Assembly: GCA_020342235.1 (NCBI GenBank) | Contig: CP073212.1 | Location: 1,054,001-1,118,000 of the forward strand | DNA from: Saccharomycopsis phalli | Taxonomy: Eukaryota; Ascomycota; Saccharomycetes; Ascoideales; Saccharomycopsidaceae | Direction of reading: 5' to 3' | DNA: 64,000 bases | Part shown: piece after piece, positions 1-64,000 of the stretch | Position numbering within the stretch: the stretch's first letter is position 1 | Layout of the letters: every line of letters starts with the position of its first letter | Made by a program: the position numbers and the translations under genes | The notes under the pieces: model-generated | Told to the model about the DNA's origin: nothing | Database searches by the model: none | Seen by the model: the letters and a program-made list of their open reading frames with translations, nothing else

Positions 1-794
1 TACCTTGACAAGAGATTGGATATATGGAGTCAAGTTAATGTCTCTTACAATATTTACCAGGCTATATGGTAGAGTCCAGTGAGGAAAATAGTCAGGGCAA
101 TGGGTTTCGCACATAGGCAGGTGCCCAGCATTTTATTGTGTTGCTTAAAAGAATTGTCCAGTACTAATGTGTAAATTCAACATTTTATATTGCATTCATC
201 TATAAAGGTAAACTTGGGCTTGTTTGTGAGGCCATTGGCTATTTTTCCTGAGACCCAAATATTATACGTGGGTAAGATGAATTGTGAAATTTCAAAGAGA
301 TTTTGCAACAGGGCACTTGGGATTGAACGCTGGATTAAACTCTTTCACAATGGTGTATACTAAACTTCCCACCAAGGTAACTAGTCGAGGGTTAAACTTT
401 GAAAGTAAAGGGTTTTGAGAGAATTGTGTATGGCAACCTTTCATGACTGGTGAAGCATGGTTCTAGCCATGAATTTTTGCACTGAGTATCTTTTGACGGC
501 ACTTTGGTATTTACTATTAATGGATGAAATTCAAATTGTCATAACATGGTAGTATTTTGTACCACAAAGGATGGCCAGTGGATAAGCCGAGGCGAAAATA
601 AGGTGGATAACAATGAATGAATGGGAAATGAAAAGTAGAATCGACATCAATGAGGCAATGGGAAATGGAAAAATCAAGATAGATATCATTGAGTGAGAAG
701 TCCAAATGGAAAAGTAAGTTGGATCAATGAGTGAATAGTCCAAATGCCAAAGTAAGTTGGATCAATGTGTTATGGGAAATGGAAAACTAACCAT
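1..794. other. Gene-free left edge with a short tandem duplication
   Basis: No credible gene is visible. At about 699-772, just past the stop codon of the minus-strand RraA-like gene, a unit of about 37 bp (key motif AGTAAGTTGGATCAATG) occurs twice with a few differences. The rest is AT-rich and unremarkable. Confidence 0.5.
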
Positions 795-1502
795 TTACAA
801 CCCCTTGCGCCGCTCCTTCATCGAATTCCCCGCCAGCTTCCCCGCCTTGATATCCTCAGCAGCAAGAGCATCAGCAGCAGCGCGTTTTGGAAGATACTCA
901 AGCACCTGATCCACGAGCTCAGGCCGGCTGGAAGGCACTCGAACCACGCCAAATTCGTCACCAACAATAACATCACCTGGACAGACGACTTCGCACTGCT
1001 CAAGAACCACTTGTATTGGCTCGTTGATCGCCACCACCTTCAAGAACGTCTTTGGCGACGTCACCCCAAGTCCGTACGCATACACCGGGTAATCCAAGTC
1101 GCGGTGTTCTTGTACATCTCTGATTCGACCCAACACCACTGTACCAGCGGCTTGCAAGTACTTTGCTCGAGTAGACATGAGTCCTCCGTAAAGTGCGCTA
1201 TTGCTCTTGACGTACGGAGCGCCGGTTGTTTGAAGCTCCGGGGTCAAGCCAATGACAATAACCGACCCGGAAGGCACAGTATCAATATATGGCTCCTTGA
1301 TTGCCGGTCGTGAGTCGCTAAGTGGCGCGTAAATCACAGTGTAAGCTGGACCATGGAACCCCCGGTTCGGGGCCGAGAACCGGGTCAAGTTTGGGAGAAA
1401 ACCGCCCGTGGCGTCGCCAAATTTAATTAGTGCGTCGGCAATATCGCAGGGCGAGAATTCTGCCAATGTTTTTATCGCTGATTTTGAAATGGGTTGCAAC
1501 AT
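795..1502 (-). CDS. RraA-like / 4-hydroxy-4-methyl-2-oxoglutarate aldolase family protein
   Basis: The product resembles the RraA fold family that includes class II HMG/CHA aldolases and yeast YER010C, which cleave 4-hydroxy-4-methyl-2-oxoglutarate or decarboxylate oxaloacetate with a divalent metal. Visible family features are the N-terminal FSPCDIADAL segment, the YGGLMSTRA loop and the strongly conserved VVLGRIRDVQEH segment, whose Arg-Asp pair contributes to substrate and metal binding, followed by the CPGDVIVGDEFGVVRVP strand pair. Starting at the ATG at 1502 gives 235 residues, close to the fungal family size; an in-frame ATG at 1571 would add 23 residues with no family match. Cytosolic location is inferred from the lack of a signal. 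The stop is followed by a short tandem duplication. The family is clear; the physiological substrate is not. Confidence 0.85.
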   Translation of the reverse strand: MLQPISKSAIKTLAEFSPCDIADALIKFGDATGGFLPNLTRFSAPNRGFHGPAYTVIYAPLSDSRPAIKEPYIDTVPSGSVIVIGLTPELQTTGAPYVKSNSALYGGLMSTRAKYLQAAGTVVLGRIRDVQEHRDLDYPVYAYGLGVTSPKTFLKVVAINEPIQVVLEQCEVVCPGDVIVGDEFGVVRVPSSRPELVDQVLEYLPKRAAADALAAEDIKAGKLAGNSMKERRKGL

Positions 1503-1696
1503 TTCAAAAATTGGTTGGGTGAATAATCGGATGCAAGATACAATTTCGCCCAACATGCACCCATGTACCAAGACTTACCCGATAATGTTGCCGGGGGAAT
1601 GGAGATGTGACGAGACTGTTATTTTGCAGATGTTGACGACGGGTCTAATGGGGTTTATAGCTGCATTTTCGACTTGCCATGTAGTGATTGATGTTT

Positions 1697-1736
1697 CATG
1701 GGAATATAAGGGAATTCATGGGAATATAAGGGAATT
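1697..1736. repeat. 20-bp perfect tandem duplication
   Basis: Two adjacent identical 20-bp units beginning CATGGGAATATAAGG, ending in the same TTC context. It is an example of the short tandem duplications seen in most intergenic regions here. Confidence 0.8.
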
Positions 1737-1829
1737 CACTAGACTCTATATCCAATCTCTTCTAAGGCAATGGTCTAGCAAGTCAGTTTGTATAGATAAA
1801 GTCGAGGAAATCGTAGTCTGACGTTGGAC

Positions 1830-1925
1830 AAGCTATATTTAGCCATTTGCAACTCGTATCCTAGTTGCTATATCACAATTCCAGTTGTATTGTCTAGTCC
1901 ATTGACTTGAGTTATCACACTGTGC
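1830..1925 (+). repeat. Dispersed TATCCTAGT-core repeat, copy 1
   Basis: Shares the layout AGC..ATATT..AGCCATTTTGC.AACTCGTATCCTAGT..TATA...ACA with four other places in the window, all on the + strand. After the core, this copy and the 17.7-kb copy also share TATTGTCTA and a GACTT.AGTTATCACA segment, so the unit is about 100 bp. No coding potential. The family is not identified; it could be the remnant of a mobile-element end. Confidence 0.6.
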
Positions 1926-2384
1926 ATGCCATTTGACGAGTGTTTTTTATTTATGAATCCCAATGCAGAATTGCAGTTGGAAAACCTAGTCAGTAAATGG
2001 CTGAGATAAATGTTTATTGAGCCGTTTGTTGTGTACTGGAATGAATGAGACTAGCATGAAATGTTTACTGAACCGTTTGTCGTGTGTACTGGAATAGGCG
2101 TGAAAAGTCCAATGCCTGATAAAGTCTCAAAAACCAGACTAAATCAAGTCAAAGGAGATTCATTGAACATAATGCCTTTGCCACAGCCAAGTTTTGGCCA
2201 AGCTTTTCAAATACCAAAGAGAATTGTGCAGTTCTTCCGGTGAAGTCATGACTCTAAAAATTCTTTGAGCCTGGTGTAGCTATAGCATATGGCTCAATAT
2301 TAACATATAGGTAGAACCAAGATCCAATTGCTCAATTCCAAGTACACAACGAGATGCGTAGCCATATATCATCTTAGTATAAGC

Positions 2385-2445
2385 CATGTCTTTTTCCAGC
2401 CCTAAACGCAAGTAGCATGTCTTTTTCCAGCCCTAAACGCAAGTA
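2385..2445. repeat. 30-bp tandem duplication
   Basis: Two adjacent near-perfect copies of a 30-bp unit containing CTTTTTCCAGCCCTAAACGC. Confidence 0.8.
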
Positions 2446-2583
2446 ATGTCATTATCATTCAAATATTGATTAAAACTCTGCAATTGCTGAATCCTCAATA
2501 CACTGTATCACACAATTGGTAATGTGCTTAATATTTGCCCAACGTAATTCATATCAACTATGTAATAAAAGAGACCAAATTGT

Positions 2584-2632
2584 AGCAATATATTCTAGCC
2601 ATTTTGCACACACGTATCCTAGTCATTTTACA
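2584..2632 (+). repeat. Dispersed TATCCTAGT-core repeat, copy 2
   Basis: AGCAATATATTCTAGCC followed by ATTTTGC and CACGTATCCTAGT matches the consensus of the five-copy dispersed family. Similarity fades soon after the core. Confidence 0.6.
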
Positions 2633-4074
2633 TGGTACAACATGTATACATGCAATGTTTAAGTAACTGGACGCATCTACAGTCGCTTATTAGAAACGAT
2701 CCTAGGAACCATACTATCGTCAATGATTAGCTCAACGGTTTTATAAGTGCATATTATGCAGTACCTGATAATCCTACCGCAAATCTTTGAGCTAATTCAC
2801 TGAAAATCCACTAAAAATCTACCACAAATCCTCTGTAAATCTATTATCAACCCACGGCAAATCTAGTACCAATCCATTGCAAATCCTAGCAATAATCGTG
2901 CGGCTGATCCTGTACCTCAAAGATTGCCAATGGCTATATATGGTAGATGCTGCTAATTAGGTATTCCGTTTTGGTACAATACTTTGGTTAACCATAGGAA
3001 TCAACTTGGTGTGCTCTGATTGAACCCGATTGGAATCATCAATAAATCCCACAAAGATACAATTATACAAAAATTATAAATAATAATACAAGGATAATCT
3101 ATACCAAGTTGATACTCTTCATAAGCCTATCTTCATCCATGTCCAACTACACGTGTTTCCACATCTGAATCGCAAAGACTCAATGACATAACACATGATC
3201 TGCGCAAATCGCCAGCTTTTCACGAGACGTAGCGTCCAATTGGGTAAAACGTAACCGAAAAAAAAAAAAATATGTCGCCAACAGTGCCTAGTTGCCTATT
3301 GTATTGGTAATGCCTCGTTGCTTATTGTATTGGTATTATTATTATTATTGTATTGGGAATGCCATTGAGCAAGACTGCAGAAATGATAGTACACCAGGGA
3401 AAAGCCACGGTGAAAAGTAGGCTGGGTCACAACAGGACTAGCATGACTTGTGATTCAGGCTGAGGAAATGTAGGGCTTGCTAGTTGATATTAGATTTCAA
3501 ACATGGCGTTGCGGTGAGACAATGATTCATGTAGAGACAATGTAGAGACCATTGTTCGCTAGTGGAATTGACGGAAGATGCAAAGAATCATGTCTTGGAA
3601 ACTTAATGTCTGAGACATGAGTAGTTCTATACGATAAAGAGTAAGAAAGTTTAATGGAGTACAATGGAGCGATGAATGCTATACGATGGAATGAGGAGTA
3701 GGTAATGGAGAGAATGGAGAGAATGGAGAGAATGGAGATTAGGTGGAAATATCGGTAAAGAGTGGCTGTTGGTAGTGAATGGATTAGTTGTAGTGTCGAG
3801 AAATATTGCTTCTCTGGTTAGTGTTGTAGCGAGATGTCATTAATTGGATACAGACTATCCTATATGTTTTAATCCTTTGGAATTTAATGACTGATTAATG
3901 ATCAAGTGATTCCTTCCAAGTTGTCCTCTATCTGTTAAAGTGACTTCCTTTTATAGTTATTACATTTACGTCTAGTGTAACTCTGTCATAATACACTGGG
4001 TATGATGTAGGCGGAGCCTTTTGTATCATATCCCACGGCACCTGATATCACGACAGTAAAGATGACATACGGAT

Positions 4075-4284
4075 ATTAGACATTACGTTAGACATTACGT
4101 TAGACACTCGGTTAGACACTCGGTTAGACACTCGGTTAGACATTACGTTAGACACTCGGCTAGACATTACGTTAAGATATCAAATTAAGATATTACGTTA
4201 ACACACACATTGAGATATTACGTTAAGATATTAAGTTAACACATACATTAAGATATTACGTCAACACATTAACACATTACGTTA
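4075..4284. repeat. 12-bp minisatellite downstream of the AAA gene
   Basis: Alternating units TTAGACATTACG and TTAGACACTCGG grade into TTAAGATATTACG and TTAACACAT variants. It lies about 70 bp beyond the stop codon of the minus-strand AAA gene. It has the mosaic of unit variants expected from slippage and unequal exchange. Confidence 0.85.
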
Positions 4285-4351
4285 TACAGGTACCCAGTAC
4301 AGGCAAATCACACTCATACACCACACTCCAACATCAGCTCAACCATATCCG

Positions 4352-7300
4352 TCACGAATTGCCATAATTCTGCGACCACTGAGTAAACTTATTCAACGTT
4401 GCCGTCCCCACGCTCCTCTTTACAGCCGTAGGATTAAACCCAGCCATACCTTTTGCTGCCAACTCACACACCTCTTTGCAAGTACACCCGCTGGTCATGG
4501 CGGCAAAATACTCCGTCTCTCGTAGCCCAGAGACCCGGAGAATCGCACGACGGGACTCATGGTCGGGAATCGAGACGTACTTCTTGCTGCCAAAGCCGCG
4601 GCACAACGCCAGATTCAAATCCCATGGTCTTGTTGTGGTGGCAATGACGGCAACGCCGCTGGTGCGAATCATCTGGAGGAAGAACGACGTGGTTCCTGGC
4701 GGAAGTGCCTCGAGATCATACACACATACAATTGCCGGAGCCAACTGGCGGGCCAAGAACCAGAGATTGCGGACGATCTCGCGCGTCAATACCCCGGCTT
4801 CGATGACAAAGGCGATACATTTCGACTCCTTGCAAATGGTCTTGCTGATCATGTCCTTGCCATTGTCCTTGGGGCCGTACAACAACACTGGGTCGCCCAA
4901 CGGAAGCTTCTGGAGCTGGGTGTCGATGATGTTCTCCTTGAGCCACGCCTTCAACGGCGCATACCCACAGATATCCGACCAGTTGCTGTCGACGGTGTGC
5001 AAGAGGCACGTGCGGATCAACCGACGGCACACTTTCTGATCGTTCACGTTTCCACACCGCGCAAGAACCTTCTCGATGCGCTCCTTGATGTACCTCTTCT
5101 TGTTGTTGCGCTTCTCCTCCTGCTCTTTTTTCGGCTGCTGTTGCGTCATGGCGTACTTGGGCTTCGGACTGCTATGTGGAGATCCCGTGTACGAGTTTGG
5201 GAACGGGCTCGAGAAAAACGACAATCCAGGCGAGTTTGGATGCAGGCTCTGTGCTGCCGCGAGATTGGGCGCCTGGAACGACGCCTTGAGCTCCTGGAGC
5301 TTCGGTTCGCGCGCCGCAACCGCCGGCGGGTTCGGCTGGTCGACGCGGCCGGACCCGAGCGGCACACGCGGCGGCCCAAGCCCAAGCTCGCGGGCCTCGG
5401 TGGGGAGCTCGGGGAGAACCGCATACAAGTCGCGAGGACGCGGAGCAATGGTTTCCAACGAGAAATTATCCATCTCGCTCGACCAGTCGAGTAAGCTCAG
5501 ACGGTTTGTCCATGTTTCCTCCCGCTCAAGGAACCGCTTGACCTCGTTTTCAAACAACTTGCTCGACCCAACCGACGCCCGGAAATCGTACTTGCTCTGC
5601 AAATCGTCCATGAGCATTTTCAATTGCACGCCTTGTTTTCCTTCTGGGACTGGTTTTTCATTAAATGTCTTTTCATTAAATGTCTTTTCATTAAACTTTA
5701 TTGGCTCTTCGTTTATTGGCTCTTCGTCTGGTCGTCCGTCGAGGGCCATTTCCCGAGGTGGAGTGACGTCCTGGACAATGAGTGGAGGCGAAATCGGCGT
5801 AGAGAGAATGGCAGTTGAGAGAACGGCATTGGAGAGAACGGCAGTGGCGATCTTTGGAGGAGATGTCATTGGAGGGGGCATCATTTTGGGAGTGCTCACT
5901 GGAGTGGGTTGTGTCGAAGAGAGGTCTTTTGGTCGAGATGGCTTGTCAGTGACTTGGAAGTCGTGTGGATTACCATCTAGGCTTGGTTTGACCTTTTCAA
6001 TTGGGGACTTGGACTTTGCAATTGGCGACTTGGACTTTTCAATTGGCGACTTGACCTTTTCAATTGGCGACTTGGACTTTTCAATTGGGGACTTGGACTT
6101 TTCAATTGGCGACTTGGACTTTTCAATTGGCGACTTGACCTTTTCAATTGGCGACTTGGACTTTTCAATTGCTGTATTGCTATGTATTTGAGGTTTTCGA
6201 CCATCCTGACTAACCTTTCGATCACCCTGAACCCGCTTCACTTCCACCGAATGCCCCTTCCTCTCTTGAACAACCTTCTCCCCTTGACTCCCCTTTCTCC
6301 CCTTTCCTTCTCCATCCTTGCTTATCAGATAGTCAGAGTGCGAAAGCTTCAATAGAGACAACTTCGGAACCTCCGACTTCAACACATCAGAACCCTCCTT
6401 AAACGACTTCTTCGCCGGCGACCTGGTCTTCTTTCTCAGCCCAATAAACTTCTTAGGACCCCGCGGCTCTCTAGGCAGACACACCATTTCCGTGTCCAGA
6501 AAATCAAGATCTGGCAGCTGGAACTTCTCTAGCATCTCTGTAAACATCCCAGTAAGCTTCCCTGGCTTCTTGTGCGGCTTCTCCAGGCCCTTGTCAACAC
6601 CTTTCTTTGGTTCCTTTTCAAGACCCTCCTCAGGACCCTGCTCAGGACCCTCAGGACCCTGTTCAGGGATCTTCTCATACACCAGCGGTGCCTCATCATA
6701 CATATCTGGCAAATCGTTCTCCATTGGCGGCGAATCGGCCTCCAATTTCTCAAGAAACTCCGGAAACTCGAGCAACTCAGGGTACTCGGGGAAATTCTCC
6801 AAGTGCTTCAACTCCGTCAACTCCCGCTTCGGCAACTCAGGCAACTCCTTACTGTGGAACGGAAGCCCGGGCAAACCCCTCAAGTCTCTGGTCTCGTGCT
6901 TCTTTGGAATTGGCGGAGGTACGTCCACTGGGCGCATGCTGAGGTCGTGAGGTACGGCTGGAAGAGACGCAGTTGGAGGAGGGGTCATAGGAAACGCATT
7001 GGGGAGGTTTGGCGGCCGGATGTCGTGTTCTGACAGTTCCAACGAGCTGAAGTCGACCAGGAGACGGTTGATGACGACGTTGTCGTTTGCAGAGGACCAT
7101 TTCAGAACACTCAATTCCGGTTGCTTCGAGGTACCCCGAGGATCTAGCGTTGGAGCTTCTGTGCTGTCTGAGGATGGATTCTCTGGAGGAGTTGATACTG
7201 GGGTGGGGAGCGAGTCTTTTGGTCTGGCTGGCTTTGTATGAAGCCTACTGATGATGTTTTTTAGCTTGTACAATTCGGGCATTCTAGGGTGGGGCTCTGA

Positions 7301-8812
7301 CTTTGTGTTTTCCAGGCTCTTGTCTTGGCTTGGTACATTGAGTCTCTCCAGCTGTTTACTTGTATCTATTCTCAATTCCATTTTATTTTTGGCCTTTTCC
7401 TTGGGGATACTCTTTACCTTTTCCTTAGGGATACTCTTTTCCTTGGGGATACTCTTTTCCTTTTCCTTGGGGACACTCTTTGCCTTTTCCTTTAGAATGC
7501 TTTTTGGAAATCTCTCCTTTGGTATGCTTGCTGCCTTTTCCTTGGGAATGCTTGGCATTTCTTTTACATCATCAACCTCCATGCTTGTTACTTCATTCAT
7601 GCTGCCTGTTTCCATCTCATTGTCCCTGTCACTCAAATTAGTTTCCCCACTGGTACCGCTTCCTCGCTTTGTCTCTTCGCTGGTATCGCTTCCTCGCTTA
7701 TAATTGATGCACTTGTCATTACTGTGTTGGTTTTCGCATTCAATCTTCTGATAACCCAACTTGTCAGTCATGTCGTAGATGGTCTTTTCACTTGTGCTCT
7801 TGCCGATTGTGGGTTTTTCCATGAATTTTTCAGTAAACTTTTCAGTGGTATACATTTCAGTGGTGGCCTTGCCAATCGCGCTCTTTCCAATCATGTTCAT
7901 TTCAAGCATACTCTTGTCACTGGTGCTCTTTCCACTCAAACTCTTTTCACTCATGCTATTTTCACTGGTACTCTTTCCAATCATGCTCTTGTCACTGGTA
8001 CTCTTCCCACTCATGCTCTTGTCACTGATGCTCTTTCCAATCATGCTCTTGTCACTGGTACTCTTCCCACTCATGCTCTTGTCACTGATGCTCTTTCCAA
8101 TCATGCTCTTGTCACTGGTACTCTTTCCGCTGCTCATTTCACTTGTGCTCTTGCCACTCATACTCTTGTCACTCGTGCTCTTGCCACTCATGGTCTTTCC
8201 AATCATGTTCGTTTCAAGCATACTCTTGTCACAGGTGCTCTTTCCACTGCTATTTTCACAAGTGCTCTTCTCACTGCTGGTTTCACTCATGCTCTTTCCA
8301 GTCACACTCCGTCCAATTGCGCCCCGGGATACCCCGTTGTCAGACACAATCTCGCCGGCTAGCCCCCGCTTGGTACCCATCTTGTACTGGCCCGATCGCA
8401 TGTCATAACGACTGACAATCAACTTCTCAAAACAGTAGTGGGCACGCACGCTGGTCTGCTTGTGGAGATGGATAAGACTGTCAAAGACACTCAACTCGGA
8501 CTTGTCGAGAAGCAGAACGTCTGCCGTACGGAACTTGTCGGGAAACTGGACCTTCATCGTGATGAAGGTGCTACCTATGAATGTGTGCAAGTTCATCCAA
8601 CGTTTGTATGCCGACTCGACGTCCAGGGAGATTTCAAACACGACGCAGTTCTGAAAGTGCGAGTAGCAGAGACTCTCGCAGTCCCTGAGGTTGCGCAAAA
8701 ACGATGCTGTCAAGTCCACCTGGAAGTTCATGGCATGACTTTTTTGCCCGAGCCAAGGGATATATATCACCGCTGGACATTTGCCCGGGCGCAGGAATGT
8801 GCATAACAACAT
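4352..8812 (-). CDS. Large repeat-rich degenerate AAA protein (Sap1/Yta6-type pseudo-ATPase)
   Basis: The protein has 1486 residues. The last 240 or so align by eye with the C-terminal AAA domain of Sap1/Yta6 (fidgetin/spastin clade): NWSDICGY matches the WEDIAG entry, and the end TLNKFTQWSQNYG matches the clade's C-terminal helix. The catalytic set is eroded. Walker A reads GPKDNGKD (about residue 1313) with Asp for Ser/Thr; Walker B reads CVYDLEAL without the Asp-Glu pair; sensor 1 has ATTTRPW without Asn; the arginine-finger region reads LCRGFGSK; and the segment after Walker B is shortened. Upstream lie three slippage-type arrays: KSTSDKSM-like units (about 7780-8330), SIPKEK units (about 7380-7560) and nine KSPIEKS units (about 5990-6175), plus long Pro/Leu/Glu-rich stretches. 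The first about 130 residues are non-repetitive and unassigned. The first in-frame ATG is used; an ATG at 8731 is also plausible. Probably a scaffold rather than an active ATPase (inference). Divergent from the SRAP gene. Confidence 0.8.
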   Translation of the reverse strand: MLLCTFLRPGKCPAVIYIPWLGQKSHAMNFQVDLTASFLRNLRDCESLCYSHFQNCVVFEISLDVESAYKRWMNLHTFIGSTFITMKVQFPDKFRTADVLLLDKSELSVFDSLIHLHKQTSVRAHYCFEKLIVSRYDMRSGQYKMGTKRGLAGEIVSDNGVSRGAIGRSVTGKSMSETSSEKSTCENSSGKSTCDKSMLETNMIGKTMSGKSTSDKSMSGKSTSEMSSGKSTSDKSMIGKSISDKSMSGKSTSDKSMIGKSISDKSMSGKSTSDKSMIGKSTSENSMSEKSLSGKSTSDKSMLEMNMIGKSAIGKATTEMYTTEKFTEKFMEKPTIGKSTSEKTIYDMTDKLGYQKIECENQHSNDKCINYKRGSDTSEETKRGSGTSGETNLSDRDNEMETGSMNEVTSMEVDDVKEMPSIPKEKAASIPKERFPKSILKEKAKSVPKEKEKSIPKEKSIPKEKVKSIPKEKAKNKMELRIDTSKQLERLNVPSQDKSLENTKSEPHPRMPELYKLKNIISRLHTKPARPKDSLPTPVSTPPENPSSDSTEAPTLDPRGTSKQPELSVLKWSSANDNVVINRLLVDFSSLELSEHDIRPPNLPNAFPMTPPPTASLPAVPHDLSMRPVDVPPPIPKKHETRDLRGLPGLPFHSKELPELPKRELTELKHLENFPEYPELLEFPEFLEKLEADSPPMENDLPDMYDEAPLVYEKIPEQGPEGPEQGPEEGLEKEPKKGVDKGLEKPHKKPGKLTGMFTEMLEKFQLPDLDFLDTEMVCLPREPRGPKKFIGLRKKTRSPAKKSFKEGSDVLKSEVPKLSLLKLSHSDYLISKDGEGKGRKGSQGEKVVQERKGHSVEVKRVQGDRKVSQDGRKPQIHSNTAIEKSKSPIEKVKSPIEKSKSPIEKSKSPIEKSKSPIEKVKSPIEKSKSPIAKSKSPIEKVKPSLDGNPHDFQVTDKPSRPKDLSSTQPTPVSTPKMMPPPMTSPPKIATAVLSNAVLSTAILSTPISPPLIVQDVTPPREMALDGRPDEEPINEEPIKFNEKTFNEKTFNEKPVPEGKQGVQLKMLMDDLQSKYDFRASVGSSKLFENEVKRFLEREETWTNRLSLLDWSSEMDNFSLETIAPRPRDLYAVLPELPTEARELGLGPPRVPLGSGRVDQPNPPAVAAREPKLQELKASFQAPNLAAAQSLHPNSPGLSFFSSPFPNSYTGSPHSSPKPKYAMTQQQPKKEQEEKRNNKKRYIKERIEKVLARCGNVNDQKVCRRLIRTCLLHTVDSNWSDICGYAPLKAWLKENIIDTQLQKLPLGDPVLLYGPKDNGKDMISKTICKESKCIAFVIEAGVLTREIVRNLWFLARQLAPAIVCVYDLEALPPGTTSFFLQMIRTSGVAVIATTTRPWDLNLALCRGFGSKKYVSIPDHESRRAILRVSGLRETEYFAAMTSGCTCKEVCELAAKGMAGFNPTAVKRSVGTATLNKFTQWSQNYGNS

Positions 8813-9162
8813 GAGACACCATGCTTAATGAGACGTTGCAGAGTTTACTCCTGGAGTGTGCTTGGCTGCGATTTGCGGAGGGCGATTTTTGAGAAGCACC
8901 AGCGGATTTGGCTTGGCCATACGCTTGATATTCCTTTGGCATCACCGCTACGCGTCTCCCGCGCTTGTTCTCGACTCCTGTACCTGAAACTCACTCTCCT
9001 TTTGTTCCCACAAGGTGTAAGACACTAGTGCCTAGGTCCGCTGGCATCTTTTACCCATCTTCAGGAACTCGCGTATTCGTGCATGACAGTACCTCCAGCC
9101 GCCTGCATTGTTCTTCCAGCCGCTTGCCATCTAAACGCACAATCCATTTTTCAGGAGCCAAC
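8813..9162. promoter_or_regulatory. Divergent promoter region between AAA and SRAP genes
   Basis: About 350 bp separates the two divergent starts and presumably holds both promoters. There is a TATATATA-like tract at 8759-8768, but it is within about 50 bp of the AAA start and cannot be assigned with confidence. No known operator was recognised. Confidence 0.35.
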
Positions 9163-10224
9163 ATGTGTGGTCGATACGCCTTTGCCATTGACTTTCAGCA
9201 CTTGGCGCAATATTTCGCGGAAAACAACGTGACAGTTGGGGACATTGATCTGGAGCATGCCAATTCTTCTTATAATATCTATCCCTCGGCACATGCCCCG
9301 GTTCTCACTGGCACTTTGGTCCGCTACATGCAATGGGGGATTACTACAAATATCACTCCAAAAGTAAATCCAAACGTCAGTACAAAAGTCAATCCAGAAT
9401 TCACTACAAAAGTAACTCCAGGCACTACTACAAAAATCATTTCAGACGTCACATCACGCATTATCACTCACAATGAACCTCCCAAAATCACTCACAATGA
9501 CCCTCCCCCACGCGGAAAAAAACCTCCCCTCCGCTTCAACGCCCGCAAGGAGTCCCTTAGATCAGGATTATGGCCCTTGTGGACTTCTCGCCGCTGCGTG
9601 GTGCCCAGCTTCGGCTACTACGAGTGGAACAAGGCCCCGTACTACGTCTCACAAAACGACGGAATCCCGCTATTCTTTGCTGGAGTCTGGACCCACGCCT
9701 CTGTAGACGGCCAGGATCTGTATTCTTTTGCCATCATCACCGGCCCTGCGTCTCTGAGGCTCCTGTGGCTACATGAACGAACTCCCGTGATCCTTGCCCC
9801 AGGAACTCCCCTGTGGACCACATGGCTCGATGGAAGCATCACCGACGCCCCACAGTTGCTTTCCGCATTGCCTATATGCCAGGACAGTCTCACATGGCAC
9901 ATGGTGGGCCCGCAAATCAACAGCACCAGGAACCAAGGCAAGCACTTGATCCTGCCAAGCGAGAGCATCGTGTCGTTGCTAGCCATTAAGCGGGAATCGC
10001 CGCCGATTGCAGGAGCCGCTGATCTGGATGGTATCCAGCCGGACGATCGTTCTAGGTTCCGTGATTCCAAAGTGGGCAAGCCGGCCAGGGAAAAGTCCAA
10101 AGCTTCCAGGGAAAAGCCCAGAGCCCACAAGGTGGAATCACAGTCCCGAGGATCAAGGCACAAGTTCCCTCGAGGGAGTCGCCCGTTTTCGGGGCCCATT
10201 GACCGCTTTTTCAAGCCCAGGTGA
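9163..10224 (+). CDS. SRAP-domain protein (HMCES/YedK family), abasic-site DNA-protein crosslinker
   Basis: Begins MCGRY, the hallmark of SRAP proteins: after removal of Met, Cys2 becomes the N-terminal nucleophile that crosslinks to abasic sites in single-stranded DNA. The start is therefore the ATG at 9163, although the frame is open further upstream. Other family residues are visible: YNIYPS (about 38-42), the NARKES motif (126-131), CVVPSFGYYEW (145-155, Glu active site) and LHERTPVIL (203-211, His). Between residues 62 and 122 there is an unusual Thr/Lys-rich insertion built of KVNP/TTKVTP-like repeats. The tail is basic and ends GPIDRFFKPR, which resembles a PCNA-interacting (PIP) motif except that Gln is Ser. 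Human HMCES is known to bind PCNA. A nuclear role at replication forks is inferred. The family is certain from the motifs. Confidence 0.92.
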   Translation: MCGRYAFAIDFQHLAQYFAENNVTVGDIDLEHANSSYNIYPSAHAPVLTGTLVRYMQWGITTNITPKVNPNVSTKVNPEFTTKVTPGTTTKIISDVTSRIITHNEPPKITHNDPPPRGKKPPLRFNARKESLRSGLWPLWTSRRCVVPSFGYYEWNKAPYYVSQNDGIPLFFAGVWTHASVDGQDLYSFAIITGPASLRLLWLHERTPVILAPGTPLWTTWLDGSITDAPQLLSALPICQDSLTWHMVGPQINSTRNQGKHLILPSESIVSLLAIKRESPPIAGAADLDGIQPDDRSRFRDSKVGKPAREKSKASREKPRAHKVESQSRGSRHKFPRGSRPFSGPIDRFFKPR

Positions 10225-10400
10225 AATTGTCGACTTAATGCAGCATTAGTCTGGATGGACCCGGCTCTATTGATTGGTGCAGATGGCAGCTCTATGCAGA
10301 TATCAACGGCCGTATGCAACAACCCAGTTAGCATAAATATTCATGCTTTTCTCTGAATAATTATACTTTGCTACACGTTGCCAGCACACACTAGTCAAAT

Positions 10401-10439
10401 GGTCGCTCTATACGGTCGCTCTATACGGTCGCTCTATAC
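10401..10439. repeat. 13-bp triple tandem repeat
   Basis: Three perfect copies of GGTCGCTCTATAC, followed by degenerate CTCTATACAC pieces. It lies roughly 180 bp beyond the SRAP stop codon. Confidence 0.85.
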
Positions 10440-10991
10440 ACTAACCGAGTGGCCACTCTATACACTCTTGGTATTTGATGGTAGTCGCCTGGGATTCACA
10501 CACAATGTTCAGAACTGCGTAGGGTCATGTAATTGGCAACATCGCATCCCAACAATTCGTATTTCAATCCAATCAGTATGTGTTTTGCATTTCAATCAAT
10601 ATGAGTATTACATTCCAATCACCATGAGTATTGCATTCCAATCAGTATTAGCATCCATCTCAACTTATGAAACTTGCTCAGGTGGACATTGGTAATTTTG
10701 CATCATACCGACAACTGTCTTGGATAATGGATTCTACCAATCCGCTTGGTCATGTTTCCTGGTCTTGACCTGCCAAGTAGGTCAGGAAATTTCTGACTGG
10801 TCATGGCGTGGTGGTATTGGTAGTCCGTTGACGGCATATTTGAGTATCCCGTTGCAGATTTGATCTGAGATTCGATCTCAAGCTTTGACTACAGTGGTCA
10901 AACCGGCAATATCACCTTGACACTCGATAATCACCTTGACATTCGACAATACCACCTTGAAATTATGCACAATCCCGCCAACACTACAACA

Positions 10992-11070
10992 CAGTTGCTC
11001 TTGACACAGCTCAGTTGCTCTTGACACAACACAGTTGCTCTTGACACAACACAGTTGCTCTTGACACTAG
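10992..11070. repeat. 20-bp tandem array, four units
   Basis: Four nearly identical head-to-tail units of CAGTTGCTCTTGACACAACA. There are no spacers, so it is a plain tandem repeat and not a CRISPR-like array. Confidence 0.9.
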
Positions 11071-12448
11071 TTAGTTACATATTGTCTTACTTATTCGTTT
11101 TACTAAAACCCTAGTCAAATCTTCAGCTACCCGCCGCCCTCGAGAAACATGCTGCGTACTACTTTCAAATAGACTTTCAAGACATCATCCCAAACCGTAA
11201 TAATTGTCATCGCTAACACCAAAAGGTTGTCAGCCTATCGCAGTGTTTGAGAATATATCACACTGTGTTTAAGACCGCCTCTATAATAAATTACACCATG
11301 TTTAAAAATAGATTCACTGCCTACAAGAAAAAGCCCAAATACATTCAGCCCAACTGCTTTTCCAACAGTGTCTCCCATAGACGTATTAGACAATTTGCAA
11401 ATCCATGGACAATCCCATGTGGCCCGACAGGCTAATCGACAGCAACAGTATACTGGAGATAAACCATATCCCCGTTTTCGACAATAATAAACTGAAACAA
11501 CGTATGTCTCACCCTTGTTGCGAAATCTGTTGCTATGTGCAAGTAGACTCCTGTGAGGTGGTTCCATCACAGCAGTGTATTCCTACAGAGCCCCTGGCAA
11601 AGCTTAACCTTTTCAACGAATTTGTGTGTGGTGTTAATACCTAGGGCGCAACTGCGGACTTAATAAGGTACCTACTGTCCTATACGGTTTGGTCCACAAA
11701 ACACCAACGCCAGGTGCCCATGTGGACTCAAGTTTATCTTGATCGCTCAGCATCTATAATAATGTAACCCAGATGAGCCAAGTATCTTATTGCTCCTTTT
11801 GGATTGAATACCGGCTGGGCAATGGTTGATTGCTTTTCCTATTCTAGTAGGATTTGTCTCTCATTGATGTTGAGAAATAAGCACAGCGGCTTTATCACGA
11901 CTCATTCTTGAGGTAACTTAAGACTTACGGCTACACTAGGCTGGCTCAAACCTTATCCCCATACTCTGCTGCATAGAATGAATTCTAAGCCACAACAATA
12001 AGTAACAAAAAGATGCTTGCGGTGCACTAGCTTTGGCACCAGGCACTCATTAGGATCCCTGCATATGTTTGGTGATACATGGTTTAATGGATGACTGGAT
12101 CATGAAATGATTTAAAAAGGAATGTAACTTTCTTTTTGTGATGGAATGATTGCATTTGGTTTTCCTGGTAAATCTTCACGAGCTAATCAAGATTACTCGT
12201 CTATTATATTAATCCTCTAATATGAGATGGCATGCGATACGATGTTGGTTCAATGGTGACATTTTATAACAATGTAGTTTGAATGTGTTGGGTGTATGAT
12301 TGTCGAATTGGGTTTCTGATTGTTGAATTGAGTTTATGGTCAAATTGGGTTTATATTTGAATTGAGTTTATTGATTGAATTGGTCAAGTGGTATTTGGTC
12401 TGACTGCATAAGGTTATTATTTCGGCAACTCTCCCGATTTGACGAATC

Positions 12449-12820
12449 TACGGTAAAAGTCTTAATAATAATAATAGTATTTATTTTTGTATTCGAAGGG
12501 CGGCCTGGCAGGTAGTCCCTCCGGGAGCGAGACTCCATAGCTCCTTCTGAGTCATCTCTCTTCAACGGCTCCTAAAAGATCAAGTCGAAAGTTTTTATCC
12601 CCATTCAAAGGGTTTTCTCTCGACTCCAAAATTAGCGACGCCGTCCTTAGTTTTTTAGATGGCGAAATATCAATTTCACCCAGGGAAATCCTGAGGCAGT
12701 ATTGCTGATTAAAACCCACATCAACTCTCAAATAGCCGTCTAGGATTAAACTTCAATTTGAGCAGCTGTATTGTTGATACATAGTACTTGTAGTGGTTGT
12801 GTAAGAAACCTGGTCGGCAA
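12449..12820 (-). mobile_element. SINE-like repeat family, copy A (rearranged)
   Basis: Starts with an AATAATAATAATAG tract followed by TATTTATTTTTGTATTC, as in copy C at 38.5 kb, and ends with TTGTGTAAGAAACCTGGTC, again as in copy C. The middle (about 12570-12700) contains the family core, with GTCGAAAGTTTTTATCC and the hairpin CGCCGTCC...GATGGCG. That core is inverted relative to the ends when compared with copies B and C, so this copy is composite or internally inverted. No coding potential; the frame at 12368-12565 is fortuitous. Similarity was judged by eye. Confidence 0.6.
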
Positions 12821-13382
12821 AACACTTTTCCAAGCCACTTTTCCTAGCCACTTTTCCAAGCGTGTGTGTATCAGCTGGTGTGGGCTTGCTCCGATGCATG
12901 TTACAGGCTCATGAGCCAATATGACTAGGGCAAAAACGAGTGGTTGGTTCGGTACAGCAACATCTGTCTATGGTTCCTGTATCAGATGCCGTGGCGAGTC
13001 TAGGTGAATTTCAAACTTGCTATGCAAATAGCTAAGGACAGTTGTATATGATTGATGAAACGAACGAGTCTTATGCCTCTTTGATACTTTACTTTTGGAA
13101 GCATAATTCCTGGATAACCACATGTCACAATGTTTTGAGTGGATTCATTTTCTGGTGGCATAATCATTCCAATGGTACCCAGAAATCAATTAATTGATAT
13201 TTCAGTTCTCTTTGCCAATGAGAAAATATCCATCCAAGGTGTTCCGAAGCAAATCATTCGCTGCCGTAGCAATTTGAAACTGACATTAGCTTTGAGGTAG
13301 CGATGTGAGGCATGATAAATATCCATGTCAAACCACCAGATCACTACAAATATTGATCATTCTTATCCACTTTTATTCATTA

Positions 13383-14654
13383 ATGAACACTTTAGCCATC
13401 TTTCACATTCTTTTAGCCATGCTCTTTATGGAGCTTGGCCTTGCGTCTCCGGTCGATGCTGCCCTTGTCGCTCGGAACAAGGGCACCATCGACCGGTTGC
13501 TCATATCTGGGAGTATTTTTTTTTTTTTTAATAATAATAATATTTATTTAAGGCTATAGCTATACTAGGCTCCCAGGGGAGATTGATACTTCGCCGTCTA
13601 TGACTAAGGACGGTGCTGCTATATAGTCGTCGAAAGAAAACTCTGCAACAGAGATAAAAAACTTTCGACCAGAGCTTGTAAATATGTAAGGTAATGAGCA
13701 TTGGAGGGGCAATGAGTTTTTCGCCTAGATCTTTGGAGGTAACTTTAGCTACCCCCTCCCCAAGGTACTAACTCGGTAGCCCTCCTAACGATATCTGGGA
13801 GTATGACAGGTGTAAATGCTCCGTATGTCAGACGGAAACAGGGCGGTTCGAATTTTTGTCTCGATGAACATACCAGAGACGTGGTTCTTGCGTACACATA
13901 TCTACCAAGAACCGAAAGTATCTTTATTCAAGGATTAGGACTGTCTCCATATGAGACGCTTCCTATTTCACCATTGATTTTTCACCGCCGAAACATTAAG
14001 GAGTTATTTTTGCCACAATCTACAGTATGGGATGCTGGCTGGATCCAGACATTTTGGGCAGATCCTATGAAAACTCCAGAGGAGGAGACTATCCGCCATA
14101 TTGATAATTTCACATCATTGAAACTGATATGCTATAACACAAATGGCATTTGGGATAATAATGAAACGTACCAGAAGTTGTTCGAATTAAAGGGGGCAAT
14201 GACCAATGATCAGATTAACAATTTTGAAAAGTTATATATCAAAGGAGAAAATGACGGGACTCTAAGACGAGCTGCCACTGACTACATGACAGCCATCGAT
14301 AACCTCTTTCGTGTCGATGGGCATCTTCGTGATGAAGTTCGATTCCGAAAGACGTTTAAAGTTGGCAATGTTTACAGCAAGACAGCCTTTAAGAATCGTT
14401 TGGAAAATTTTAAAAATGCAGAAGTTGTTGGAAAAATTACTAAAGGAGAGAACAATATGCGTCTTTGTAAGATTGAGCAGGTATTGGCTCATTACAGCCT
14501 CCAAAGTATTGGTCCAATCATGAAAGAAGGACATACTCTCGAGGACCGGGAGGCTCCAATAAATAAGCAATATGAAGATGAGTGTATAGCCACTTTTGGT
14601 TCATTGGATGACATGAATTACTGTTTCCCAGACAGGAATGAAAAATGCAACTGA
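13383..14654 (+). pseudogene. Gene for an unknown secreted protein, interrupted by a SINE-like insertion
   Basis: The left part starts at an ATG (13383) and encodes a typical signal peptide: MNTLAIFHILLAMLF followed by GLASPVDA. The right part (13803-14654) is an open frame of 283 codons that is Asn/Lys/Glu-rich, with several cysteines and no family I recognise. Copy B of the SINE-like family (13517-13790) lies between them, flanked by a perfect 14-bp direct repeat, so the two parts look like one former gene split by a recent insertion. The region is more AT-rich than the housekeeping genes. Whether either part is still expressed cannot be told from sequence. Function unknown. Confidence 0.55.
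13517..13790 (-). mobile_element. SINE-like repeat family, copy B, with 14-bp target-site duplication
   Basis: On the + strand it begins with a run of twelve T, then AATAATAATAATATTTATTT, meaning that read on the minus strand it ends in (ATT)n and poly-A, as retroposed RNAs do. ATATCTGGGAGTAT occurs immediately before (13503-13516) and after (13791-13804) as a perfect direct repeat. The body carries two hairpins: CGCCGTC...GACGGTG, and TCGAAAG...CTTTCGA around 13632-13671. The 274-bp length, tail and duplication fit a non-LTR-mobilised SINE or a 5'-truncated LINE end. It has no open frame of its own. The perfect duplication suggests it is young. Confidence 0.8.
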
Positions 14655-14705
14655 GGCTTGAATTTAGCGGGTTTAAATAAAGCGTAACGTGGAAATAAAT
14701 AGTAT

Positions 14706-14790
14706 CAACCAGATCCTAAAGGAACAAAACAAATAATTAAATAGTTTATAGTTCATCATAATACTATGTATAGTCAGACCAAAATATAAG
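14706..14790 (+). repeat. Dispersed repeat, inverted partner at 51.3 kb
   Basis: CTAAAGGAACAAAACAAA, then AATTAAATAGTTTATAGTT and ATACTATGT, then AAGCTACGACA, match the reverse complement of about 51310-51395 with scattered differences over some 84 bp. Downstream, both regions also contain a similar GGTTA.TTAACCACGACA near-palindrome. Possibly fragments of one mobile element; family unknown. Confidence 0.5.
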
Positions 14791-15310
14791 CTACGACAAC
14801 ATAACATTCTCCAATAGCATTGGAAAAATACCTCATTCTAATCAATGCCGTAGATCCGTGACATTTCACTGACGTTGACATTGCTTAAGCAAACTATTCT
14901 GTAGCGGTTATTTAACCACGACAGATGGGATAATCAAACTTGACAAGGGCAATCAGTCTTACATAATCGCTAGAAGCACCAGTTCAACAACACAACTGCT
15001 CAAATTGAAGTTTTTAATTCCAGGTAGCTGTATGAGGACTGGTAAAGAGTTTTCTTTTACAGGTCACTTGTTACACGTGAGTTAAGTATGAACTACAACG
15101 GGTATAATGACCAGGTTTATACATAAGGATCCTGGCAGCTATACTAAGACTTTATGTCGACGTCAATATCCTCGTCCATTGGGTGTGACATCGTTACAAA
15201 CTTATACTCAGATATTTAGTAAGTTATAGATGAGTTTTGTTCCTTTTATAATTGAATAATCGGAACGGTAGTGATGATTGAATTGATATTCTTAGATGCT
15301 TTTCCACTAC

Positions 15311-15393
15311 GGAAATATCTCTCCTTTTATAGTAGAAATATCTCTCCTTTATAGTAGAAATATCTCTCCTTTTATAGTGGAAATATCCTCTCA
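15311..15393. repeat. 24-25-bp tandem array, three to four units
   Basis: Units of GAAATATCTCTCCTTTTATA followed by GTA, with single-base slips between copies. No function seen. Confidence 0.85.
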
Positions 15394-16017
15394 TAAGTCT
15401 ATACACCCATGATTTTCACATCCCTTTATAACTGCATTAACTGCATTTTGTGCAGTTTGTGAGTTCATTCTAGCGGAGACCCAGCCTCCGTTATGGCGAA
15501 CAGATCTCTGTTATTGGTGAATTACTTGTGGTGTTCAACCTCAACACTTTAGCAGCTTGGCACCTAATAACAAGCTCCTCATTGAAAGCAAAAAATAAGC
15601 AAAGACGAGTTGAACTACACCAGTTGTTCGATGCCAGAATAAAACAATTGATTCCAAGGTTTGTAGAGTCATTCCAGCATTGTGGAAATTAAAACCATTT
15701 ATCCAAAGTTTTTTAGAGTCATTAAAACGTGGAAAATTCAACTGGTGAAATCTGCAACGCTTTTATTATACCTAGGTTGTATTTAACCATTATAATATCT
15801 ATGCCCAGCTTGTATGAAATATACAGATTAGCTATTGAAATTCTAAACGTACTATTTGACCTCTCAAGCCTTGTACAGAACAGTAATAATAACTAGGCTA
15901 CAAGTTGGTAAGTAGCTAATCCATATTCGCTTGACTATTCAAAGAGTGACTATTTATACTTGAAACAAACCTTGATATAGACAAGCCGCATTTGCCAGAA
16001 ACTGTACATCACTATAT

Positions 16018-17256
16018 CTAGACACCATTCTTGGCCTCTTCCGCCTTTCGCTCCTTCAACTGGGCAGCAGCCTTTTCCCGCTCAGCTCGGGTCCGGCGGC
16101 GTTCTTTCTTTCCCACATCCTTCTGAGCCTCGGCAACCAACTCCTCAAAGATTCGAGCCTCTTCGTTCTCATCATCTGTGCGAGTAGTCGCCTTGAATAT
16201 ACTTCCCAACTTCACCAAGGCCTCGGCGCGCTCAACACGCTTCTCCACGGAAACAGTCTTGTCATACAAAACCGCATCGCACACCCCCCTGACCGTGCTC
16301 TGGATCTCAAACTTCGACCCGTGCCAAGCTGCTGCCAACACTTTGCCCATGAGCAACTTCTCCATGGCAGCAATTTCCTCTGGGGTCGGCTCGGGAATGC
16401 CTTCCTCCTTTTCTTGCATCTTTGAGAACTCCTCCATCGTTGACTGGGCATCCAAGGCCGAGCTGATTGTCTTAAACGTGTCGCTAACCACGCCCGCCTT
16501 CTCCTTCACTGAGCCAAAGAAGGACCCGATTCCAAGGAACGTGCGTTGCGACTTGAGGAAAATGTGGCCCTTGGACACATAGATGTCGCCAATCGTGTGC
16601 AAGATATCCAATCCAAACGACTCGATCTTTAACCCATCGGCCTCTGCCTTGTACTTCTCCTCAAACGCATGGAGGCAGTTTGCATCCTTGGGCGACTCGG
16701 TCCACACAGACAACTTCAACACAAGGTTCTCCACCAATTTGCGCCGCGTCTCCTCCTTCTTCTTCCTGCTCTCGGCCTCGTACTTCTCCAACTCCTCTCG
16801 CTGCTTTGCCGTCAACTTGTCCTTGCCCTTTTTCTCTGCCTCCTCTTTGATCGCCTCCACCCGCTTCAAGTCCTCAATCGCAAGCAACTCGTCGGGACTG
16901 TCTGTCGTCGCAAGCTCCGCCTGTTTCGCCAAGTCTTTGAGCAACGTCAATTCGCCAATATAATCCTGGAACGCCTCGCCCCCAAAGATCATGGCAAAAT
17001 ACTCAGTGGCGTCCTCAAACCCTTGCTCAGGAACCGCTTGCTCCTTGCCATACTTGTCATACTTTTGTCGTAGTTCATCGCTAGATAAAACCTGGTACGC
17101 CTCTGTGATGCTCTGAAACTTTTCCTTGGCCTCAGCCGCAGGATTCTTGTCTGGATGATACTTTAAGGATAACCGCCGGTACGCTCTCTTGATCTGCTGC
17201 GGAGTGGAGGTCACATCCACCTCCAAGATCTGATAATAGCTGTCATCGACCACCAT
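16018..17256 (-). CDS. CAJ1: DnaJ/Hsp40 co-chaperone with DNAJ-X domain (Caj1/Djp1-like)
   Basis: An N-terminal J domain (residues 6-68) has the HPD tripeptide at 34-36, which stimulates Hsp70 ATPase. It runs directly into GKEQAVPEQGFEDATEYFAMIFGGEAF, the conserved junction of Caj1/Djp1-type proteins, followed by the helical DNAJ-X region and a charged coiled-coil and Lys/Arg/Glu-rich tail. The 412-residue length fits. The first in-frame ATG is at 17256. In S. cerevisiae, Djp1 acts in peroxisomal and mitochondrial protein import and Caj1 at membranes; which of the two this matches functionally is not settled, but sequence around the J-domain exit is closest to Caj1. A CACGTG lies about 30 bp upstream (17285-17290). 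Confidence 0.88.
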   Translation of the reverse strand: MVVDDSYYQILEVDVTSTPQQIKRAYRRLSLKYHPDKNPAAEAKEKFQSITEAYQVLSSDELRQKYDKYGKEQAVPEQGFEDATEYFAMIFGGEAFQDYIGELTLLKDLAKQAELATTDSPDELLAIEDLKRVEAIKEEAEKKGKDKLTAKQREELEKYEAESRKKKEETRRKLVENLVLKLSVWTESPKDANCLHAFEEKYKAEADGLKIESFGLDILHTIGDIYVSKGHIFLKSQRTFLGIGSFFGSVKEKAGVVSDTFKTISSALDAQSTMEEFSKMQEKEEGIPEPTPEEIAAMEKLLMGKVLAAAWHGSKFEIQSTVRGVCDAVLYDKTVSVEKRVERAEALVKLGSIFKATTRTDDENEEARIFEELVAEAQKDVGKKERRRTRAEREKAAAQLKERKAEEAKNGV

Positions 17257-17681
17257 GTTACTGTGATGCAACAAATTCCCGCTTATATGGTATCACGTGA
17301 AATACACGGGGCGCGCGTGTGACTAACGGGCTGTAGTCGGGTGTGCAACCCGTATATTTAACCAGGAAGTTTGTGTGGTGTAAAGTTGCTTGGATGGTTT
17401 GGAAAATGTAATTTAGGGACAAGTGCCATTTATAATGTGTTTGTGTGCATAGGCGCGTTTTACTGGGAGTCACATGGTTTTCATGTAGTCATGTGGAATA
17501 AGGGAGCTAGTTGATGTATTTTCCACGTTGATTTTTGGTTGGTTGACTGAATAGATCTGGTTAGTAGGATATGTAGTATTTTACCATCTTTACCAGGATA
17601 CAGAATCTCCCACGATCATCTTGTTGTCATGGATTTGCAACGAGTACCCGTAACACACTATTAATAGTCTGATTGTATGCT

Positions 17682-17822
17682 AGGCAAATATTGGTCATTT
17701 CATCAGCTCGTATCCCAGTCATTATGTTACATATACTGAATAGTACACTGGTATTGGTATTGTCTATGTTTTGGCAAACCTCTGAAGTAGAGAGGTGGAC
17801 TTTGACTCAGTTATCACAGTTT
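17682..17822 (+). repeat. Dispersed TATCCTAGT-core repeat, copy 3
   Basis: AGGCAAATATTGGTCATTTCA, then CAGCTCGTATCCCAGT and ATGTTACA, matches the family core. Further right, TATTGTCTA and GACTTTGACTCAGTTATCACA repeat the extended part of copy 1, with extra sequence between. Confidence 0.6.
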
Positions 17823-17913
17823 TGATTAGGTACTGTGCAATATTCACTTTGGGTATGTATACGGAGTCTACCATCTGGATCTACTATCTGGGTCTGCTAT
17901 ACTAGTAAGCATT

Positions 17914-17958
17914 TCATAATCCACTACACTAAATCCATAATCCACTACACTAAATCCA
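17914..17958. repeat. 22-bp tandem duplication
   Basis: Two adjacent copies of a unit containing ATAATCCACTACACTAAATC. Confidence 0.8.
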
Positions 17959-18664
17959 TTATTCTATAGACCATTGTATCAATCCCCCAGCCATTTGTTG
18001 AAATTTGTCTAAACCATAAACCATCTCGCTCAGACAATTGGACATTCCATCTTTAGCATCAAGGTGAAATTCCCGCAATTTTCAGTTAATCAATGAGTAC
18101 ACTATCAAATTTTGACATACAGTACACCAAATCTTGACATATAGTACACTAAATCTTGAAAGTCTAGTAGGAATAACCACATTTCAAACATTACCACAAT
18201 TCCAATTGGCAAGACATGATTACTCCAACGCTCCATCACTCTGATATTCAGAAAATGGTTTCAGAGCACGAGGAATACAAGACCGTCTACAAGAAGTTGC
18301 ATGGTCTTTTTTACCATACACAACATTTAACTTTCCAAGCTGACTCTTGCCGCAGAGTAATACATTGAAAGTCTGTCAACTATAATCGGTTGTAGCTTAC
18401 CAGAACGCTGGCACGATGCTTCCTTACTGAGATCCTGTGACTAGGCTTGTATGTGGTACTAGTATTATAGAGCAAGTTATATCTAATGACAGTGACAGGC
18501 TATTCTCTTCCATAATGACAGACTATTCTCACAACAGCAGTAAACTAAACTAAAAGAAATCATCTTCTCTATACCTAGACAGAGTTATCTCAATACGTTC
18601 CATTCCAGCAAGATAGCACTTGACAACGGAGGAGCCATGTTTACTGGCATCTGAGAAAATATAT

Positions 18665-18834
18665 GATTTCAATACAATTGGTGACCAATCGATTTCAATA
18701 CAATTGGTGACCAATCGATTTCAACAAAATTGGTGGCTAATCGATTTCAACACAAATTGGGTGTATATTACCATCTATTTCAATACAATTGGTGTACAAT
18801 CCATTTCAACAAAATTGGTGTACAATCCATTTCA
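18665..18834. repeat. 27-30-bp minisatellite downstream of the uS5m gene
   Basis: About six units of the form ATTTCAACAAAATTGGTG followed by TACAATCC or ACCAATCG. It sits just beyond the stop of the minus-strand ribosomal-protein gene and is followed by a short CACAACTGCCCAATCAACAT duplication. Confidence 0.88.
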
Positions 18835-18905
18835 CAACTGCCCAATCAACATCACAACTGCCCAATAAACTACAATCCCCGCACACTATATTCAGTCTAT
18901 TTACA

Positions 18906-19883
18906 TCATGTACTGTAATACGTCTTTCTCAAGTCCACCACCTTCTTGCCACGGGCCAAAGCCAACTCATGCAAGCTCTTTTGCTGCGTCAATGCCTCCA
19001 ACACACCCTTGGAAATGTTCATACCGTTTCTGCTCTTGTACACCTTTGCACTCAAGTCCTTGATCCCCGCAAGCTGACAAATTTCGTAAATGTGATGATT
19101 CACCCGCAAACCAAATCCCGGAGGAGAAGGCCGCAAAAACAACTTCACTCCATGGTACCGGTGGTCGATATTACCCAAAATCGTGCGGTTCTCCATGCGA
19201 GGAACATGCTGGAGATTCTTCATGGCATTCCACGTTGCCTGTTGAAGCGACACCGAGACTCCGGCACGTGACCGACCTTCTCCAAGGCCGACCATACCAT
19301 TTTTGTCGCCAACCACTACTAAAGAGTAGAATTTTGGAATCTTACCCTTTCTTGTCTGTTGGGACGTCCGTTTGAGCACAAGCACACTGCGTTCCAACTT
19401 CAGAAGGTACTCGGCCGAAAGCCCAGTGAGACTCTCCAACTGTTCGAACATCACCCGGTTGGCAGATTTGCCATCCTCTTGGATCCGCGCGCCCTCGGGG
19501 ATATCCGGCTCTTCTAGTTCTTGGAACGGCCGGGAAAAGTCTGTCTGCTCGACCTTCAAGTGGTCCCAGAACCGATCACGCTTGCTGAAATCGTGCAAAT
19601 ATGGAGGCGAGAATTTGCCAGAAAGCCGCCGTTTTGACCAGTGCTTCTCGTCAATTGCCGTCTCGGCCGCTTTGATCGATTCAATGAGCTCGGGCGAGTA
19701 GAATTTGGCAAGCTGTTTGAGGTGTTCGCTGTGGACATTTTCTGGCGGAGTTGGGCTTGTGGTGTCGCAACAGCGGGTCAGAAGCGAAAACTGTCGCGAG
19801 ACGCCTGCAAAACGGCTAGATAGAGGGACAAAAGGACCGGCAAACGGTCTTTTCGTGAGACTAGCCACTGCTCGGCACTTCAT
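18906..19883 (-). CDS. MRPS5: Mitochondrial small-subunit ribosomal protein uS5m
   Basis: 325 residues from the first in-frame ATG (19883). A basic, hydroxylated N-terminus (MKCRAVASLTKRPFAGPF) suits a mitochondrial presequence. The C-terminal half carries the ribosomal S5 signature: SVLVLKRTSQQTRKGKIPKFYSLVVVGDKNGMVGLGEG is the S5 N-terminal double-stranded RNA-binding-like fold, and the later GFGLRVNHHIYEICQLAGIKDLSAKVYKS is the S5 C-terminal domain. It belongs to the mitoribosome small subunit. The open frame extends 27 bases further, but only from a TTG. Confidence 0.93.
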   Translation of the reverse strand: MKCRAVASLTKRPFAGPFVPLSSRFAGVSRQFSLLTRCCDTTSPTPPENVHSEHLKQLAKFYSPELIESIKAAETAIDEKHWSKRRLSGKFSPPYLHDFSKRDRFWDHLKVEQTDFSRPFQELEEPDIPEGARIQEDGKSANRVMFEQLESLTGLSAEYLLKLERSVLVLKRTSQQTRKGKIPKFYSLVVVGDKNGMVGLGEGRSRAGVSVSLQQATWNAMKNLQHVPRMENRTILGNIDHRYHGVKLFLRPSPPGFGLRVNHHIYEICQLAGIKDLSAKVYKSRNGMNISKGVLEALTQQKSLHELALARGKKVVDLRKTYYST

Positions 19884-20696
19884 GTTGTGTTGCACTCTGA
19901 AAAATTTCAATGAAAAGTGAACTGGTTATGGGCGATGGGCGGGTATCGGATTGGTACGTTTGAGTGATGATTTATAATAATATTTATGGGTAACGATTAA
20001 TATATCAAAGGTTGTAGTTTGCAAGTGGAAATGATTTAGAACTGGTTTTGCCATTTGGTGATGTGATAATGGCGGTATTTATCCATTTGTGAGTTGAATC
20101 TCGCAATAATCTCTAATCACATCATTCACATTAAGCTCATTCAATAAGCTCATTCAATACTCATTCAATATAACAAACCTTTTATTCCAGCAAACCTTTT
20201 AATTCAATAAACCTCACAATTGAACCACTATATACATGTCCAATGCTTTTAGACTAAATGAACTCACACTGGACCACCAAGTGTCCAAGCACAAAGGCCT
20301 GGTAATTGCCTTGTCAAAAATATAACCACCAGGAATATAAAAGCCGAGGTGTTTAAATCCAAGGACCAGCCTTTATTTCATGAGCAAGTATAGTAAATAC
20401 CCAACTCTAACAGGAGCAACATCAGTGACACTGATGTCTTAGAATATACATCTTAGAATATTCATCTTAGAATATACGTCAACGTGAATGCCTTATAATA
20501 TACACTACACCTTAATATACTCTCCACCTTATTATACTCTACACCTTATTATACGTAAACGCCTTATAATATACTTCTACACTATATAATACAACTAGGC
20601 CAACTATGGATACAAAAGCATACTCCAGAGGGAATCATGCTCAGTGTGTTTGCTGCTCCTTTACAACTTCTTCTTCTCAGCTTCTTCTCAGCTTCC
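19884..20696. other. Intergenic region with degenerate repeats
   Basis: Contains presumed promoter sequence of the uS5m gene and, at about 20430-20595, a degenerate array of CTTAGAATATACAT and CACCTTATTATACTCTA units just past the GPC1 stop. No gene seen. Confidence 0.45.
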
Positions 20697-22085
20697 TCAC
20701 AGCTGCTTCTTCACATCTATAGGCTTCAACTCAGGACTGGCATTACCACTCGAAGGCGAACTTTGCAACTGCTGAATCTCATTTTGAAGTCGTTGCACCT
20801 CCTTCTCCAACTTTTTCCCAAAAATGTCAATATAATACGTCGCTCCATTATATGCCGCGACAATGAAAATATACCCCAAAAACAAGCTGGCCAACCTCTT
20901 GTATTGAAGCCAGAGCGGACACAACAACATGGTGCCCAATTGATACCCATACTGAATGAGGGTAAATGCCATCACTGGAAAAGGCTCAGGCAAGCCATTG
21001 ACAAACTTCCCTAGAGGCTTCTTGGCATACGTTTTCCGGAGCCAGCTAAAGGAGTTTACTCTGCCATTGTTGATCAGCTTCTTGCCTTTGTAAGTGATAA
21101 AGTAGTGGTAGAGCGATTGCCAGATGAGGTAGTAGAAGGAAGTCCAGAGAATGCCGTTGATGGTGTTCCAGGAGGTTACTTTTGCGGCACCAGGGAACCG
21201 TTTCTCCTTGAATTCAGGCGAGAGCTCGTGGGTAATGACAAAAAGCGTAACTGGAGGGATAATATGAATGAAGCTCGAGGTGATTTTCTCAATGGAGTGA
21301 AGCACCAAGGAATTGCGCCAGGTGATGACGGCAAATGCGAGAGTGCCGAATGTGAACGAGAAGCACACGATATAAAGGTGTTTTGAGTGAGGAAACACCC
21401 ACACAAAGAGCATGGTGAGAACGTTGACGTAGTAGCACAAATCGGCCAAGAAAAACTGAAAGTCTCGTTTCCAGTACGTGTAGAGGCGGATAGGCATGAG
21501 GAGGAGAAAGAGAAGCGAGTAGTAGATGTGGAAGTAGTGTGGGTACTTTCCAATGAGGATTCCGGCATAGAAGATCTGGAAGAGGGCAAACGAGTAAAAA
21601 AACTTTTCCGTCTTGGAGGCCTCAAACGTCTTGAGCAAGTTTTTGTCGAGGCTGGAAATCTGTCTCGACAATTTCGACTTCAACTCGATCAAATCATCGT
21701 CGGTCATCCGGGCAAAGAGCCGGTTTCTCTCCAACTTGGCCCGGTCAGTGATTCGTTTGGTCCGGTGTTTCACCCGGTTGTATGCCTTTTTCGAAACATT
21801 GACCGTGAATCCCGGGTCGAGAAGATCAAGAAACGAGATTCGCTCTGCGGAAATTGCACTGTTGATTGAGCTAGTCGAATATGACCGGGCAATCTTACCG
21901 TCAAGATAGTCCCAGTCGTCATTGAGCGAGTCTTCTGAGTTGACCGACTCATTTGACTTGGCTGTCTTTTCCGCCAGTTCGTGGTCGGATTTGTCACGCA
22001 ATCTGTCTTGGTTTTTATGCCCATTCTCGGCTAATTTAGGCTCGCTTGGTTCATTGTGCCCGTCCAATTTATCTGTGTCGCCCAT
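20697..22085 (-). CDS. GPC1: Glycerophosphocholine acyltransferase Gpc1 (DUF2838 family)
   Basis: 462 residues matching the Gpc1 family, which acylates glycerophosphocholine with acyl-CoA to make lysophosphatidylcholine in phosphatidylcholine remodelling. The hydrophilic N-terminus (about 1-150) has an Asp/Glu/Ser-rich stretch and RVKHRTKRITDRAKLERNRLFARM. It is followed by a membrane region with about eight hydrophobic segments; the diagnostic middle part includes KTEKFFYSFALFQIFYAGIL and, later, SFYYLIWQSLYHYFITYKGKK. The C-terminus is a coiled coil (KKLEKEVQRLQNEIQQLQ). Starts at an ATG at 22085. An integral ER or internal membrane location is inferred from the family. Confidence 0.9.
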   Translation of the reverse strand: MGDTDKLDGHNEPSEPKLAENGHKNQDRLRDKSDHELAEKTAKSNESVNSEDSLNDDWDYLDGKIARSYSTSSINSAISAERISFLDLLDPGFTVNVSKKAYNRVKHRTKRITDRAKLERNRLFARMTDDDLIELKSKLSRQISSLDKNLLKTFEASKTEKFFYSFALFQIFYAGILIGKYPHYFHIYYSLLFLLLMPIRLYTYWKRDFQFFLADLCYYVNVLTMLFVWVFPHSKHLYIVCFSFTFGTLAFAVITWRNSLVLHSIEKITSSFIHIIPPVTLFVITHELSPEFKEKRFPGAAKVTSWNTINGILWTSFYYLIWQSLYHYFITYKGKKLINNGRVNSFSWLRKTYAKKPLGKFVNGLPEPFPVMAFTLIQYGYQLGTMLLCPLWLQYKRLASLFLGYIFIVAAYNGATYYIDIFGKKLEKEVQRLQNEIQQLQSSPSSGNASPELKPIDVKKQL

Positions 22086-23386
22086 TTCTTGTAGATTTTC
22101 TGGCAGACCCTAGGAAGGTAAATTCTGCGTTCCAAAACTATCTGTATTCAGGCGTGGGCTACAAATCCGAGACAATGGGAATGCTGCTGTATATATTTAT
22201 TACCTCAAGCACATGCCCCCAACAAACTCAAATGGGAAGAAACGTTGCTGTTGCCCCACATGAAATGATGGAATGGGAAATGGAATGGGAAATGGGAAAT
22301 GGAATGGGAAATGAGAAATATATTAGAAATATATTAAAGTGAGACATTGAGAAATATGAAATATATTCGAAATGAGAAATGAGAGATGAAAAATGAGAAT
22401 TGAGTAAAGAGAAATGAGAAATAAACGAAAAGAAATAATTGGAAATACAATGCAAAATGTGTATAGTCCATTGGACTACATCTGCCAAGAACCGTTCTTG
22501 TCTTGGCTTATGAACGTCAAGTCGATATAGCGGGGTACAACAGACAACAAAGCCAAACAAACACATTCAAAATATGAGGTACTGGTATAGATTGCATTGT
22601 GGGCAAGGGTATCGGGTCATGTGTAGAACATTATCTTGGAAACGTGGAATCGTTACCTCCCAAATGGGTCATCTTTCCATGGTGACATTACGTCATCCTG
22701 ATCCAACATGATAAGCTAAAAAGACTAGGCATAAATCGTTGGTCATTATTTATGATTACACACGATTTATTATTTACAGAGTATTGTATGCCCATGACTT
22801 GACGTGGCGAAATGGCAAGATGAAATTAGACTTGAAACAGTGCAAATGGCATAGGGTAAATGACAATTGTCGGATTTGAATCGAATAGGGTATACTTCCC
22901 AGGTATTGGTATTATGCGACGAGCCAAAGTTCAGCCAGGTAAATGACTATTTCCAGACTAAATCTTATTCTGTTGAATGTATGTGAAAATATGAGCCACA
23001 ATGTTACCTGTTGTAACTGATTTTCTACCCAATGTCTACCCAATTTGATGTCTACTCAATTTAATTGCCAACCCAATTTAATGTCTACCTAATTTGATCT
23101 TGAAACAATTTAATCCTGGTTCTTGCTCCTATTCTTGCTGCCACGTCTTTTTCTAGTACCATGTACAATAAGTAGTATTTTATTTTTACATATTGTAGAT
23201 ATAATAGGCTAGAGGGATTGACATTTCACTAAACTATAATCAGCAGCCAAATATTTTACCAATGTTTATCATTTCCACTAGATGACTGTAATCCAGACTG
23301 TAATCCAGACTGTGCTTTAGTTAGTACCCCAATGATATTTCATGCCAGACTACAATCCATCCATCTAAACTCGTTCATTTACCATA
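22086..23386. other. Intergenic region upstream of GPC1
   Basis: Holds a purine-rich GGAATGGGAAAT / GAGAAAT repeat tract (22258-22440) about 170-350 bp upstream of the GPC1 start and otherwise AT-rich sequence. No gene seen. Confidence 0.45.
22258..22440. repeat. Purine-rich simple repeat tract
   Basis: Runs of GAAATGGAATGG and GAGAAATGAGA, strand-asymmetric (purines on the + strand). Could influence nucleosome occupancy upstream of GPC1, but this is only inference. Confidence 0.7.
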
Positions 23387-26131
23387 CTAAAAAATCGAAT
23401 AGAACCGGCCAATATTAAGAGGAACAGGCTCCTCCTGAGCCTTTTTAAACGATCTCCTCAACTCTCGAACAGTTCCCTCACGGGCCCAATGCAAATCACG
23501 TCGCATGCCACTTTCCCTGAGATCTAGCTTGGCAAGGCCTCGGTTTTTGATGGACTCGGAGCACTCCAAAAACATCAACAAGTCCTTGGTGCTAATCCAG
23601 TTTGCAGAGACCAACGATAACGACTCCAAGTGGCGGAGACTGGCAAGAGAAAGAAGAAGCGTGGCATTGGAGACTTTTACCAACAGCTCTGAAGCCCAAT
23701 TGTTGTTTTTCTTGACGTCTGATAGGTAAAGCAGGGTGTCCTGCTGGTTTTCAGGCAAGACGACAAGTGGTGAGTGGCAGTGAGCGAAATATTGCAATGT
23801 AGGAATCTCATTGGGTTCTTCTTCCTCGATGACGTTGAATGTGATTTTCTTGGACTCCTTGGGGATGAATGATTCCTGACTATTCAAGGTGTGGGTGTAT
23901 TCTATTTTCTGGGAGTCGACTCTTGGCTCAGTCTGTTCGTCTAGGGAGGATCTGTGTGTGAAGGTACGAATGAATTCGTGGGTATCATGTCCCTGGGCAT
24001 GAGGTGTGTTTTCCTGTTTGAGTGGTTCCTGTTTGAATGGTTCCTGTTTGAGTGGTTCCTGTTTGAGTGGTTCCTGTTTGAGTGATTCCTGTCTGACTGA
24101 TTCCTGTCTGAGTGACTCCTGGCTTTTGCCGGAAAAATATTCCAGGGCTTTTGGAAATTCCTGACTCTTTGAAAATTCTTGGCTCGACAATTCTTGGCTT
24201 CGTAGAATAGACTCCAGGCTAGGAGCCCTCCAAGGAGTGTACCTGCTACTAAAATTGGCATATCCCCAAAAGTCCTTGTAAAAACTGTGCTGGGCCTGTC
24301 TTGGGTTAAAACTGCTGCTGTATCCATACGAATCCTTGTAGAATCCAAGCCGGTCTTCTACTGAGTCCTGAGATCGGGACCGTTCGTGTTTCTCAAACTT
24401 TTGGCTGTTTCTCTTGACCACGCTATTGAACTGCAGGTAGATGGACACGCCATATGGACTGGTGGGGTTTGAAGTATATGGGGTAGAAGTGGAAGTATAT
24501 GGAGAAGTTGGACCAGAAGTTGGACTAGAAGCTGAAGATGCTGAATAGGCTGAGCCAGAAGTTGCGCCAGAAGTTGCGCCAGAAGTTGCGCCAGAAGTTG
24601 GATCAGATGTTGAATAGGCCGAATAGGCCGAACCGTCCAAACCAATCGATCCATGCCCCATCTCTTGATGAAAGTCCCCCGTACTCTTGGACCGTGGCAC
24701 CGTGGCAATCTTCTCCTGGCTACGATGTCCAGAAACACTGTGTGATCGCGCATGTCCCGCACGGATTTTGCTCTCGTGCAAGACGCCATAATCGTCAACT
24801 GCATTTGCGGTAATTTGGTAATCCGAGGCAAGAACAACTCTGTCCATGCCAAAGCCCCGGAGATTGACACAGATGCCTAGAATGTGCATGACAAACCCCA
24901 ACGGCACGTCCTTGGCCGAGTACTTTGCCAACAACTTGTTTTGCACCGGCACATTCCCCCATTGCAGCTGGACCGATGGCTTTTGGGTCCCGCGATTCGC
25001 GGCTTTTCGACGTGGAGCTGCTTGCTGGACGCTCCGGCCTGTGAGTCTGCTAATGATCTTGCGGAGTTTCCGGCGTATTCCGTCGTCCTGCGGCGAATTG
25101 CGCGGAATCGCCATATCAAGACGGGCCTGCTGGAGCCAGGCGACCGACGGAACTACGCTCGGGTAAAGATGGTCGGCTCGGGCCTTCCAATCTCGCCAGC
25201 TAGCAAGCACGACCTTCTGGTAGAAACCCGGCTCAGAAGTCCGCGGATCGTCGGTGAAGCAAAGCGGGGCATTGCCGGTTCGCTGGAGGTGCTCTGCGAC
25301 GTTGATTCGTCCGCGCGGGACTGCAGCAAAGGTGTGGCTGTGGAACGTGCCGTCAAAGTGGGGACTGTTGACTAGATGCTCGATTGCGTTTTTCTCGCGG
25401 TCTGTGAGCAGAACCGAGCCTGATTTCGACGAGTGGTCGTAAACGAAAAAGTAGAGCACGTCAATGTCCAGAAGAGACAATTCCTCGACCAAAAGACCCA
25501 ACTTGTTGTTCCCACGGATGGTGGTGATGAATTGCGCAAGCCGATACGTCGAGTGGAACCTGATTCGCCGGTATACAAGTGGCAAGGCAAGCCGGTAGAA
25601 ACGCCGGCACACATACAAGAGAAGCACCGCCGAACGGCGCGGCAAACTCCGATAGTACTCGCTGTTCTTGTAGTTGGCCAACACCTGGTTCATGTACTGG
25701 GCCGCGTCCCGCCTGGACAGGGGCCGCCTTGCAGGGGTCTGCGGGCCGTCCTCGCGCGGCCGCTTGCCCGGCTGGAAGTGGCTCGAGTCGGTGATTGCAT
25801 ACAGGAGGATCTTCAGCACGATTTCGTCGGGGAGCAGCAGAAATGATGCCCCGGGGTTCTTCAACGAGGAGCTTGAGCTCTTGAGAATACGCGTGCGGTA
25901 CTTGATGTACTTTTTCGATAACGAGCTTGGCTCCGGAGCGGCCCGTGGGGTCTGATGAACGTTCACGAGGGAAACAGAGTACTTGGCGTAGTCATAGTTG
26001 GAGATCTTGATGTCTCGCGAGGTAAAGGCATTGTCATACGGCAGAAACCTCCTCAGTAATTCGGCCATGGCCATATCTCGGGGAGTGCTGCTTATATATA
26101 GGGTCAGGAATTGAGGCTCAGAGGACTGCAT
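23387..26131 (-). CDS. Large F-box-like protein with leucine-rich C-terminus
   Basis: About 914 residues from the ATG at 26131; an ATG at 26074 (MAMAELLRRF) is an alternative start. An F-box-like start FLLLPDEIVLKILLYAI (about 98-114) is separated by a polar insertion from AVLLLYVCRRFYRLALPLVYRRIRFHSTYRLAQFITTI, the second half of the motif plus the linker common in fungal F-box/LRR proteins. The centre is low in complexity: TSGA repeats (about 24540-24600) and KQEPL repeats (about 24010-24100), coded by slippage-prone DNA. Near the C-terminus, LLSLASLRHLESLSLVSANW and GLAKLDLRESGM look like leucine-rich repeats. Likely an SCF substrate adaptor (inference). Cos111-like proteins share this layout, but I cannot assign orthology. 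Confidence 0.75.
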   Translation of the reverse strand: MQSSEPQFLTLYISSTPRDMAMAELLRRFLPYDNAFTSRDIKISNYDYAKYSVSLVNVHQTPRAAPEPSSLSKKYIKYRTRILKSSSSSLKNPGASFLLLPDEIVLKILLYAITDSSHFQPGKRPREDGPQTPARRPLSRRDAAQYMNQVLANYKNSEYYRSLPRRSAVLLLYVCRRFYRLALPLVYRRIRFHSTYRLAQFITTIRGNNKLGLLVEELSLLDIDVLYFFVYDHSSKSGSVLLTDREKNAIEHLVNSPHFDGTFHSHTFAAVPRGRINVAEHLQRTGNAPLCFTDDPRTSEPGFYQKVVLASWRDWKARADHLYPSVVPSVAWLQQARLDMAIPRNSPQDDGIRRKLRKIISRLTGRSVQQAAPRRKAANRGTQKPSVQLQWGNVPVQNKLLAKYSAKDVPLGFVMHILGICVNLRGFGMDRVVLASDYQITANAVDDYGVLHESKIRAGHARSHSVSGHRSQEKIATVPRSKSTGDFHQEMGHGSIGLDGSAYSAYSTSDPTSGATSGATSGATSGSAYSASSASSPTSGPTSPYTSTSTPYTSNPTSPYGVSIYLQFNSVVKRNSQKFEKHERSRSQDSVEDRLGFYKDSYGYSSSFNPRQAQHSFYKDFWGYANFSSRYTPWRAPSLESILRSQELSSQEFSKSQEFPKALEYFSGKSQESLRQESVRQESLKQEPLKQEPLKQEPFKQEPLKQENTPHAQGHDTHEFIRTFTHRSSLDEQTEPRVDSQKIEYTHTLNSQESFIPKESKKITFNVIEEEEPNEIPTLQYFAHCHSPLVVLPENQQDTLLYLSDVKKNNNWASELLVKVSNATLLLSLASLRHLESLSLVSANWISTKDLLMFLECSESIKNRGLAKLDLRESGMRRDLHWAREGTVRELRRSFKKAQEEPVPLNIGRFYSIF

Positions 26132-28317
26132 GTGGCCGCATGCGGGGGCATCGAGTCTCGATGGACGTGACGTAACTCCATGGATCAGGCAGCAAGAATG
26201 GCCGTCCAGCTGGCCGAAAACGCTTGATATTCTCAATCTGGCGGCTGGTGGTTTGTGTGGTTGCAACGAGATTAATACAATGCACCTGGGGCTATTTCCA
26301 ACCTAACCTATCCAAACTGCTCAAAACAGATGTCACTCTCAAACAGATGTCAATCTTAAACAGATGTCACTCTTAAACAGCTCTCACAAATACCACTCCC
26401 ACCACTCATTCACATTCCCCTACAATCCCATTCCGTTTCAGGTCCCTTCCAATCAATAGCAGCCTGTCCCACCCTCCCCTTGCTGTTGCGTCCTGCAGGC
26501 GCCTGCGCAACTCACCCAATTAGTCCATGCTTCGGCCGAGACGTACCTCATTTGCCTACTCCACTTGGTCCATTCCCACTATAGAACCCACTATAATATA
26601 TCCAACTTGGCAGATCTCGGCAAAACTATCCGATTCCCGTGTCCTGCCTTACGCTACTAACCTCACTACAAGCCTCTGGGAGCTTTGCTTCCACGGTAAA
26701 CCGTTAATAGCATACCTCAGTACAGCAACCTACGTCCATTGTATTTCAATTGCTCCAATCCATTGCCAATTCCACGGCTGAATTCCACTTTTTTCGCCTC
26801 GCCTTCTCATCCACCGATTTCCGCGATCTAGATTGACTGTACTCACTTACACGTGATCATCGCTTGCAATGTCCCGACCTCACGTTATATTGCCAATCTT
26901 GACTCCTACCCCTTGAGAGCTTGATAAGGACCACGTGATACGAGCAATCTCAATTGATCCCAACGTGTCGGTTGGGATTCTTCTGCATCCGTAAACTGCA
27001 CATATCTGTGTAGGTCAGATCTCGTATTGTGTCTTTTTGTTTCCAACGGTTTGTATCAAAGCCTCAATCGAAATAGTTTCGTTGGGTCAATCAAAATTTC
27101 CGCAGTACTTGCATAGCCCTTACACCCTTGCAGAAGTATAGTGCATTGTGGACAAATTTAGACTATTACGATTATACTGGTGATATTGATTTGGTATTTT
27201 TCAGTCAAGTTGCACCGACGGTGAATCATTGCAATTCGCCCTCTTACAGAATTCAATTCTACATTGACGTCAGCAAAAGACGTGGATCGTATTTGCAATT
27301 GAATTGAAAATGACATGCTTTGGATCAAGCAATTATAACCACAATTGTATTATAGCTTGGATGACACAATGATAGAGGTCGTGTATGTGATTAATCTCCA
27401 TGTCAGACAATGATCCTTGGTAATCATTAATGTCATATCTAAAAACTTAAGGCAAACCCATGCAGCGGAGTAAATCTTCCTTGTTCTGCTTCACTACCAC
27501 AATTTCTAATTCCCTTTCTAATAATGACCACTTGTAAATCCCAGTACCACACCGCTAGAGAATGGCCACAGCTCAATCATTGCCTTGATATCCTTCTCAT
27601 TCTCCCAGTCAAGTTAATATAACTCAAACTATCTTAGCAATTTATTAATCTGACGTGACAAAATCTCAAGCTAAGTCAAGCCTAATTCAAGGCCAATCTT
27701 CATGCCTAATTCAAGGCCAATCTTCATGCCACACTACTAAAATCAGCAGTGTAATAATTGATCCGCAATATACAAACAATGATACTAGTTGATAAAACAA
27801 CTACTATTCTTGGCAGACAGGACATGAATATTGTTGGATCAGCTCTTATCATTCAAGACAAAAAGTCAATAAGAGAAAATAAGTGGACCAAGTCATGACT
27901 ATAAACTACTTGGGACTTTTAGCTAAAAAGTAAAGGTGTGATTTTATTACACGTTGTTTGTAATGGCAATGTTATAATATTTGGGCCTATATTTCCCTCA
28001 AAGAAATTGATACCGTACCGTGATGGTATAGTTGACAGACAATCATACTCGTCAAGAAGAACCATTAAATGGGAGAACTGAGTCACGGTTAATTTCATGT
28101 CACCGTTGCCATTTATGGTGTAAGCCACTAATATGGTGTCAAATAATCAGGATCAACATGGCAACCAACTAAATTACTACAGACAATGTTAAAAGTGATG
28201 CAAGTACTTCTACCTTTAATTCCTAGTATCATTTGTCCCGCTCTTGTCTATTCTCTATGCCTATGCCTATGTCTTTGCCTTTGCCTTATCTTTGCCTTAT
28301 CTTTGCCTTGCCTTTGC
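26132..28317. other. 2.2-kb gene-free interval
   Basis: Contains a 17-bp array (26324-26384), CACGTG sites near 26848 and 26933, a 22-bp duplication (27678-27729) and a pyrimidine-rich TTTGCC tract entering the MPDU1-like gene from about 28250. A frame of 84 codons at 26527-26781 has no recognisable product. No gene supported. Confidence 0.45.
26324..26384. repeat. 17-bp tandem array
   Basis: Three to four units of AAACAGATGTCACTCTT with small changes. Confidence 0.8.
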
Positions 28318-29094
28318 CTATGCCCTTTTCTTTGCCCTTTTCTTTGCCTTTTCCCCTCCCCTTTTCTTTCTCATGACCCACCAGATAATCCCCGCATTCA
28401 AGACCAAGTTACACACACTGAAAATCACCAACACATTATCCTGGAGCACTTGCATATTCACCATTAGCCGAAACACACTACTCACAATTTCACCAAGACT
28501 CATTAACGAATTAGTATTCCGGCCAAACATCTTAGACCCAGCAAAAACTGGTGTTGCTAGTAGTGCCAAATACCTCAATTGCTTGATGATCCGACTACGA
28601 CTAAAAAACAAGTACCCTGCACCAAGCAAAAGCAGAACAACACCGACCAAGTAAACCGCCTGTCTTCGATATACCAAAACTAACACAATCAACACCAAAT
28701 TCTGCACTACAAGAACAGCCAATTCGCCAAACGTGCTGAAGCTAGGCAGCACCCGGACTTGGTACCCTAAAAGCATGATGTAGCTTGCGGTTTCAAGTAA
28801 TAGCTGCATCACAGACACTTTTCGGCACTGCAGTCTGCCCTTTTTGATCATGTTGTTGATGAGCGGTAGCTTTCCGATGCTTGACCCGAACATGAGGCTG
28901 CTCTCAAGGAGATTCATTTTCCAGTGGCCTATACATTGGTCGACGAACTTTTTGTCGTGGGTTCTTAGCTCAATTACTAGCTTCTGGTAACACCGATCAT
29001 TACCAAATACGATTTTCCCATATTTACGGTACTTTAAAGGAACGTACTGAAGTAGTTGTAGAGCGGTATCCATGAGTTGTTTGCAGATTACCAT
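28318..29094 (-). CDS. MPDU1/Lec35-like PQ-loop membrane protein (mannose-P-dolichol utilisation)
   Basis: 258 residues from the ATG at 29094. Hydrophobic throughout. It has the family layout: an N-terminal amphipathic part, then a first PQ-loop-like pair (SVMQLLLETASYIMLLGYQ then GELAVLVVQNLVLIVLVLVYRRQ), then a second pair (SLMSLGEIVSSVFRLMVNMQVL then VIFSVCNLVLNAGIIWWV). MPDU1 proteins are needed in the ER for use of dolichol-phosphate-mannose and -glucose. The tail is very basic and ends KKRA, which fits a KKXX di-lysine ER-retrieval signal. It is coded within a TTTGCC slippage tract, so the exact tail may vary between strains. Divergent from the MGR3-like gene across a CACGTG-rich promoter. 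Assignment rests on topology and a few motifs. Confidence 0.7.
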   Translation of the reverse strand: MVICKQLMDTALQLLQYVPLKYRKYGKIVFGNDRCYQKLVIELRTHDKKFVDQCIGHWKMNLLESSLMFGSSIGKLPLINNMIKKGRLQCRKVSVMQLLLETASYIMLLGYQVRVLPSFSTFGELAVLVVQNLVLIVLVLVYRRQAVYLVGVVLLLLGAGYLFFSRSRIIKQLRYLALLATPVFAGSKMFGRNTNSLMSLGEIVSSVFRLMVNMQVLQDNVLVIFSVCNLVLNAGIIWWVMRKKRGGEKAKKRAKKRA

Positions 29095-29121
29095 GGTGAT
29101 GATATTATGACATGTGAAATG

Positions 29122-29249
29122 CACGTGATGATTAAATATATCACGTGATAAATATGACACAAACACAAAATCACGTGACTAACATTACACAAACACGAGT
29201 ATCACATGACGTGTAACGTGACAAATGCACGACAGTTGATTATCACGTG
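29122..29249. promoter_or_regulatory. Cluster of four CACGTG elements in a divergent promoter
   Basis: Perfect CACGTG palindromes at 29122-29127, 29142-29147, 29172-29177 and 29244-29249, plus related ACATGACGTG and AACGTGAC sequences. They lie in the 204-bp gap between the MPDU1-like and MGR3-like starts. CACGTG is the site of bHLH factors such as Cbf1, which controls respiration and sulphur genes or ribosomal-protein genes in different yeasts. Confidence 0.75.
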
Positions 29250-29298
29250 CCAAACCATATTCTTGTCACATGGGTGAATCCCGAGCCAGCCAATATTC

Positions 29299-30729
29299 AT
29301 GAGTGGAGCAGGTACAATTCTACGGCAAGTTTCCAAGATAGCCGTCGGCTCAAGGAGGTTTGCGGTGCGTCTGAGAGTAGTCACGCGGCAGATATCCCAA
29401 GAAAAACAGCGTGCGTACGAGCAATTTTTCAATCCTCCAAGACGTCGATGGGGACCGTTTGCAATTAGTGTTGGGCTTATTAGTGGTATTGCCGGGGTAG
29501 TTGGGTGGTACTTTTTCTGGCCGCAGCACACATTCTCTGCTCCTGTAGCCAAAGTGCTTCGAAACGGGCTTTGGGCCGAGAGTGACAAGGAAAAGGACTA
29601 TGGCAAGGCTTTACGATTTTACATTGAGGCGTTGGAATTGGCGACCAAAGAAGGTGTGGACCATCTTTCAGACGAGTATACGGGCATCCAGCTCAAGATC
29701 GGCGAGATGTATGAGAAGCTCAACTTGGTTTCTGAGGCGTCGTTAGTGTACATGGAGATCTGCAACGGGTACCTTGCTGGCTTGAATTCCGGGCAGGTTG
29801 CCATGGAAGATCGGTCACATATCATTCAGAAGGATCTCAGGGTGGCATACAAGTTTGCCCATCTCAACAAGGGCAAGTTGGAAGGGCTCAAGTACTTTTT
29901 GTTGCATCATCTTCTCAAGGCCCAGGAAGAGGTGCTTCTGAAGATCAGTGGCCACGAGACCACGTTGAAAAGCACCAGCGACGCCTTTCTCAACGCAGAA
30001 ATCACAAACACGCTATCTCCCCATCACAGCGACTTGGCGTCGGGCGAGTCTCAGTTTGTGGTTTTGGTCAGCAACGACGAGGCCTATTATGACATGCCTG
30101 AGTACAGATATGCGTGGATGCCGTTCCGGGACGAGTTCTTTAACCTCAGAGACTTGTTCATCACCATCTGCTTGGCGTCTGGCGACGGCGAATTGGCCTG
30201 TCAGACCCAAGTCGCAACCACGCGCTGGATGGTGGCCGCAGGGTGCGATTTCCTGCGGCTTTTGAGCTCATTTTCCGACTGCGGTGCGCTACTCTACTTG
30301 AATGCCGAGCAGCTTGAGTACGAGGCCTCAGAGGCGTTGAAAAATGGCGACTCTGCGCTTTCAGCCACCAAGGACGGCAAGCGGGAAACTGTGCTAAACA
30401 TGGCCAAGGACTGGTATAACATGGTGCTTGTGTTTGCAAAATTGCTCCCAGGCTCGTTTGTCCGCAACCACGACTCCATCACCAAGTCAATGGCTTTGGC
30501 GACATACTCTTTGGGGGTGATTAGTCTCCACAAGGGCGAGTATAAGGATGCCAAGGAGCTACTAAGACAGGCTCGGATCCGAGCCAAGTCGGTTAATCTG
30601 GCGGAAATTGTGCGCGAAAGCGAGCTGGAGTTGGAGAAGTTGGAGAGGGAGGAGTGTGAGTTGGCCAAAGGCAAGACAAAGAGCTTGAAGGGGTTTGAAA
30701 TGACGTTTGAGTTGCAAAAGGAGGAGTAG
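29299..30729 (+). CDS. MGR3: Mitochondrial inner-membrane TPR protein (Mgr3-like i-AAA adaptor)
   Basis: 476 residues starting at ATG 29299. A basic, Ser/Arg-rich presequence (about 1-35) is followed by one transmembrane segment (FAISVGLISGIAGVVGWYFFW, about 54-74), then a soluble part with tetratricopeptide-like helices (KDYGKALRFYIEALELATK; EYTGIQLKIGEMYEKLNLVSEASLVYMEICNGY; later SLGVISLHKGEYKDAKELLRQARIRAK). This is the layout of Mgr3 and its paralogue Ykl133c, which help deliver substrates to the i-AAA protease Yme1. The last 20 codons are the first unit of a tandem repeat that continues past the stop (30671-30840). Shares the CACGTG promoter with its divergent neighbour. Confidence 0.82.
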   Translation: MSGAGTILRQVSKIAVGSRRFAVRLRVVTRQISQEKQRAYEQFFNPPRRRWGPFAISVGLISGIAGVVGWYFFWPQHTFSAPVAKVLRNGLWAESDKEKDYGKALRFYIEALELATKEGVDHLSDEYTGIQLKIGEMYEKLNLVSEASLVYMEICNGYLAGLNSGQVAMEDRSHIIQKDLRVAYKFAHLNKGKLEGLKYFLLHHLLKAQEEVLLKISGHETTLKSTSDAFLNAEITNTLSPHHSDLASGESQFVVLVSNDEAYYDMPEYRYAWMPFRDEFFNLRDLFITICLASGDGELACQTQVATTRWMVAAGCDFLRLLSSFSDCGALLYLNAEQLEYEASEALKNGDSALSATKDGKRETVLNMAKDWYNMVLVFAKLLPGSFVRNHDSITKSMALATYSLGVISLHKGEYKDAKELLRQARIRAKSVNLAEIVRESELELEKLEREECELAKGKTKSLKGFEMTFELQKEE

Positions 30730-30840
30730 GGCAAGGCGAAGAGCTTGGAGGTTTGGAATGGTTGAGTTGCAAAGAGAGTAGGCCGGCAAGACAAAGAGAT
30801 TGGAGATTTGGAATGATTGAGTTGCAAAAGGAGAGTAGGC
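30671..30840 (+). repeat. Tandem repeat spanning the MGR3-like C-terminus and 3' flank
   Basis: Three units of 54-60 bp: GCAAGACAAAGAGCTTG...GAGTTGCAAAAGGAGGAGTAGG, then a GCAAGGCGAAGAGCTTG unit, then a GCAAGACAAAGAGATTG unit. Only the first is coding; its stop codon TAG is kept within each unit. Confidence 0.85.
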
Positions 30841-31344
30841 CAAGGGCAATGTAGGTGTATACCTGTATACTCTGGCAATATTGTTTGGCAATTTGGCAGA
30901 AATATATATTCTAGATGGAGCCGTGGCAAAAACTGAGGGACAATTTGGGCTGTGATGATCCTATTGCTAGTCTTTTACAAGACATGTATATTGAAATCGT
31001 TGCTAAACGGTGTTGTGTACGTTATGGAATTGGATGTTCTAAACTACTGGAGACTGTGTCATCCGGGGCAATTAAACAAGCTGAGGTTGTCTGAGAAACT
31101 ATGCAGCAGATGTGCTTATTGGTTTTGTTTTAAAGTAGAGTCAATGAGGAGTGTTACTATTTTCAAGGGATATCTGCCATCACAGTTAGTAGCCAACTGT
31201 TTAGTAGCCAGCTGTTTTACTAGTCAACTGTTTGATATTCATATTGGAGATTTGTCCATGCTAAATTGTCAAATAGCCTTATATAGAAATATTCCACTCA
31301 TTTAGTTGAAATTCATACATCACATTAGTCTTTTCATTCAAACC

Positions 31345-32973
31345 TCAAGCCTCCCTCTTTTTCAACAATCCATCGATAAGCTTCATCAACTCAATGACCT
31401 TTTCATCTTGCCCTCTTCTGCAAGCAACTTGCACACTCGCATACCCACCATGTGTCTCAACTGGATCATAGTTGCTCCAAACAAACTCCTCCGCGTCATT
31501 ACGAGACTCAAATCCTTCATCCCTTTGATCTATTTCAGAATCTGCCCGGGTCACCGGCATGGTTCCCACAGAATAGTCCAACGCATTAAACACAGCAGTG
31601 TATCCTACATAATTACCAAATTTTCCCAATGGACTTCCTGCAAAAGGACTAGCCGGCAAGATGATTGCGTCAATTGGCTTCCCTGTTTTGCTGACATTTC
31701 TTGTCGCCATCCAACGGTCCAAGAACTTTTTGCAAACCTGATTTCGCTGCGTGTGCAAGTCCCAAAGAGTGCTAGCATCGATTCCTTGGCTATTTTCGTA
31801 TGGCTTCATGTATGAAAATAATGGCTCCTGTGTGGCATTGGTCACTTCAAGGACGTGTTTTCCTCCGTCGGCAAGAAAGAATTTACCAACAAGAGCAGCA
31901 AGCTCAGCATGCTCGGCAGGATTCCAAGGCAAAATCTCGTGTCCTGCATTCTCTAGCGTCTGCTTGACAATATTTATAGCTCGTACTATCGGCGGAGTTG
32001 GCCTGATATAACCATCGTCAAGGAGAATTGCAAACGTCAATTTCTGGTCCAATTTGGGTGGCTTCCACGGCTGGAAACTCGTCCGAGGATCTCTTTCAGA
32101 GGGGTCGGCGTTGGCCATTGTCTTGAGATAGAATTCTACGGAATCTAAGCTGTGACACAACGGCCCATTAACGGAGTTGACAGACTCTAATCCAGGAAGA
32201 CCAGACCGGGTTCCATAAGTGGGAAATCGCCCAAAAGTCGGCCTTAGGCAGTACAATCCTTGGAAACTACCAGGGATCCTGATTGAGCCGCCAATATCAG
32301 ATCCGATTTCAATGACACTTCCCTGCAAAGCAGCTTGGGCAGCACCTCCACCCGAGCTTCCTCCCGATGAAAGAAGACGATTGTATGGGTTTGTCGTTGG
32401 TCCATAGACATGATTAATTGTCTCTGGCAACATCATGGCAACAGGAACATTTGTTTTGCAGTAGAAAACCGCACCCAAGTCTCTGAGAATTTCGGTAATC
32501 ACTGATTCTGTTTTAAAGTACTCTGGGTTGAAGCACCAGTCCACGAAACCTACGGTGGAGGCTTGCCCGATAATGTTGATGTTATCTTTTAATGAGATTG
32601 GAATCCCGTGTAATGGTCCCTTGAGCTTCCCGTGCTTCTCATAATACTCGTCCAACTGCTTGGCTTGTAGTAAGGCATCTTGGTAAAATATCTCGGACAA
32701 GCAGTTTGTAAGTTGGTGGGCGATTTGCGAACGGTGGCAGAAGGCATTTACCACTTTATATGACGACCATTGTTTACTCTCTATGGCTTTGAAGAGTTGC
32801 TTTGCGTTTGATTCTGTGATTTCTATTTCCTCTGGGGTCAAATACTGCAAAGGGAACCTGAGCACGTCCTTGGAGGTGGGGAGTTTGGACTTGTCAATGA
32901 GCCATTTTGTGATCAAGTTGGAGTCTCTTTTTTTACGTTTTTGTTCGGCAATTTGATTATATGACATGGACAT
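31345..32973 (-). CDS. Amidase-signature (AS) family amidase
   Basis: 542 residues from the first in-frame ATG (32973). The Ser-cisSer-Lys triad of the amidase-signature family is visible: Lys in LHGIPISLKDNINI, cis-Ser in the glycine/serine-rich SSGGSSGGGAAQAA and the nucleophile Ser in GSDIGGSIRIPGS. The N-terminal YNQIAEQKRKKRDSNL pattern and the GPLCHSLDSVEFYLKTM segment are typical of fungal acetamidase/Amd2-like enzymes, which hydrolyse small amides to acid and ammonia. No signal peptide; probably cytosolic. It is divergent from a Fen2/Vht1-type transporter 511 bp away, which suggests paired uptake and hydrolysis of one compound. Substrate unknown. Confidence 0.9.
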   Translation of the reverse strand: MSMSYNQIAEQKRKKRDSNLITKWLIDKSKLPTSKDVLRFPLQYLTPEEIEITESNAKQLFKAIESKQWSSYKVVNAFCHRSQIAHQLTNCLSEIFYQDALLQAKQLDEYYEKHGKLKGPLHGIPISLKDNINIIGQASTVGFVDWCFNPEYFKTESVITEILRDLGAVFYCKTNVPVAMMLPETINHVYGPTTNPYNRLLSSGGSSGGGAAQAALQGSVIEIGSDIGGSIRIPGSFQGLYCLRPTFGRFPTYGTRSGLPGLESVNSVNGPLCHSLDSVEFYLKTMANADPSERDPRTSFQPWKPPKLDQKLTFAILLDDGYIRPTPPIVRAINIVKQTLENAGHEILPWNPAEHAELAALVGKFFLADGGKHVLEVTNATQEPLFSYMKPYENSQGIDASTLWDLHTQRNQVCKKFLDRWMATRNVSKTGKPIDAIILPASPFAGSPLGKFGNYVGYTAVFNALDYSVGTMPVTRADSEIDQRDEGFESRNDAEEFVWSNYDPVETHGGYASVQVACRRGQDEKVIELMKLIDGLLKKREA

Positions 32974-33484
32974 GGGGTAGAGAAGTTCTAAAGATGTGAG
33001 GAGTAAGGGGTACAATAACAGGGATTGGAGATGGGTGTTTCATAATTGTGTGCAAGAGAGAATTAAATTAGGTTAATTAGATTGGCTTAATATGGCAAAC
33101 TGTCAATATCTAGATTCAATGAGACCAATACCAACGGTACAATGAATGACGGTGAATGAATAAATGAGTAAAGATGAGCAAGTAAAGATAAAAAAATAAA
33201 TATAAAAATGAACAAGTAAATAACAAGATAAATAAACAAGTAAATAGCAAAATAAATAATAAGTGAATACTTGATACGGCTCACATCCCCACTTGACCTT
33301 GCATTATGTGCACCGACCTATCAAAATGATAAGCGAGGAATTGATGCACCAATTTTTCTCCATCAGTCCAATATAAATAGGCTCCTATTTCATAATTGTA
33401 CATCACTCTCGTTGCAAATTGCTTCCAATTTGAATTCTCCAACAAAAATACCTTGCTTGAATTGCAATTGAGGTGCTTCCTAAT
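32974..33484. promoter_or_regulatory. Divergent intergenic region between amidase and transporter
   Basis: About 510 bp. The centre (33140-33270) is low-complexity AAATAAATAA/AAGTAAAT sequence, likely nucleosome-poor. TATAAATA is at about 33372-33379, some 110 bp upstream of the transporter start. No GATA cluster or other known operator is obvious. Confidence 0.4.
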
Positions 33485-34903
33485 ATGCCCTACAAATTGG
33501 GCCGTGTTTCCATACGCAAACTTGCTCATTTTGTATGGGGTACTCCTCCAAAAGACCGCCAGGAGGCAAAGCTCCTTGTGAAAATTGACTGGCTAGTGCT
33601 TTCCTATGTATGCTTGAACTACTGGATCAACTATGTAGACAGATCAAACTTTGCCAATGCCTATGTTTCTGGGATGCAAGAGGAGTTGAAAATGAAAGGA
33701 TTCGAGTTCAACACGGTGAATACATGTTTCACAGTGGGATATATTGCTGGGATGATCCCAAATAATATAGCATTGCTCAAATTCATACCCCGTTACTGGC
33801 TTTCTTTTTGTTGCTTTGCATGGGCCATGTTGACGCTTGGAATGTACAAAGTATCTGACTACAGGCAAATGTGTGTGATCCGGTTCTTCCAGGCGGTGTT
33901 TGAGTCTTCTACGTTCAGTGGGACACACTTTATTCTTGGAAACTGGTACAAGGAAGCCGAATTGACAAAACGCTCGGCAATTTTCACTTCCTCCGGGCTA
34001 GTGGGGAGTATCTTCTCTGGGTTTATGCAAGCGGCCATTCACAGCCACATGGATGGAAAAAACGGGCTAAGTGGGTGGAGGTGGCTATTTATTATTGATT
34101 TTCTCATTACACTCCCCATTTGCTTGTATGGGTTCCTCTGTTTCCCCGACGTTCCTGAAAAGTGTACGTCGCGCTTCTTTTCTTCCCAAGAAAAGCTTCT
34201 AGCTCGTACTCGATTGCCATCCAGACCAAGCACCAAGCTCGATTGGTCGATTGTAAAACGTGTGCTTGGAAAATGGCACTGGTGGGCGTTTGTGCTCTTG
34301 TGGGTTTTTGGAGGTGAGAACGAGTCCTACGTGACCAACTCGCTCTTTTCATTGTGGCTCAAGCATGCTGGATACAGTGTTTCACAGCGAAACAACTATC
34401 CACTTGGAATTTATGCCGTTGGAATTGCATCCACGTTTCTCACCAGTTTATACGTAGATTATACCGGATCAAAGCACCACTGGCATGTAGCCGTGTGGAT
34501 CACCGTTGTGCTATTAATATCTACAATACTTTTACTTTGCAGGCCGCTTGACGATCTGTTTGTGTTTGCGGCCCATTACTTGTCTGGTGTTTCTTTCTCA
34601 GGACAGGCAACGTATTTTGCCTGGTGCAATGTCGTATGTTATGATGATCTTGAGAAACGTGCTGTGATCTTGGCTTCAATGAACATGTTTTCGTCTGTGG
34701 TGAATGCTTGGTGGCCGTTGTTGTTTTACAAAGCCAGTGACGTTCCGATGTTTAGAAAGGGCTGTTTTGCGATGCTAGCTACCATATTTGCTACGCTATT
34801 TACTGCGGTGGTTATCCAGTTTCTTTACTCAAGAGATGGACATGTGAAGGAGCATGATGGGGAGAGTAAGAGTGGGTCAGTAGGTGGATTTGATGGCAGT
34901 TGA
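33485..34903 (+). CDS. MFS anion:cation symporter (Fen2/Vht1/Seo1-like vitamin or allantoate-type transporter)
   Basis: 472 residues, about 12 membrane segments. Family features: WLVLSYVCLNYWINYVDRSNFANAYVSGMQEEL in TM1 and the first loop, RFFQAVFESSTFSGTHFILGNWYKEAELTKRSAIF around TM4-5, and the Fen2/Seo1-type NYPLGIYAVGI, AHYLSGVSFSGQATYFAW and ASMNMFSSVVNAWWPLLFY in the second half. Relatives carry pantothenate, biotin, allantoate or related anions with protons at the plasma membrane; the substrate cannot be chosen by eye. The start at 33485 (MPYKLGRVS) is the first ATG of the frame. The divergent neighbour is an amidase. Confidence 0.85.
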   Translation: MPYKLGRVSIRKLAHFVWGTPPKDRQEAKLLVKIDWLVLSYVCLNYWINYVDRSNFANAYVSGMQEELKMKGFEFNTVNTCFTVGYIAGMIPNNIALLKFIPRYWLSFCCFAWAMLTLGMYKVSDYRQMCVIRFFQAVFESSTFSGTHFILGNWYKEAELTKRSAIFTSSGLVGSIFSGFMQAAIHSHMDGKNGLSGWRWLFIIDFLITLPICLYGFLCFPDVPEKCTSRFFSSQEKLLARTRLPSRPSTKLDWSIVKRVLGKWHWWAFVLLWVFGGENESYVTNSLFSLWLKHAGYSVSQRNNYPLGIYAVGIASTFLTSLYVDYTGSKHHWHVAVWITVVLLISTILLLCRPLDDLFVFAAHYLSGVSFSGQATYFAWCNVVCYDDLEKRAVILASMNMFSSVVNAWWPLLFYKASDVPMFRKGCFAMLATIFATLFTAVVIQFLYSRDGHVKEHDGESKSGSVGGFDGS

Positions 34904-35801
34904 GTAGGTGTATCAGATTAATGATTAGATGAAGTGTGATTATTTATAAAGTTGGAATGTAGTGACATTGGTCTGCAAATGAGGAGTCTTTGAAATAGTT
35001 GACTAGAGCAGGTATAGCCTTGATGATGATAAATGATGATAATTTAGAAATAATGACAATATCATATTGACACTATCAGAATAGTGCAAGGTCATGTTTT
35101 TAAACAATTGAATTCCATTTTCTTGTCTTCAAGCCATTTTGATTAGACTATGATGTTAGAGAAACGCAAAATACAATGTTGGTGCTAGAGGGTTGGCATA
35201 TGTACTCAAGGATCTAACCTATTCATTGGTCAAATGGCTTACGGGTCAGTACTATGTAAATATAGTATATTGATGAAACTAGTTTTATTGGGTACTAGAT
35301 TTAGATAATTTAAAACTCTGTTTTTAAACAAGCGTGGTTAGCCACAGACTTGTTTATACAATACTTGTAAAAAGCTGTAGGAGAGTATAACCCCGAGGAA
35401 TATTCTTTGGCATGAATTGTCGAGAAAAGAGTTTTATACAGAGAATGATGAAATTTGAATGAATTCAAGAGGGATATAGAGGTATGAATAAAGACTATAT
35501 TGATGACTGTACGATTCAATACTCTGCTGTAAGATTAACACTCTGTTATACGATTAACATTCTGCTATTCAATACTCTACTGTAATATACAATATTCCTC
35601 TATATGATTCAACACCACTATAATCAACACAAATATATTCAACACTACTGTAATATTAAATACTCTACTATATTCAACACTTCTATAATATTCAACACAA
35701 CTATATTCAACACTCTATACGATTCAACACAACTATAATATCCAACACTCAACGCCCCAACTCAACAACCCAACTCAACAACCCAACTCAAACCACAATA
35801 C
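34904..35801. other. Convergent intergenic region with degenerate repeat
   Basis: Lies between the stops of the transporter and MET12. The right part (about 35515-35795) is a degenerate array of ATATTCAACACTACT-like units ending in CAACTCAACAACC repeats, directly beyond the MET12 stop. No gene seen. Confidence 0.5.
35515..35795. repeat. Degenerate minisatellite downstream of MET12
   Basis: Many imperfect units built on TATTCAACACTNCTATAA, ending with two perfect CAACCCAACTCAA units. Confidence 0.8.
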
Positions 35802-37664
35802 TTACCTCAAAATATCCCAAAGGGCATCCTCATTTTGAAAGTCATTGTGAAACACCGTCACCAAGTAATACGTCTCACGGACCCTGTTCAACAACTTGTA
35901 TGCCGTGTCCAAAGCAGCATCACCAGTCTTGTTGCGCAACAAGTACAAATTGGCCCACTCGCTCAAGATCTTAAACGCATCCTCGTTCCACGCCTTGAAC
36001 GACTGTTCCTCGATGATTGTCGTCTGGACAATTTCCTTGTTTGGAAACACGCCCCAGGTGACTGCACTGGTGCGTACGTTGGGGCAGATGTTTGTGAAAA
36101 ACTCGCCCTTGGATCCACCCACATAGTAGCTGAGCTCGTTCAACTTGGACTCCTCGCCGGATTGCGTTTGATTATACAGGTCAATCTTCAGCTTGAGGCC
36201 AGACCAGTCGGCAACGGGGATCAACAACTCAACATATGATTTCTGGTAGAGGTACCCGTTTTTCGGGCCCCAGCCAAAGATACTGTCACTGGACTTGCAG
36301 CCGTTGATTGCTGGTTGCGACGAAAGCGTGAGCCAGTTTTTCGAATTAATGTCAATGAGCTCCTCTTGGATAAGTAACGTCTCGGCGCTGATTTCCAAGT
36401 CCGAGAACGGCAAGGCTGGGATCTTTTTCACCAAGTAGTCAATGAACAATTGGGCAATGTCCAGGACTGACTGAGGAGCGGGCCAGAGCTCGAGCGGGTC
36501 GTTTATACCCGATGGGATCTTGATTGACGGGCCATAGCCGTCGATTTCGCCATATGCCGGCGATCGGGAGTCTCCAAAACGTCCGTTTGGATACTCGTCC
36601 CAGGTTGCTTCCTTGCCCAAGGCTCCGATTCCAGAGGAGATGGTGAGAATCTCCTTTTTCGAGTACTTTGTGTCCTTGAGCTTCTGGACGTTGCTGTTGT
36701 CGGACACAATCGCGTTGGTGAGCAGCACCGGTTCGTCAAAAACAAGATCGCCTGACAACAACGGCGACTGGGCCACGAGTTTGGCGACAGAGGTCTCCAA
36801 ATTGAGAGTATAGAAGTGGAATCCATGGACCCTTGATTGGGACTTTGCACAGAGCTCAGAGACAAGGTCGTTGAGGAACTGGAGCCCGATTTCCTTGACT
36901 TTCTTGTCATCGGCCTGGACCGAAACCGGGAACTTGGCCAATAAGGAGCGGGGAATCGACACGTGGGAGAGCTTGGAGACCCGCTGGAACAACTGGTAGT
37001 TGTTGATGGGGATGATTCCCGGGATGAGTGGCACGTCTTTCAAGGCTTCAATCGACATGAGCCGGCGTTCAAAAGCCAAGTACTGCGCAACGTCAAAGAA
37101 CAATTGCGTGACAATAAAGTCGGCACCGGCCTCGACCTTCTCAACCAAGTAGGGGATATCCTTTTCAAAGTCCTGCTGGCCGTCATACAGCCCTTCGACG
37201 TGACCATCTGGATATGCGGCTACCCCGATGGAAAAGTAATCTCCCGAGACTTTTCTTATATATCTGACCAACTCAACAGCATGGCTGAACTCCGACGTGC
37301 CCTGGGAGGTCTCTTCCCGCGGCGGATCGCCTCTGAGAGCAAGAATGTTCCGGATACCAGCACGCTTTGCCGAGTCAAGTGCGGCGTCGATTCGCGCTCG
37401 GGAGGTGTTTGTACACGTAAGGTGCAAGCAGACGTTTAAATTGAACTGCTGCAGACAGTACTGAGCGAGTTCTAGCGACTTTTCCGCAGTAGATCCGCCA
37501 GCTCCCCAGGTGATGCTGACAAAGAGGGGGTTCAACACCGAGAGACGCTCGATTCTCGCGAGTAAATTTTTCAAGCCGCTGTCTGTCTTTGGAGGGAAGA
37601 ATTCCAAGGAAATGAAGGACTCATTGTCCTTGAGGCTCTTGATTTTTTCGTGGATCTTGGACAT
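35802..37664 (-). CDS. MET12: Methylenetetrahydrofolate reductase (Met12-type)
   Basis: 620 residues. MTHFR reduces 5,10-methylene-THF to 5-methyl-THF for methionine synthesis. The N-terminal catalytic TIM barrel is clear: SFISLEFFPPKTDSGL with the catalytic Glu, ITWGAGGSTAEKSLELA, CLHLTCTN, IRNILALRGDPPRE, FSIGVAAYPDGH, EAGADFIVTQLFFD and GFHFYTLNLE. The C-terminal regulatory domain is nearly identical to Met12 in ATWDEYPNGRFGDSRSPAYGEIDGYGPSIK and FGWGPKNGYLYQK. It matches Met12 more than Met13. The start MSKIHEKIKSL at 37664 matches the family; an ATG at 37694 is an alternative. Confidence 0.95.
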   Translation of the reverse strand: MSKIHEKIKSLKDNESFISLEFFPPKTDSGLKNLLARIERLSVLNPLFVSITWGAGGSTAEKSLELAQYCLQQFNLNVCLHLTCTNTSRARIDAALDSAKRAGIRNILALRGDPPREETSQGTSEFSHAVELVRYIRKVSGDYFSIGVAAYPDGHVEGLYDGQQDFEKDIPYLVEKVEAGADFIVTQLFFDVAQYLAFERRLMSIEALKDVPLIPGIIPINNYQLFQRVSKLSHVSIPRSLLAKFPVSVQADDKKVKEIGLQFLNDLVSELCAKSQSRVHGFHFYTLNLETSVAKLVAQSPLLSGDLVFDEPVLLTNAIVSDNSNVQKLKDTKYSKKEILTISSGIGALGKEATWDEYPNGRFGDSRSPAYGEIDGYGPSIKIPSGINDPLELWPAPQSVLDIAQLFIDYLVKKIPALPFSDLEISAETLLIQEELIDINSKNWLTLSSQPAINGCKSSDSIFGWGPKNGYLYQKSYVELLIPVADWSGLKLKIDLYNQTQSGEESKLNELSYYVGGSKGEFFTNICPNVRTSAVTWGVFPNKEIVQTTIIEEQSFKAWNEDAFKILSEWANLYLLRNKTGDAALDTAYKLLNRVRETYYLVTVFHNDFQNEDALWDILR

Positions 37665-38434
37665 GTTTGAAGGGCGGGGGAAAATATTTGCCATGCACAA
37701 ATTGCGAGATGCAATGTGCAATGAGATGACGAATCCAGGGCTGAGTCACGGGTCATGAGGAATGAGGAATGAGGAATGAGGATATTGAGGTGGATAGATT
37801 GAATAATAGATAGTAGACTGGATAATAGATATAGATTGGACAATGAGGATATTTAGGTAAAAGGGTTGTGAATATTTGAATATGTGAGTATTGTGGTGGA
37901 ATATTTCATGTAGAATATTTCGTGAAATGGGTTGTGTAAATATTCATATTGAATATTTCATGTGTATATTCATGGTGTATATTGTTATGTAAAATATTTC
38001 ATAACATTGTGTGAAATACTCCTATGCCTTGAAATATTTCATATAGCATCATGTAAAATCATCTCACATACAATGCAAAATGTCCGACATCTACCATGTC
38101 CCATAATACGCACGTCATTATTTTGCCCAAAGTTTATCATGCTCAGATCTCCCATTGAATACACCAAGAGCGGTATTGACCATCTATTTTACACACCATC
38201 TTATTCCGCATTTGGACATGGTGTCTATTCAACTGACATACATTGACTGGATAAGAAACTGAAGCAAGACGAGATGTTCACGCTAGATAGATTTGATGTG
38301 AAACTACGATACAATGTAATGAAGAAAAGGTGGACCCTTTATTTTTGTGGCTTATATTTTCCTTGAATTCCGTTTGGAGAATCTGGACTTTTCTTTTTAA
38401 TTTTCATTTCCTGTCTGGCTTTTTTAAAATAGTT

Positions 38435-38488
38435 AAGCAAGTATATTCTAGCTATTTTGCCAACTCGTATCCTAGTTAATATACTACA
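38435..38488 (+). repeat. Dispersed TATCCTAGT-core repeat, copy 4
   Basis: AAGCAAGTATATTCTAGC, then TATTTTGCCAACTCGTATCC and TAGTTAATATACTACA, is closest to the consensus. CTCTAGTCTAGCCTTGACA follows, as in the extended part of copy 1. It ends only about 50 bp before SINE-like copy C. Confidence 0.65.
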
Positions 38489-38537
38489 CAATATGTAAAG
38501 ATGTTGGTGTTGGAATTCTCTAGTCTAGCCTTGACAT

Positions 38538-38800
38538 GGTGTAATAGTAATAGTAATAATAATAATAGTAATAATAATAATATTTATTTTTGTATTCAGC
38601 TATATATCGTCTCTGGTATACGGTTATTTGACAAATATATCGTCACTCAGGAACATCAGGCACCATTGCTGTTGAAGAAAACCCTTTGTCAACCCTCACC
38701 TGGTTGCTTGGGATTAAAAACTTCAATGGGGGCAGTTATATTGTTGGTACTTAGTGCTTGTATTGATTGTGTAAGAAGCCTGGTCACTCTTGTTGTCGAA
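38538..38800 (-). mobile_element. SINE-like repeat family, copy C
   Basis: Begins on the + strand with a (TAA)n/(TAG)n tract, then TATTTATTTTTGTATTC as in copy A. It contains TTGAAGAAAACCC...GGATTAAAAACTTCAA, corresponding to the TCGAAAG/CTTTCGA hairpin of copy B. It ends TTGTGTAAGAAGCCTGGTC as in copy A. No clear target-site duplication, so it is probably older than copy B. The open frame across it (38501-38812) is fortuitous. Confidence 0.65.
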
Positions 38801-38912
38801 TGTGACCACTGAATCTCATCATGTGTTGGAGGAATCATATTCCAACACGTTCTGGTAGAACTCAAGGAGCTTGTGGACGGATTTTGTAATAGTAATACGG
38901 TTACCAGTTGAC

Positions 38913-39005
38913 ATGGCTAAATGTCATGACTAAATTGGCATGACTAAATTGGCAGGGGCTAAGCTGTCATTAACCAAATTGACATGGCCTAAATTAGCAT
39001 GACTA
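38913..39005. repeat. Degenerate 17-bp array
   Basis: Five or so units related to CATGACTAAATTGG, with insertions between them. Confidence 0.65.
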
Positions 39006-40045
39006 AATTGATGAGTTACTCCAACTACACAACTCTCCTCCAAGTCCCATACTCTATATAAACTGGCGAAAATTACTTGGCTCCCAGGATATAACAATCA
39101 CGTCTCTTCTCGTTTCCCAAACAGCAATTACTAGTACAGGTATATATTGTTAGTCTGCCAGTATTATCAGTGAGTATCATGAACCAGTATCACCAGTACC
39201 ATCTAGATCATCTAAATCACCCGTATATCTACATCAGGAAATCTAACCACCCGCATCTATATCATCAGACTAAACTGCAAGTGCCCAGGAAAATTTCATA
39301 AAATTTCTTCACTCAGCTCCTAAAACACTCAAACATTCATACAACCCAGTCAATCTACACAGACCACTATATACCCACTCCACCCCCTTCACACCACTCA
39401 CAAACCAACCACATCACTACAAAACGTCTTGCTAAGATGCCGAGTCATTGAAAATGTCTCGTTTGGCTTATCAGCTTGAGTACTCACGGCAAAGTGCCGC
39501 ATGGGTCCGAGAAATTTTCATAGGGCCTGCCTTGCCTTGCAGCAAAAGGTCGAATATAAGCAAAAGCAATCCTCCTCGAAAGAAACAAACTTTTGAGGCT
39601 ATTGGTTTCTGGAATCAAACAGACTGGTTATATTAATACATTTCCCGATAATCCACAAAACTGGACATTTACAAATCAGCACAGTCCTAGCGAAATTTTC
39701 CGCCACAAAAATTTCGATTACAAATTTTCAAAAACATCTCAATTGTTTACTGATATCACTAGCGATATCTCTGTTATTGGTCTCAATCTCGGCCGCCGGT
39801 ATTTGTTCTGTTGCTGATATCATACTCTCTGGTATCAGAACATACTTCCCATCAATCTCGCGGCGTTTCCAAGATTCCTCTCGTGCACTTGACATACTTC
39901 ACTCGACAAATTAGTCTCTTCTACTTTGTCGTATCTATCAAGCCACCCTAACAGCAGCCAATCCAAGACTGATAAAAAAAAAAGGTTGCGCTTTTTTTTC
40001 TTATAGCCCTATAATTTTTTTTTTTTCTCTCATCTACCTTTCCCT

Positions 40046-41764
40046 ATGCCTGTCACGTCCAAGTACGACGACGACTTCATCCCGGGGACCGTCAACCTCG
40101 TGACTTCGGAGTTGGACTCGGAGTCCAGCAAGAGTGACGGCAACAAGATCAAGACCCGAAATGGCATTATTCTCATGCCTCAGCCATCGGACTCGCCAAA
40201 CGACCCATTGAACTGGGGCTGGGTGCGTAAGTTTGCCCATTTTATTGTGGTGATTTTCGTCACAGGGTTTACTGGAGCCACGGCAAACGATGCAGGGGCC
40301 ACCCAGGACTCGCTAAACCAGTTGTATGGCATTTCGTACGCCTCGATGAACACAGGAGCTGGGGTGTTGTTCATTGGGATTGCAGTAGCGTCACTTGTTC
40401 TTGCGCCTACTGCATCGATCTGGGGCCGGAAGTGCTCGTACATTGTGTCGATGGTTATGGGATTGATTGGCTCTGTGTGGTTTGGGTTTCTGAGAAACAC
40501 CGGCGACACGATCTGGTCGCAGTTGTTTGTGGGTATTTCCGAGGCCTGTGCCGAGTCGTTGGTGCAACTCTCGATCTCGGACATTTACTTCCAGCACCAG
40601 CTTGGGCTGAGATTGACGTTGTATATCTTATCGACGTCTGTGGGCACGTACCTTGGGCCGTTGGTAGCCGGTTTCATTACTGGGGTGAGCGAGAATTCGT
40701 TCCGGTGGGTAGGCTGGGCCGCAGCTATTATATATGGGGTGCTTATCATTGTGTTTTTGTTCTTGTTTGAGGAGTCTTACTTTGACCGTGCGCGGGTGCT
40801 TGGCCAGATTAGCCATCCAAAGGAAGAGGCTGAGAAGGAGAAGGAAAAGGAGAAGGAAAAGGAGAAGGAAAAGCAGGATGACAACGTGTTGGCGTCGCAA
40901 AACTCCAACGTGTCGCGGTTCTCCAACGTGTCGCACTTTTCCAACGTATCAAACGTCTCCATCGTCGATGCCGGCAAGTCTGATCCTCCACGAACCTACT
41001 GGCAGAGAATCCGGCCCATCACACCAGCCACCAACATCAAGGGCTGGGGAGTGAAACAGTACCTCCAGCAGGTCAAGATGATCTTCCGTGTGTTTATGTT
41101 TCCTCCAGTGATCTTGTCTGGCCTCATGTGGGGCGCCCAGGACGCGTTCTTGACGTTTTACCTTACCACTGAAGATGACAACTATCACGACGCTCCATGG
41201 AACTACTCCAATGCCGGTGTCGCCATCATGAACGTGCCGTGTCTCATTGGAGCCGCCATCGGCTGTTTTTACGCCGGAACATTGTCCGACTGGTTCGTGA
41301 TCCAGATGGCCAAGCGCAACAAGGGCATCATGGAGGCAGAGTTCCGGCTCTGGTTCATCTTCCTTGCGGCGATCATCAGCCCGGCAGGGTTTCTTATTTT
41401 TGGGATTGGCACTGGCAAGGGCTTTGGCTGGCAAAAGACGTACGTGGGTCTTGGGTTCATTGGCTTTGGCTGGGGTTGTGCCGGCGACATTTCCATGAGC
41501 TACTTGATGGACGCGTATCCAGAGATGGTCATTGAGGGAATGGTGGGGGTTGCTGTCATCAACAACTTGATTGGATGTGTGTTTACCTTTGCCTGTTCGC
41601 CTTGGTTGGATGCCATGGGCACCACAAACACTTATATTGTCTTGGCGGTGGTGAACTTTTTGATTATGATGTTGTGTTTGCCCATGATTATCTATGGCAA
41701 GCGTTGTCGCGCGTGGACAAAGAACGGGTACTTGGAGTTTTTGAGAATCAGAGACGAGATATGA
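40046..41764 (+). CDS. MFS transporter, DHA1 family (Hol1-like)
   Basis: 572 residues, 12 predicted membrane segments. The N-terminal signature QPSDSPNDPLNW precedes TM1, as in Hol1 and related DHA1 antiporters of fungi. VLAPTASIWGRKCSYIVSMV carries the loop 2-3 MFS motif (xxxGRK). The long central cytosolic loop has a Lys/Glu alternating run (EKEKEKEKEK, about 40830-40875) and a SNVS repeat (about 40900-40965), both slippage-prone. The second half has FYAGTLSDWFVIQMAKRNKGIMEAEFRLW, the repeated family motif. S. cerevisiae Hol1 imports polyamines; whether this one does is not shown. A poly-T/CT tract lies directly upstream. Confidence 0.87.
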   Translation: MPVTSKYDDDFIPGTVNLVTSELDSESSKSDGNKIKTRNGIILMPQPSDSPNDPLNWGWVRKFAHFIVVIFVTGFTGATANDAGATQDSLNQLYGISYASMNTGAGVLFIGIAVASLVLAPTASIWGRKCSYIVSMVMGLIGSVWFGFLRNTGDTIWSQLFVGISEACAESLVQLSISDIYFQHQLGLRLTLYILSTSVGTYLGPLVAGFITGVSENSFRWVGWAAAIIYGVLIIVFLFLFEESYFDRARVLGQISHPKEEAEKEKEKEKEKEKEKQDDNVLASQNSNVSRFSNVSHFSNVSNVSIVDAGKSDPPRTYWQRIRPITPATNIKGWGVKQYLQQVKMIFRVFMFPPVILSGLMWGAQDAFLTFYLTTEDDNYHDAPWNYSNAGVAIMNVPCLIGAAIGCFYAGTLSDWFVIQMAKRNKGIMEAEFRLWFIFLAAIISPAGFLIFGIGTGKGFGWQKTYVGLGFIGFGWGCAGDISMSYLMDAYPEMVIEGMVGVAVINNLIGCVFTFACSPWLDAMGTTNTYIVLAVVNFLIMMLCLPMIIYGKRCRAWTKNGYLEFLRIRDEI

Positions 41765-42611
41765 CGGGCTTGTGTAGAGAACGTGGTAATAGACTTGAAT
41801 TGACAACTGTTGGACGAGGGTGTAGTGGATGGTGTAATGTGTAGTGGATGGTGTAATGTGTAGTGGATGGTGTAATGTGTAGTGGATGGTGTAATGTATA
41901 GTAGATGGTGTAATGTGTAGGTCTGGGTTTCGTTTGTTAAATTCAGTGGGTACAATGGTCTGGTACGATAATCACTAGTAAAATTTACATGTACAAGTCA
42001 CCAAGATAGATCCGACTGAGTTGCCTTTATAGATCAATCGTCCGACTTGAATAGCCTGGAAAGTAAATTAATTTCACCACTGGTATCTTGCTTACGGAGG
42101 ATATTTCTAAGCTATTGGCGGGAATATCTAAACTATTACCAAGGTAAACTAACTCAAACTATATTACGCAATACACCCGGTTTCGGTTCATGAAATCAAT
42201 TCTTCAATAATCACAACTCTTGTAGACATGATTTGCAAAAGACACAACCCATTCCTCCACAACTAGCTAATCCCTCTTGACAATTGCAATACTGAAATTA
42301 AAATACTCAAGCTACAAAATAATCATTCGTCAGTTCTTACCAACAAATTGCAGTCCAGAGACCACCTACACCCACTGGAAAACTCGTATCCTCAAACAAC
42401 TCACTGAAAAACCCATATCTTCAAACAACACTCGTAACCTCCGTATCTCCAAACAACACCCCAAGCCATTCCTATTGCCAAATATATCCAGAATACCCAT
42501 CCACCGTACGGAAACACCAGTTTTGCAAATAGTACTGCCCAATACCTCCTGGGCCGACATGCAGTATTGTACATAAAAAACTAATTGCTCCATCACAACA
42601 CTCATGGTCGC
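41765..42611. other. Intergenic region with a 19-bp array
   Basis: Holds the tandem array at 41821-41918 past the Hol1-like stop and AT-rich sequence with repeated AAACAACACTCGTA-like pieces (42380-42460). No gene seen. Confidence 0.45.
41821..41918. repeat. 19-bp tandem array downstream of the Hol1-like gene
   Basis: Five units of TGTAGTGGATGGTGTAATG, the last one mutated, beginning 57 bp after the stop codon. Confidence 0.92.
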
Positions 42612-43712
42612 ATGATATTTAAACGTCAGTACTCGCTCAAAGACATTTTAAAATATGTCCTGAAAGACAGCTTGACACTCCTTGACACCGCCACGCCGAG
42701 CCACGCCATCCTCAAACCCAGCCACAAGAAGCGGCAGAAGAACTTTATTGAGAACCACTACAAGGTGATTGTGGACCAGCTAAATGGGTTTGTCTTTAAC
42801 GAAACTGTCCTAGACAAGTACAACACATTGACTCGGAAGCAGGTGAGCTATGTGATCAATCATACCAAGTCACAGCCGGAATTATTTCAGCTATTTGATT
42901 GGCTCAGCACCACCAACAAGTTGACCCGAGGCGACTTGATCAATGTCTTGTTGAACAAGTCGTTGGTAGATTCGCGTTTGATCAATGAAATATTGTACCG
43001 CAGCATGGTCACCAAGACCGCCGTTTGGTCCGAGGTCGACTATATATGTTTCCAGGTGGCACTCTGCCAGAAATTCTTTACCTTGAAGCGTTTGGAGTAC
43101 CTGAAGAAGCTAATTGACACAAACAATGACAAGTGGATCGAGTACATTATTCACGGCGAGAAGCCGTTGCCTGATCATATTGAGCGCAGCATCTGGAGAA
43201 TCCAGTTTATCTTTGTCAAGAACGACACGTTGGAAACACTATTTGACCAATTGACCGAGCGAAGCTTGCTTTTGATCCTTGAGGCAGTTCCTAAATCGCA
43301 GCTTGGGTCCCCCGTCTATGACTCTATAATAGCACGACTTGGGTCGAAGTCATTGACTTTTGAGCAGCTCAAGTTCTTGGAGTTGATGGATATGCTTAGG
43401 CATGAGCCGGAGTTGGCCAATAGGTTGAAACTTGTGTCTATAAGGACAAAGCTACACTCGTACTACGGTCTTCAGAAGGAGGCGTCTCGACCAAATATTC
43501 TCAAGCTTGCCAACCCGCTTAGTCAGGCGTTGTTTGCGTCATTGAAGATGACGAGTGAGGTTATTCCCAAGGATAATAGCAAAGAAGCGGAGTTGCGGAA
43601 GCGAGTTTTACTGTTTCGACAGGAGTTGGAAAAGTTTGAAGTGGAGGTTGGTGGTAGCGAGGTTTCAAAGGAGATGAAGGATCGAATTAGCATGGTGATT
43701 CGAGGGAATTAA
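42612..43712 (+). CDS. Unknown protein, possibly mitochondrial, all-helical
   Basis: 366 residues from the first ATG of the frame (42612). The N-terminus MIFKRQYSLKDILKYVLKD is basic and amphipathic, compatible with mitochondrial import. The rest appears to be a series of amphipathic helices (for example KQVSYVINHTKSQPELFQLFDWL, GDLINVLLNKSLVDSRLINEILY, LEYLKKLIDTNNDKWIEYIIHG), reminiscent of helical-repeat RNA-processing or respiratory-assembly factors of yeast mitochondria. I do not recognise the family. Codon use and the length of the frame support a real gene. Neighbours give no functional hint. Confidence 0.75.
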   Translation: MIFKRQYSLKDILKYVLKDSLTLLDTATPSHAILKPSHKKRQKNFIENHYKVIVDQLNGFVFNETVLDKYNTLTRKQVSYVINHTKSQPELFQLFDWLSTTNKLTRGDLINVLLNKSLVDSRLINEILYRSMVTKTAVWSEVDYICFQVALCQKFFTLKRLEYLKKLIDTNNDKWIEYIIHGEKPLPDHIERSIWRIQFIFVKNDTLETLFDQLTERSLLLILEAVPKSQLGSPVYDSIIARLGSKSLTFEQLKFLELMDMLRHEPELANRLKLVSIRTKLHSYYGLQKEASRPNILKLANPLSQALFASLKMTSEVIPKDNSKEAELRKRVLLFRQELEKFEVEVGGSEVSKEMKDRISMVIRGN

Positions 43713-44601
43713 TGGGTGAGGTGTGATTCATGGGTATCCATGGGCAAAGGTATTCATTGGAAAAGTCTGATTAATGGTCATGGATAATTCAACATTTTTC
43801 AACATGTTCTTGGTGATTAACAATATATAAAACCGGATTCAAGCAGTATTTATATCCCACACAACTGCATTTCTTTGCCACACACATATTCTGTCAGACT
43901 GGCTTTGATTTGGCATGGAATGCGTCCGCATTCAAATTGTCGAGCAAATTTTTGCAAACCTTCGAGGACAAGGCTACACTAAATTGGTGAATATTTATAG
44001 ATCCGATAAACCACGGCAATTCTACAACAAGTACTACGATATATCCCCGGACCAATACCGACTACAACCCTATAAAACAAGCACCAAAAGACTCCCAGAT
44101 CTCCTCCAAACTCCATAATACACCGTCACATCTACAATTTTTCGACTCTTTACTGAATGACCAATCTGACCATCTTGTTTCATCTTCACTGGCATCAACC
44201 TCAGCCTCATGGCAGCCGCATGCTTGTACCTCAGCATACATTATCTCATGATATAACTGCTCCATGGCATTTCATCAAGACAATATATTTTACACAAACA
44301 CATGGCCCCAATATCACACTTGCTAATAGCACACCATCTATACCCACAAATGTTGCTCGTTTTTTTTTGCTACTACACCTTTCTGACCGTATTTCTTCCC
44401 CTCTGTATTTGGGCCATTCCCCATCTGCAGATCTAAGGCATCGATCGTGCCAATGCCATGAGGATCACTCACATTCCCCAATCGGCGGACTTTAGTGCTA
44501 TCAATGCCATTTGGATCGCCCAACAGTGTCTCGAGGATTCATATAACTACGTTTGGCACCGTTTGATTTTTTTTTTTCTCAACGTGCATGTCAATGATAC
44601 A
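43713..44601. other. Intergenic region, no clear gene
   Basis: A short frame (43915-44118) follows a TATATAA (43824-43830) but has no recognisable product. Another ATG in frame with the permease occurs at 44458. A T10 tract lies at about 44568-44579. Confidence 0.4.
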
Positions 44602-46494
44602 ATGAGACGACAGTTACAACTGGAGAAAATGTTTATCATTGCTGAAGACGAAGATAATATTCCTCCACGAACACGTTCTGGGGCTCATGGCAGCATTGAT
44701 TCAAGAGAAACCAACATAACCGTGGCATTTTCTCCTCTGATCTTGGCCTCGTTCGAGGCAGACAATCTTTGCAAATCAAAGTGCTCCTTCTATCATGAGT
44801 CTCTGACAAACTCAGCGACCCTCTACGAGGATTCCGAGTCCAGCACTCTTTCCAATGTGCCAGAAGTACCCGTGGATAACCCGCTTATCCAGGGTTTACG
44901 ATCACACCATGTTGCCTTTATCACACTCTGCTCAGTGTTTGGTGCTGGGCTTCTCATATCCTCGGGGATATCCCTTCTGATTGCAGGCCCATTGCCACTT
45001 CTCGTTGGCTACTTTCTAACCGGTCTTCTTGCGTACCAAGTAGTCACTGCCTTGGCCGATATGACGACATATCTTCCACTTCCAGACACTTATTGCGGCT
45101 TTGCAACACGGTTCGTGGATCCTGCGCTTGGATTCTGCGTCAGCTACACCTACTTGGGCACTTTTCTTCTCTTTGGCCCGAACCAGATCACTGCAGCCAC
45201 ATTGACCATCTCATACTGGGTGAATCCAAACGTGATTAGCCCTGCAGTGTGGGTCTTGGTGTTCATGGTGATAATTGGCATTGTCAACTACTGTAAGATC
45301 ACAAAATACGCATATCTCGTTGACGCCTGCCTCATTAGCAAACTTGTCATTTATTCTATACTTGCAGTCACGCTCTTGTCACTAATTGCTGGTGCTGGAA
45401 ACCCAGGCCATCGGATCGGGTTCAAGTACTGGAAATCACCAGGGGCAGTCAGAGATTACCCAGGGCTCCGTGGGTTTGGTGGGAAGCTTGTCAGCTTTAT
45501 TCTTTCCGCCAACAAGAGCGTGTGGAGCTATGTTGGTATCGAGACGTTTGCTGTGCCGGCAATAGAGACGGTAAACCCGCGCCGGACCATTCCACGCGCA
45601 AAGAAAATCATATTCTGGATTCTCTTCCCGACATACCTCATTATGGTTCTCCTAATTGGTCTTTCTGTGGCCTCCAACGACCCAGCACTAGAGCAATCGA
45701 CCCTGGGGAATATCACTGGCAACGCACGGGCCAGTGTCGTGTTTGTGGCGCTCTTCAATGCCTCGCTAGGGTCAATGGGAAACTTTGTCAATGCAGCTCT
45801 TCTTATCTTCATTTTCTCCGCGACAAACACCAGCTTTTACCTCAGCACGCGCATTCTTTACGGGCTTGCTGCCGGAGGAATTGCTCCCAAGTGCTTTACG
45901 AAAACCACAAAGAGCGGGGTGCCAATCTACGCGTTTGCCCTAGCTGGCTGCTTCAACTTCATTGCATTCATCAACATCAAGGGAAAATCAGTCGAGACGT
46001 ACCGCTATTTTGTCGATGCCACCTCGCTTTTTGCCCTCCTAAACTGGTCATGCATTCTCTTCACCCACATCCGCTTCCTCCAGGCTTTCAAGGTTCAGAA
46101 AGTTGTCCACGAGTTTTACCGTTATGTGCCCGACTCGACAACGTCGATTATCCCCTCTGTAATAGCTTTAGCGGGCGCATTGTTCCTCATTATCACCATG
46201 AACCTCACCACATACGTCAACTATGCAACGACAAAGACATTCAACGTCAGCGAGTTTCTCTCGGGGATGATTGCCATTCCGTTGTATGTGATCCTCTACT
46301 TGGGCTTCAAATTCTACCACAAAACGTCGTTTGTCGACCTCGGCGACGCTGACTTGTTCTTCTATAGAGACATTGTGGATTCGCGAGAAAGAGCGTTTCT
46401 CCGTCACCAGGACGAGCACACAAATGAGGTGGCAAAGTTTACTCTATGGGAGAGATTGAAGAACCGTCTAAGCACGGTTTCTGTCAGATGCTAA
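44602..46494 (+). CDS. Amino acid permease (APC/YAT family)
   Basis: 630 residues with about 12 hydrophobic segments. The opening LRSHHVAFITLCSVFGAGLLISSG matches the permease signature usually written LKxRHVxMIxLGGxIGTGLF. ETFAVPAIETVNPRRTIPRAKKIIFWILFPTY is the conserved stretch linking the central helices, and FIFSATNTSFYLSTRILYGLAAGGIAPKCFTKTTKSGVPIYA matches TM8-9. The second half of the TM1 glycine motif is altered, so the substrate range may be unusual. The start at 44602 gives a cytosolic N-terminus of about 100 residues; an in-frame ATG at 44458 would add 48 more. Plasma membrane location is inferred. Specificity is unknown. Confidence 0.85.
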   Translation: MRRQLQLEKMFIIAEDEDNIPPRTRSGAHGSIDSRETNITVAFSPLILASFEADNLCKSKCSFYHESLTNSATLYEDSESSTLSNVPEVPVDNPLIQGLRSHHVAFITLCSVFGAGLLISSGISLLIAGPLPLLVGYFLTGLLAYQVVTALADMTTYLPLPDTYCGFATRFVDPALGFCVSYTYLGTFLLFGPNQITAATLTISYWVNPNVISPAVWVLVFMVIIGIVNYCKITKYAYLVDACLISKLVIYSILAVTLLSLIAGAGNPGHRIGFKYWKSPGAVRDYPGLRGFGGKLVSFILSANKSVWSYVGIETFAVPAIETVNPRRTIPRAKKIIFWILFPTYLIMVLLIGLSVASNDPALEQSTLGNITGNARASVVFVALFNASLGSMGNFVNAALLIFIFSATNTSFYLSTRILYGLAAGGIAPKCFTKTTKSGVPIYAFALAGCFNFIAFINIKGKSVETYRYFVDATSLFALLNWSCILFTHIRFLQAFKVQKVVHEFYRYVPDSTTSIIPSVIALAGALFLIITMNLTTYVNYATTKTFNVSEFLSGMIAIPLYVILYLGFKFYHKTSFVDLGDADLFFYRDIVDSRERAFLRHQDEHTNEVAKFTLWERLKNRLSTVSVRC

Positions 46495-46558
46495 TGGCTA
46501 CATGGGGTGGTACTTTTGGTAATGTTATGTTAATTTCTTGTCGACTGTAGACTCTAGG

Positions 46559-46609
46559 GGTGATTGTAGGTGGGGTGATTGTAGGAGGAGTGATTGTAGG
46601 AGGAGTGGA
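46559..46609. repeat. 17-bp tandem array downstream of the permease
   Basis: Three units of GTGATTGTAGGAGGA with two variable bases each, about 65 bp past the stop. Confidence 0.85.
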
Positions 46610-46806
46610 TTGTTGAGAGTTTGTTTCAATGGTTAAATGTTGTGGTGTAGTTTCTCCAACCAGAATGCATTTTGGGTATAGAGGCATGGGGTGATGTAGA
46701 GATGAGCAGTATAGTTAACTTATTGATTATTACTTGATTTGTGATTTTATAGAGTAGAAATGGGTTGATTGGTGAATTGTTGGTTAAACCGAGATTACCA
46801 TATGCT

Positions 46807-46862
46807 GTCAATATACAGTCAAGATACAGTCGAGATACAGTCGAGATACAGTCGAGATACTG
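46807..46862. repeat. 12-bp tandem array
   Basis: About five units of AGATACAGTCGA (first one ATATACAGTCAA). Confidence 0.88.
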
Positions 46863-47137
46863 CCAATAATCTATATCAATCTTTAATCAAGAAGTCTATT
46901 AGGTCTCAACTTACAATCCATAATACTATTCAAACCTCTTTTTCCAACACTCTATGCAGTACTAGGCACCTCCATGGAATATGCAACACACTTGCAAGTA
47001 TTTCCAGCCAGAAAATAGCCCATAAACTCGGGGCATTGTCAATGTGTATTGAACAAGATTTCTCCACATGAGATTCAGCAGTTGGTAACAAGGGCACCAG
47101 GCTTGCCTAACCTCAAGTACGAATCGATAAAACTGTT

Positions 47138-47237
47138 TAAATATACAGTCAAATAAGTGTACCCAAATATACAGTCAGATAACCGTCTCAAATATACAGT
47201 CAAATAAGTGTGCCCAAACATACAGTCAAATAACCGC
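47138..47237. repeat. Array of ATATACAGTCAAATAA units
   Basis: Four units of AAATATACAGTCAAATAA alternating with GTGTACCC and CCGTCTC linkers, so a higher-order unit of about 50 bp occurs twice. ATACAGTC is shared with the array 300 bp to the left, suggesting common ancestry. Confidence 0.82.
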
Positions 47238-47379
47238 AAATGACAATACAACGAATAGAAAAAAGCCATCACTATGCATCATGTAATATAGTAACTAAGA
47301 TACATGTTGATAAGATAGTTAGAACATATTTTCTTGACCTATTTAGGGAGCGAGATTAGCTATATAAGTGGTGACGGAG

Positions 47380-47640
47380 TCAGGAAAGGAGAGCCGTTAG
47401 CGTACGGCACTGCTGCCTTAGTATTGCTTCGACTGGTCAAAGAGATGTGTTTAGGATAATTATCTAATACTAATCGTGTGAGTTTGAGTCTTGTATCAGA
47501 AAGAGCTAAGGTAGGTACAGACTTTATTACACAACAAATCAAGTCAAATTTTCATCCCAAAAAGGCATTCTCCCGACTCAAATTAACGGCGCTGTCTTTA
47601 GCTTTTAGACGATGAAATATAAATCTCACCCCCCGAGGAA
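47380..47640 (+). mobile_element. SINE-like repeat family, copy D
   Basis: The core at about 47545-47640 (AAGTCAAATTTTCATCCC, CCCGACTCAAATTAACGG, GCTGTCTTTAGC, TGAAATATAAATCTCACC) matches the core of copy A and the reverse complement of copies B and E. CCTACTATAGCTACACAA matches the reverse complement of GGCTATAGCTATACTAGG in copy B. The left part matches the others only at TTATTACACAACAAAT. The right end lacks an obvious A-rich tail. It sits just upstream of PEX1. Confidence 0.55.
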
Positions 47641-47762
47641 CCTACTATAGCTACACAAGTAAATCAACACAACATCTACAAGGACCATCATGTCATTTGG
47701 CATGGGCTTGCGTGCGCATAGCAACTGTCTATACTCCGCAAGTTAGCCGATTACCTTGCATC

Positions 47763-50732
47763 ATGGATTCTACCAAGGCCTGGGTGGCATTTTCCGGGCT
47801 TTCGACGAACTTAATCAATCTTCCAAACGATCTAGCATCACTATTATATAGTGCCAACATCAATGTGCAGTCTGTGGTTGTGGAACTCCAGTGGAAGAAG
47901 GGTAAAACCACCCATTATGGCTACTGTGGGTGGTCGGGAATGGTGAGCCTGAACTCGAGCCGGCCGACCCTTGAAATCGAGCCGCTATTTGCCAACACAC
48001 TCGGCCTTTCGGAAGGCACCGGTGTTACCGTGAATTTGAAATTCGACGCGCCAGAAGCCTTGAAAGTTCACCTTGAGCCTGCCTCGGCTCTGGACTGGGA
48101 ATTGGTGGGGTTGCACGCGCAATTGCTCGAGGATCGGCTTCTAAATCAGACGCGGGCTGTCCGGGTCGGCCAGGACTTGCTTGTGTACCCCACAAGTACC
48201 GTCAGTGCGCGGCTTCGCGTCGTCAAGATCGAGCCGTCTCCAGGAAACTCCACGGGCTATAGCCGGCTCTCTGAGGTTTGTGAGGTCGTGGTTGCGCCCA
48301 AAACCCGCCGCCCAGCCTCCTCGAGCGGGTCGACCCGGTCGAAAAGCAACAGGCGCTCTGTGGAGCTGCGGATCATGTCCAGTGTGTGTGTGCCGCACCT
48401 GGGCTTCCAGGCACACGACCCGGCAAAATTCGAGGTCTACAGCACGGAAATCCCCTGGGAATACGCCCGGGTGTCTTTGCTTGGCGGCCAGAAACATGTG
48501 GTTGCCCGTATCGTGTTGGAAGGCATTCCACAATACCTTGGACTCAGTCCGTTGGTCGCACAGACGTTGGATGTGAGCAACCGGACCGGAGAATGGCTTG
48601 TGGTAGAGCCTTCTGGTGCGCTGTTGCCTGATTCTCCACGCTCATTGACGTTTTCTCCGTACGTCGTCGAGTCTCCCGACAAAAAAGTGCTCCGTGGGCA
48701 GGACTCGGTTCGGCAAGAAACCGCAGCTAAAGTGCATAGCCACTTGGCTGATATTGGATATTTTGCCTCCAACGTGCTTACTGATCGCTGCAACGTGCCA
48801 GTTATCCCCGATTTGTTGCCCTATGGAGGCGAAATCCATCTTCGAGGCCCAGGGTGGTTTCTCAGCGACTCGAGCGAGTACTCGGTGACCTTGGGCGAGG
48901 ACGTGGTCAAGCCACAGGAGGTTTTGGGCAGAGTGCGGCGGAACGAGATCGAGGACTTGCCGTTGGATGACGGCCCAGTAGTTGGCTATGAGAAGTTGGT
49001 CGAGGATATCTTTAGCCAGTTGCTGCGGCACGTCAATGGAATCTTGGTCCATGGGCCGTCAGGGTCGGGCAAGACTCGAATAGTGAGGTCTGTGGCTGGC
49101 AAAATGTATCGTGACACCACATACAAGGTCATGGTGATCGATATGGAAGACCACTTGGGCGAGGCTGGCAACTTCGAGGCATTGAAGAAGACGTTTGCAC
49201 AGGTATTTCTACGGCTTGCCAAGCACATGCGGGTGGTTCTTGTGCTTGAGAACGTGCACCTTGTGTCGCACAAGGAACAGGAGCAGCATGACAACACCGT
49301 CACCAACAGCTTCACCGAGTATTTCTCGCAGAACTACCAGCGGCTTGTTGACAACGGCTACGACATCAAGATCGTTTACACAGCTCTCTCCAAGGACAGT
49401 CTCAACAAGACGCTTGTCAGCAACCCTGCATTGGTGAGCCACACCTACAAAATCGCAGCACCAACAAAGATCCAGCGCCGCCAGTTGGTCGAGCACTTCC
49501 TCTCCAAGCGCAACTTGGTTGCTGGGCCGCTCGACGACTTGTGGAATGACACCGAGGGGTTTCTACCGTGTGACTTGCAACTGATTGTGGAACAGGCGTA
49601 CCATGAGCTGCTCATTGCCAGCAGCAGGACCGTTGACATGTCGCACTTTTCCAAGGCCCTTGACGGGTTTGTCTCGTCGGGATTGCGCAACGTCCAGTTG
49701 CAACAGTCGGATGTCAAGTGGCTGGATATTGGCGGCTTGAAACGGGCAAAGGAGATTCTTCTTGAGACCTTGGAGTGGCCCACAAAGTACGCGCCGATCT
49801 TTGCAAACTGCCCGTTGCGTCTTCGCTCAGGCATCTTGTTGTATGGGTATCCGGGCTGCGGCAAGACGCTTCTTGCCCTGGCAGTGTCCTCGCAATGCGG
49901 ACTCAACTTCATCTCCATCAAAGGTCCAGAGATCCTCAACAAGTACATCGGCGCCTCTGAGCAGTCGGTAAGAGACCTTTTTGAACGTGCCCAAGCCGCA
50001 AAGCCCTGCGTGTTGTTCTTTGATGAGTTCGACTCCATCGCCCCAAAACGTGGCCATGACTCCACCGGCGTCACAGACCGTGTGGTGAACCAGATGCTCA
50101 CACAAATGGACGGCGCAGAAGGCTTGGACGGCGTCTATGTCTTGGCTGCAACCTCTCGTCCTGATTTGATCGACTCGGCTCTTCTCCGGCCTGGCCGACT
50201 CGATAAAAGCGTCATTTGCGACCTCCCCGACTTTGAAAACCGCCACGATATTCTCCTCACAGTGGCAAGCAAAATGGCCCTTGAGCAGGACATTGACTTG
50301 GCGGAAATCACTCGTGAAACCGACGGATTCTCTGGCGCAGATTTACAGGCCCTTGGCTATAACGCGTACTTGAACGCCGTGCACCGGAGATTGAAGCAGG
50401 ATAGTGACCTGGAAAAGACTCCAGAAAAGGTTTCCGTCGAGTTTTTTCAGCTTGACAGGGACTTGTCTCTGGTGGAACGATCCGCATTGCACAAGAAAAT
50501 TGAAGCCATCCTCGACACTCCGGCAGAGAAACGGCCAGACAATGCCGATTACAAAGTCGTAGTCACGTTGGCTGATTTCCAGCAAGCGTTGCGCGATACC
50601 AGCCCTAGTATCTCCATCTCTGAGCGGACAAAGCTCAAGAAGATATACAGCGAGTTTGTCGCCGATCGGGATGGCAATATGCCAAACGGATCTGCAAGTA
50701 ACCAGATTGGAGGCAGGACTACTTTGATGTAG
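47763..50732 (+). CDS. PEX1: Peroxisomal AAA ATPase Pex1
   Basis: 989 residues from the first in-frame ATG (47763). With Pex6, Pex1 extracts ubiquitinated Pex5 from the peroxisome membrane so the receptor can be reused. The N-terminal substrate-binding double-psi-barrel region is followed by two AAA rings. D1 has GPSGSGKT (about 431-438), but its Walker B is LVLENVH, without the usual Asp-Glu, as expected for the weak D1 of Pex1. D2 has GYPGCGKT (about 695-702), LFFDEFDSIAPKRGHDSTGVTDRVVNQ and LAATSRPDLIDSALLRPGRLDK, almost invariant in Pex1. Several CTG codons fall at positions where other Pex1 proteins have Ser or another polar residue (for example 49722 and 49878). SINE-like copy D ends about 120 bp upstream. 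Confidence 0.97.
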   Translation: MDSTKAWVAFSGLSTNLINLPNDLASLLYSANINVQSVVVELQWKKGKTTHYGYCGWSGMVSLNSSRPTLEIEPLFANTLGLSEGTGVTVNLKFDAPEALKVHLEPASALDWELVGLHAQLLEDRLLNQTRAVRVGQDLLVYPTSTVSARLRVVKIEPSPGNSTGYSRLSEVCEVVVAPKTRRPASSSGSTRSKSNRRSVELRIMSSVCVPHLGFQAHDPAKFEVYSTEIPWEYARVSLLGGQKHVVARIVLEGIPQYLGLSPLVAQTLDVSNRTGEWLVVEPSGALLPDSPRSLTFSPYVVESPDKKVLRGQDSVRQETAAKVHSHLADIGYFASNVLTDRCNVPVIPDLLPYGGEIHLRGPGWFLSDSSEYSVTLGEDVVKPQEVLGRVRRNEIEDLPLDDGPVVGYEKLVEDIFSQLLRHVNGILVHGPSGSGKTRIVRSVAGKMYRDTTYKVMVIDMEDHLGEAGNFEALKKTFAQVFLRLAKHMRVVLVLENVHLVSHKEQEQHDNTVTNSFTEYFSQNYQRLVDNGYDIKIVYTALSKDSLNKTLVSNPALVSHTYKIAAPTKIQRRQLVEHFLSKRNLVAGPLDDLWNDTEGFLPCDLQLIVEQAYHELLIASSRTVDMSHFSKALDGFVSSGLRNVQLQQSDVKWLDIGGLKRAKEILLETLEWPTKYAPIFANCPLRLRSGILLYGYPGCGKTLLALAVSSQCGLNFISIKGPEILNKYIGASEQSVRDLFERAQAAKPCVLFFDEFDSIAPKRGHDSTGVTDRVVNQMLTQMDGAEGLDGVYVLAATSRPDLIDSALLRPGRLDKSVICDLPDFENRHDILLTVASKMALEQDIDLAEITRETDGFSGADLQALGYNAYLNAVHRRLKQDSDLEKTPEKVSVEFFQLDRDLSLVERSALHKKIEAILDTPAEKRPDNADYKVVVTLADFQQALRDTSPSISISERTKLKKIYSEFVADRDGNMPNGSASNQIGGRTTLM

Positions 50733-52634
50733 GTCGCCGATTACGATTAAATGGGTTGTTGTATTTTTTTTTGATGCTGTCTCATTAATCACTACAATCG
50801 GTAAACTAGCGTCAATTGGCAAAAATGGTTCACTATCAAACGTACCTAAGAGTATCCTTGTTACTTAATGAGTCTAGAGAAATTATGGGTTCTGATCATG
50901 TATCTTAAATATTTCAAGTGTGTTTCTATAATTCGATATATATAATTTATGGTGTCTAATTAGTATTTCATAGAGTGGTTTTCCATATATGACCTTATGT
51001 AATAACGTCCACCTCATTTCACTTTTCTAAACTTATAGCCCATGACTATCACTGTTTAACTGTGTTTTCTACTTTTTTTACAAGCATACGTGCACAAGGT
51101 ATATGCTGAGATTATGTGATTGTAGGTATGTGTACTACCATCTGGGAATGGCGAGGTGGAATATTCTCCAACTTTGAATCCTCTAGTAAAATATCAGTGG
51201 TTTGGTCATTTTAAACTCTCTTTGTAAAAATCTTATGCCATATCAACCAGATTTCAGAGAATTGTCTTGTTTTTTGATGCTTTAAAAGTGTCGTAGTTTA
51301 TAGGTGTACCCTGATTAGACATAGTATTACAGCAAACTATAAACTACTTAATTGTTTGTTTTGTTCCTTTAGTATTTGGATAACCGGAATGGGTTGTGCT
51401 AGATATAAATATCCAGCTGAATTGGTCTTGTGATCGTTATATTTGCAGCGAAATGTCGGCCTTCTTATAGAGAACGCCGATCCTCCTAAGAGGTTGTTGT
51501 CCTTTAATCAGATGGTGGTTACCATTGATTGGCGGACGCGCTACTGTATTCTGTGGCTGAGTTCGGTAAGCTACTCCTAACTCCTCCTTGAATACTGGAC
51601 CTATTCTGCCGTGGTTAGTTAACCACGACAAAAAGCTTGTAGGGTAAAAGCATACGAGGTATATTCAAACACAGCAGGACTGGCACACGGGCTATATAAA
51701 TAGCCAGTTGGCAATTAATCTGGCCAATGCAAATTTTTATATACTTGGTATATAGCTTGACTGTAACTAGAGCATTTTAATACAACTCTATTGCTCATTG
51801 TGTTTCTATAGAGACATTATGGCTTGATCTATCAATTTAACAAGTGACAAGCTCTCACAAAGTCGATAGGCAATCAATAAACAATTATGTGCTTTTTCTA
51901 TGACCCTAAACAAATGAATAAAATGCATTATTTGCATTCAATGTCACTACTTTGGTCTGTACTACCTTTTAATTCTTCACCAAAACCTCTATAGTGCTAT
52001 TAGAAGCACAATGTACCTGTAAGGAAAACTAATTACATTTAAAATAAATCTACACTACTAAATAAAGCTTAATCACAAACTCAAATGTCACTTCCTAACG
52101 TCATAAACAAAATAATCAGTCTTTTTAAAAAAAAGTCGAAATCATGAAGTAAATCATCCAATAGTAGAAATTTTGTGTGTAACGGGCAATCCTCGGTACC
52201 TCTTCTCTGGAGTATAGAAGTTACACGTGAATGGCACGTGAATGCATACAACATGCAATGAACAACAGGAAGAGGACCGGGCTTGTGGGTGAACAAGGTA
52301 TAACCCTTGTGAAGATACGTCTTTAGGTCACGTACATCAAGATACCGGTATACTCTTTCCTATTAAGGATAAAGAAGGTCTAGGCCGTCCTAAAAGGGAT
52401 TCTGACGCCTTTACCAGACGCAAGTCAATGGCACACCGCCACCATATAGAATAATATAAATAGCTGGGAAACCTGCTATGAAGCTAACTAACTTTGGGAG
52501 AAATTCCATCTTAGCTTATTATAACAAACATTATTGTAAGCTTCTTCTATCCCCTCGGAATAGTACTTTTATTGAGGTAATACTGAATATCCTGACGATT
52601 TGGGGATATTGAATATTACATTGTGCAAGCTCCG
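50733..52634. other. AT-rich gene-free region upstream of tRNA-Lys
   Basis: No protein gene. Contains the inverted partner of the 14.7-kb repeat (about 51310-51395), a near-palindrome GTGGTTAGTTAACCAC (51612-51627), and three TATAAATA-type tracts followed by similar CCAG/GCTGG sequences (about 51404, 51696, 52475), which could be promoter remnants of old mobile elements. Yeast elements often insert next to tRNA genes. I could not define element boundaries. Confidence 0.4.
51310..51395 (-). repeat. Dispersed repeat, inverted partner of 14.7 kb
   Basis: Its reverse complement reads CTAAAGGAACAAAACAAA, AATTAAGTAGTTTATAGTTT and ATACTATGT, then AAACTACGACA, in the same order and spacing as 14706-14790, with perhaps one difference in four or five bases. 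Confidence 0.5.
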
Positions 52635-52717
52635 TCCTTATTAGCTCAGTTGGTAGAGCGTTCGGCTTTTAGAAATAAGGAACCGAAATGTCCAGGGTTC
52701 GAGCCCCTGATGAGGAG
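52635..52717 (+). tRNA. tK(UUU): tRNA-Lys (anticodon UUU) with 10-nt intron
   Basis: A full cloverleaf can be drawn. The acceptor stem TCCTTAT pairs with ATGAGGA, G is the discriminator, the D-arm is GCTCAGTTGGTAGAGC, the anticodon stem TTCGG/CCGAA encloses CTTTTAA, and the T-arm is CAGGG TTCGAGC CCCTG. A 10-nt intron (GAAATAAGGA, 52672-52681) sits after position 37, the standard place for tRNA introns. Mature length is 73 nt. A short T-run (TATTTTTTG) follows as the RNA polymerase III terminator. Confidence 0.95.
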
Positions 52718-53732
52718 TATTTTTTGAGGATGATTACCATCAGTAATGGTAATACCAGTCAGAAATTTTTTTTTGTAGTAAATGCGCTTCCTATAACTCA
52801 TTGGAAGTCGAATTAACGGTAGCAAGTGGAATCACTGGGATTGGCATAAATTCCTCATTAAAAGCATATGCTACAAACTTAGCAAGTTCTCTTTTACTGG
52901 AAGCCAATACGTAGTAATCTTTCAACTCACTTATGGGATTGAGTTAAGAAATAGCTATATAATGTTTATTTGTGGTCTACGCTGGGTTTCAGGGAGGTTA
53001 ATATTTCACCGTGTAAAGACGTTGCTGCCAAAATGAACGTCAAGAGAAATTACACTCGATGTGTATAAAAGCTTTCGACTTGTTCTTCAGAGCAATCTGT
53101 AGATTCTAGAAGGATCTACGGGTATCGTCATAATTACCACCTGATTGTCAACCAGATCTTGTGTATAAGCAGCTATATTGTAAGAAAGTCTTCTCGTAAG
53201 GTACTCTCAGTTCATTAATCAATTTCCATTTAAACACAAGCCAGTAAGACCATCAAGAAATACACAAAAAGATTAAATAACTTGTATCCGGTATCATTGA
53301 CAGAATTCAATGGAATCTATTGGTAATATAAAGCACATGTTTATTTGGGTTTACATGGAAGCGTTAATCCACAGACACCCATCGATAATGACCAAGTCGT
53401 TAATAAAGTGGGTATATACCCAAACACTAAGTGAAATAACGATTATTATTGCCATTATTTAGCATAGTCAGGACGAGAATTGAAAGTGACTAGGTGAAAA
53501 AAACTCACGAGATAAGTATGCCAACTTCAAAAGTTTATCTTAGACATTACTGATTAATATCGCCAACGATTTATTCAACATTATCCTGCAAAAGCAAAAA
53601 CAATCGTAAAGCACTATACTCTAATAATACCACTGTACTTATACACTGGACAAGATTTCTCAGTACTCTACATACTATAGTACCATTTTATTATTATGCA
53701 TAGAGGATATATAAATTACATCTGGAATATCC
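52718..53732. other. Gene-free region between tRNA-Lys and RIP1
   Basis: Contains SINE-like copy E (52955-53195); otherwise AT-rich with nothing recognisable. Confidence 0.45.
52955..53195 (-). mobile_element. SINE-like repeat family, copy E
   Basis: ATAGCTATATAATG...TTTATTTG, then CTGGGTTTCAGGGAGGTTAA, TATTTCACCGTGTAAAGACG, TTGCTGCC, TATAAAAGCTTTCGACTT and CAGAGC follow the order of copy B on the + strand. Further right, GCAGCTATATTGTAAGAAAGTC resembles the TTGTGTAAGAAGCCTGGTC end of copies A and C. It is diverged and lacks a clear tail, so it is probably an old copy. About 235 bp from tRNA-Lys. Confidence 0.55.
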
Positions 53733-54395
53733 CTAACCCACAACCAAAGTGTCATTTTCACCCACAAGCTCGTATTCTGGAATCTCCAAGTTAAGTGGGG
53801 CTGGTCCCTTTCTGATTCTTCCGGAAATATCGTAGTGGGAACCGTGACATGGGCAGAACCATCCACCAAAGTCACCAGCCTCACCAATTGGCACACATCC
53901 CAAGTGTGTACAGATTCCAATCATCACCAACCACTCTGGCACCTTGACTCTGTCGGCGTCAGTTTGTGGGTCTCTCAACGAGGAGATATCCACGTCGTTG
54001 GCCTCAGCGATTTCTTCGGCAGTTCTGTGGCGGATGAAAACTGGCTTTCCTTGCCACTTGACGACCACATTCTTTCCCTCTGGGATAGCCGCCAATTTCA
54101 CCTCGACCTTGGCCATAGCCAAAACATCTGCAGAAGCAGACATGGACTGGAGAAACGACTCGACAGTCGACTTGGCTCCGACAGTGGATAACAATCCAAA
54201 AGATCCGACCATGAAGTAGGTGAAGGCTCTTCCCTTGTCACTAGAGCCATCTGGTCTAAGGTAATTGCTGAAATCTGGGGATTGGTAGTTGGACTTGCTG
54301 ACCATTGAACTACTGGACAATAAACGAGCTTGTGAGCCCAAGACTCTCGAAGCTATATTGTTGCGAGCAAGTGATCTTAATCCTAAAGAGGCCAT
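53733..54395 (-). CDS. RIP1: Rieske iron-sulfur protein of cytochrome bc1 complex
   Basis: 220 residues from the first in-frame ATG (54395). A mitochondrial presequence ([20 protein letters not shown], 1-20 and on) leads into the bc1 Rieske layout: a single transmembrane helix around 57-75 ([18 protein letters not shown]), the flexible hinge ([15 protein letters not shown]) and the [2Fe-2S] domain with CTHLGC (162-167) and CPCHGSH (181-187), whose two Cys and two His bind the cluster; the disulphide Cys pair is also present. It carries electrons from ubiquinol to cytochrome c1 in complex III. Length and motifs fit yeast Rip1. Confidence 0.97.
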
Positions 54396-55661
54396 CTTGT
54401 GAATGTATGTAGTGAAGATCAAGTGATTTTGTATTTTTTGCCAATTGGATTTTACCACATGGTGATTGGCCCTGCAATGGTAGGGTAATTACAAGTGAGG
54501 TTATGTGCCACGGAACGGACTTTGAATTTTTACGGGACCAGGGCAACTACTTATTTTTCATCACAAGCTAAATAATGTACGCAGAGTTAGGTACCCCTGC
54601 TGACCAAGGGTATACCAGATAATGTAACTAGTATTAAATATATCGGGTAGTGGAATATTATCCGGGTGTATACATTTTCCACTCTGCCCGGGAAATCAAG
54701 CGTAATCAGAGAAGACGAATTGCAACTGCTAGTTGAACCAGCCGGAATTCAGCACCTCAGAACTTGCTATTATTTTGCCAATGATAGAATTCCCTAATTA
54801 GAAAATAAAAGTATTTTTAAAAATTATTCAAATGACGTATTCCTTGATATGATTCACGTACCAAATCTCCCCGAGCGTAATGGTCTTTCCATCTATAGTT
54901 TGGCGTTGGTTTTATACAACCAAGCCGAGTCACCAAAGTACTATCTTTAACACTTTAAGAAATCAGTCATAGCAAAACATATCCCAACGTTGATACCGCG
55001 AACAAAAGAGTCTTCCATTATGCTATGAATTAAATGCTCAAATTCCAGTGGCCTCAAACTATTATACTACAGTAGAATTATATAGAAAGATGCTCCACTT
55101 CTTTATTAGGAGCTACACTAATTCGTTAGTTTCTTGCATGCTCCCTGGATGCTCATGATTTCCGTATCTTTCCGGTGATTGTGCTAGTATTTTGGCAATT
55201 GTGCTACTTTCTTTTATCGGTTGTACTTCAACTCTTACCAAAACTACCATATTTGAAAATAGGAATCCCAATAGGTCTTCGTACTTCTCTAGTAAAGGCT
55301 ATTTCATTTCATTTTCAAGTATAAATCGCCAGAGTTTTCTCTGAATAGTCAAGCAAATATATTCTACCTACTCTACCAACTAGTATCCTAGTTACTATAT
55401 TACAGGAATGGTCAAGTTGACATCTGACACGGCCAAGTATCTTTAGTTGGTGACAGCCATTCTTCAAAAATGCAACTCATCTGGCCAACAACTTTGGGCT
55501 TAGACAGTTTCACCCATAATTTAAAAGTGGGTAAAATCATACCAGTATCGTATCCAAGATCGTGTCAACTGAAAATACAAAGGCATTACACTAAGTTAAG
55601 TATTTCACTCTAGACACACAATGTATCTTCAACCAATACATCCTTAGTTCCCTAAAATAAT
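54396..55661. other. AT-rich intergenic region
   Basis: Upstream region of RIP1; holds dispersed-repeat copy 5 (55351-55404). No gene seen. Confidence 0.45.
55351..55404 (+). repeat. Dispersed TATCCTAGT-core repeat, copy 5
   Basis: AAGCAAATATATTCTACC, then TACCAACTAGTATCCTAGTT and ACTATATTACA, is very close to copy 4 at 38.4 kb. Confidence 0.65.
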
Positions 55662-56099
55662 CTATGCCATGGCCTCACAATATTTGATTCGTTCGAGTAT
55701 CACCTCCCTGCTCGTCTCCTCTATCTCACCACCTAAATACATTTCGTCAATGATCCCCAAGACCTTATAAAAATTAAACACAATGTCCAACTCGCACACA
55801 TTACCAAAATAGCAGTCCAATACCTCGACAAGTAACTGGATTGATTCCAAGCAAATCAAATCGTTTGCAGAGGAGTCCACACAATACACGATAAACAACC
55901 CAGCAAATCGCTTGTATACCAACTTATTGTCCTTTTGGAACTCGACGAAGTTCGACTGATATTTATGATCTCTAGAATTCACCAACTTATGTACCTGGTT
56001 GCGAAGAACTGTTTTCTCCTTGTCACTATATGTACCATACCATTTGGAAAGCCGCGACTTTCCCTGACGATTCATGATTAAAATAAATTCAATGCCCAT
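55662..56099 (-). CDS. APS2: AP-2 adaptor complex sigma (small) subunit
   Basis: 145 residues, full length for a clathrin adaptor sigma subunit. MGIEFILIMNRQGKSRLSKWY is the start of the longin fold. NFVEFQKDNKLVYKRFAGLFIVYCVD and LVEVLDCYFGNVCELDIVFNFYKVLGIIDEMYLGGEIEETS are highly conserved. NFVEFxxxKLVYKRFAGLF matches AP-2 sigma (RNFKIIYRRYAGLYF in animals) better than AP-1 sigma. It acts in endocytic vesicle formation at the plasma membrane. AT-rich codons, like its neighbours. Confidence 0.92.
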   Translation of the reverse strand: MGIEFILIMNRQGKSRLSKWYGTYSDKEKTVLRNQVHKLVNSRDHKYQSNFVEFQKDNKLVYKRFAGLFIVYCVDSSANDLICLESIQLLVEVLDCYFGNVCELDIVFNFYKVLGIIDEMYLGGEIEETSREVILERIKYCEAMA

Positions 56100-57000
56100 A
56101 TTACGCTATTATAATCGGAAAATTCTCGCCCTAAAACTTTGCTTTATATTAAATGTAGAGAGACCTGCTCTCGTTATATTCAGAATATATATATCCTTTT
56201 GTAGAGCCCACTAACTAACACTTTGACTTGTCAAGGTACAGCCGAAACAGTTTCAGAGTATCACGTGTATGTAACGTGACGCCAATGATGGAGTTGCTGG
56301 GTATAATCATTGATACAGTCAAGATTTATTTTTCCTTTTTTTTTCTTGTTGTTTAAATATTATTGCTGCAAATATCAGCCAGTGAGCATTTTGTTTCTCT
56401 TGTATTTTAAAGCGTATATAACGTAACTGTTCCATGTATAACGTTACAGAGAGGGTCAAACTTTAGAGAATATATACGTGGAAAACAAACGATTCTTTCT
56501 AGATAAATATGACGTAGCATCCATTAGGGCAGTTCTCTTAATTCAGTATACTTTCGGGGTACTAACCTCTTATTTTAGCTGGTCTACCTAGGGTTGTTTG
56601 ATAATAAATACCATCAACTCTACAATAAATGACTTGGTAGATTCAATTGAATCTTACATAAGCTTCAGGAAATCTTGACGACTGCTTAATTACATTAGAT
56701 TGCAACAGTGTAGTCGAGAAAATCATGAAATACCAATTGAAACACAGCCTTGAATAGTCGCATGTGTCGAAAGAAGACAGTAAATTGTACCATACAACTG
56801 TCTGATTGTAACCAAGAATGTTTGGGTGCACTCCAATGGCCAAAGGCTAATGTAGAAATTCAGTAAAATCAATATCAAAATCCAATTGAGCCGATCAACT
56901 GCGCACCGATTTATATCTGTAAGTGAAGCCATACATCAGACATATAGAAAAGTCTAGTCTCACGTAAATCTCATCATTACCTCATCGAGTCTTGTCCGTT
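56100..57000. other. AT-rich intergenic region
   Basis: A CACGTG at about 56263 and AACGTGAC just after it lie some 165 bp upstream of APS2. A further short frame at 56643-56932 has no match. No gene seen. Confidence 0.45.
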
Positions 57001-57651
57001 TCAGCAAAATAATTTCACTTCATGGTTATTTTCCTCGTCAGCATACTTCCGAACCACATCCCACACCTGTTCGCTAACTTGCTCAATTCCTTTCCCATCC
57101 ACATAAATCACCACATAGTCATCACTTCTTTGCCCCTTTTGGAAAAATTTCTCAAACTCAACCTTGACCTTTTGCTGAAATTCCACTACCTCGTACCTCT
57201 CTTCTCCATAGTTGGCCCGCTTCTCTAACCTTTTCACACTCTCATTATCCTTGAAACTTAAAAATACAGTCAAATCAGGTGCAGGAAGTCCTATATCAGG
57301 AGACTTGCACCACTCAAAGTCCAACCCATTTGCTGCTGAATATGCAATCCCCGAGAAATAATACCGGTCCATAATAATACTAATTCCCTGCTGCAATTTG
57401 GATAATATACTGGCCCTGAGCTCCCAACGATTCGCTGAAAATAACAAATGAACTGCCTCCTTTGGCAATTTGTTGTCTTTGTTTGTCAAGTATTCATTAA
57501 TAAGTTTACCAATTTCTGTACTTCGGTCGGGAAATTTCATCAACTCAACTTTCTTGCCTTGTGACTCATATCTCTTTAGTAATAACTCCACCTGTGTTGT
57601 TTTACCAGTACGATCCAACCCTTCAACCACAATTATTGATCCTCTACCCAT
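57001..57651 (-). CDS. CDC8: Thymidylate kinase
   Basis: 216 residues. It phosphorylates dTMP to dTDP with ATP, essential for DNA synthesis. The P-loop reads GLDRTGKTTQ (11-20). FPDRSTEIGKLINEYL is the dTMP-binding segment, with the DR motif in MDRYYFSGIAYSAANGLDFEWC. RLEKRANYGEERYE is the LID region. Length matches Cdc8. tRNA-Gln lies just upstream of its start, 118 bp away. Confidence 0.96.
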   Translation of the reverse strand: MGRGSIIVVEGLDRTGKTTQVELLLKRYESQGKKVELMKFPDRSTEIGKLINEYLTNKDNKLPKEAVHLLFSANRWELRASILSKLQQGISIIMDRYYFSGIAYSAANGLDFEWCKSPDIGLPAPDLTVFLSFKDNESVKRLEKRANYGEERYEVVEFQQKVKVEFEKFFQKGQRSDDYVVIYVDGKGIEQVSEQVWDVVRKYADEENNHEVKLFC

Positions 57652-57768
57652 GTTTGCAAGTGAGTGCTCTTTGAATTTCTTCGTGTCGCAAAAGTTGGGT
57701 GCATGAAAATCACGCGGTTCCAGTATAGTGGAACATGCCCGCTAAAACTAAAAATTTAATATCGATTT

Positions 57769-57841
57769 GGTTGTATAGTGTAGAGGTTTAACACGGCGGA
57801 TTCTGATTCCGTAGACCCCGGTTCGAACCCGGGTACGACCT
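57769..57841 (+). tRNA. tQ(CUG): tRNA-Gln (anticodon CUG)
   Basis: 73-nt intronless cloverleaf. The acceptor stem GGTTGTA pairs with TACGACC, T is the discriminator, the anticodon stem GCGGA/TCCGT encloses TTCTGAT with anticodon CTG, and the T-arm is CCCGG TTCGAAC CCGGG. A T-rich terminator (TATTTCTTTTTA) follows. This anticodon reads CAG glutamine codons and has no bearing on the CUG-codon question. Confidence 0.95.
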
Positions 57842-58764
57842 ATTTCTTTTTATCTCACTGCAATTATCACGTGACATATTCACCAGAATTGGATGCATAG
57901 CGAAAATGTAAATTGTAGGGTTGTACTGGTGGTTTTCAAAATGAATCGGTTATGAATCTGATTACTTGCTTTTATTATACTTTGACCACGTCTTTGTATA
58001 GCAACCAGACTTGTAACATTATTAATTAGACTTGAAATGGTGTCGTATTGCCTGCTCAGTATTTTGAGAAATTGGCTTATCCACAAATGGCAGATCATCC
58101 CAAGAATAATAAGCGAAGAATTTTGAATAATGCAGTACAACTTTATTTCATGGTGCAGTAATCTATATCTGTTGCGTTTTATGGTGCACGGTATTCCAAT
58201 TGGTTACCTTTTAACAAAGTCCAAAGATTCTTATTAATTCCAACAAAGAACACGGCCACAGTAATTTCCAAAGTCTCGTTTAAACAGATTCGTTTGTTTC
58301 TTGCTCCATTAAGTGGATCCAAAAATAGCAGCATCTCTTTGAATGTCAAGTATGGTAATTCCGCAAGTCCTTACTTACAAACTTATACAATATGTGACGC
58401 TTCTTTGCATAATTGAAATGCCCATTTTCCCGATTGGGGGTTATTATAAGAGTTGTATTGAAGTTTGTCATTATGAAATTACCCATTTTGGAACTCAAGG
58501 GCCATCATCATGCAGGTCAAAACTTCGCTAAGCAGGGAAATAGCAGGTTCTGGTATTAATGTAAGATTTCCAAGACATTGACGATTGTAAATCGTCAATC
58601 TGCGTTGGCATTGAAGTCCATATATGGTATAATGATCCTTAATCAAGGATTACTTTCTTTAATTATGAACCACGATGCATTCAAGCGAAAATGTATATAA
58701 ACTGTTTAATTTCACAAGAATAATACCATCAAATCAATAACTACAACAACAACAATCATTTCTA
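57842..58764. other. Intergenic region and upstream region of the pheromone gene
   Basis: A CACGTG lies at about 57869, close to tRNA-Gln. Nearer the pheromone gene there is a perfect palindrome (58577-58599), a second short inverted repeat ATCCTT/AAGGAT (about 58635-58650) and a TATATAA (58694-58700), about 65 bp before the start codon. No other gene seen. Confidence 0.5.
58577..58599. promoter_or_regulatory. Perfect 10-3-10 palindrome upstream of the pheromone gene
   Basis: ATTGACGATT, three bases, AATCGTCAAT: perfectly complementary arms, 166 bp upstream of the pheromone start codon. It is positioned like an upstream activating or repressing site, possibly for a dimeric regulator of mating-type-specific expression. 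No known site matches exactly. Confidence 0.5.
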
Positions 58765-59397
58765 ATGAAACATTCAGTCCTTTTATCCATTGCTCTTGCT
58801 TCTTTGACCCTTGGTGCTCCTTTGGAGTGGGCTGGTGCCACTGCTAACCAGCCAAAATTGAAAAGGGACGCCGAGCCTGAGCCTTTGAAATGGCATGGAA
58901 TTTACAAGAATCAACCAATCTTCAAGAGAGAAGAATCTGAGGATGTTGATTCCGAAGTTGTTGAGAATGAAAAGAGAGATGCCGATCCTTTGAAATGGCA
59001 TGGAATTTACAAAAATCAACCAATCTTCAAGAGAGAAGAATCTGAGGATGTTGATTCCGAAGTTGCTGAGAATGAAAAGAGAGACGCCGATCCTTTGAAA
59101 TGGCATGGTATTTACAAGAATCAACCAATCTTCAAGAGAGATGCTGATCCTTTGAAATGGCATGGAATTTACAAAAATCAACCAATCTTCAAGAGAGAAG
59201 AGACTGAAGATGTTGACCCTAAGTCTATTGATTCTGAATCTGTTGACCCTAAATCTGTTGATACTGATGTTGCGTCGTCTAGCTCCGAGATTCCATCTTC
59301 TGAAGATGTTTCCGCCAAAGATTTGCTTTCCAATAACGAAATCATCGGATACTTTGCCACCGATGATGATCTGGCTGAAGGTGCTGAATCAGCATAA
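58765..59397 (+). CDS. MFalpha1: Alpha-factor-type mating pheromone precursor, four perfect repeats
   Basis: 210 residues. The signal peptide is MKHSVLLSIALASLTLGA. Four identical copies of LKWHGIYKNQPIF (residues 41-53, 76-88, 111-123, 130-142) are each followed by KR, the Kex2 site. Each is preceded by KR plus DAEPEP or DADP, the X-Ala/X-Pro dipeptides removed by Ste13-type aminopeptidase, so a 13-residue peptide is predicted, the length of S. cerevisiae alpha-factor. Shared Trp, Gln-Pro and an aromatic end also recall known alpha-factors. Spacers EESEDVDSEV.ENEKR follow copies 1 and 2; copies 3 and 4 are joined by DADP alone. LEWAGATANQPKL (20-32), directly after the signal peptide and followed by KR, looks like a diverged fifth copy. 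After the last copy is a 66-residue acidic tail. No N-glycosylation site is apparent in the pro-region. Expected to be expressed in alpha-type cells. Confidence 0.95.
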   Translation: MKHSVLLSIALASLTLGAPLEWAGATANQPKLKRDAEPEPLKWHGIYKNQPIFKREESEDVDSEVVENEKRDADPLKWHGIYKNQPIFKREESEDVDSEVAENEKRDADPLKWHGIYKNQPIFKRDADPLKWHGIYKNQPIFKREETEDVDPKSIDSESVDPKSVDTDVASSSSEIPSSEDVSAKDLLSNNEIIGYFATDDDLAEGAESA

Positions 59398-60383
59398 AAT
59401 GGTACCAAGAGAACCATTTTACTAGGTATTTTGGCCTTGGATTATAAACTTTAAAGTGTTATTTCAATATATACTTATTTTTTTAGAGTGTAGAATCAAG
59501 AGATTTAAATTGTGCAAATTGTACAGGTTTTTTAATGGAATTATCAACGGGCAATTAGTTGACTGTCACAATTGAAGATTTATCGGGGTTACGAAAGGAG
59601 AAATTGTCTAAATTTAGAAATCAAACTATAAATCAAGACAATTGCAATATAATGAATGACGCTACTGGCGTAAAATAGTTTACTACATTTGCTGGACCAA
59701 TTGCGCAATAGCCTGATTATTTATAGATATGGAAATAAGCTAAGAACGAGGAGAAAACGAATAAAGGGAGAATAATAGTGTAAAAATAAAATTTGAGGAG
59801 GTCATTGCATTTCAAAGAAGTAAACTATAAATCTCAAGAATGACCAATCACTGGTACTAAATACGGCTAACAATAGCGACCAGTCTAATTTTGACAGATG
59901 GCGCGTGTATCCAGATTTGTAAAAGTGGATTCTACAGTGTTGTAAGATATGGTATTATTGGTTTAATTCAATGTGAATGGATGAGAATATAATCAATTGA
60001 CAATTTTCGGAAAATTGGACATTTGAGTATTTCTAAAGTAATCAGTAGTGAATACAGTTTAGTAGTGTTGAACAGAAATTGTCAACAGAAATTGTCAACA
60101 GAAATCGTGATAAACAATCGTGATAAACAGTTATCACGGTAAACAAAAATCATGACAAACAGTCCATCACGATAAACCGTGATAAACCATCATGATACCG
60201 TCATGATAAGCCGTCACGATACCGTCATGATAACAGAAATCATGATAAACAAACACGACAGCCATGACGACAGACGCAACAGCCGTGACATCACCAAAAC
60301 ATCCGATGCTCGTAAAGTCAGTCTATAAGCTACATGATCCATATAGCAAAAATCGTAAAGAATTAAAGTCATCAAAACATATA
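59398..60383. other. Convergent intergenic region with degenerate repeats
   Basis: AT-rich. The last part (about 60061-60260) is a degenerate array beyond the bHLH stop. No gene seen. Confidence 0.5.
60061..60260. repeat. Degenerate ATGATAAAC/CGTGATAAAC array downstream of the bHLH gene
   Basis: GTCAACAGAAATT units grade into ATCGTGATAAACA and CCGTCATGATA units. The repeated ATCATGAT and ATCACG.TAAAC pieces make it rich in short palindromes. Confidence 0.8.
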
Positions 60384-61268
60384 CTAGGATGCAGCGAGCG
60401 ATTGCGCCTGGTAATCCACGCCACTGGTCAGGCACAAATTCTTTAACTGCTTGTTGAGCAGGAGCAACTTTTCAATTTCGTTACCTGCGACGTCAAGAAC
60501 CACAAACTTGGATAATTTCGCCGACGGCTTTGTGGTGCGGCCGACTTCCATGAATGTGAGTTTGTTGACCAAGTTGTCAAAAGAGTCCTTGATGAGCAAG
60601 CGGCGTTTTTTCTCGGAGGTAGTATGGTTTTCGCGCTTCTCCTTATCGGAAAGAAGCTTCCTGCGGGAACGGGGCTTCACGCTGGCAGCCTCTTCAAACA
60701 GTTTTAGCTGGTTGTCCAAATGGAACTGTTCGTCCGGCTGGAGAAGCGGCTGGTCGAGAAACGAGTCTGGCTTGGTAAGGCCGCTGATGAGCCTATCGAA
60801 ATCGTCCTTTGGGTCCGAGTCTTCAATTAGAAACTCGTCCAAGAACCCCTGCAACGCTGTGTTTTCGTGCTCCGACAACAACGACGGCGTCACGTGATCG
60901 GGCACCACCTTGTTGTCGAACAAGGCGTTCATCAGGTATGAGTGATTTTGGGCGGGGGACTTGGTTGGCTTTGTGCGCTGGAGCGCCAAGTTCTGCTGCT
61001 GCATCATCTGGAGCAGCTCGATCTGCGACTGAACGTATTTTGCCTGGAGCTGGGTGAGCATGTTGTAGGCGGTTTCAAAGTCATCGAGCTGGATATCGTC
61101 CAAGGAATGGATGTTGTTGATGTCAATGGCGGTGCCATTCAACATTGGTGCGGCTGGGCTGGGCTCCTCGAGCTGTTGCTGGTCCTGTTCACCACCAATG
61201 TGGTACGCTAGATCATCCAGCGGGTCTGGCTTGTAGCCGAAATTGTCGATTGAGGATTGTTGGAACAT
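60384..61268 (-). CDS. bHLH transcription factor
   Basis: 294 residues. The basic region KEKRENHTTSEKKRRLLIKDSFDNLV (about 209-234) contains His215, Glu219 and Arg223, the H-E-R trio that reads E-boxes and favours CACGTG. Helix 2 follows as SKFVVLDVAGNEIEKLLLLNKQLKNL (about 253-278) after a short loop. The N-terminal two-thirds is acidic with a Gln/Leu-rich coiled-coil stretch (about 66-98), which may activate transcription or mediate dimerisation. No leucine zipper extends beyond helix 2. The motif RxNHxxSEKKRR recalls Ino4/Ino2-type and Hms1-like factors, but orthology cannot be decided by eye. Divergent from the Rog1-like gene. Confidence 0.85.
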   Translation of the reverse strand: MFQQSSIDNFGYKPDPLDDLAYHIGGEQDQQQLEEPSPAAPMLNGTAIDINNIHSLDDIQLDDFETAYNMLTQLQAKYVQSQIELLQMMQQQNLALQRTKPTKSPAQNHSYLMNALFDNKVVPDHVTPSLLSEHENTALQGFLDEFLIEDSDPKDDFDRLISGLTKPDSFLDQPLLQPDEQFHLDNQLKLFEEAASVKPRSRRKLLSDKEKRENHTTSEKKRRLLIKDSFDNLVNKLTFMEVGRTTKPSAKLSKFVVLDVAGNEIEKLLLLNKQLKNLCLTSGVDYQAQSLAAS

Positions 61269-61493
61269 ACCGCTAGCACATGGGGCTGGGACTAGAAGAA
61301 AACTAACAAGATGCTCAGTGGGTCATCAAAATATATACTAACGAGATTATACCAGATGAGCTGTCACGCGGCAATGTGCAATGGGATAACGTATATATAT
61401 CAATCCGCAGTAGGAATATATTCACATGCAAAAAACCAAGACGTGACTTTGCTCGCGCAACCCACCCAGATTGGTGAGGCAGGTCTAACCCGG

Positions 61494-64000
61494 ATGACCA
61501 GTGCATGCGGTTGCAGGGCTTCGCACACTACCTTGACACTGGCACAGTGTCTTTTCTCCATGCTATACCGACGAGTCGACAAGGTGAAAATCGGACAATT
61601 CTTCCGGTACAGCGTGTCGGCGAAAGTGGATGAGGACTGCCGTACCACGTGTCTCTATCTACGAGTGAGGAACTTGGAAAATCCCGCGCTCCGGCTCTTT
61701 TATTTGCTTGGACCCTACACAATTTACACCCAGCTCTTGCCGGAGAACTTCAACGAGGACTTGCAGCAGAACCCCGATCCGTCAGATGAAAGCGTGATCC
61801 AATTCAATGCCAACTTGCAAGCTGGAAACTCCTTTGAGGCCGTGTTGACCCTCAATGAAAATTCAAAGGTCAGTACCCGGGAATACCGCTGGAGGTTGGA
61901 CGTCATGTCCCAGACACTTCTCTTTGAGTTCAGCTCCGTCAAATACGAGGTCGAAATCTCCCTGCTACCCTTTTCAGCAAACGAACCTTCCTCCTGGGCC
62001 GGTGAAGTGCACGTGACCCGGGAGTCGCACCTTGACATATGGAACATGCCGCCTAGCAACGCTAGTGAGCCGGTGCATTTGGTGGTATTGACCCACGGAA
62101 TCTACTCCAACGTCGGATGCGACTTGTTGTATCTCAAGGAACAGTTGGAAAAGGGCAATCGTGACCGCGAAAATATCATTGTGCGCGGATTTCACGGGAA
62201 TGCTGCCAAAACCGAACGTGGTGTGCGCCGATTGGGAGTCAACTTGGCCAATTACATTGACGAGCTTCTTAATCTGTGCTACAATATCGATCGCATCTCG
62301 TTCATTGGACACTCTTTAGGAGGCGTGGTGCAAAGCTTTGCCATCTACTACCTACTCAACTACCAGGGCTACAAACAAGCAGGCCGGCGACAGCTTAGTC
62401 ACGTGACACCAGTGAACTTTATCACCTTGGCTTCGCCATTGCTTGGGACCCAGGCTGAATTTTCCAATTTAATTAATATTGGCCTTGAGATCGGCTCGCT
62501 AGGTAAAACCGGCATGGATTTGTCATTGAATAACCGGTATCTTGCGCATTTTGCGTCGCACGACTATGACCAGTCCTCAAGACCGTTGCTTGAGATTGTA
62601 CCATTGAATTTGCAGTTTCACTTTTATCTCAAGCGATTTCTGAACCGCACGGTCTTTGCAAATGTCATTAATGACGGCATTGTTCCTTTGAAAACCAGTG
62701 CGTTGTTGTACTTGGACTATCGCAGCTTGAAGGTTGTGGAGAAGTTGAAGCACAAGGTCAGTGAAGCGGCAGAGGGTGAGAGCAAGAGGTTGCAGGAGAA
62801 TGAGGTTGCGGAGATTTCCGATGACGAGACGGTGTTTGTTGAAGATACGAGTATAGGTGATGTGAAGAGTAACGAGATACTCCGGAGGATTCGGGGAATA
62901 AGAGGTGGAAAAGGAGGGAAGGATATAAAGGATGGAAAAGATATAAAGGATGGAAAAGATATAAAGGATGGAAAAGATATAAAGGATGGAAAAGATATAA
63001 AGGATGGAAAAGATATAAAGGATGGAAAAGATATAAAGGATGGAAAAGATATAAAGGATGGAAAAGATATAAAGGATGGAAAAAATATAAAGGATGGAAA
63101 AGATATAAAGGATGGAAAAGATATAAAGGATGGAAAAGATATAAAGGATGGAAAAGATATAAAAAATGTCATAGCATATGATGCCACAGATGGTGATACA
63201 GATTGTGATACAGAAGATAAATCTATTCAAGTCACTCATCACACACCAGCCAAAGAAACTACACACAACCATGAAACTACACACAACCATGAAACTACAC
63301 ACAACCATGAAAACACCAAACACACACCCAATAACCAGAAATCCCCGCACAGCAGCAAAGCAGTTAAATGGCAAGACGTCGAAATTACAACCCACCTGGA
63401 TAGTACCCTCGCGTCACACCATGACCCATCCTCCAAGTCACCATCACTAAAAACCCTCTCTCCTGTGCTACCTGCCCAAGGCACCCTTCTTCCGTTCCCG
63501 ATTTCTCCTCCTAAAAGAAGAACCGTTTCAGCATTCCCCATGTTGTCACCCAGTAAAAAAGCAGCGTCGATTCCACTGCCCACACTCACAGAAACAAGTC
63601 CCCAACCAGAAGCCGTTGATATTTCATTGACTCCAGACGAGCCTCTGAGCCTGTTTCTCCAAGCCACAAGTTTCTTTTCCCCAACAAAGCATCTCAAGAA
63701 AAGCAAGCAGCGACGTCTTCGACGCATTCAAACGGTCTCAGATAAAAAGTCTGACGAGTTCTATGAGCCACCCAAGCTGTCGTCAGTAGTATCGGCAATG
63801 TATGCCCTTGTAGCACCTTCGCCAAAACGGGATTTTTTCAACACATTCAAGCCCTATAACCAGGATACTCTAAGCGGAGTGCCAGACATTTCGCACAACA
63901 TTTCAGGGACAATTATCCACGATAAGGTCTACAGGTATAGCGAGTTTCCAGAGCCGTACTTGAACAAGGTGAGCTATGTGAAGTACAAGAAGTTCTGCAT
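61494..64000 (+). CDS. Rog1-like serine lipase (DUF676), 3' end outside window
   Basis: Open frame from ATG 61494 to the window edge; an in-frame ATG at 61560 (MLYRRVDKVKIGQFFRYSV) is also possible. The N-terminal beta-rich region (YLRVRNLENPALRLFYLLGPYTIY, EYRWRLDVMSQTLLFE) and lipase core match Rog1 and related yeast monoacylglycerol lipases. The core reads LVVLTHGIYSN, then RISFIGHSLGGVVQ with the nucleophile Ser at about 274, then NFITLASPLLGT. After the core (from about residue 430), a low-complexity insertion carries 13 perfect or near-perfect DIKDGK units (62922-63170) and three ETTHNH units (63255-63308). Then come a Ser/Pro-rich stretch and a conserved-looking IIHDKVYRYSEFPEPYLNKVSYVKYKKF near the edge. 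Absence of the C-terminus is due to the window boundary. Confidence 0.87.
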   Translation, partial: MTSACGCRASHTTLTLAQCLFSMLYRRVDKVKIGQFFRYSVSAKVDEDCRTTCLYLRVRNLENPALRLFYLLGPYTIYTQLLPENFNEDLQQNPDPSDESVIQFNANLQAGNSFEAVLTLNENSKVSTREYRWRLDVMSQTLLFEFSSVKYEVEISLLPFSANEPSSWAGEVHVTRESHLDIWNMPPSNASEPVHLVVLTHGIYSNVGCDLLYLKEQLEKGNRDRENIIVRGFHGNAAKTERGVRRLGVNLANYIDELLNLCYNIDRISFIGHSLGGVVQSFAIYYLLNYQGYKQAGRRQLSHVTPVNFITLASPLLGTQAEFSNLINIGLEIGSLGKTGMDLSLNNRYLAHFASHDYDQSSRPLLEIVPLNLQFHFYLKRFLNRTVFANVINDGIVPLKTSALLYLDYRSLKVVEKLKHKVSEAAEGESKRLQENEVAEISDDETVFVEDTSIGDVKSNEILRRIRGIRGGKGGKDIKDGKDIKDGKDIKDGKDIKDGKDIKDGKDIKDGKDIKDGKDIKDGKDIKDGKNIKDGKDIKDGKDIKDGKDIKDGKDIKNVIAYDATDGDTDCDTEDKSIQVTHHTPAKETTHNHETTHNHETTHNHENTKHTPNNQKSPHSSKAVKWQDVEITTHLDSTLASHHDPSSKSPSLKTLSPVLPAQGTLLPFPISPPKRRTVSAFPMLSPSKKAASIPLPTLTETSPQPEAVDISLTPDEPLSLFLQATSFFSPTKHLKKSKQRRLRRIQTVSDKKSDEFYEPPKLSSVVSAMYALVAPSPKRDFFNTFKPYNQDTLSGVPDISHNISGTIIHDKVYRYSEFPEPYLNKVSYVKYKKFC
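62922..63170 (+). repeat. In-frame 18-bp coding array (DIKDGK units)
   Basis: About 13 head-to-tail copies of GATATAAAGGATGGAAAA inside the Rog1-like gene, with a single A/G change in one unit. Such uniform copies imply very recent expansion or homogenisation, so copy number probably varies between strains. Confidence 0.93.

Follow-up and report, generated by a model that had tools for sequence, protein, structure and literature searches.

What kind of mobile sequence is scattered through this stretch of the Saccharomycopsis phalli genome? The window, meaning the whole 64,000-nucleotide stretch of DNA that was analysed, had been described in a first-pass annotation as carrying five copies of one SINE-like family with an ordered set of motifs. 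The repeats themselves are real, most of their alignments lying above chance; the single family of five copies is not, since the sequences form two retroposon groups, H and J, comprising seven elements that lie on both strands at six loci. The sixth locus, at 14949 to about 15150 on the plus strand, had been overlooked. The elements are as follows.

13516-13790, minus strand: c2, group H, 275 bp, the best preserved copy, with its 5' end at 13790; limits from sequence, target-site duplication (TSD) and tail.
12463-12816 (start about 12463), minus strand: c1J, group J, (TTA)n tail at the left end; in covariance model R2.
12496 to about 12690, plus strand: c1H, a group H module antisense inside c1J, without a visible 3' tail of its own; in covariance model R1.
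14949 to about 15150, plus strand: c6, group J, 3' end uncertain, tail lost or decayed; in R2.
38541-38786, minus strand: c3, group J, long (TTA)n tail; in R2.
About 47530-47672, plus strand: c4, group H; in R1. The similar part is confined to these limits, not the 47380-47640 first given.
About 52955-53195, minus strand: c5, group H, degenerate AAATAAACATTAT tail, ends approximate; in R1.

Model R1 was built from four group H sequences and R2 from three group J sequences. The elements measure about 140-355 bp and, at six loci in 64 kb, are short (within the range of about 100-700 bp expected of SINEs), dispersed and non-coding within the window. The annotation gave them no open frame of their own, and the longest sense-strand frame overlapping c2 is 79 codons from stop to stop. 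We put the probability that the repeats are two groups of short, non-coding, non-autonomous budding-yeast retroposons, whose best copy is RNA-derived and bears an A-tail and a TSD of 13-14 bp, at about 0.7. We name them SINE-like non-autonomous retroposons, probably of Pol II type.

The mode of insertion is clearest in c2, which is a genuine LINE-style insertion into an open reading frame.

13503-13516: left TSD of c2, ATATCTGGGAGTAT.
13791-13804: right TSD of c2.
13296-14654, plus strand: the interrupted ORF, both pieces in one frame around c2.

The 3' tail of c2 reads AAATAAATA(TTA)n and then 14 A at 13529-13516, downstream of the hairpin described below; the last A may belong to the TSD, which is 13 or 14 bp long because the last base of its left copy overlaps the T-run. 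The duplication is exact, and 13/13 was reached by none of 3000 placements that kept the spacing (ends fixed to within 3 nt); in a looser scan at 260-bp spacing, two of 500 random placements exceeded c2's score of 14. Together with one TSD, c2 adds 288 bases (96 x 3), and the host frame stays open in the same register. Neither piece of the ORF, scanned separately, matched a Pfam family. A second, older copy, c1J, has an imperfect TSD (10/13; 12451-12463 and 12815-12827) at its predicted ends, a match reached by 19 of 3000 random placements. The TSD with an A-rich or simple-repeat 3' tail that is usual in SINEs was found, then, on c2 (exact TSD, A-run) and in the 10/13 form on c1J; only that of c2 is convincing, and none above chance was seen in c3, c4, c5 or c6. 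Three of the six loci carry the AAATAAATA(TTA)n tail (c1J, c2 and c3, at 12.46, 13.53 and 38.57 kb), with poly(A) after it in one copy and a degenerate form at 52.96 kb. The '(TAA)n/T-run' that had been assigned to all copies is this 3' tail seen on the wrong strand, so that the orientation first proposed is reversed. The other motifs are also less widely distributed than proposed: among the five stretches, exact CTATAGCTATACTAGG with both hairpins as written occurs only in the 13.5-kb copy, and TTGTGTAAGAAGCCTGGTC-like ends lie at 12.8 and 38.8 kb, with a diverged form at 14.95 kb.

Within each group, the copies were compared by local alignment against dinucleotide shuffles. Group J gave z = 6.1-13.8 for its three pairs and group H z = 2.8-12.2 for its six, of which c4/c5 is the weakest (score 81.4 vs 81.6 for the best of 100 shuffles); the copies other than c2 are diverged. 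Between the groups, head and body do not align and likeness is restricted to the hairpin and tail, which rules out a single family with a fixed motif order. The 12.4-kb locus is composite, a minus-strand J element enclosing a plus-strand H module, and since the c1/c3 match extends 10-15 nt into that module, both a nested insertion and a part of the J body stand as readings of c1H. Four weaker stretches were not counted as copies: 20225-20336(+), an R1 candidate of 15.7 bits (E 0.35); 44277-44366(+), an R2 candidate of 15.4 bits (E 0.033, half window with filters off) that is absent with default filters; and 3746-3832(-) and 53590-53661(+), R2 candidates of 13.3 bits each (E 0.19).

Could the copies instead come from two families of full-size LINEs, as 5'-truncated pieces of their 3' untranslated ends? 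The H copies do vary in length upstream of a common 3' core, which is collinear at z 6.1-11.3 in c2's three comparisons, and c4 is taken to be 5'-truncated because it starts at its U-loop hairpin. There is also a precedent in Ylli of Yarrowia, for which 104 fragments, between 30 bp and 1 kb long, and multiple 5'-truncated copies are reported (PMC5014426). Truncation would, however, leave H heads that align like the core, whereas they are weakly or not alike (c2/c1H z 2.9, c1H/c5 2.0, c2/c5 -0.7). The J heads are alike (z 7.3-13.3), and one 5' stop point is common to c1J and c3, with c6 ending near the same point, which also speaks against truncation. Moreover, no reverse transcriptase family was found in the 21 ORFs scanned out of the 32 in the window that reach 150 aa. 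We consider truncated LINE ends unlikely.

The two groups have in common, besides the tail, a hairpin with a U-rich internal loop.

13629-13669, minus strand: c2 U-loop hairpin, with an 8-bp lower stem, loop TTTTTTAT/TTTT, a 5-bp upper stem and G-C pairs above and below the loop.
13592-13615, minus strand: second hairpin of c2 (the CGCCGTC..GACGGTG of the earlier annotation), partly formed in the fold of c2, with RNAalifold as further evidence; coordinates from the sequence.
12704-12757, minus strand: c1J U-loop hairpin region, lower stem degraded, 4/7 pairs.
12584-12624, plus strand: c1H U-loop hairpin.
15004-15060, plus strand: c6 U-loop hairpin region.
38671-38727, minus strand: c3 U-loop hairpin.
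47543-47577, plus strand: c4 U-loop hairpin, lower stem largely broken, 1/6 pairs.
53039-53079, minus strand: c5 hairpin.

Across the groups, three of the 12 hairpin pairs are supported in local alignment, namely c1H/c3 (z 5.1; 0/500 shuffles reach it), c2/c6 (z 3.8) and c2/c3 (z 3.4; 1/500 for each of the latter two), and the other nine are weak or null. Among the J hairpins, R1 matches that of c6 in the correct register and strand (11.3 bits, E 3; this match ranks eighth of 11 window-wide), and that of c3 only when just 351 bases are searched (6.5 bits, E 0.18). T makes up 63 of 79 loop letters vs 393 of 1562 elsewhere in the elements, for loops picked by eye in copies that are not independent. 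The loop is bounded by G-C pairs at both ends in three of seven copies (c2, c1H and c3) and on the lower side in five. Minimum-energy folding of the isolated hairpin gives the drawn structure in c2, c1H and c5 and a remnant in c4, and other pairings are preferred in c3, c6 and c1J; in the whole-element fold the drawn hairpin forms in c3 and not in c1J. The antisense strand is at least as stable in four of seven hairpins (c1H, c4, c5 and c3). Whole-element fold energies are ordinary for c2 (z -1.5) and c3 (z +1.2), and only c1 is low (z -2.6).

As to the proposal that the hairpins are maintained by compensatory changes, pairing exceeds that of most shuffles and the counts of double changes stay at shuffle level. 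The lower stem of the U-loop hairpin has 76.9% of its cells paired vs 72.8% in shuffles (24/500 reach this), and 25/500 shuffles attain its covariation score. Double-sided changes occur in two of eight lower-stem pairs, no excess over the shuffles (mean 1.7; 298/500 reach it), and a control sliding the partners by +3 gave three such pairs. RNAalifold counted double changes in 2/16 pairs for group H and 4/25 for group J, its covariation terms of 0.25 and 0.01, respectively, showing no gain. Support for the stem from covariation is weak.

By its form, the U-loop hairpin resembles an ENE. The ENE, or element for nuclear expression, locks poly(A) into a triple helix, including in transposon RNAs; ENEs of the latter kind were reportedly described by Tycowski and colleagues in 2016. 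A stem-loop with a U-rich internal loop is what was found here, c2 and c3 passing a strict descriptor and the other copies being partly degraded. The strictest of four ENE-like descriptors has five sites in the window vs a mean of 0.45 in 40 shuffles (maximum 3); two of the five are c2 and c3, and three lie outside the elements. The looser descriptors have 7, 17 and 30 sites vs shuffle means of 1.8, 6.8 and 16.1. The loop of c2 is asymmetric (8/4) with a 3' U-run of 4, which is on the short side for an ENE. Loop-flanking G-C pairs are reported as essential for triplex formation in the Evade ENE of Arabidopsis (PMC12501189).

The element RNA is probably a polyadenylated, Pol II-type transcript, copied through target-primed reverse transcription by an L1-type LINE not seen here. 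That the hairpin works like an ENE on the element's own poly(A) tail is, by this analogy, a tentative reading, somewhat short of an even chance. The U-rich loop would grip that tail, forming a U-A-U triple helix with it. Such clamping would shield the short RNA from deadenylation, and the clamped tail would stay primer-competent for the LINE reverse transcriptase.

Alternatively, the reverse transcriptase of a stringent-type LINE may recognise the hairpin and (TTA)n end, which both groups would have copied from the 3' end of that LINE; the U-rich loop would in that case bind protein and form no triplex. Hairpin and tail are indeed the parts alike between H and J, and stringent-type LINEs typically have simple-repeat tails. 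Recognition of a 3'UTR stem-loop in such LINEs is mentioned in PMC5135761. The hairpin, however, lies far from the 3' end (76-241 nt with the ends used here), the A-run of c2 points to relaxed-type copying primed on poly(A), and uridines on both sides of the loop are left unexplained. On balance this is a doubtful account, of about the same standing as that of truncated LINE ends.

Are the elements SINEs in the strict sense? The SINE-like label holds insofar as these retroposons are short, non-coding, dispersed and of a LINE-dependent kind, judging by one clear copy (c2, with TSD and A-tail). Strict membership fails, because no Pol III boxes beyond chance and no relevant small-RNA head were found. 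All seven elements have 6-9 mismatches to the A+B boxes, the level of windows drawn at random from this DNA (mode 6-7), against 2-3 for the two tRNAs in the window. No relevant Rfam small-RNA head was found in the whole window at gathering cut-offs, nor in 12400-15200 at E up to 5, c3, c4 and c5 being compared at gathering cut-offs only; matches to PreQ1 and MIR5048 fell far below threshold and were judged to be chance. A Pol III SINE with a tRNA- or 7SL-derived head decayed beyond recognition would be compatible with the size, tail and TSD, and with copies that, except c2, are diverged, but the ordinary A+B boxes and the lack of a relevant Rfam match make it improbable, and the U5-U6 runs inside c2, c1H, c3 and c6 would tend to stop Pol III. 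Inverted repeats at 12.6-15.0 kb suggested a DNA transposon or MITE, a reading that was rejected, as the inversions are opposite-strand copies and c2 bears an A-tail along with a TSD of 13-14 bp.

Compared with known systems, the retroposons of groups H and J share with SINEs (tRNA-, 5S- or 7SL-derived, such as the AfuSINE families of Aspergillus fumigatus, PMC5063351) a short, non-coding, dispersed form, a TSD and an A-rich or simple-repeat tail, and differ in that, instead of a Pol III head or boxes, which were not found, a U-loop hairpin is common to both groups. With the Evade ENE (PMC12501189) they share a hairpin with a U-rich internal loop, flanked by G-C pairs in the best copies and lying upstream of poly(A) in a mobile RNA; in contrast, the loop here is shorter and asymmetric, and it is carried by a short retroposon without coding capacity and not by an LTR element. 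Two exact element patterns gave no match in viral contigs. Among budding yeasts, Zorro of Candida is an L1-clade LINE with poly(A)-tailed insertions. Ylli, also of the L1 clade, likewise leaves poly(A)-tailed insertions, whereas H and J lack a coding region; TSDs of Ylli have not been identified according to PMC5014426, and that of c2 is clear. LINE-driven spread of tDNAs in Yarrowia is raised there as speculation (PMC5014426). Among the matches listed, titles and abstract openings describe no SINE family of a budding yeast.

Taken at its widest, the ENE analogy would mean that H and J, which differ in head and body and lack a Pol III promoter, have each retained one and the same ENE-type hairpin that clamps the tail, and that this is the chief functional part they have in common, as small non-coding LINE-dependent parasites protecting their own poly(A); we hold this full account to be unlikely as it stands. 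If the elements are LINE-dependent and ENE-bearing, they would offer a minimal natural system, in a possibly tractable host, for asking whether tail protection enables a LINE to copy a non-coding RNA.

The five stretches were compared with one another and against the whole window on both strands, these 64 kb being the evidence base, and extra copies were sought across it with two covariance models, R1 for group H (four sequences) and R2 for group J (three sequences). The host is probably a budding yeast, the solved Rieske chains that best match its Rieske protein being those of Candida, Saccharomyces and Yarrowia. Judged against dinucleotide shuffles, the pairwise scores divide seven elements into group H (z 2.8-12.2) and group J (z 6.1-13.8), and the single family of five copies proposed in the first-pass annotation thus gives way to two groups.

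Elements and associated features (window positions)
13516-13790, minus: H, copy c2; 3' end ...TTAAATAAATATTATTATTATT, then fourteen A
13503-13516 and 13791-13804: flanking duplication of c2, ATATCTGGGAGTAT, exact over 13 bp, or 14 if the final base, which overlaps the A-run, is counted
13296-14654, plus: interrupted open frame with a signal-like start, host of c2
12496 to about 12690, plus: H, copy c1H
about 47530-47672, plus: H, copy c4
about 52955-53195, minus: H, copy c5
38541-38786, minus: J, copy c3
about 12463-12816, minus: J, copy c1J
14949 to about 15150, plus: J, copy c6
20225-20336 and 44277-44366, plus: possible decayed copies of H and J, weak model matches

Copy c2 settles the nature of these elements, which are very probably retroposons. 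Its minus strand ends in an A-run, and the copy is bounded by a target-site duplication (TSD), so that the (TAA)n/T-run, previously read in the opposite orientation, is the 3' tail of the other strand. Among 3000 placements with the spacing of c2 and at most 3 nt of play at the ends, no 13/13 match arose; in a looser scan at 260-bp spacing the c2 score is exceeded by 2 of 500 random placements, which we attribute to the many tandem repeats. Short tandem arrays are abundant in and outside genes (113 overlapping Tandem Repeats Finder rows in the window, a count without control). The two sides of the plus-strand frame around c2, 13296-13559 and 13749-14654, lie in the same register, and c2 with one duplication measures 288 bases, a multiple of three, with stops inside c2. 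The insertion looks recent because the frame flanks are still open; neither piece of the frame matches a Pfam family. A weaker duplication (10/13) lies at the predicted ends of c1J and is matched by 19 of 3000 random placements, and the placement test found no TSD above chance in the copies at 38.5, 47.5, 53.0 and 14.95 kb. Elsewhere, the plus-strand frame 58765-59397 translates with a signal-like start and four LKWHGIYKNQPIF copies, each followed by KR; it has a sub-threshold Pfam match only, and from its resemblance to such precursors we take it to be a likely alpha-type mating pheromone precursor.

The elements are SINE-like, and the label SINE in the strict sense is not supported. The best A/B-box pairs carry 6-9 mismatches in all seven elements, against a mode of 6-7 in random windows and 2-3 in the window's two tRNAs, and no small-RNA head was found: Rfam at curated cut-offs returned nothing beyond the two tRNAs in the whole window, and at E up to 5 no relevant match in 12400-15200. 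Since the boxes score like random windows and Rfam gave no relevant match in these searches, the elements are not filed as SINEs; they resemble SINEs in mode, being short and presumably dependent on a LINE. The tRNA at 52635-52717 (plus), with an apparent short intron and anticodon TTT (Lys) read by eye, was detected by Rfam and missed by ARAGORN in its bacterial setting.

Whole-element comparison of H with J in the same sense gives scores close to chance, with two exceptions, c2/c3 (z 3.0 including tails, the best shuffle not exceeded) and c1H/c3 (z 3.6). Opposite-sense scores with the 12.4-kb locus reach z 4.5-12.3 because this locus is composite, a minus-strand J element enclosing a plus-strand H module; the stretch used for c1H extended to 12760 and took in J sequence, and that for c1J took in the H module. 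The c1/c3 match extends 10-15 nt into the module, which has no tail of its own; on these observations the module may be either a nested insertion or part of the J body. The J heads are similar to one another (z 7.3-13.3), the H heads weakly alike (c2/c1H 2.9, c1H/c5 2.0, c2/c5 -0.7). The c5 head resembles the J heads to a similar degree (1.8-1.9 with c6 and c1J). Other repeats include an inverted pair outside the H and J copies (14709-14798 and 51289-51379, 80% identity over 91 bp) and a dispersed TGTAATATAGTAACTAGGATACGAGTTGG-like repeat of about 60 bp, possibly solo-LTR starts, whose seven copies in both orientations start near 1877 (minus), 2631 (minus), 15886 (plus), 17731 (minus), 38488 (minus), 47279 (plus) and 55407 (minus).

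A hairpin whose quality varies among the copies can be drawn on the sense strand of each of the seven elements; its parts, in order, are the lower stem, a U-rich 5' loop, an upper stem with cap, a U-rich 3' loop and the other side of the lower stem. In c2 the stem has 8 bp, the loop reads TTTTTTAT/TTTT and the upper stem has 5 bp; in c3 the stem has 6 bp, the loop reads TTTTTAAT/TTTT and the upper stem CCC/GGG. A good part of the lower stem is gone in c4 and c1J. The sequence of the upper stem varies (CTCTG/CAGAG, CCC/GGG, ACAC/GTGT), and it pairs over at least 3 bp in six of seven copies, with loop ends of our choosing. T occupies 63 of 79 loop positions against 393 of 1562 elsewhere in the elements, a descriptive figure, the loops being picked by eye and the copies related. 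Folded in isolation, c2, c1H and c5 adopt the drawn structure; c4 keeps a remnant of it, and other pairings are favoured in c3, c6 and c1J. The antisense strand is at least equally stable in four of seven copies. Whole-element folding energies are unremarkable in c2 (z -1.5) and c3 (z +1.2) and somewhat low in c1 (-2.6). Of twelve hairpin comparisons between the groups three are clear, c1H/c3 (0/500 shuffles), c2/c3 and c2/c6 (1/500 each), and the remaining nine are weak or null. R1 matches the c6 hairpin on the correct strand and without a shift of register (11.3 bits, E 3, eighth among 11 window-wide hits) and the c3 hairpin only in a search confined to c3 (6.5 bits), and R2 matches that of c1H (7.4 bits, E 2.1, half the window), none significant alone.

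The claim that the hairpins are kept by compensation was tested on the lower stem and with RNAalifold. Across the seven copies 76.9% of lower-stem cells pair against 72.8% in shuffles (24/500 reach the observed value) and at most 57.7% with partners slid, and the covariation score is equalled by 25/500 shuffles. Double changes stay within the shuffle level: two of eight pairs changed on both sides (C-G to U-A, A-U to G-C), against a shuffle mean of 1.7, with 298/500 reaching 2, and a +3 slide gives three. Pair types are as many or more in 500/500 shuffles, and RNAalifold finds double changes at 2/16 pairs in H and 4/25 in J with no covariation energy gain. Covariation backing for the stem is thus weak, on few related sequences, and the claim is neither confirmed nor refuted.

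An element for nuclear expression (ENE) is a hairpin that clamps poly(A) in a triple helix. Five sites in the window pass the strictest of four ENE-like descriptors, which demands G-C closing pairs; c2 and c3 account for two of them and three lie elsewhere, and 40 shuffles yield 0.45 sites on average and never more than 3. The looser descriptors give 7, 17 and 30 matches against shuffle means of 1.8, 6.8 and 16.1. Among the matches listed in open-licence literature, no SINE family of a budding yeast was found described and, by titles and abstract starts, none concerned an ENE in a yeast retroposon; PMC5014426 speculates on LINE-driven spread of tDNAs in Yarrowia. According to PMC12501189, the ENE of Arabidopsis Evade forms a triplex with A20, depends on its U-loops and on the G-C pairs that flank them, and increases RNA stability and transposition; a survey cited there counts around 200 ENE motifs, mostly in plants and fungi. 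Like the Evade ENE, c2, the best-preserved copy, combines a U-rich loop, flanking G-C pairs and an A-tail. By this analogy the element hairpin would act as an ENE, a function that we propose tentatively and hold to be rather doubtful. For the combined statement, that these are retroposons with an ENE-type hairpin, the ENE step being one that we infer, we put the probability at about 0.7.
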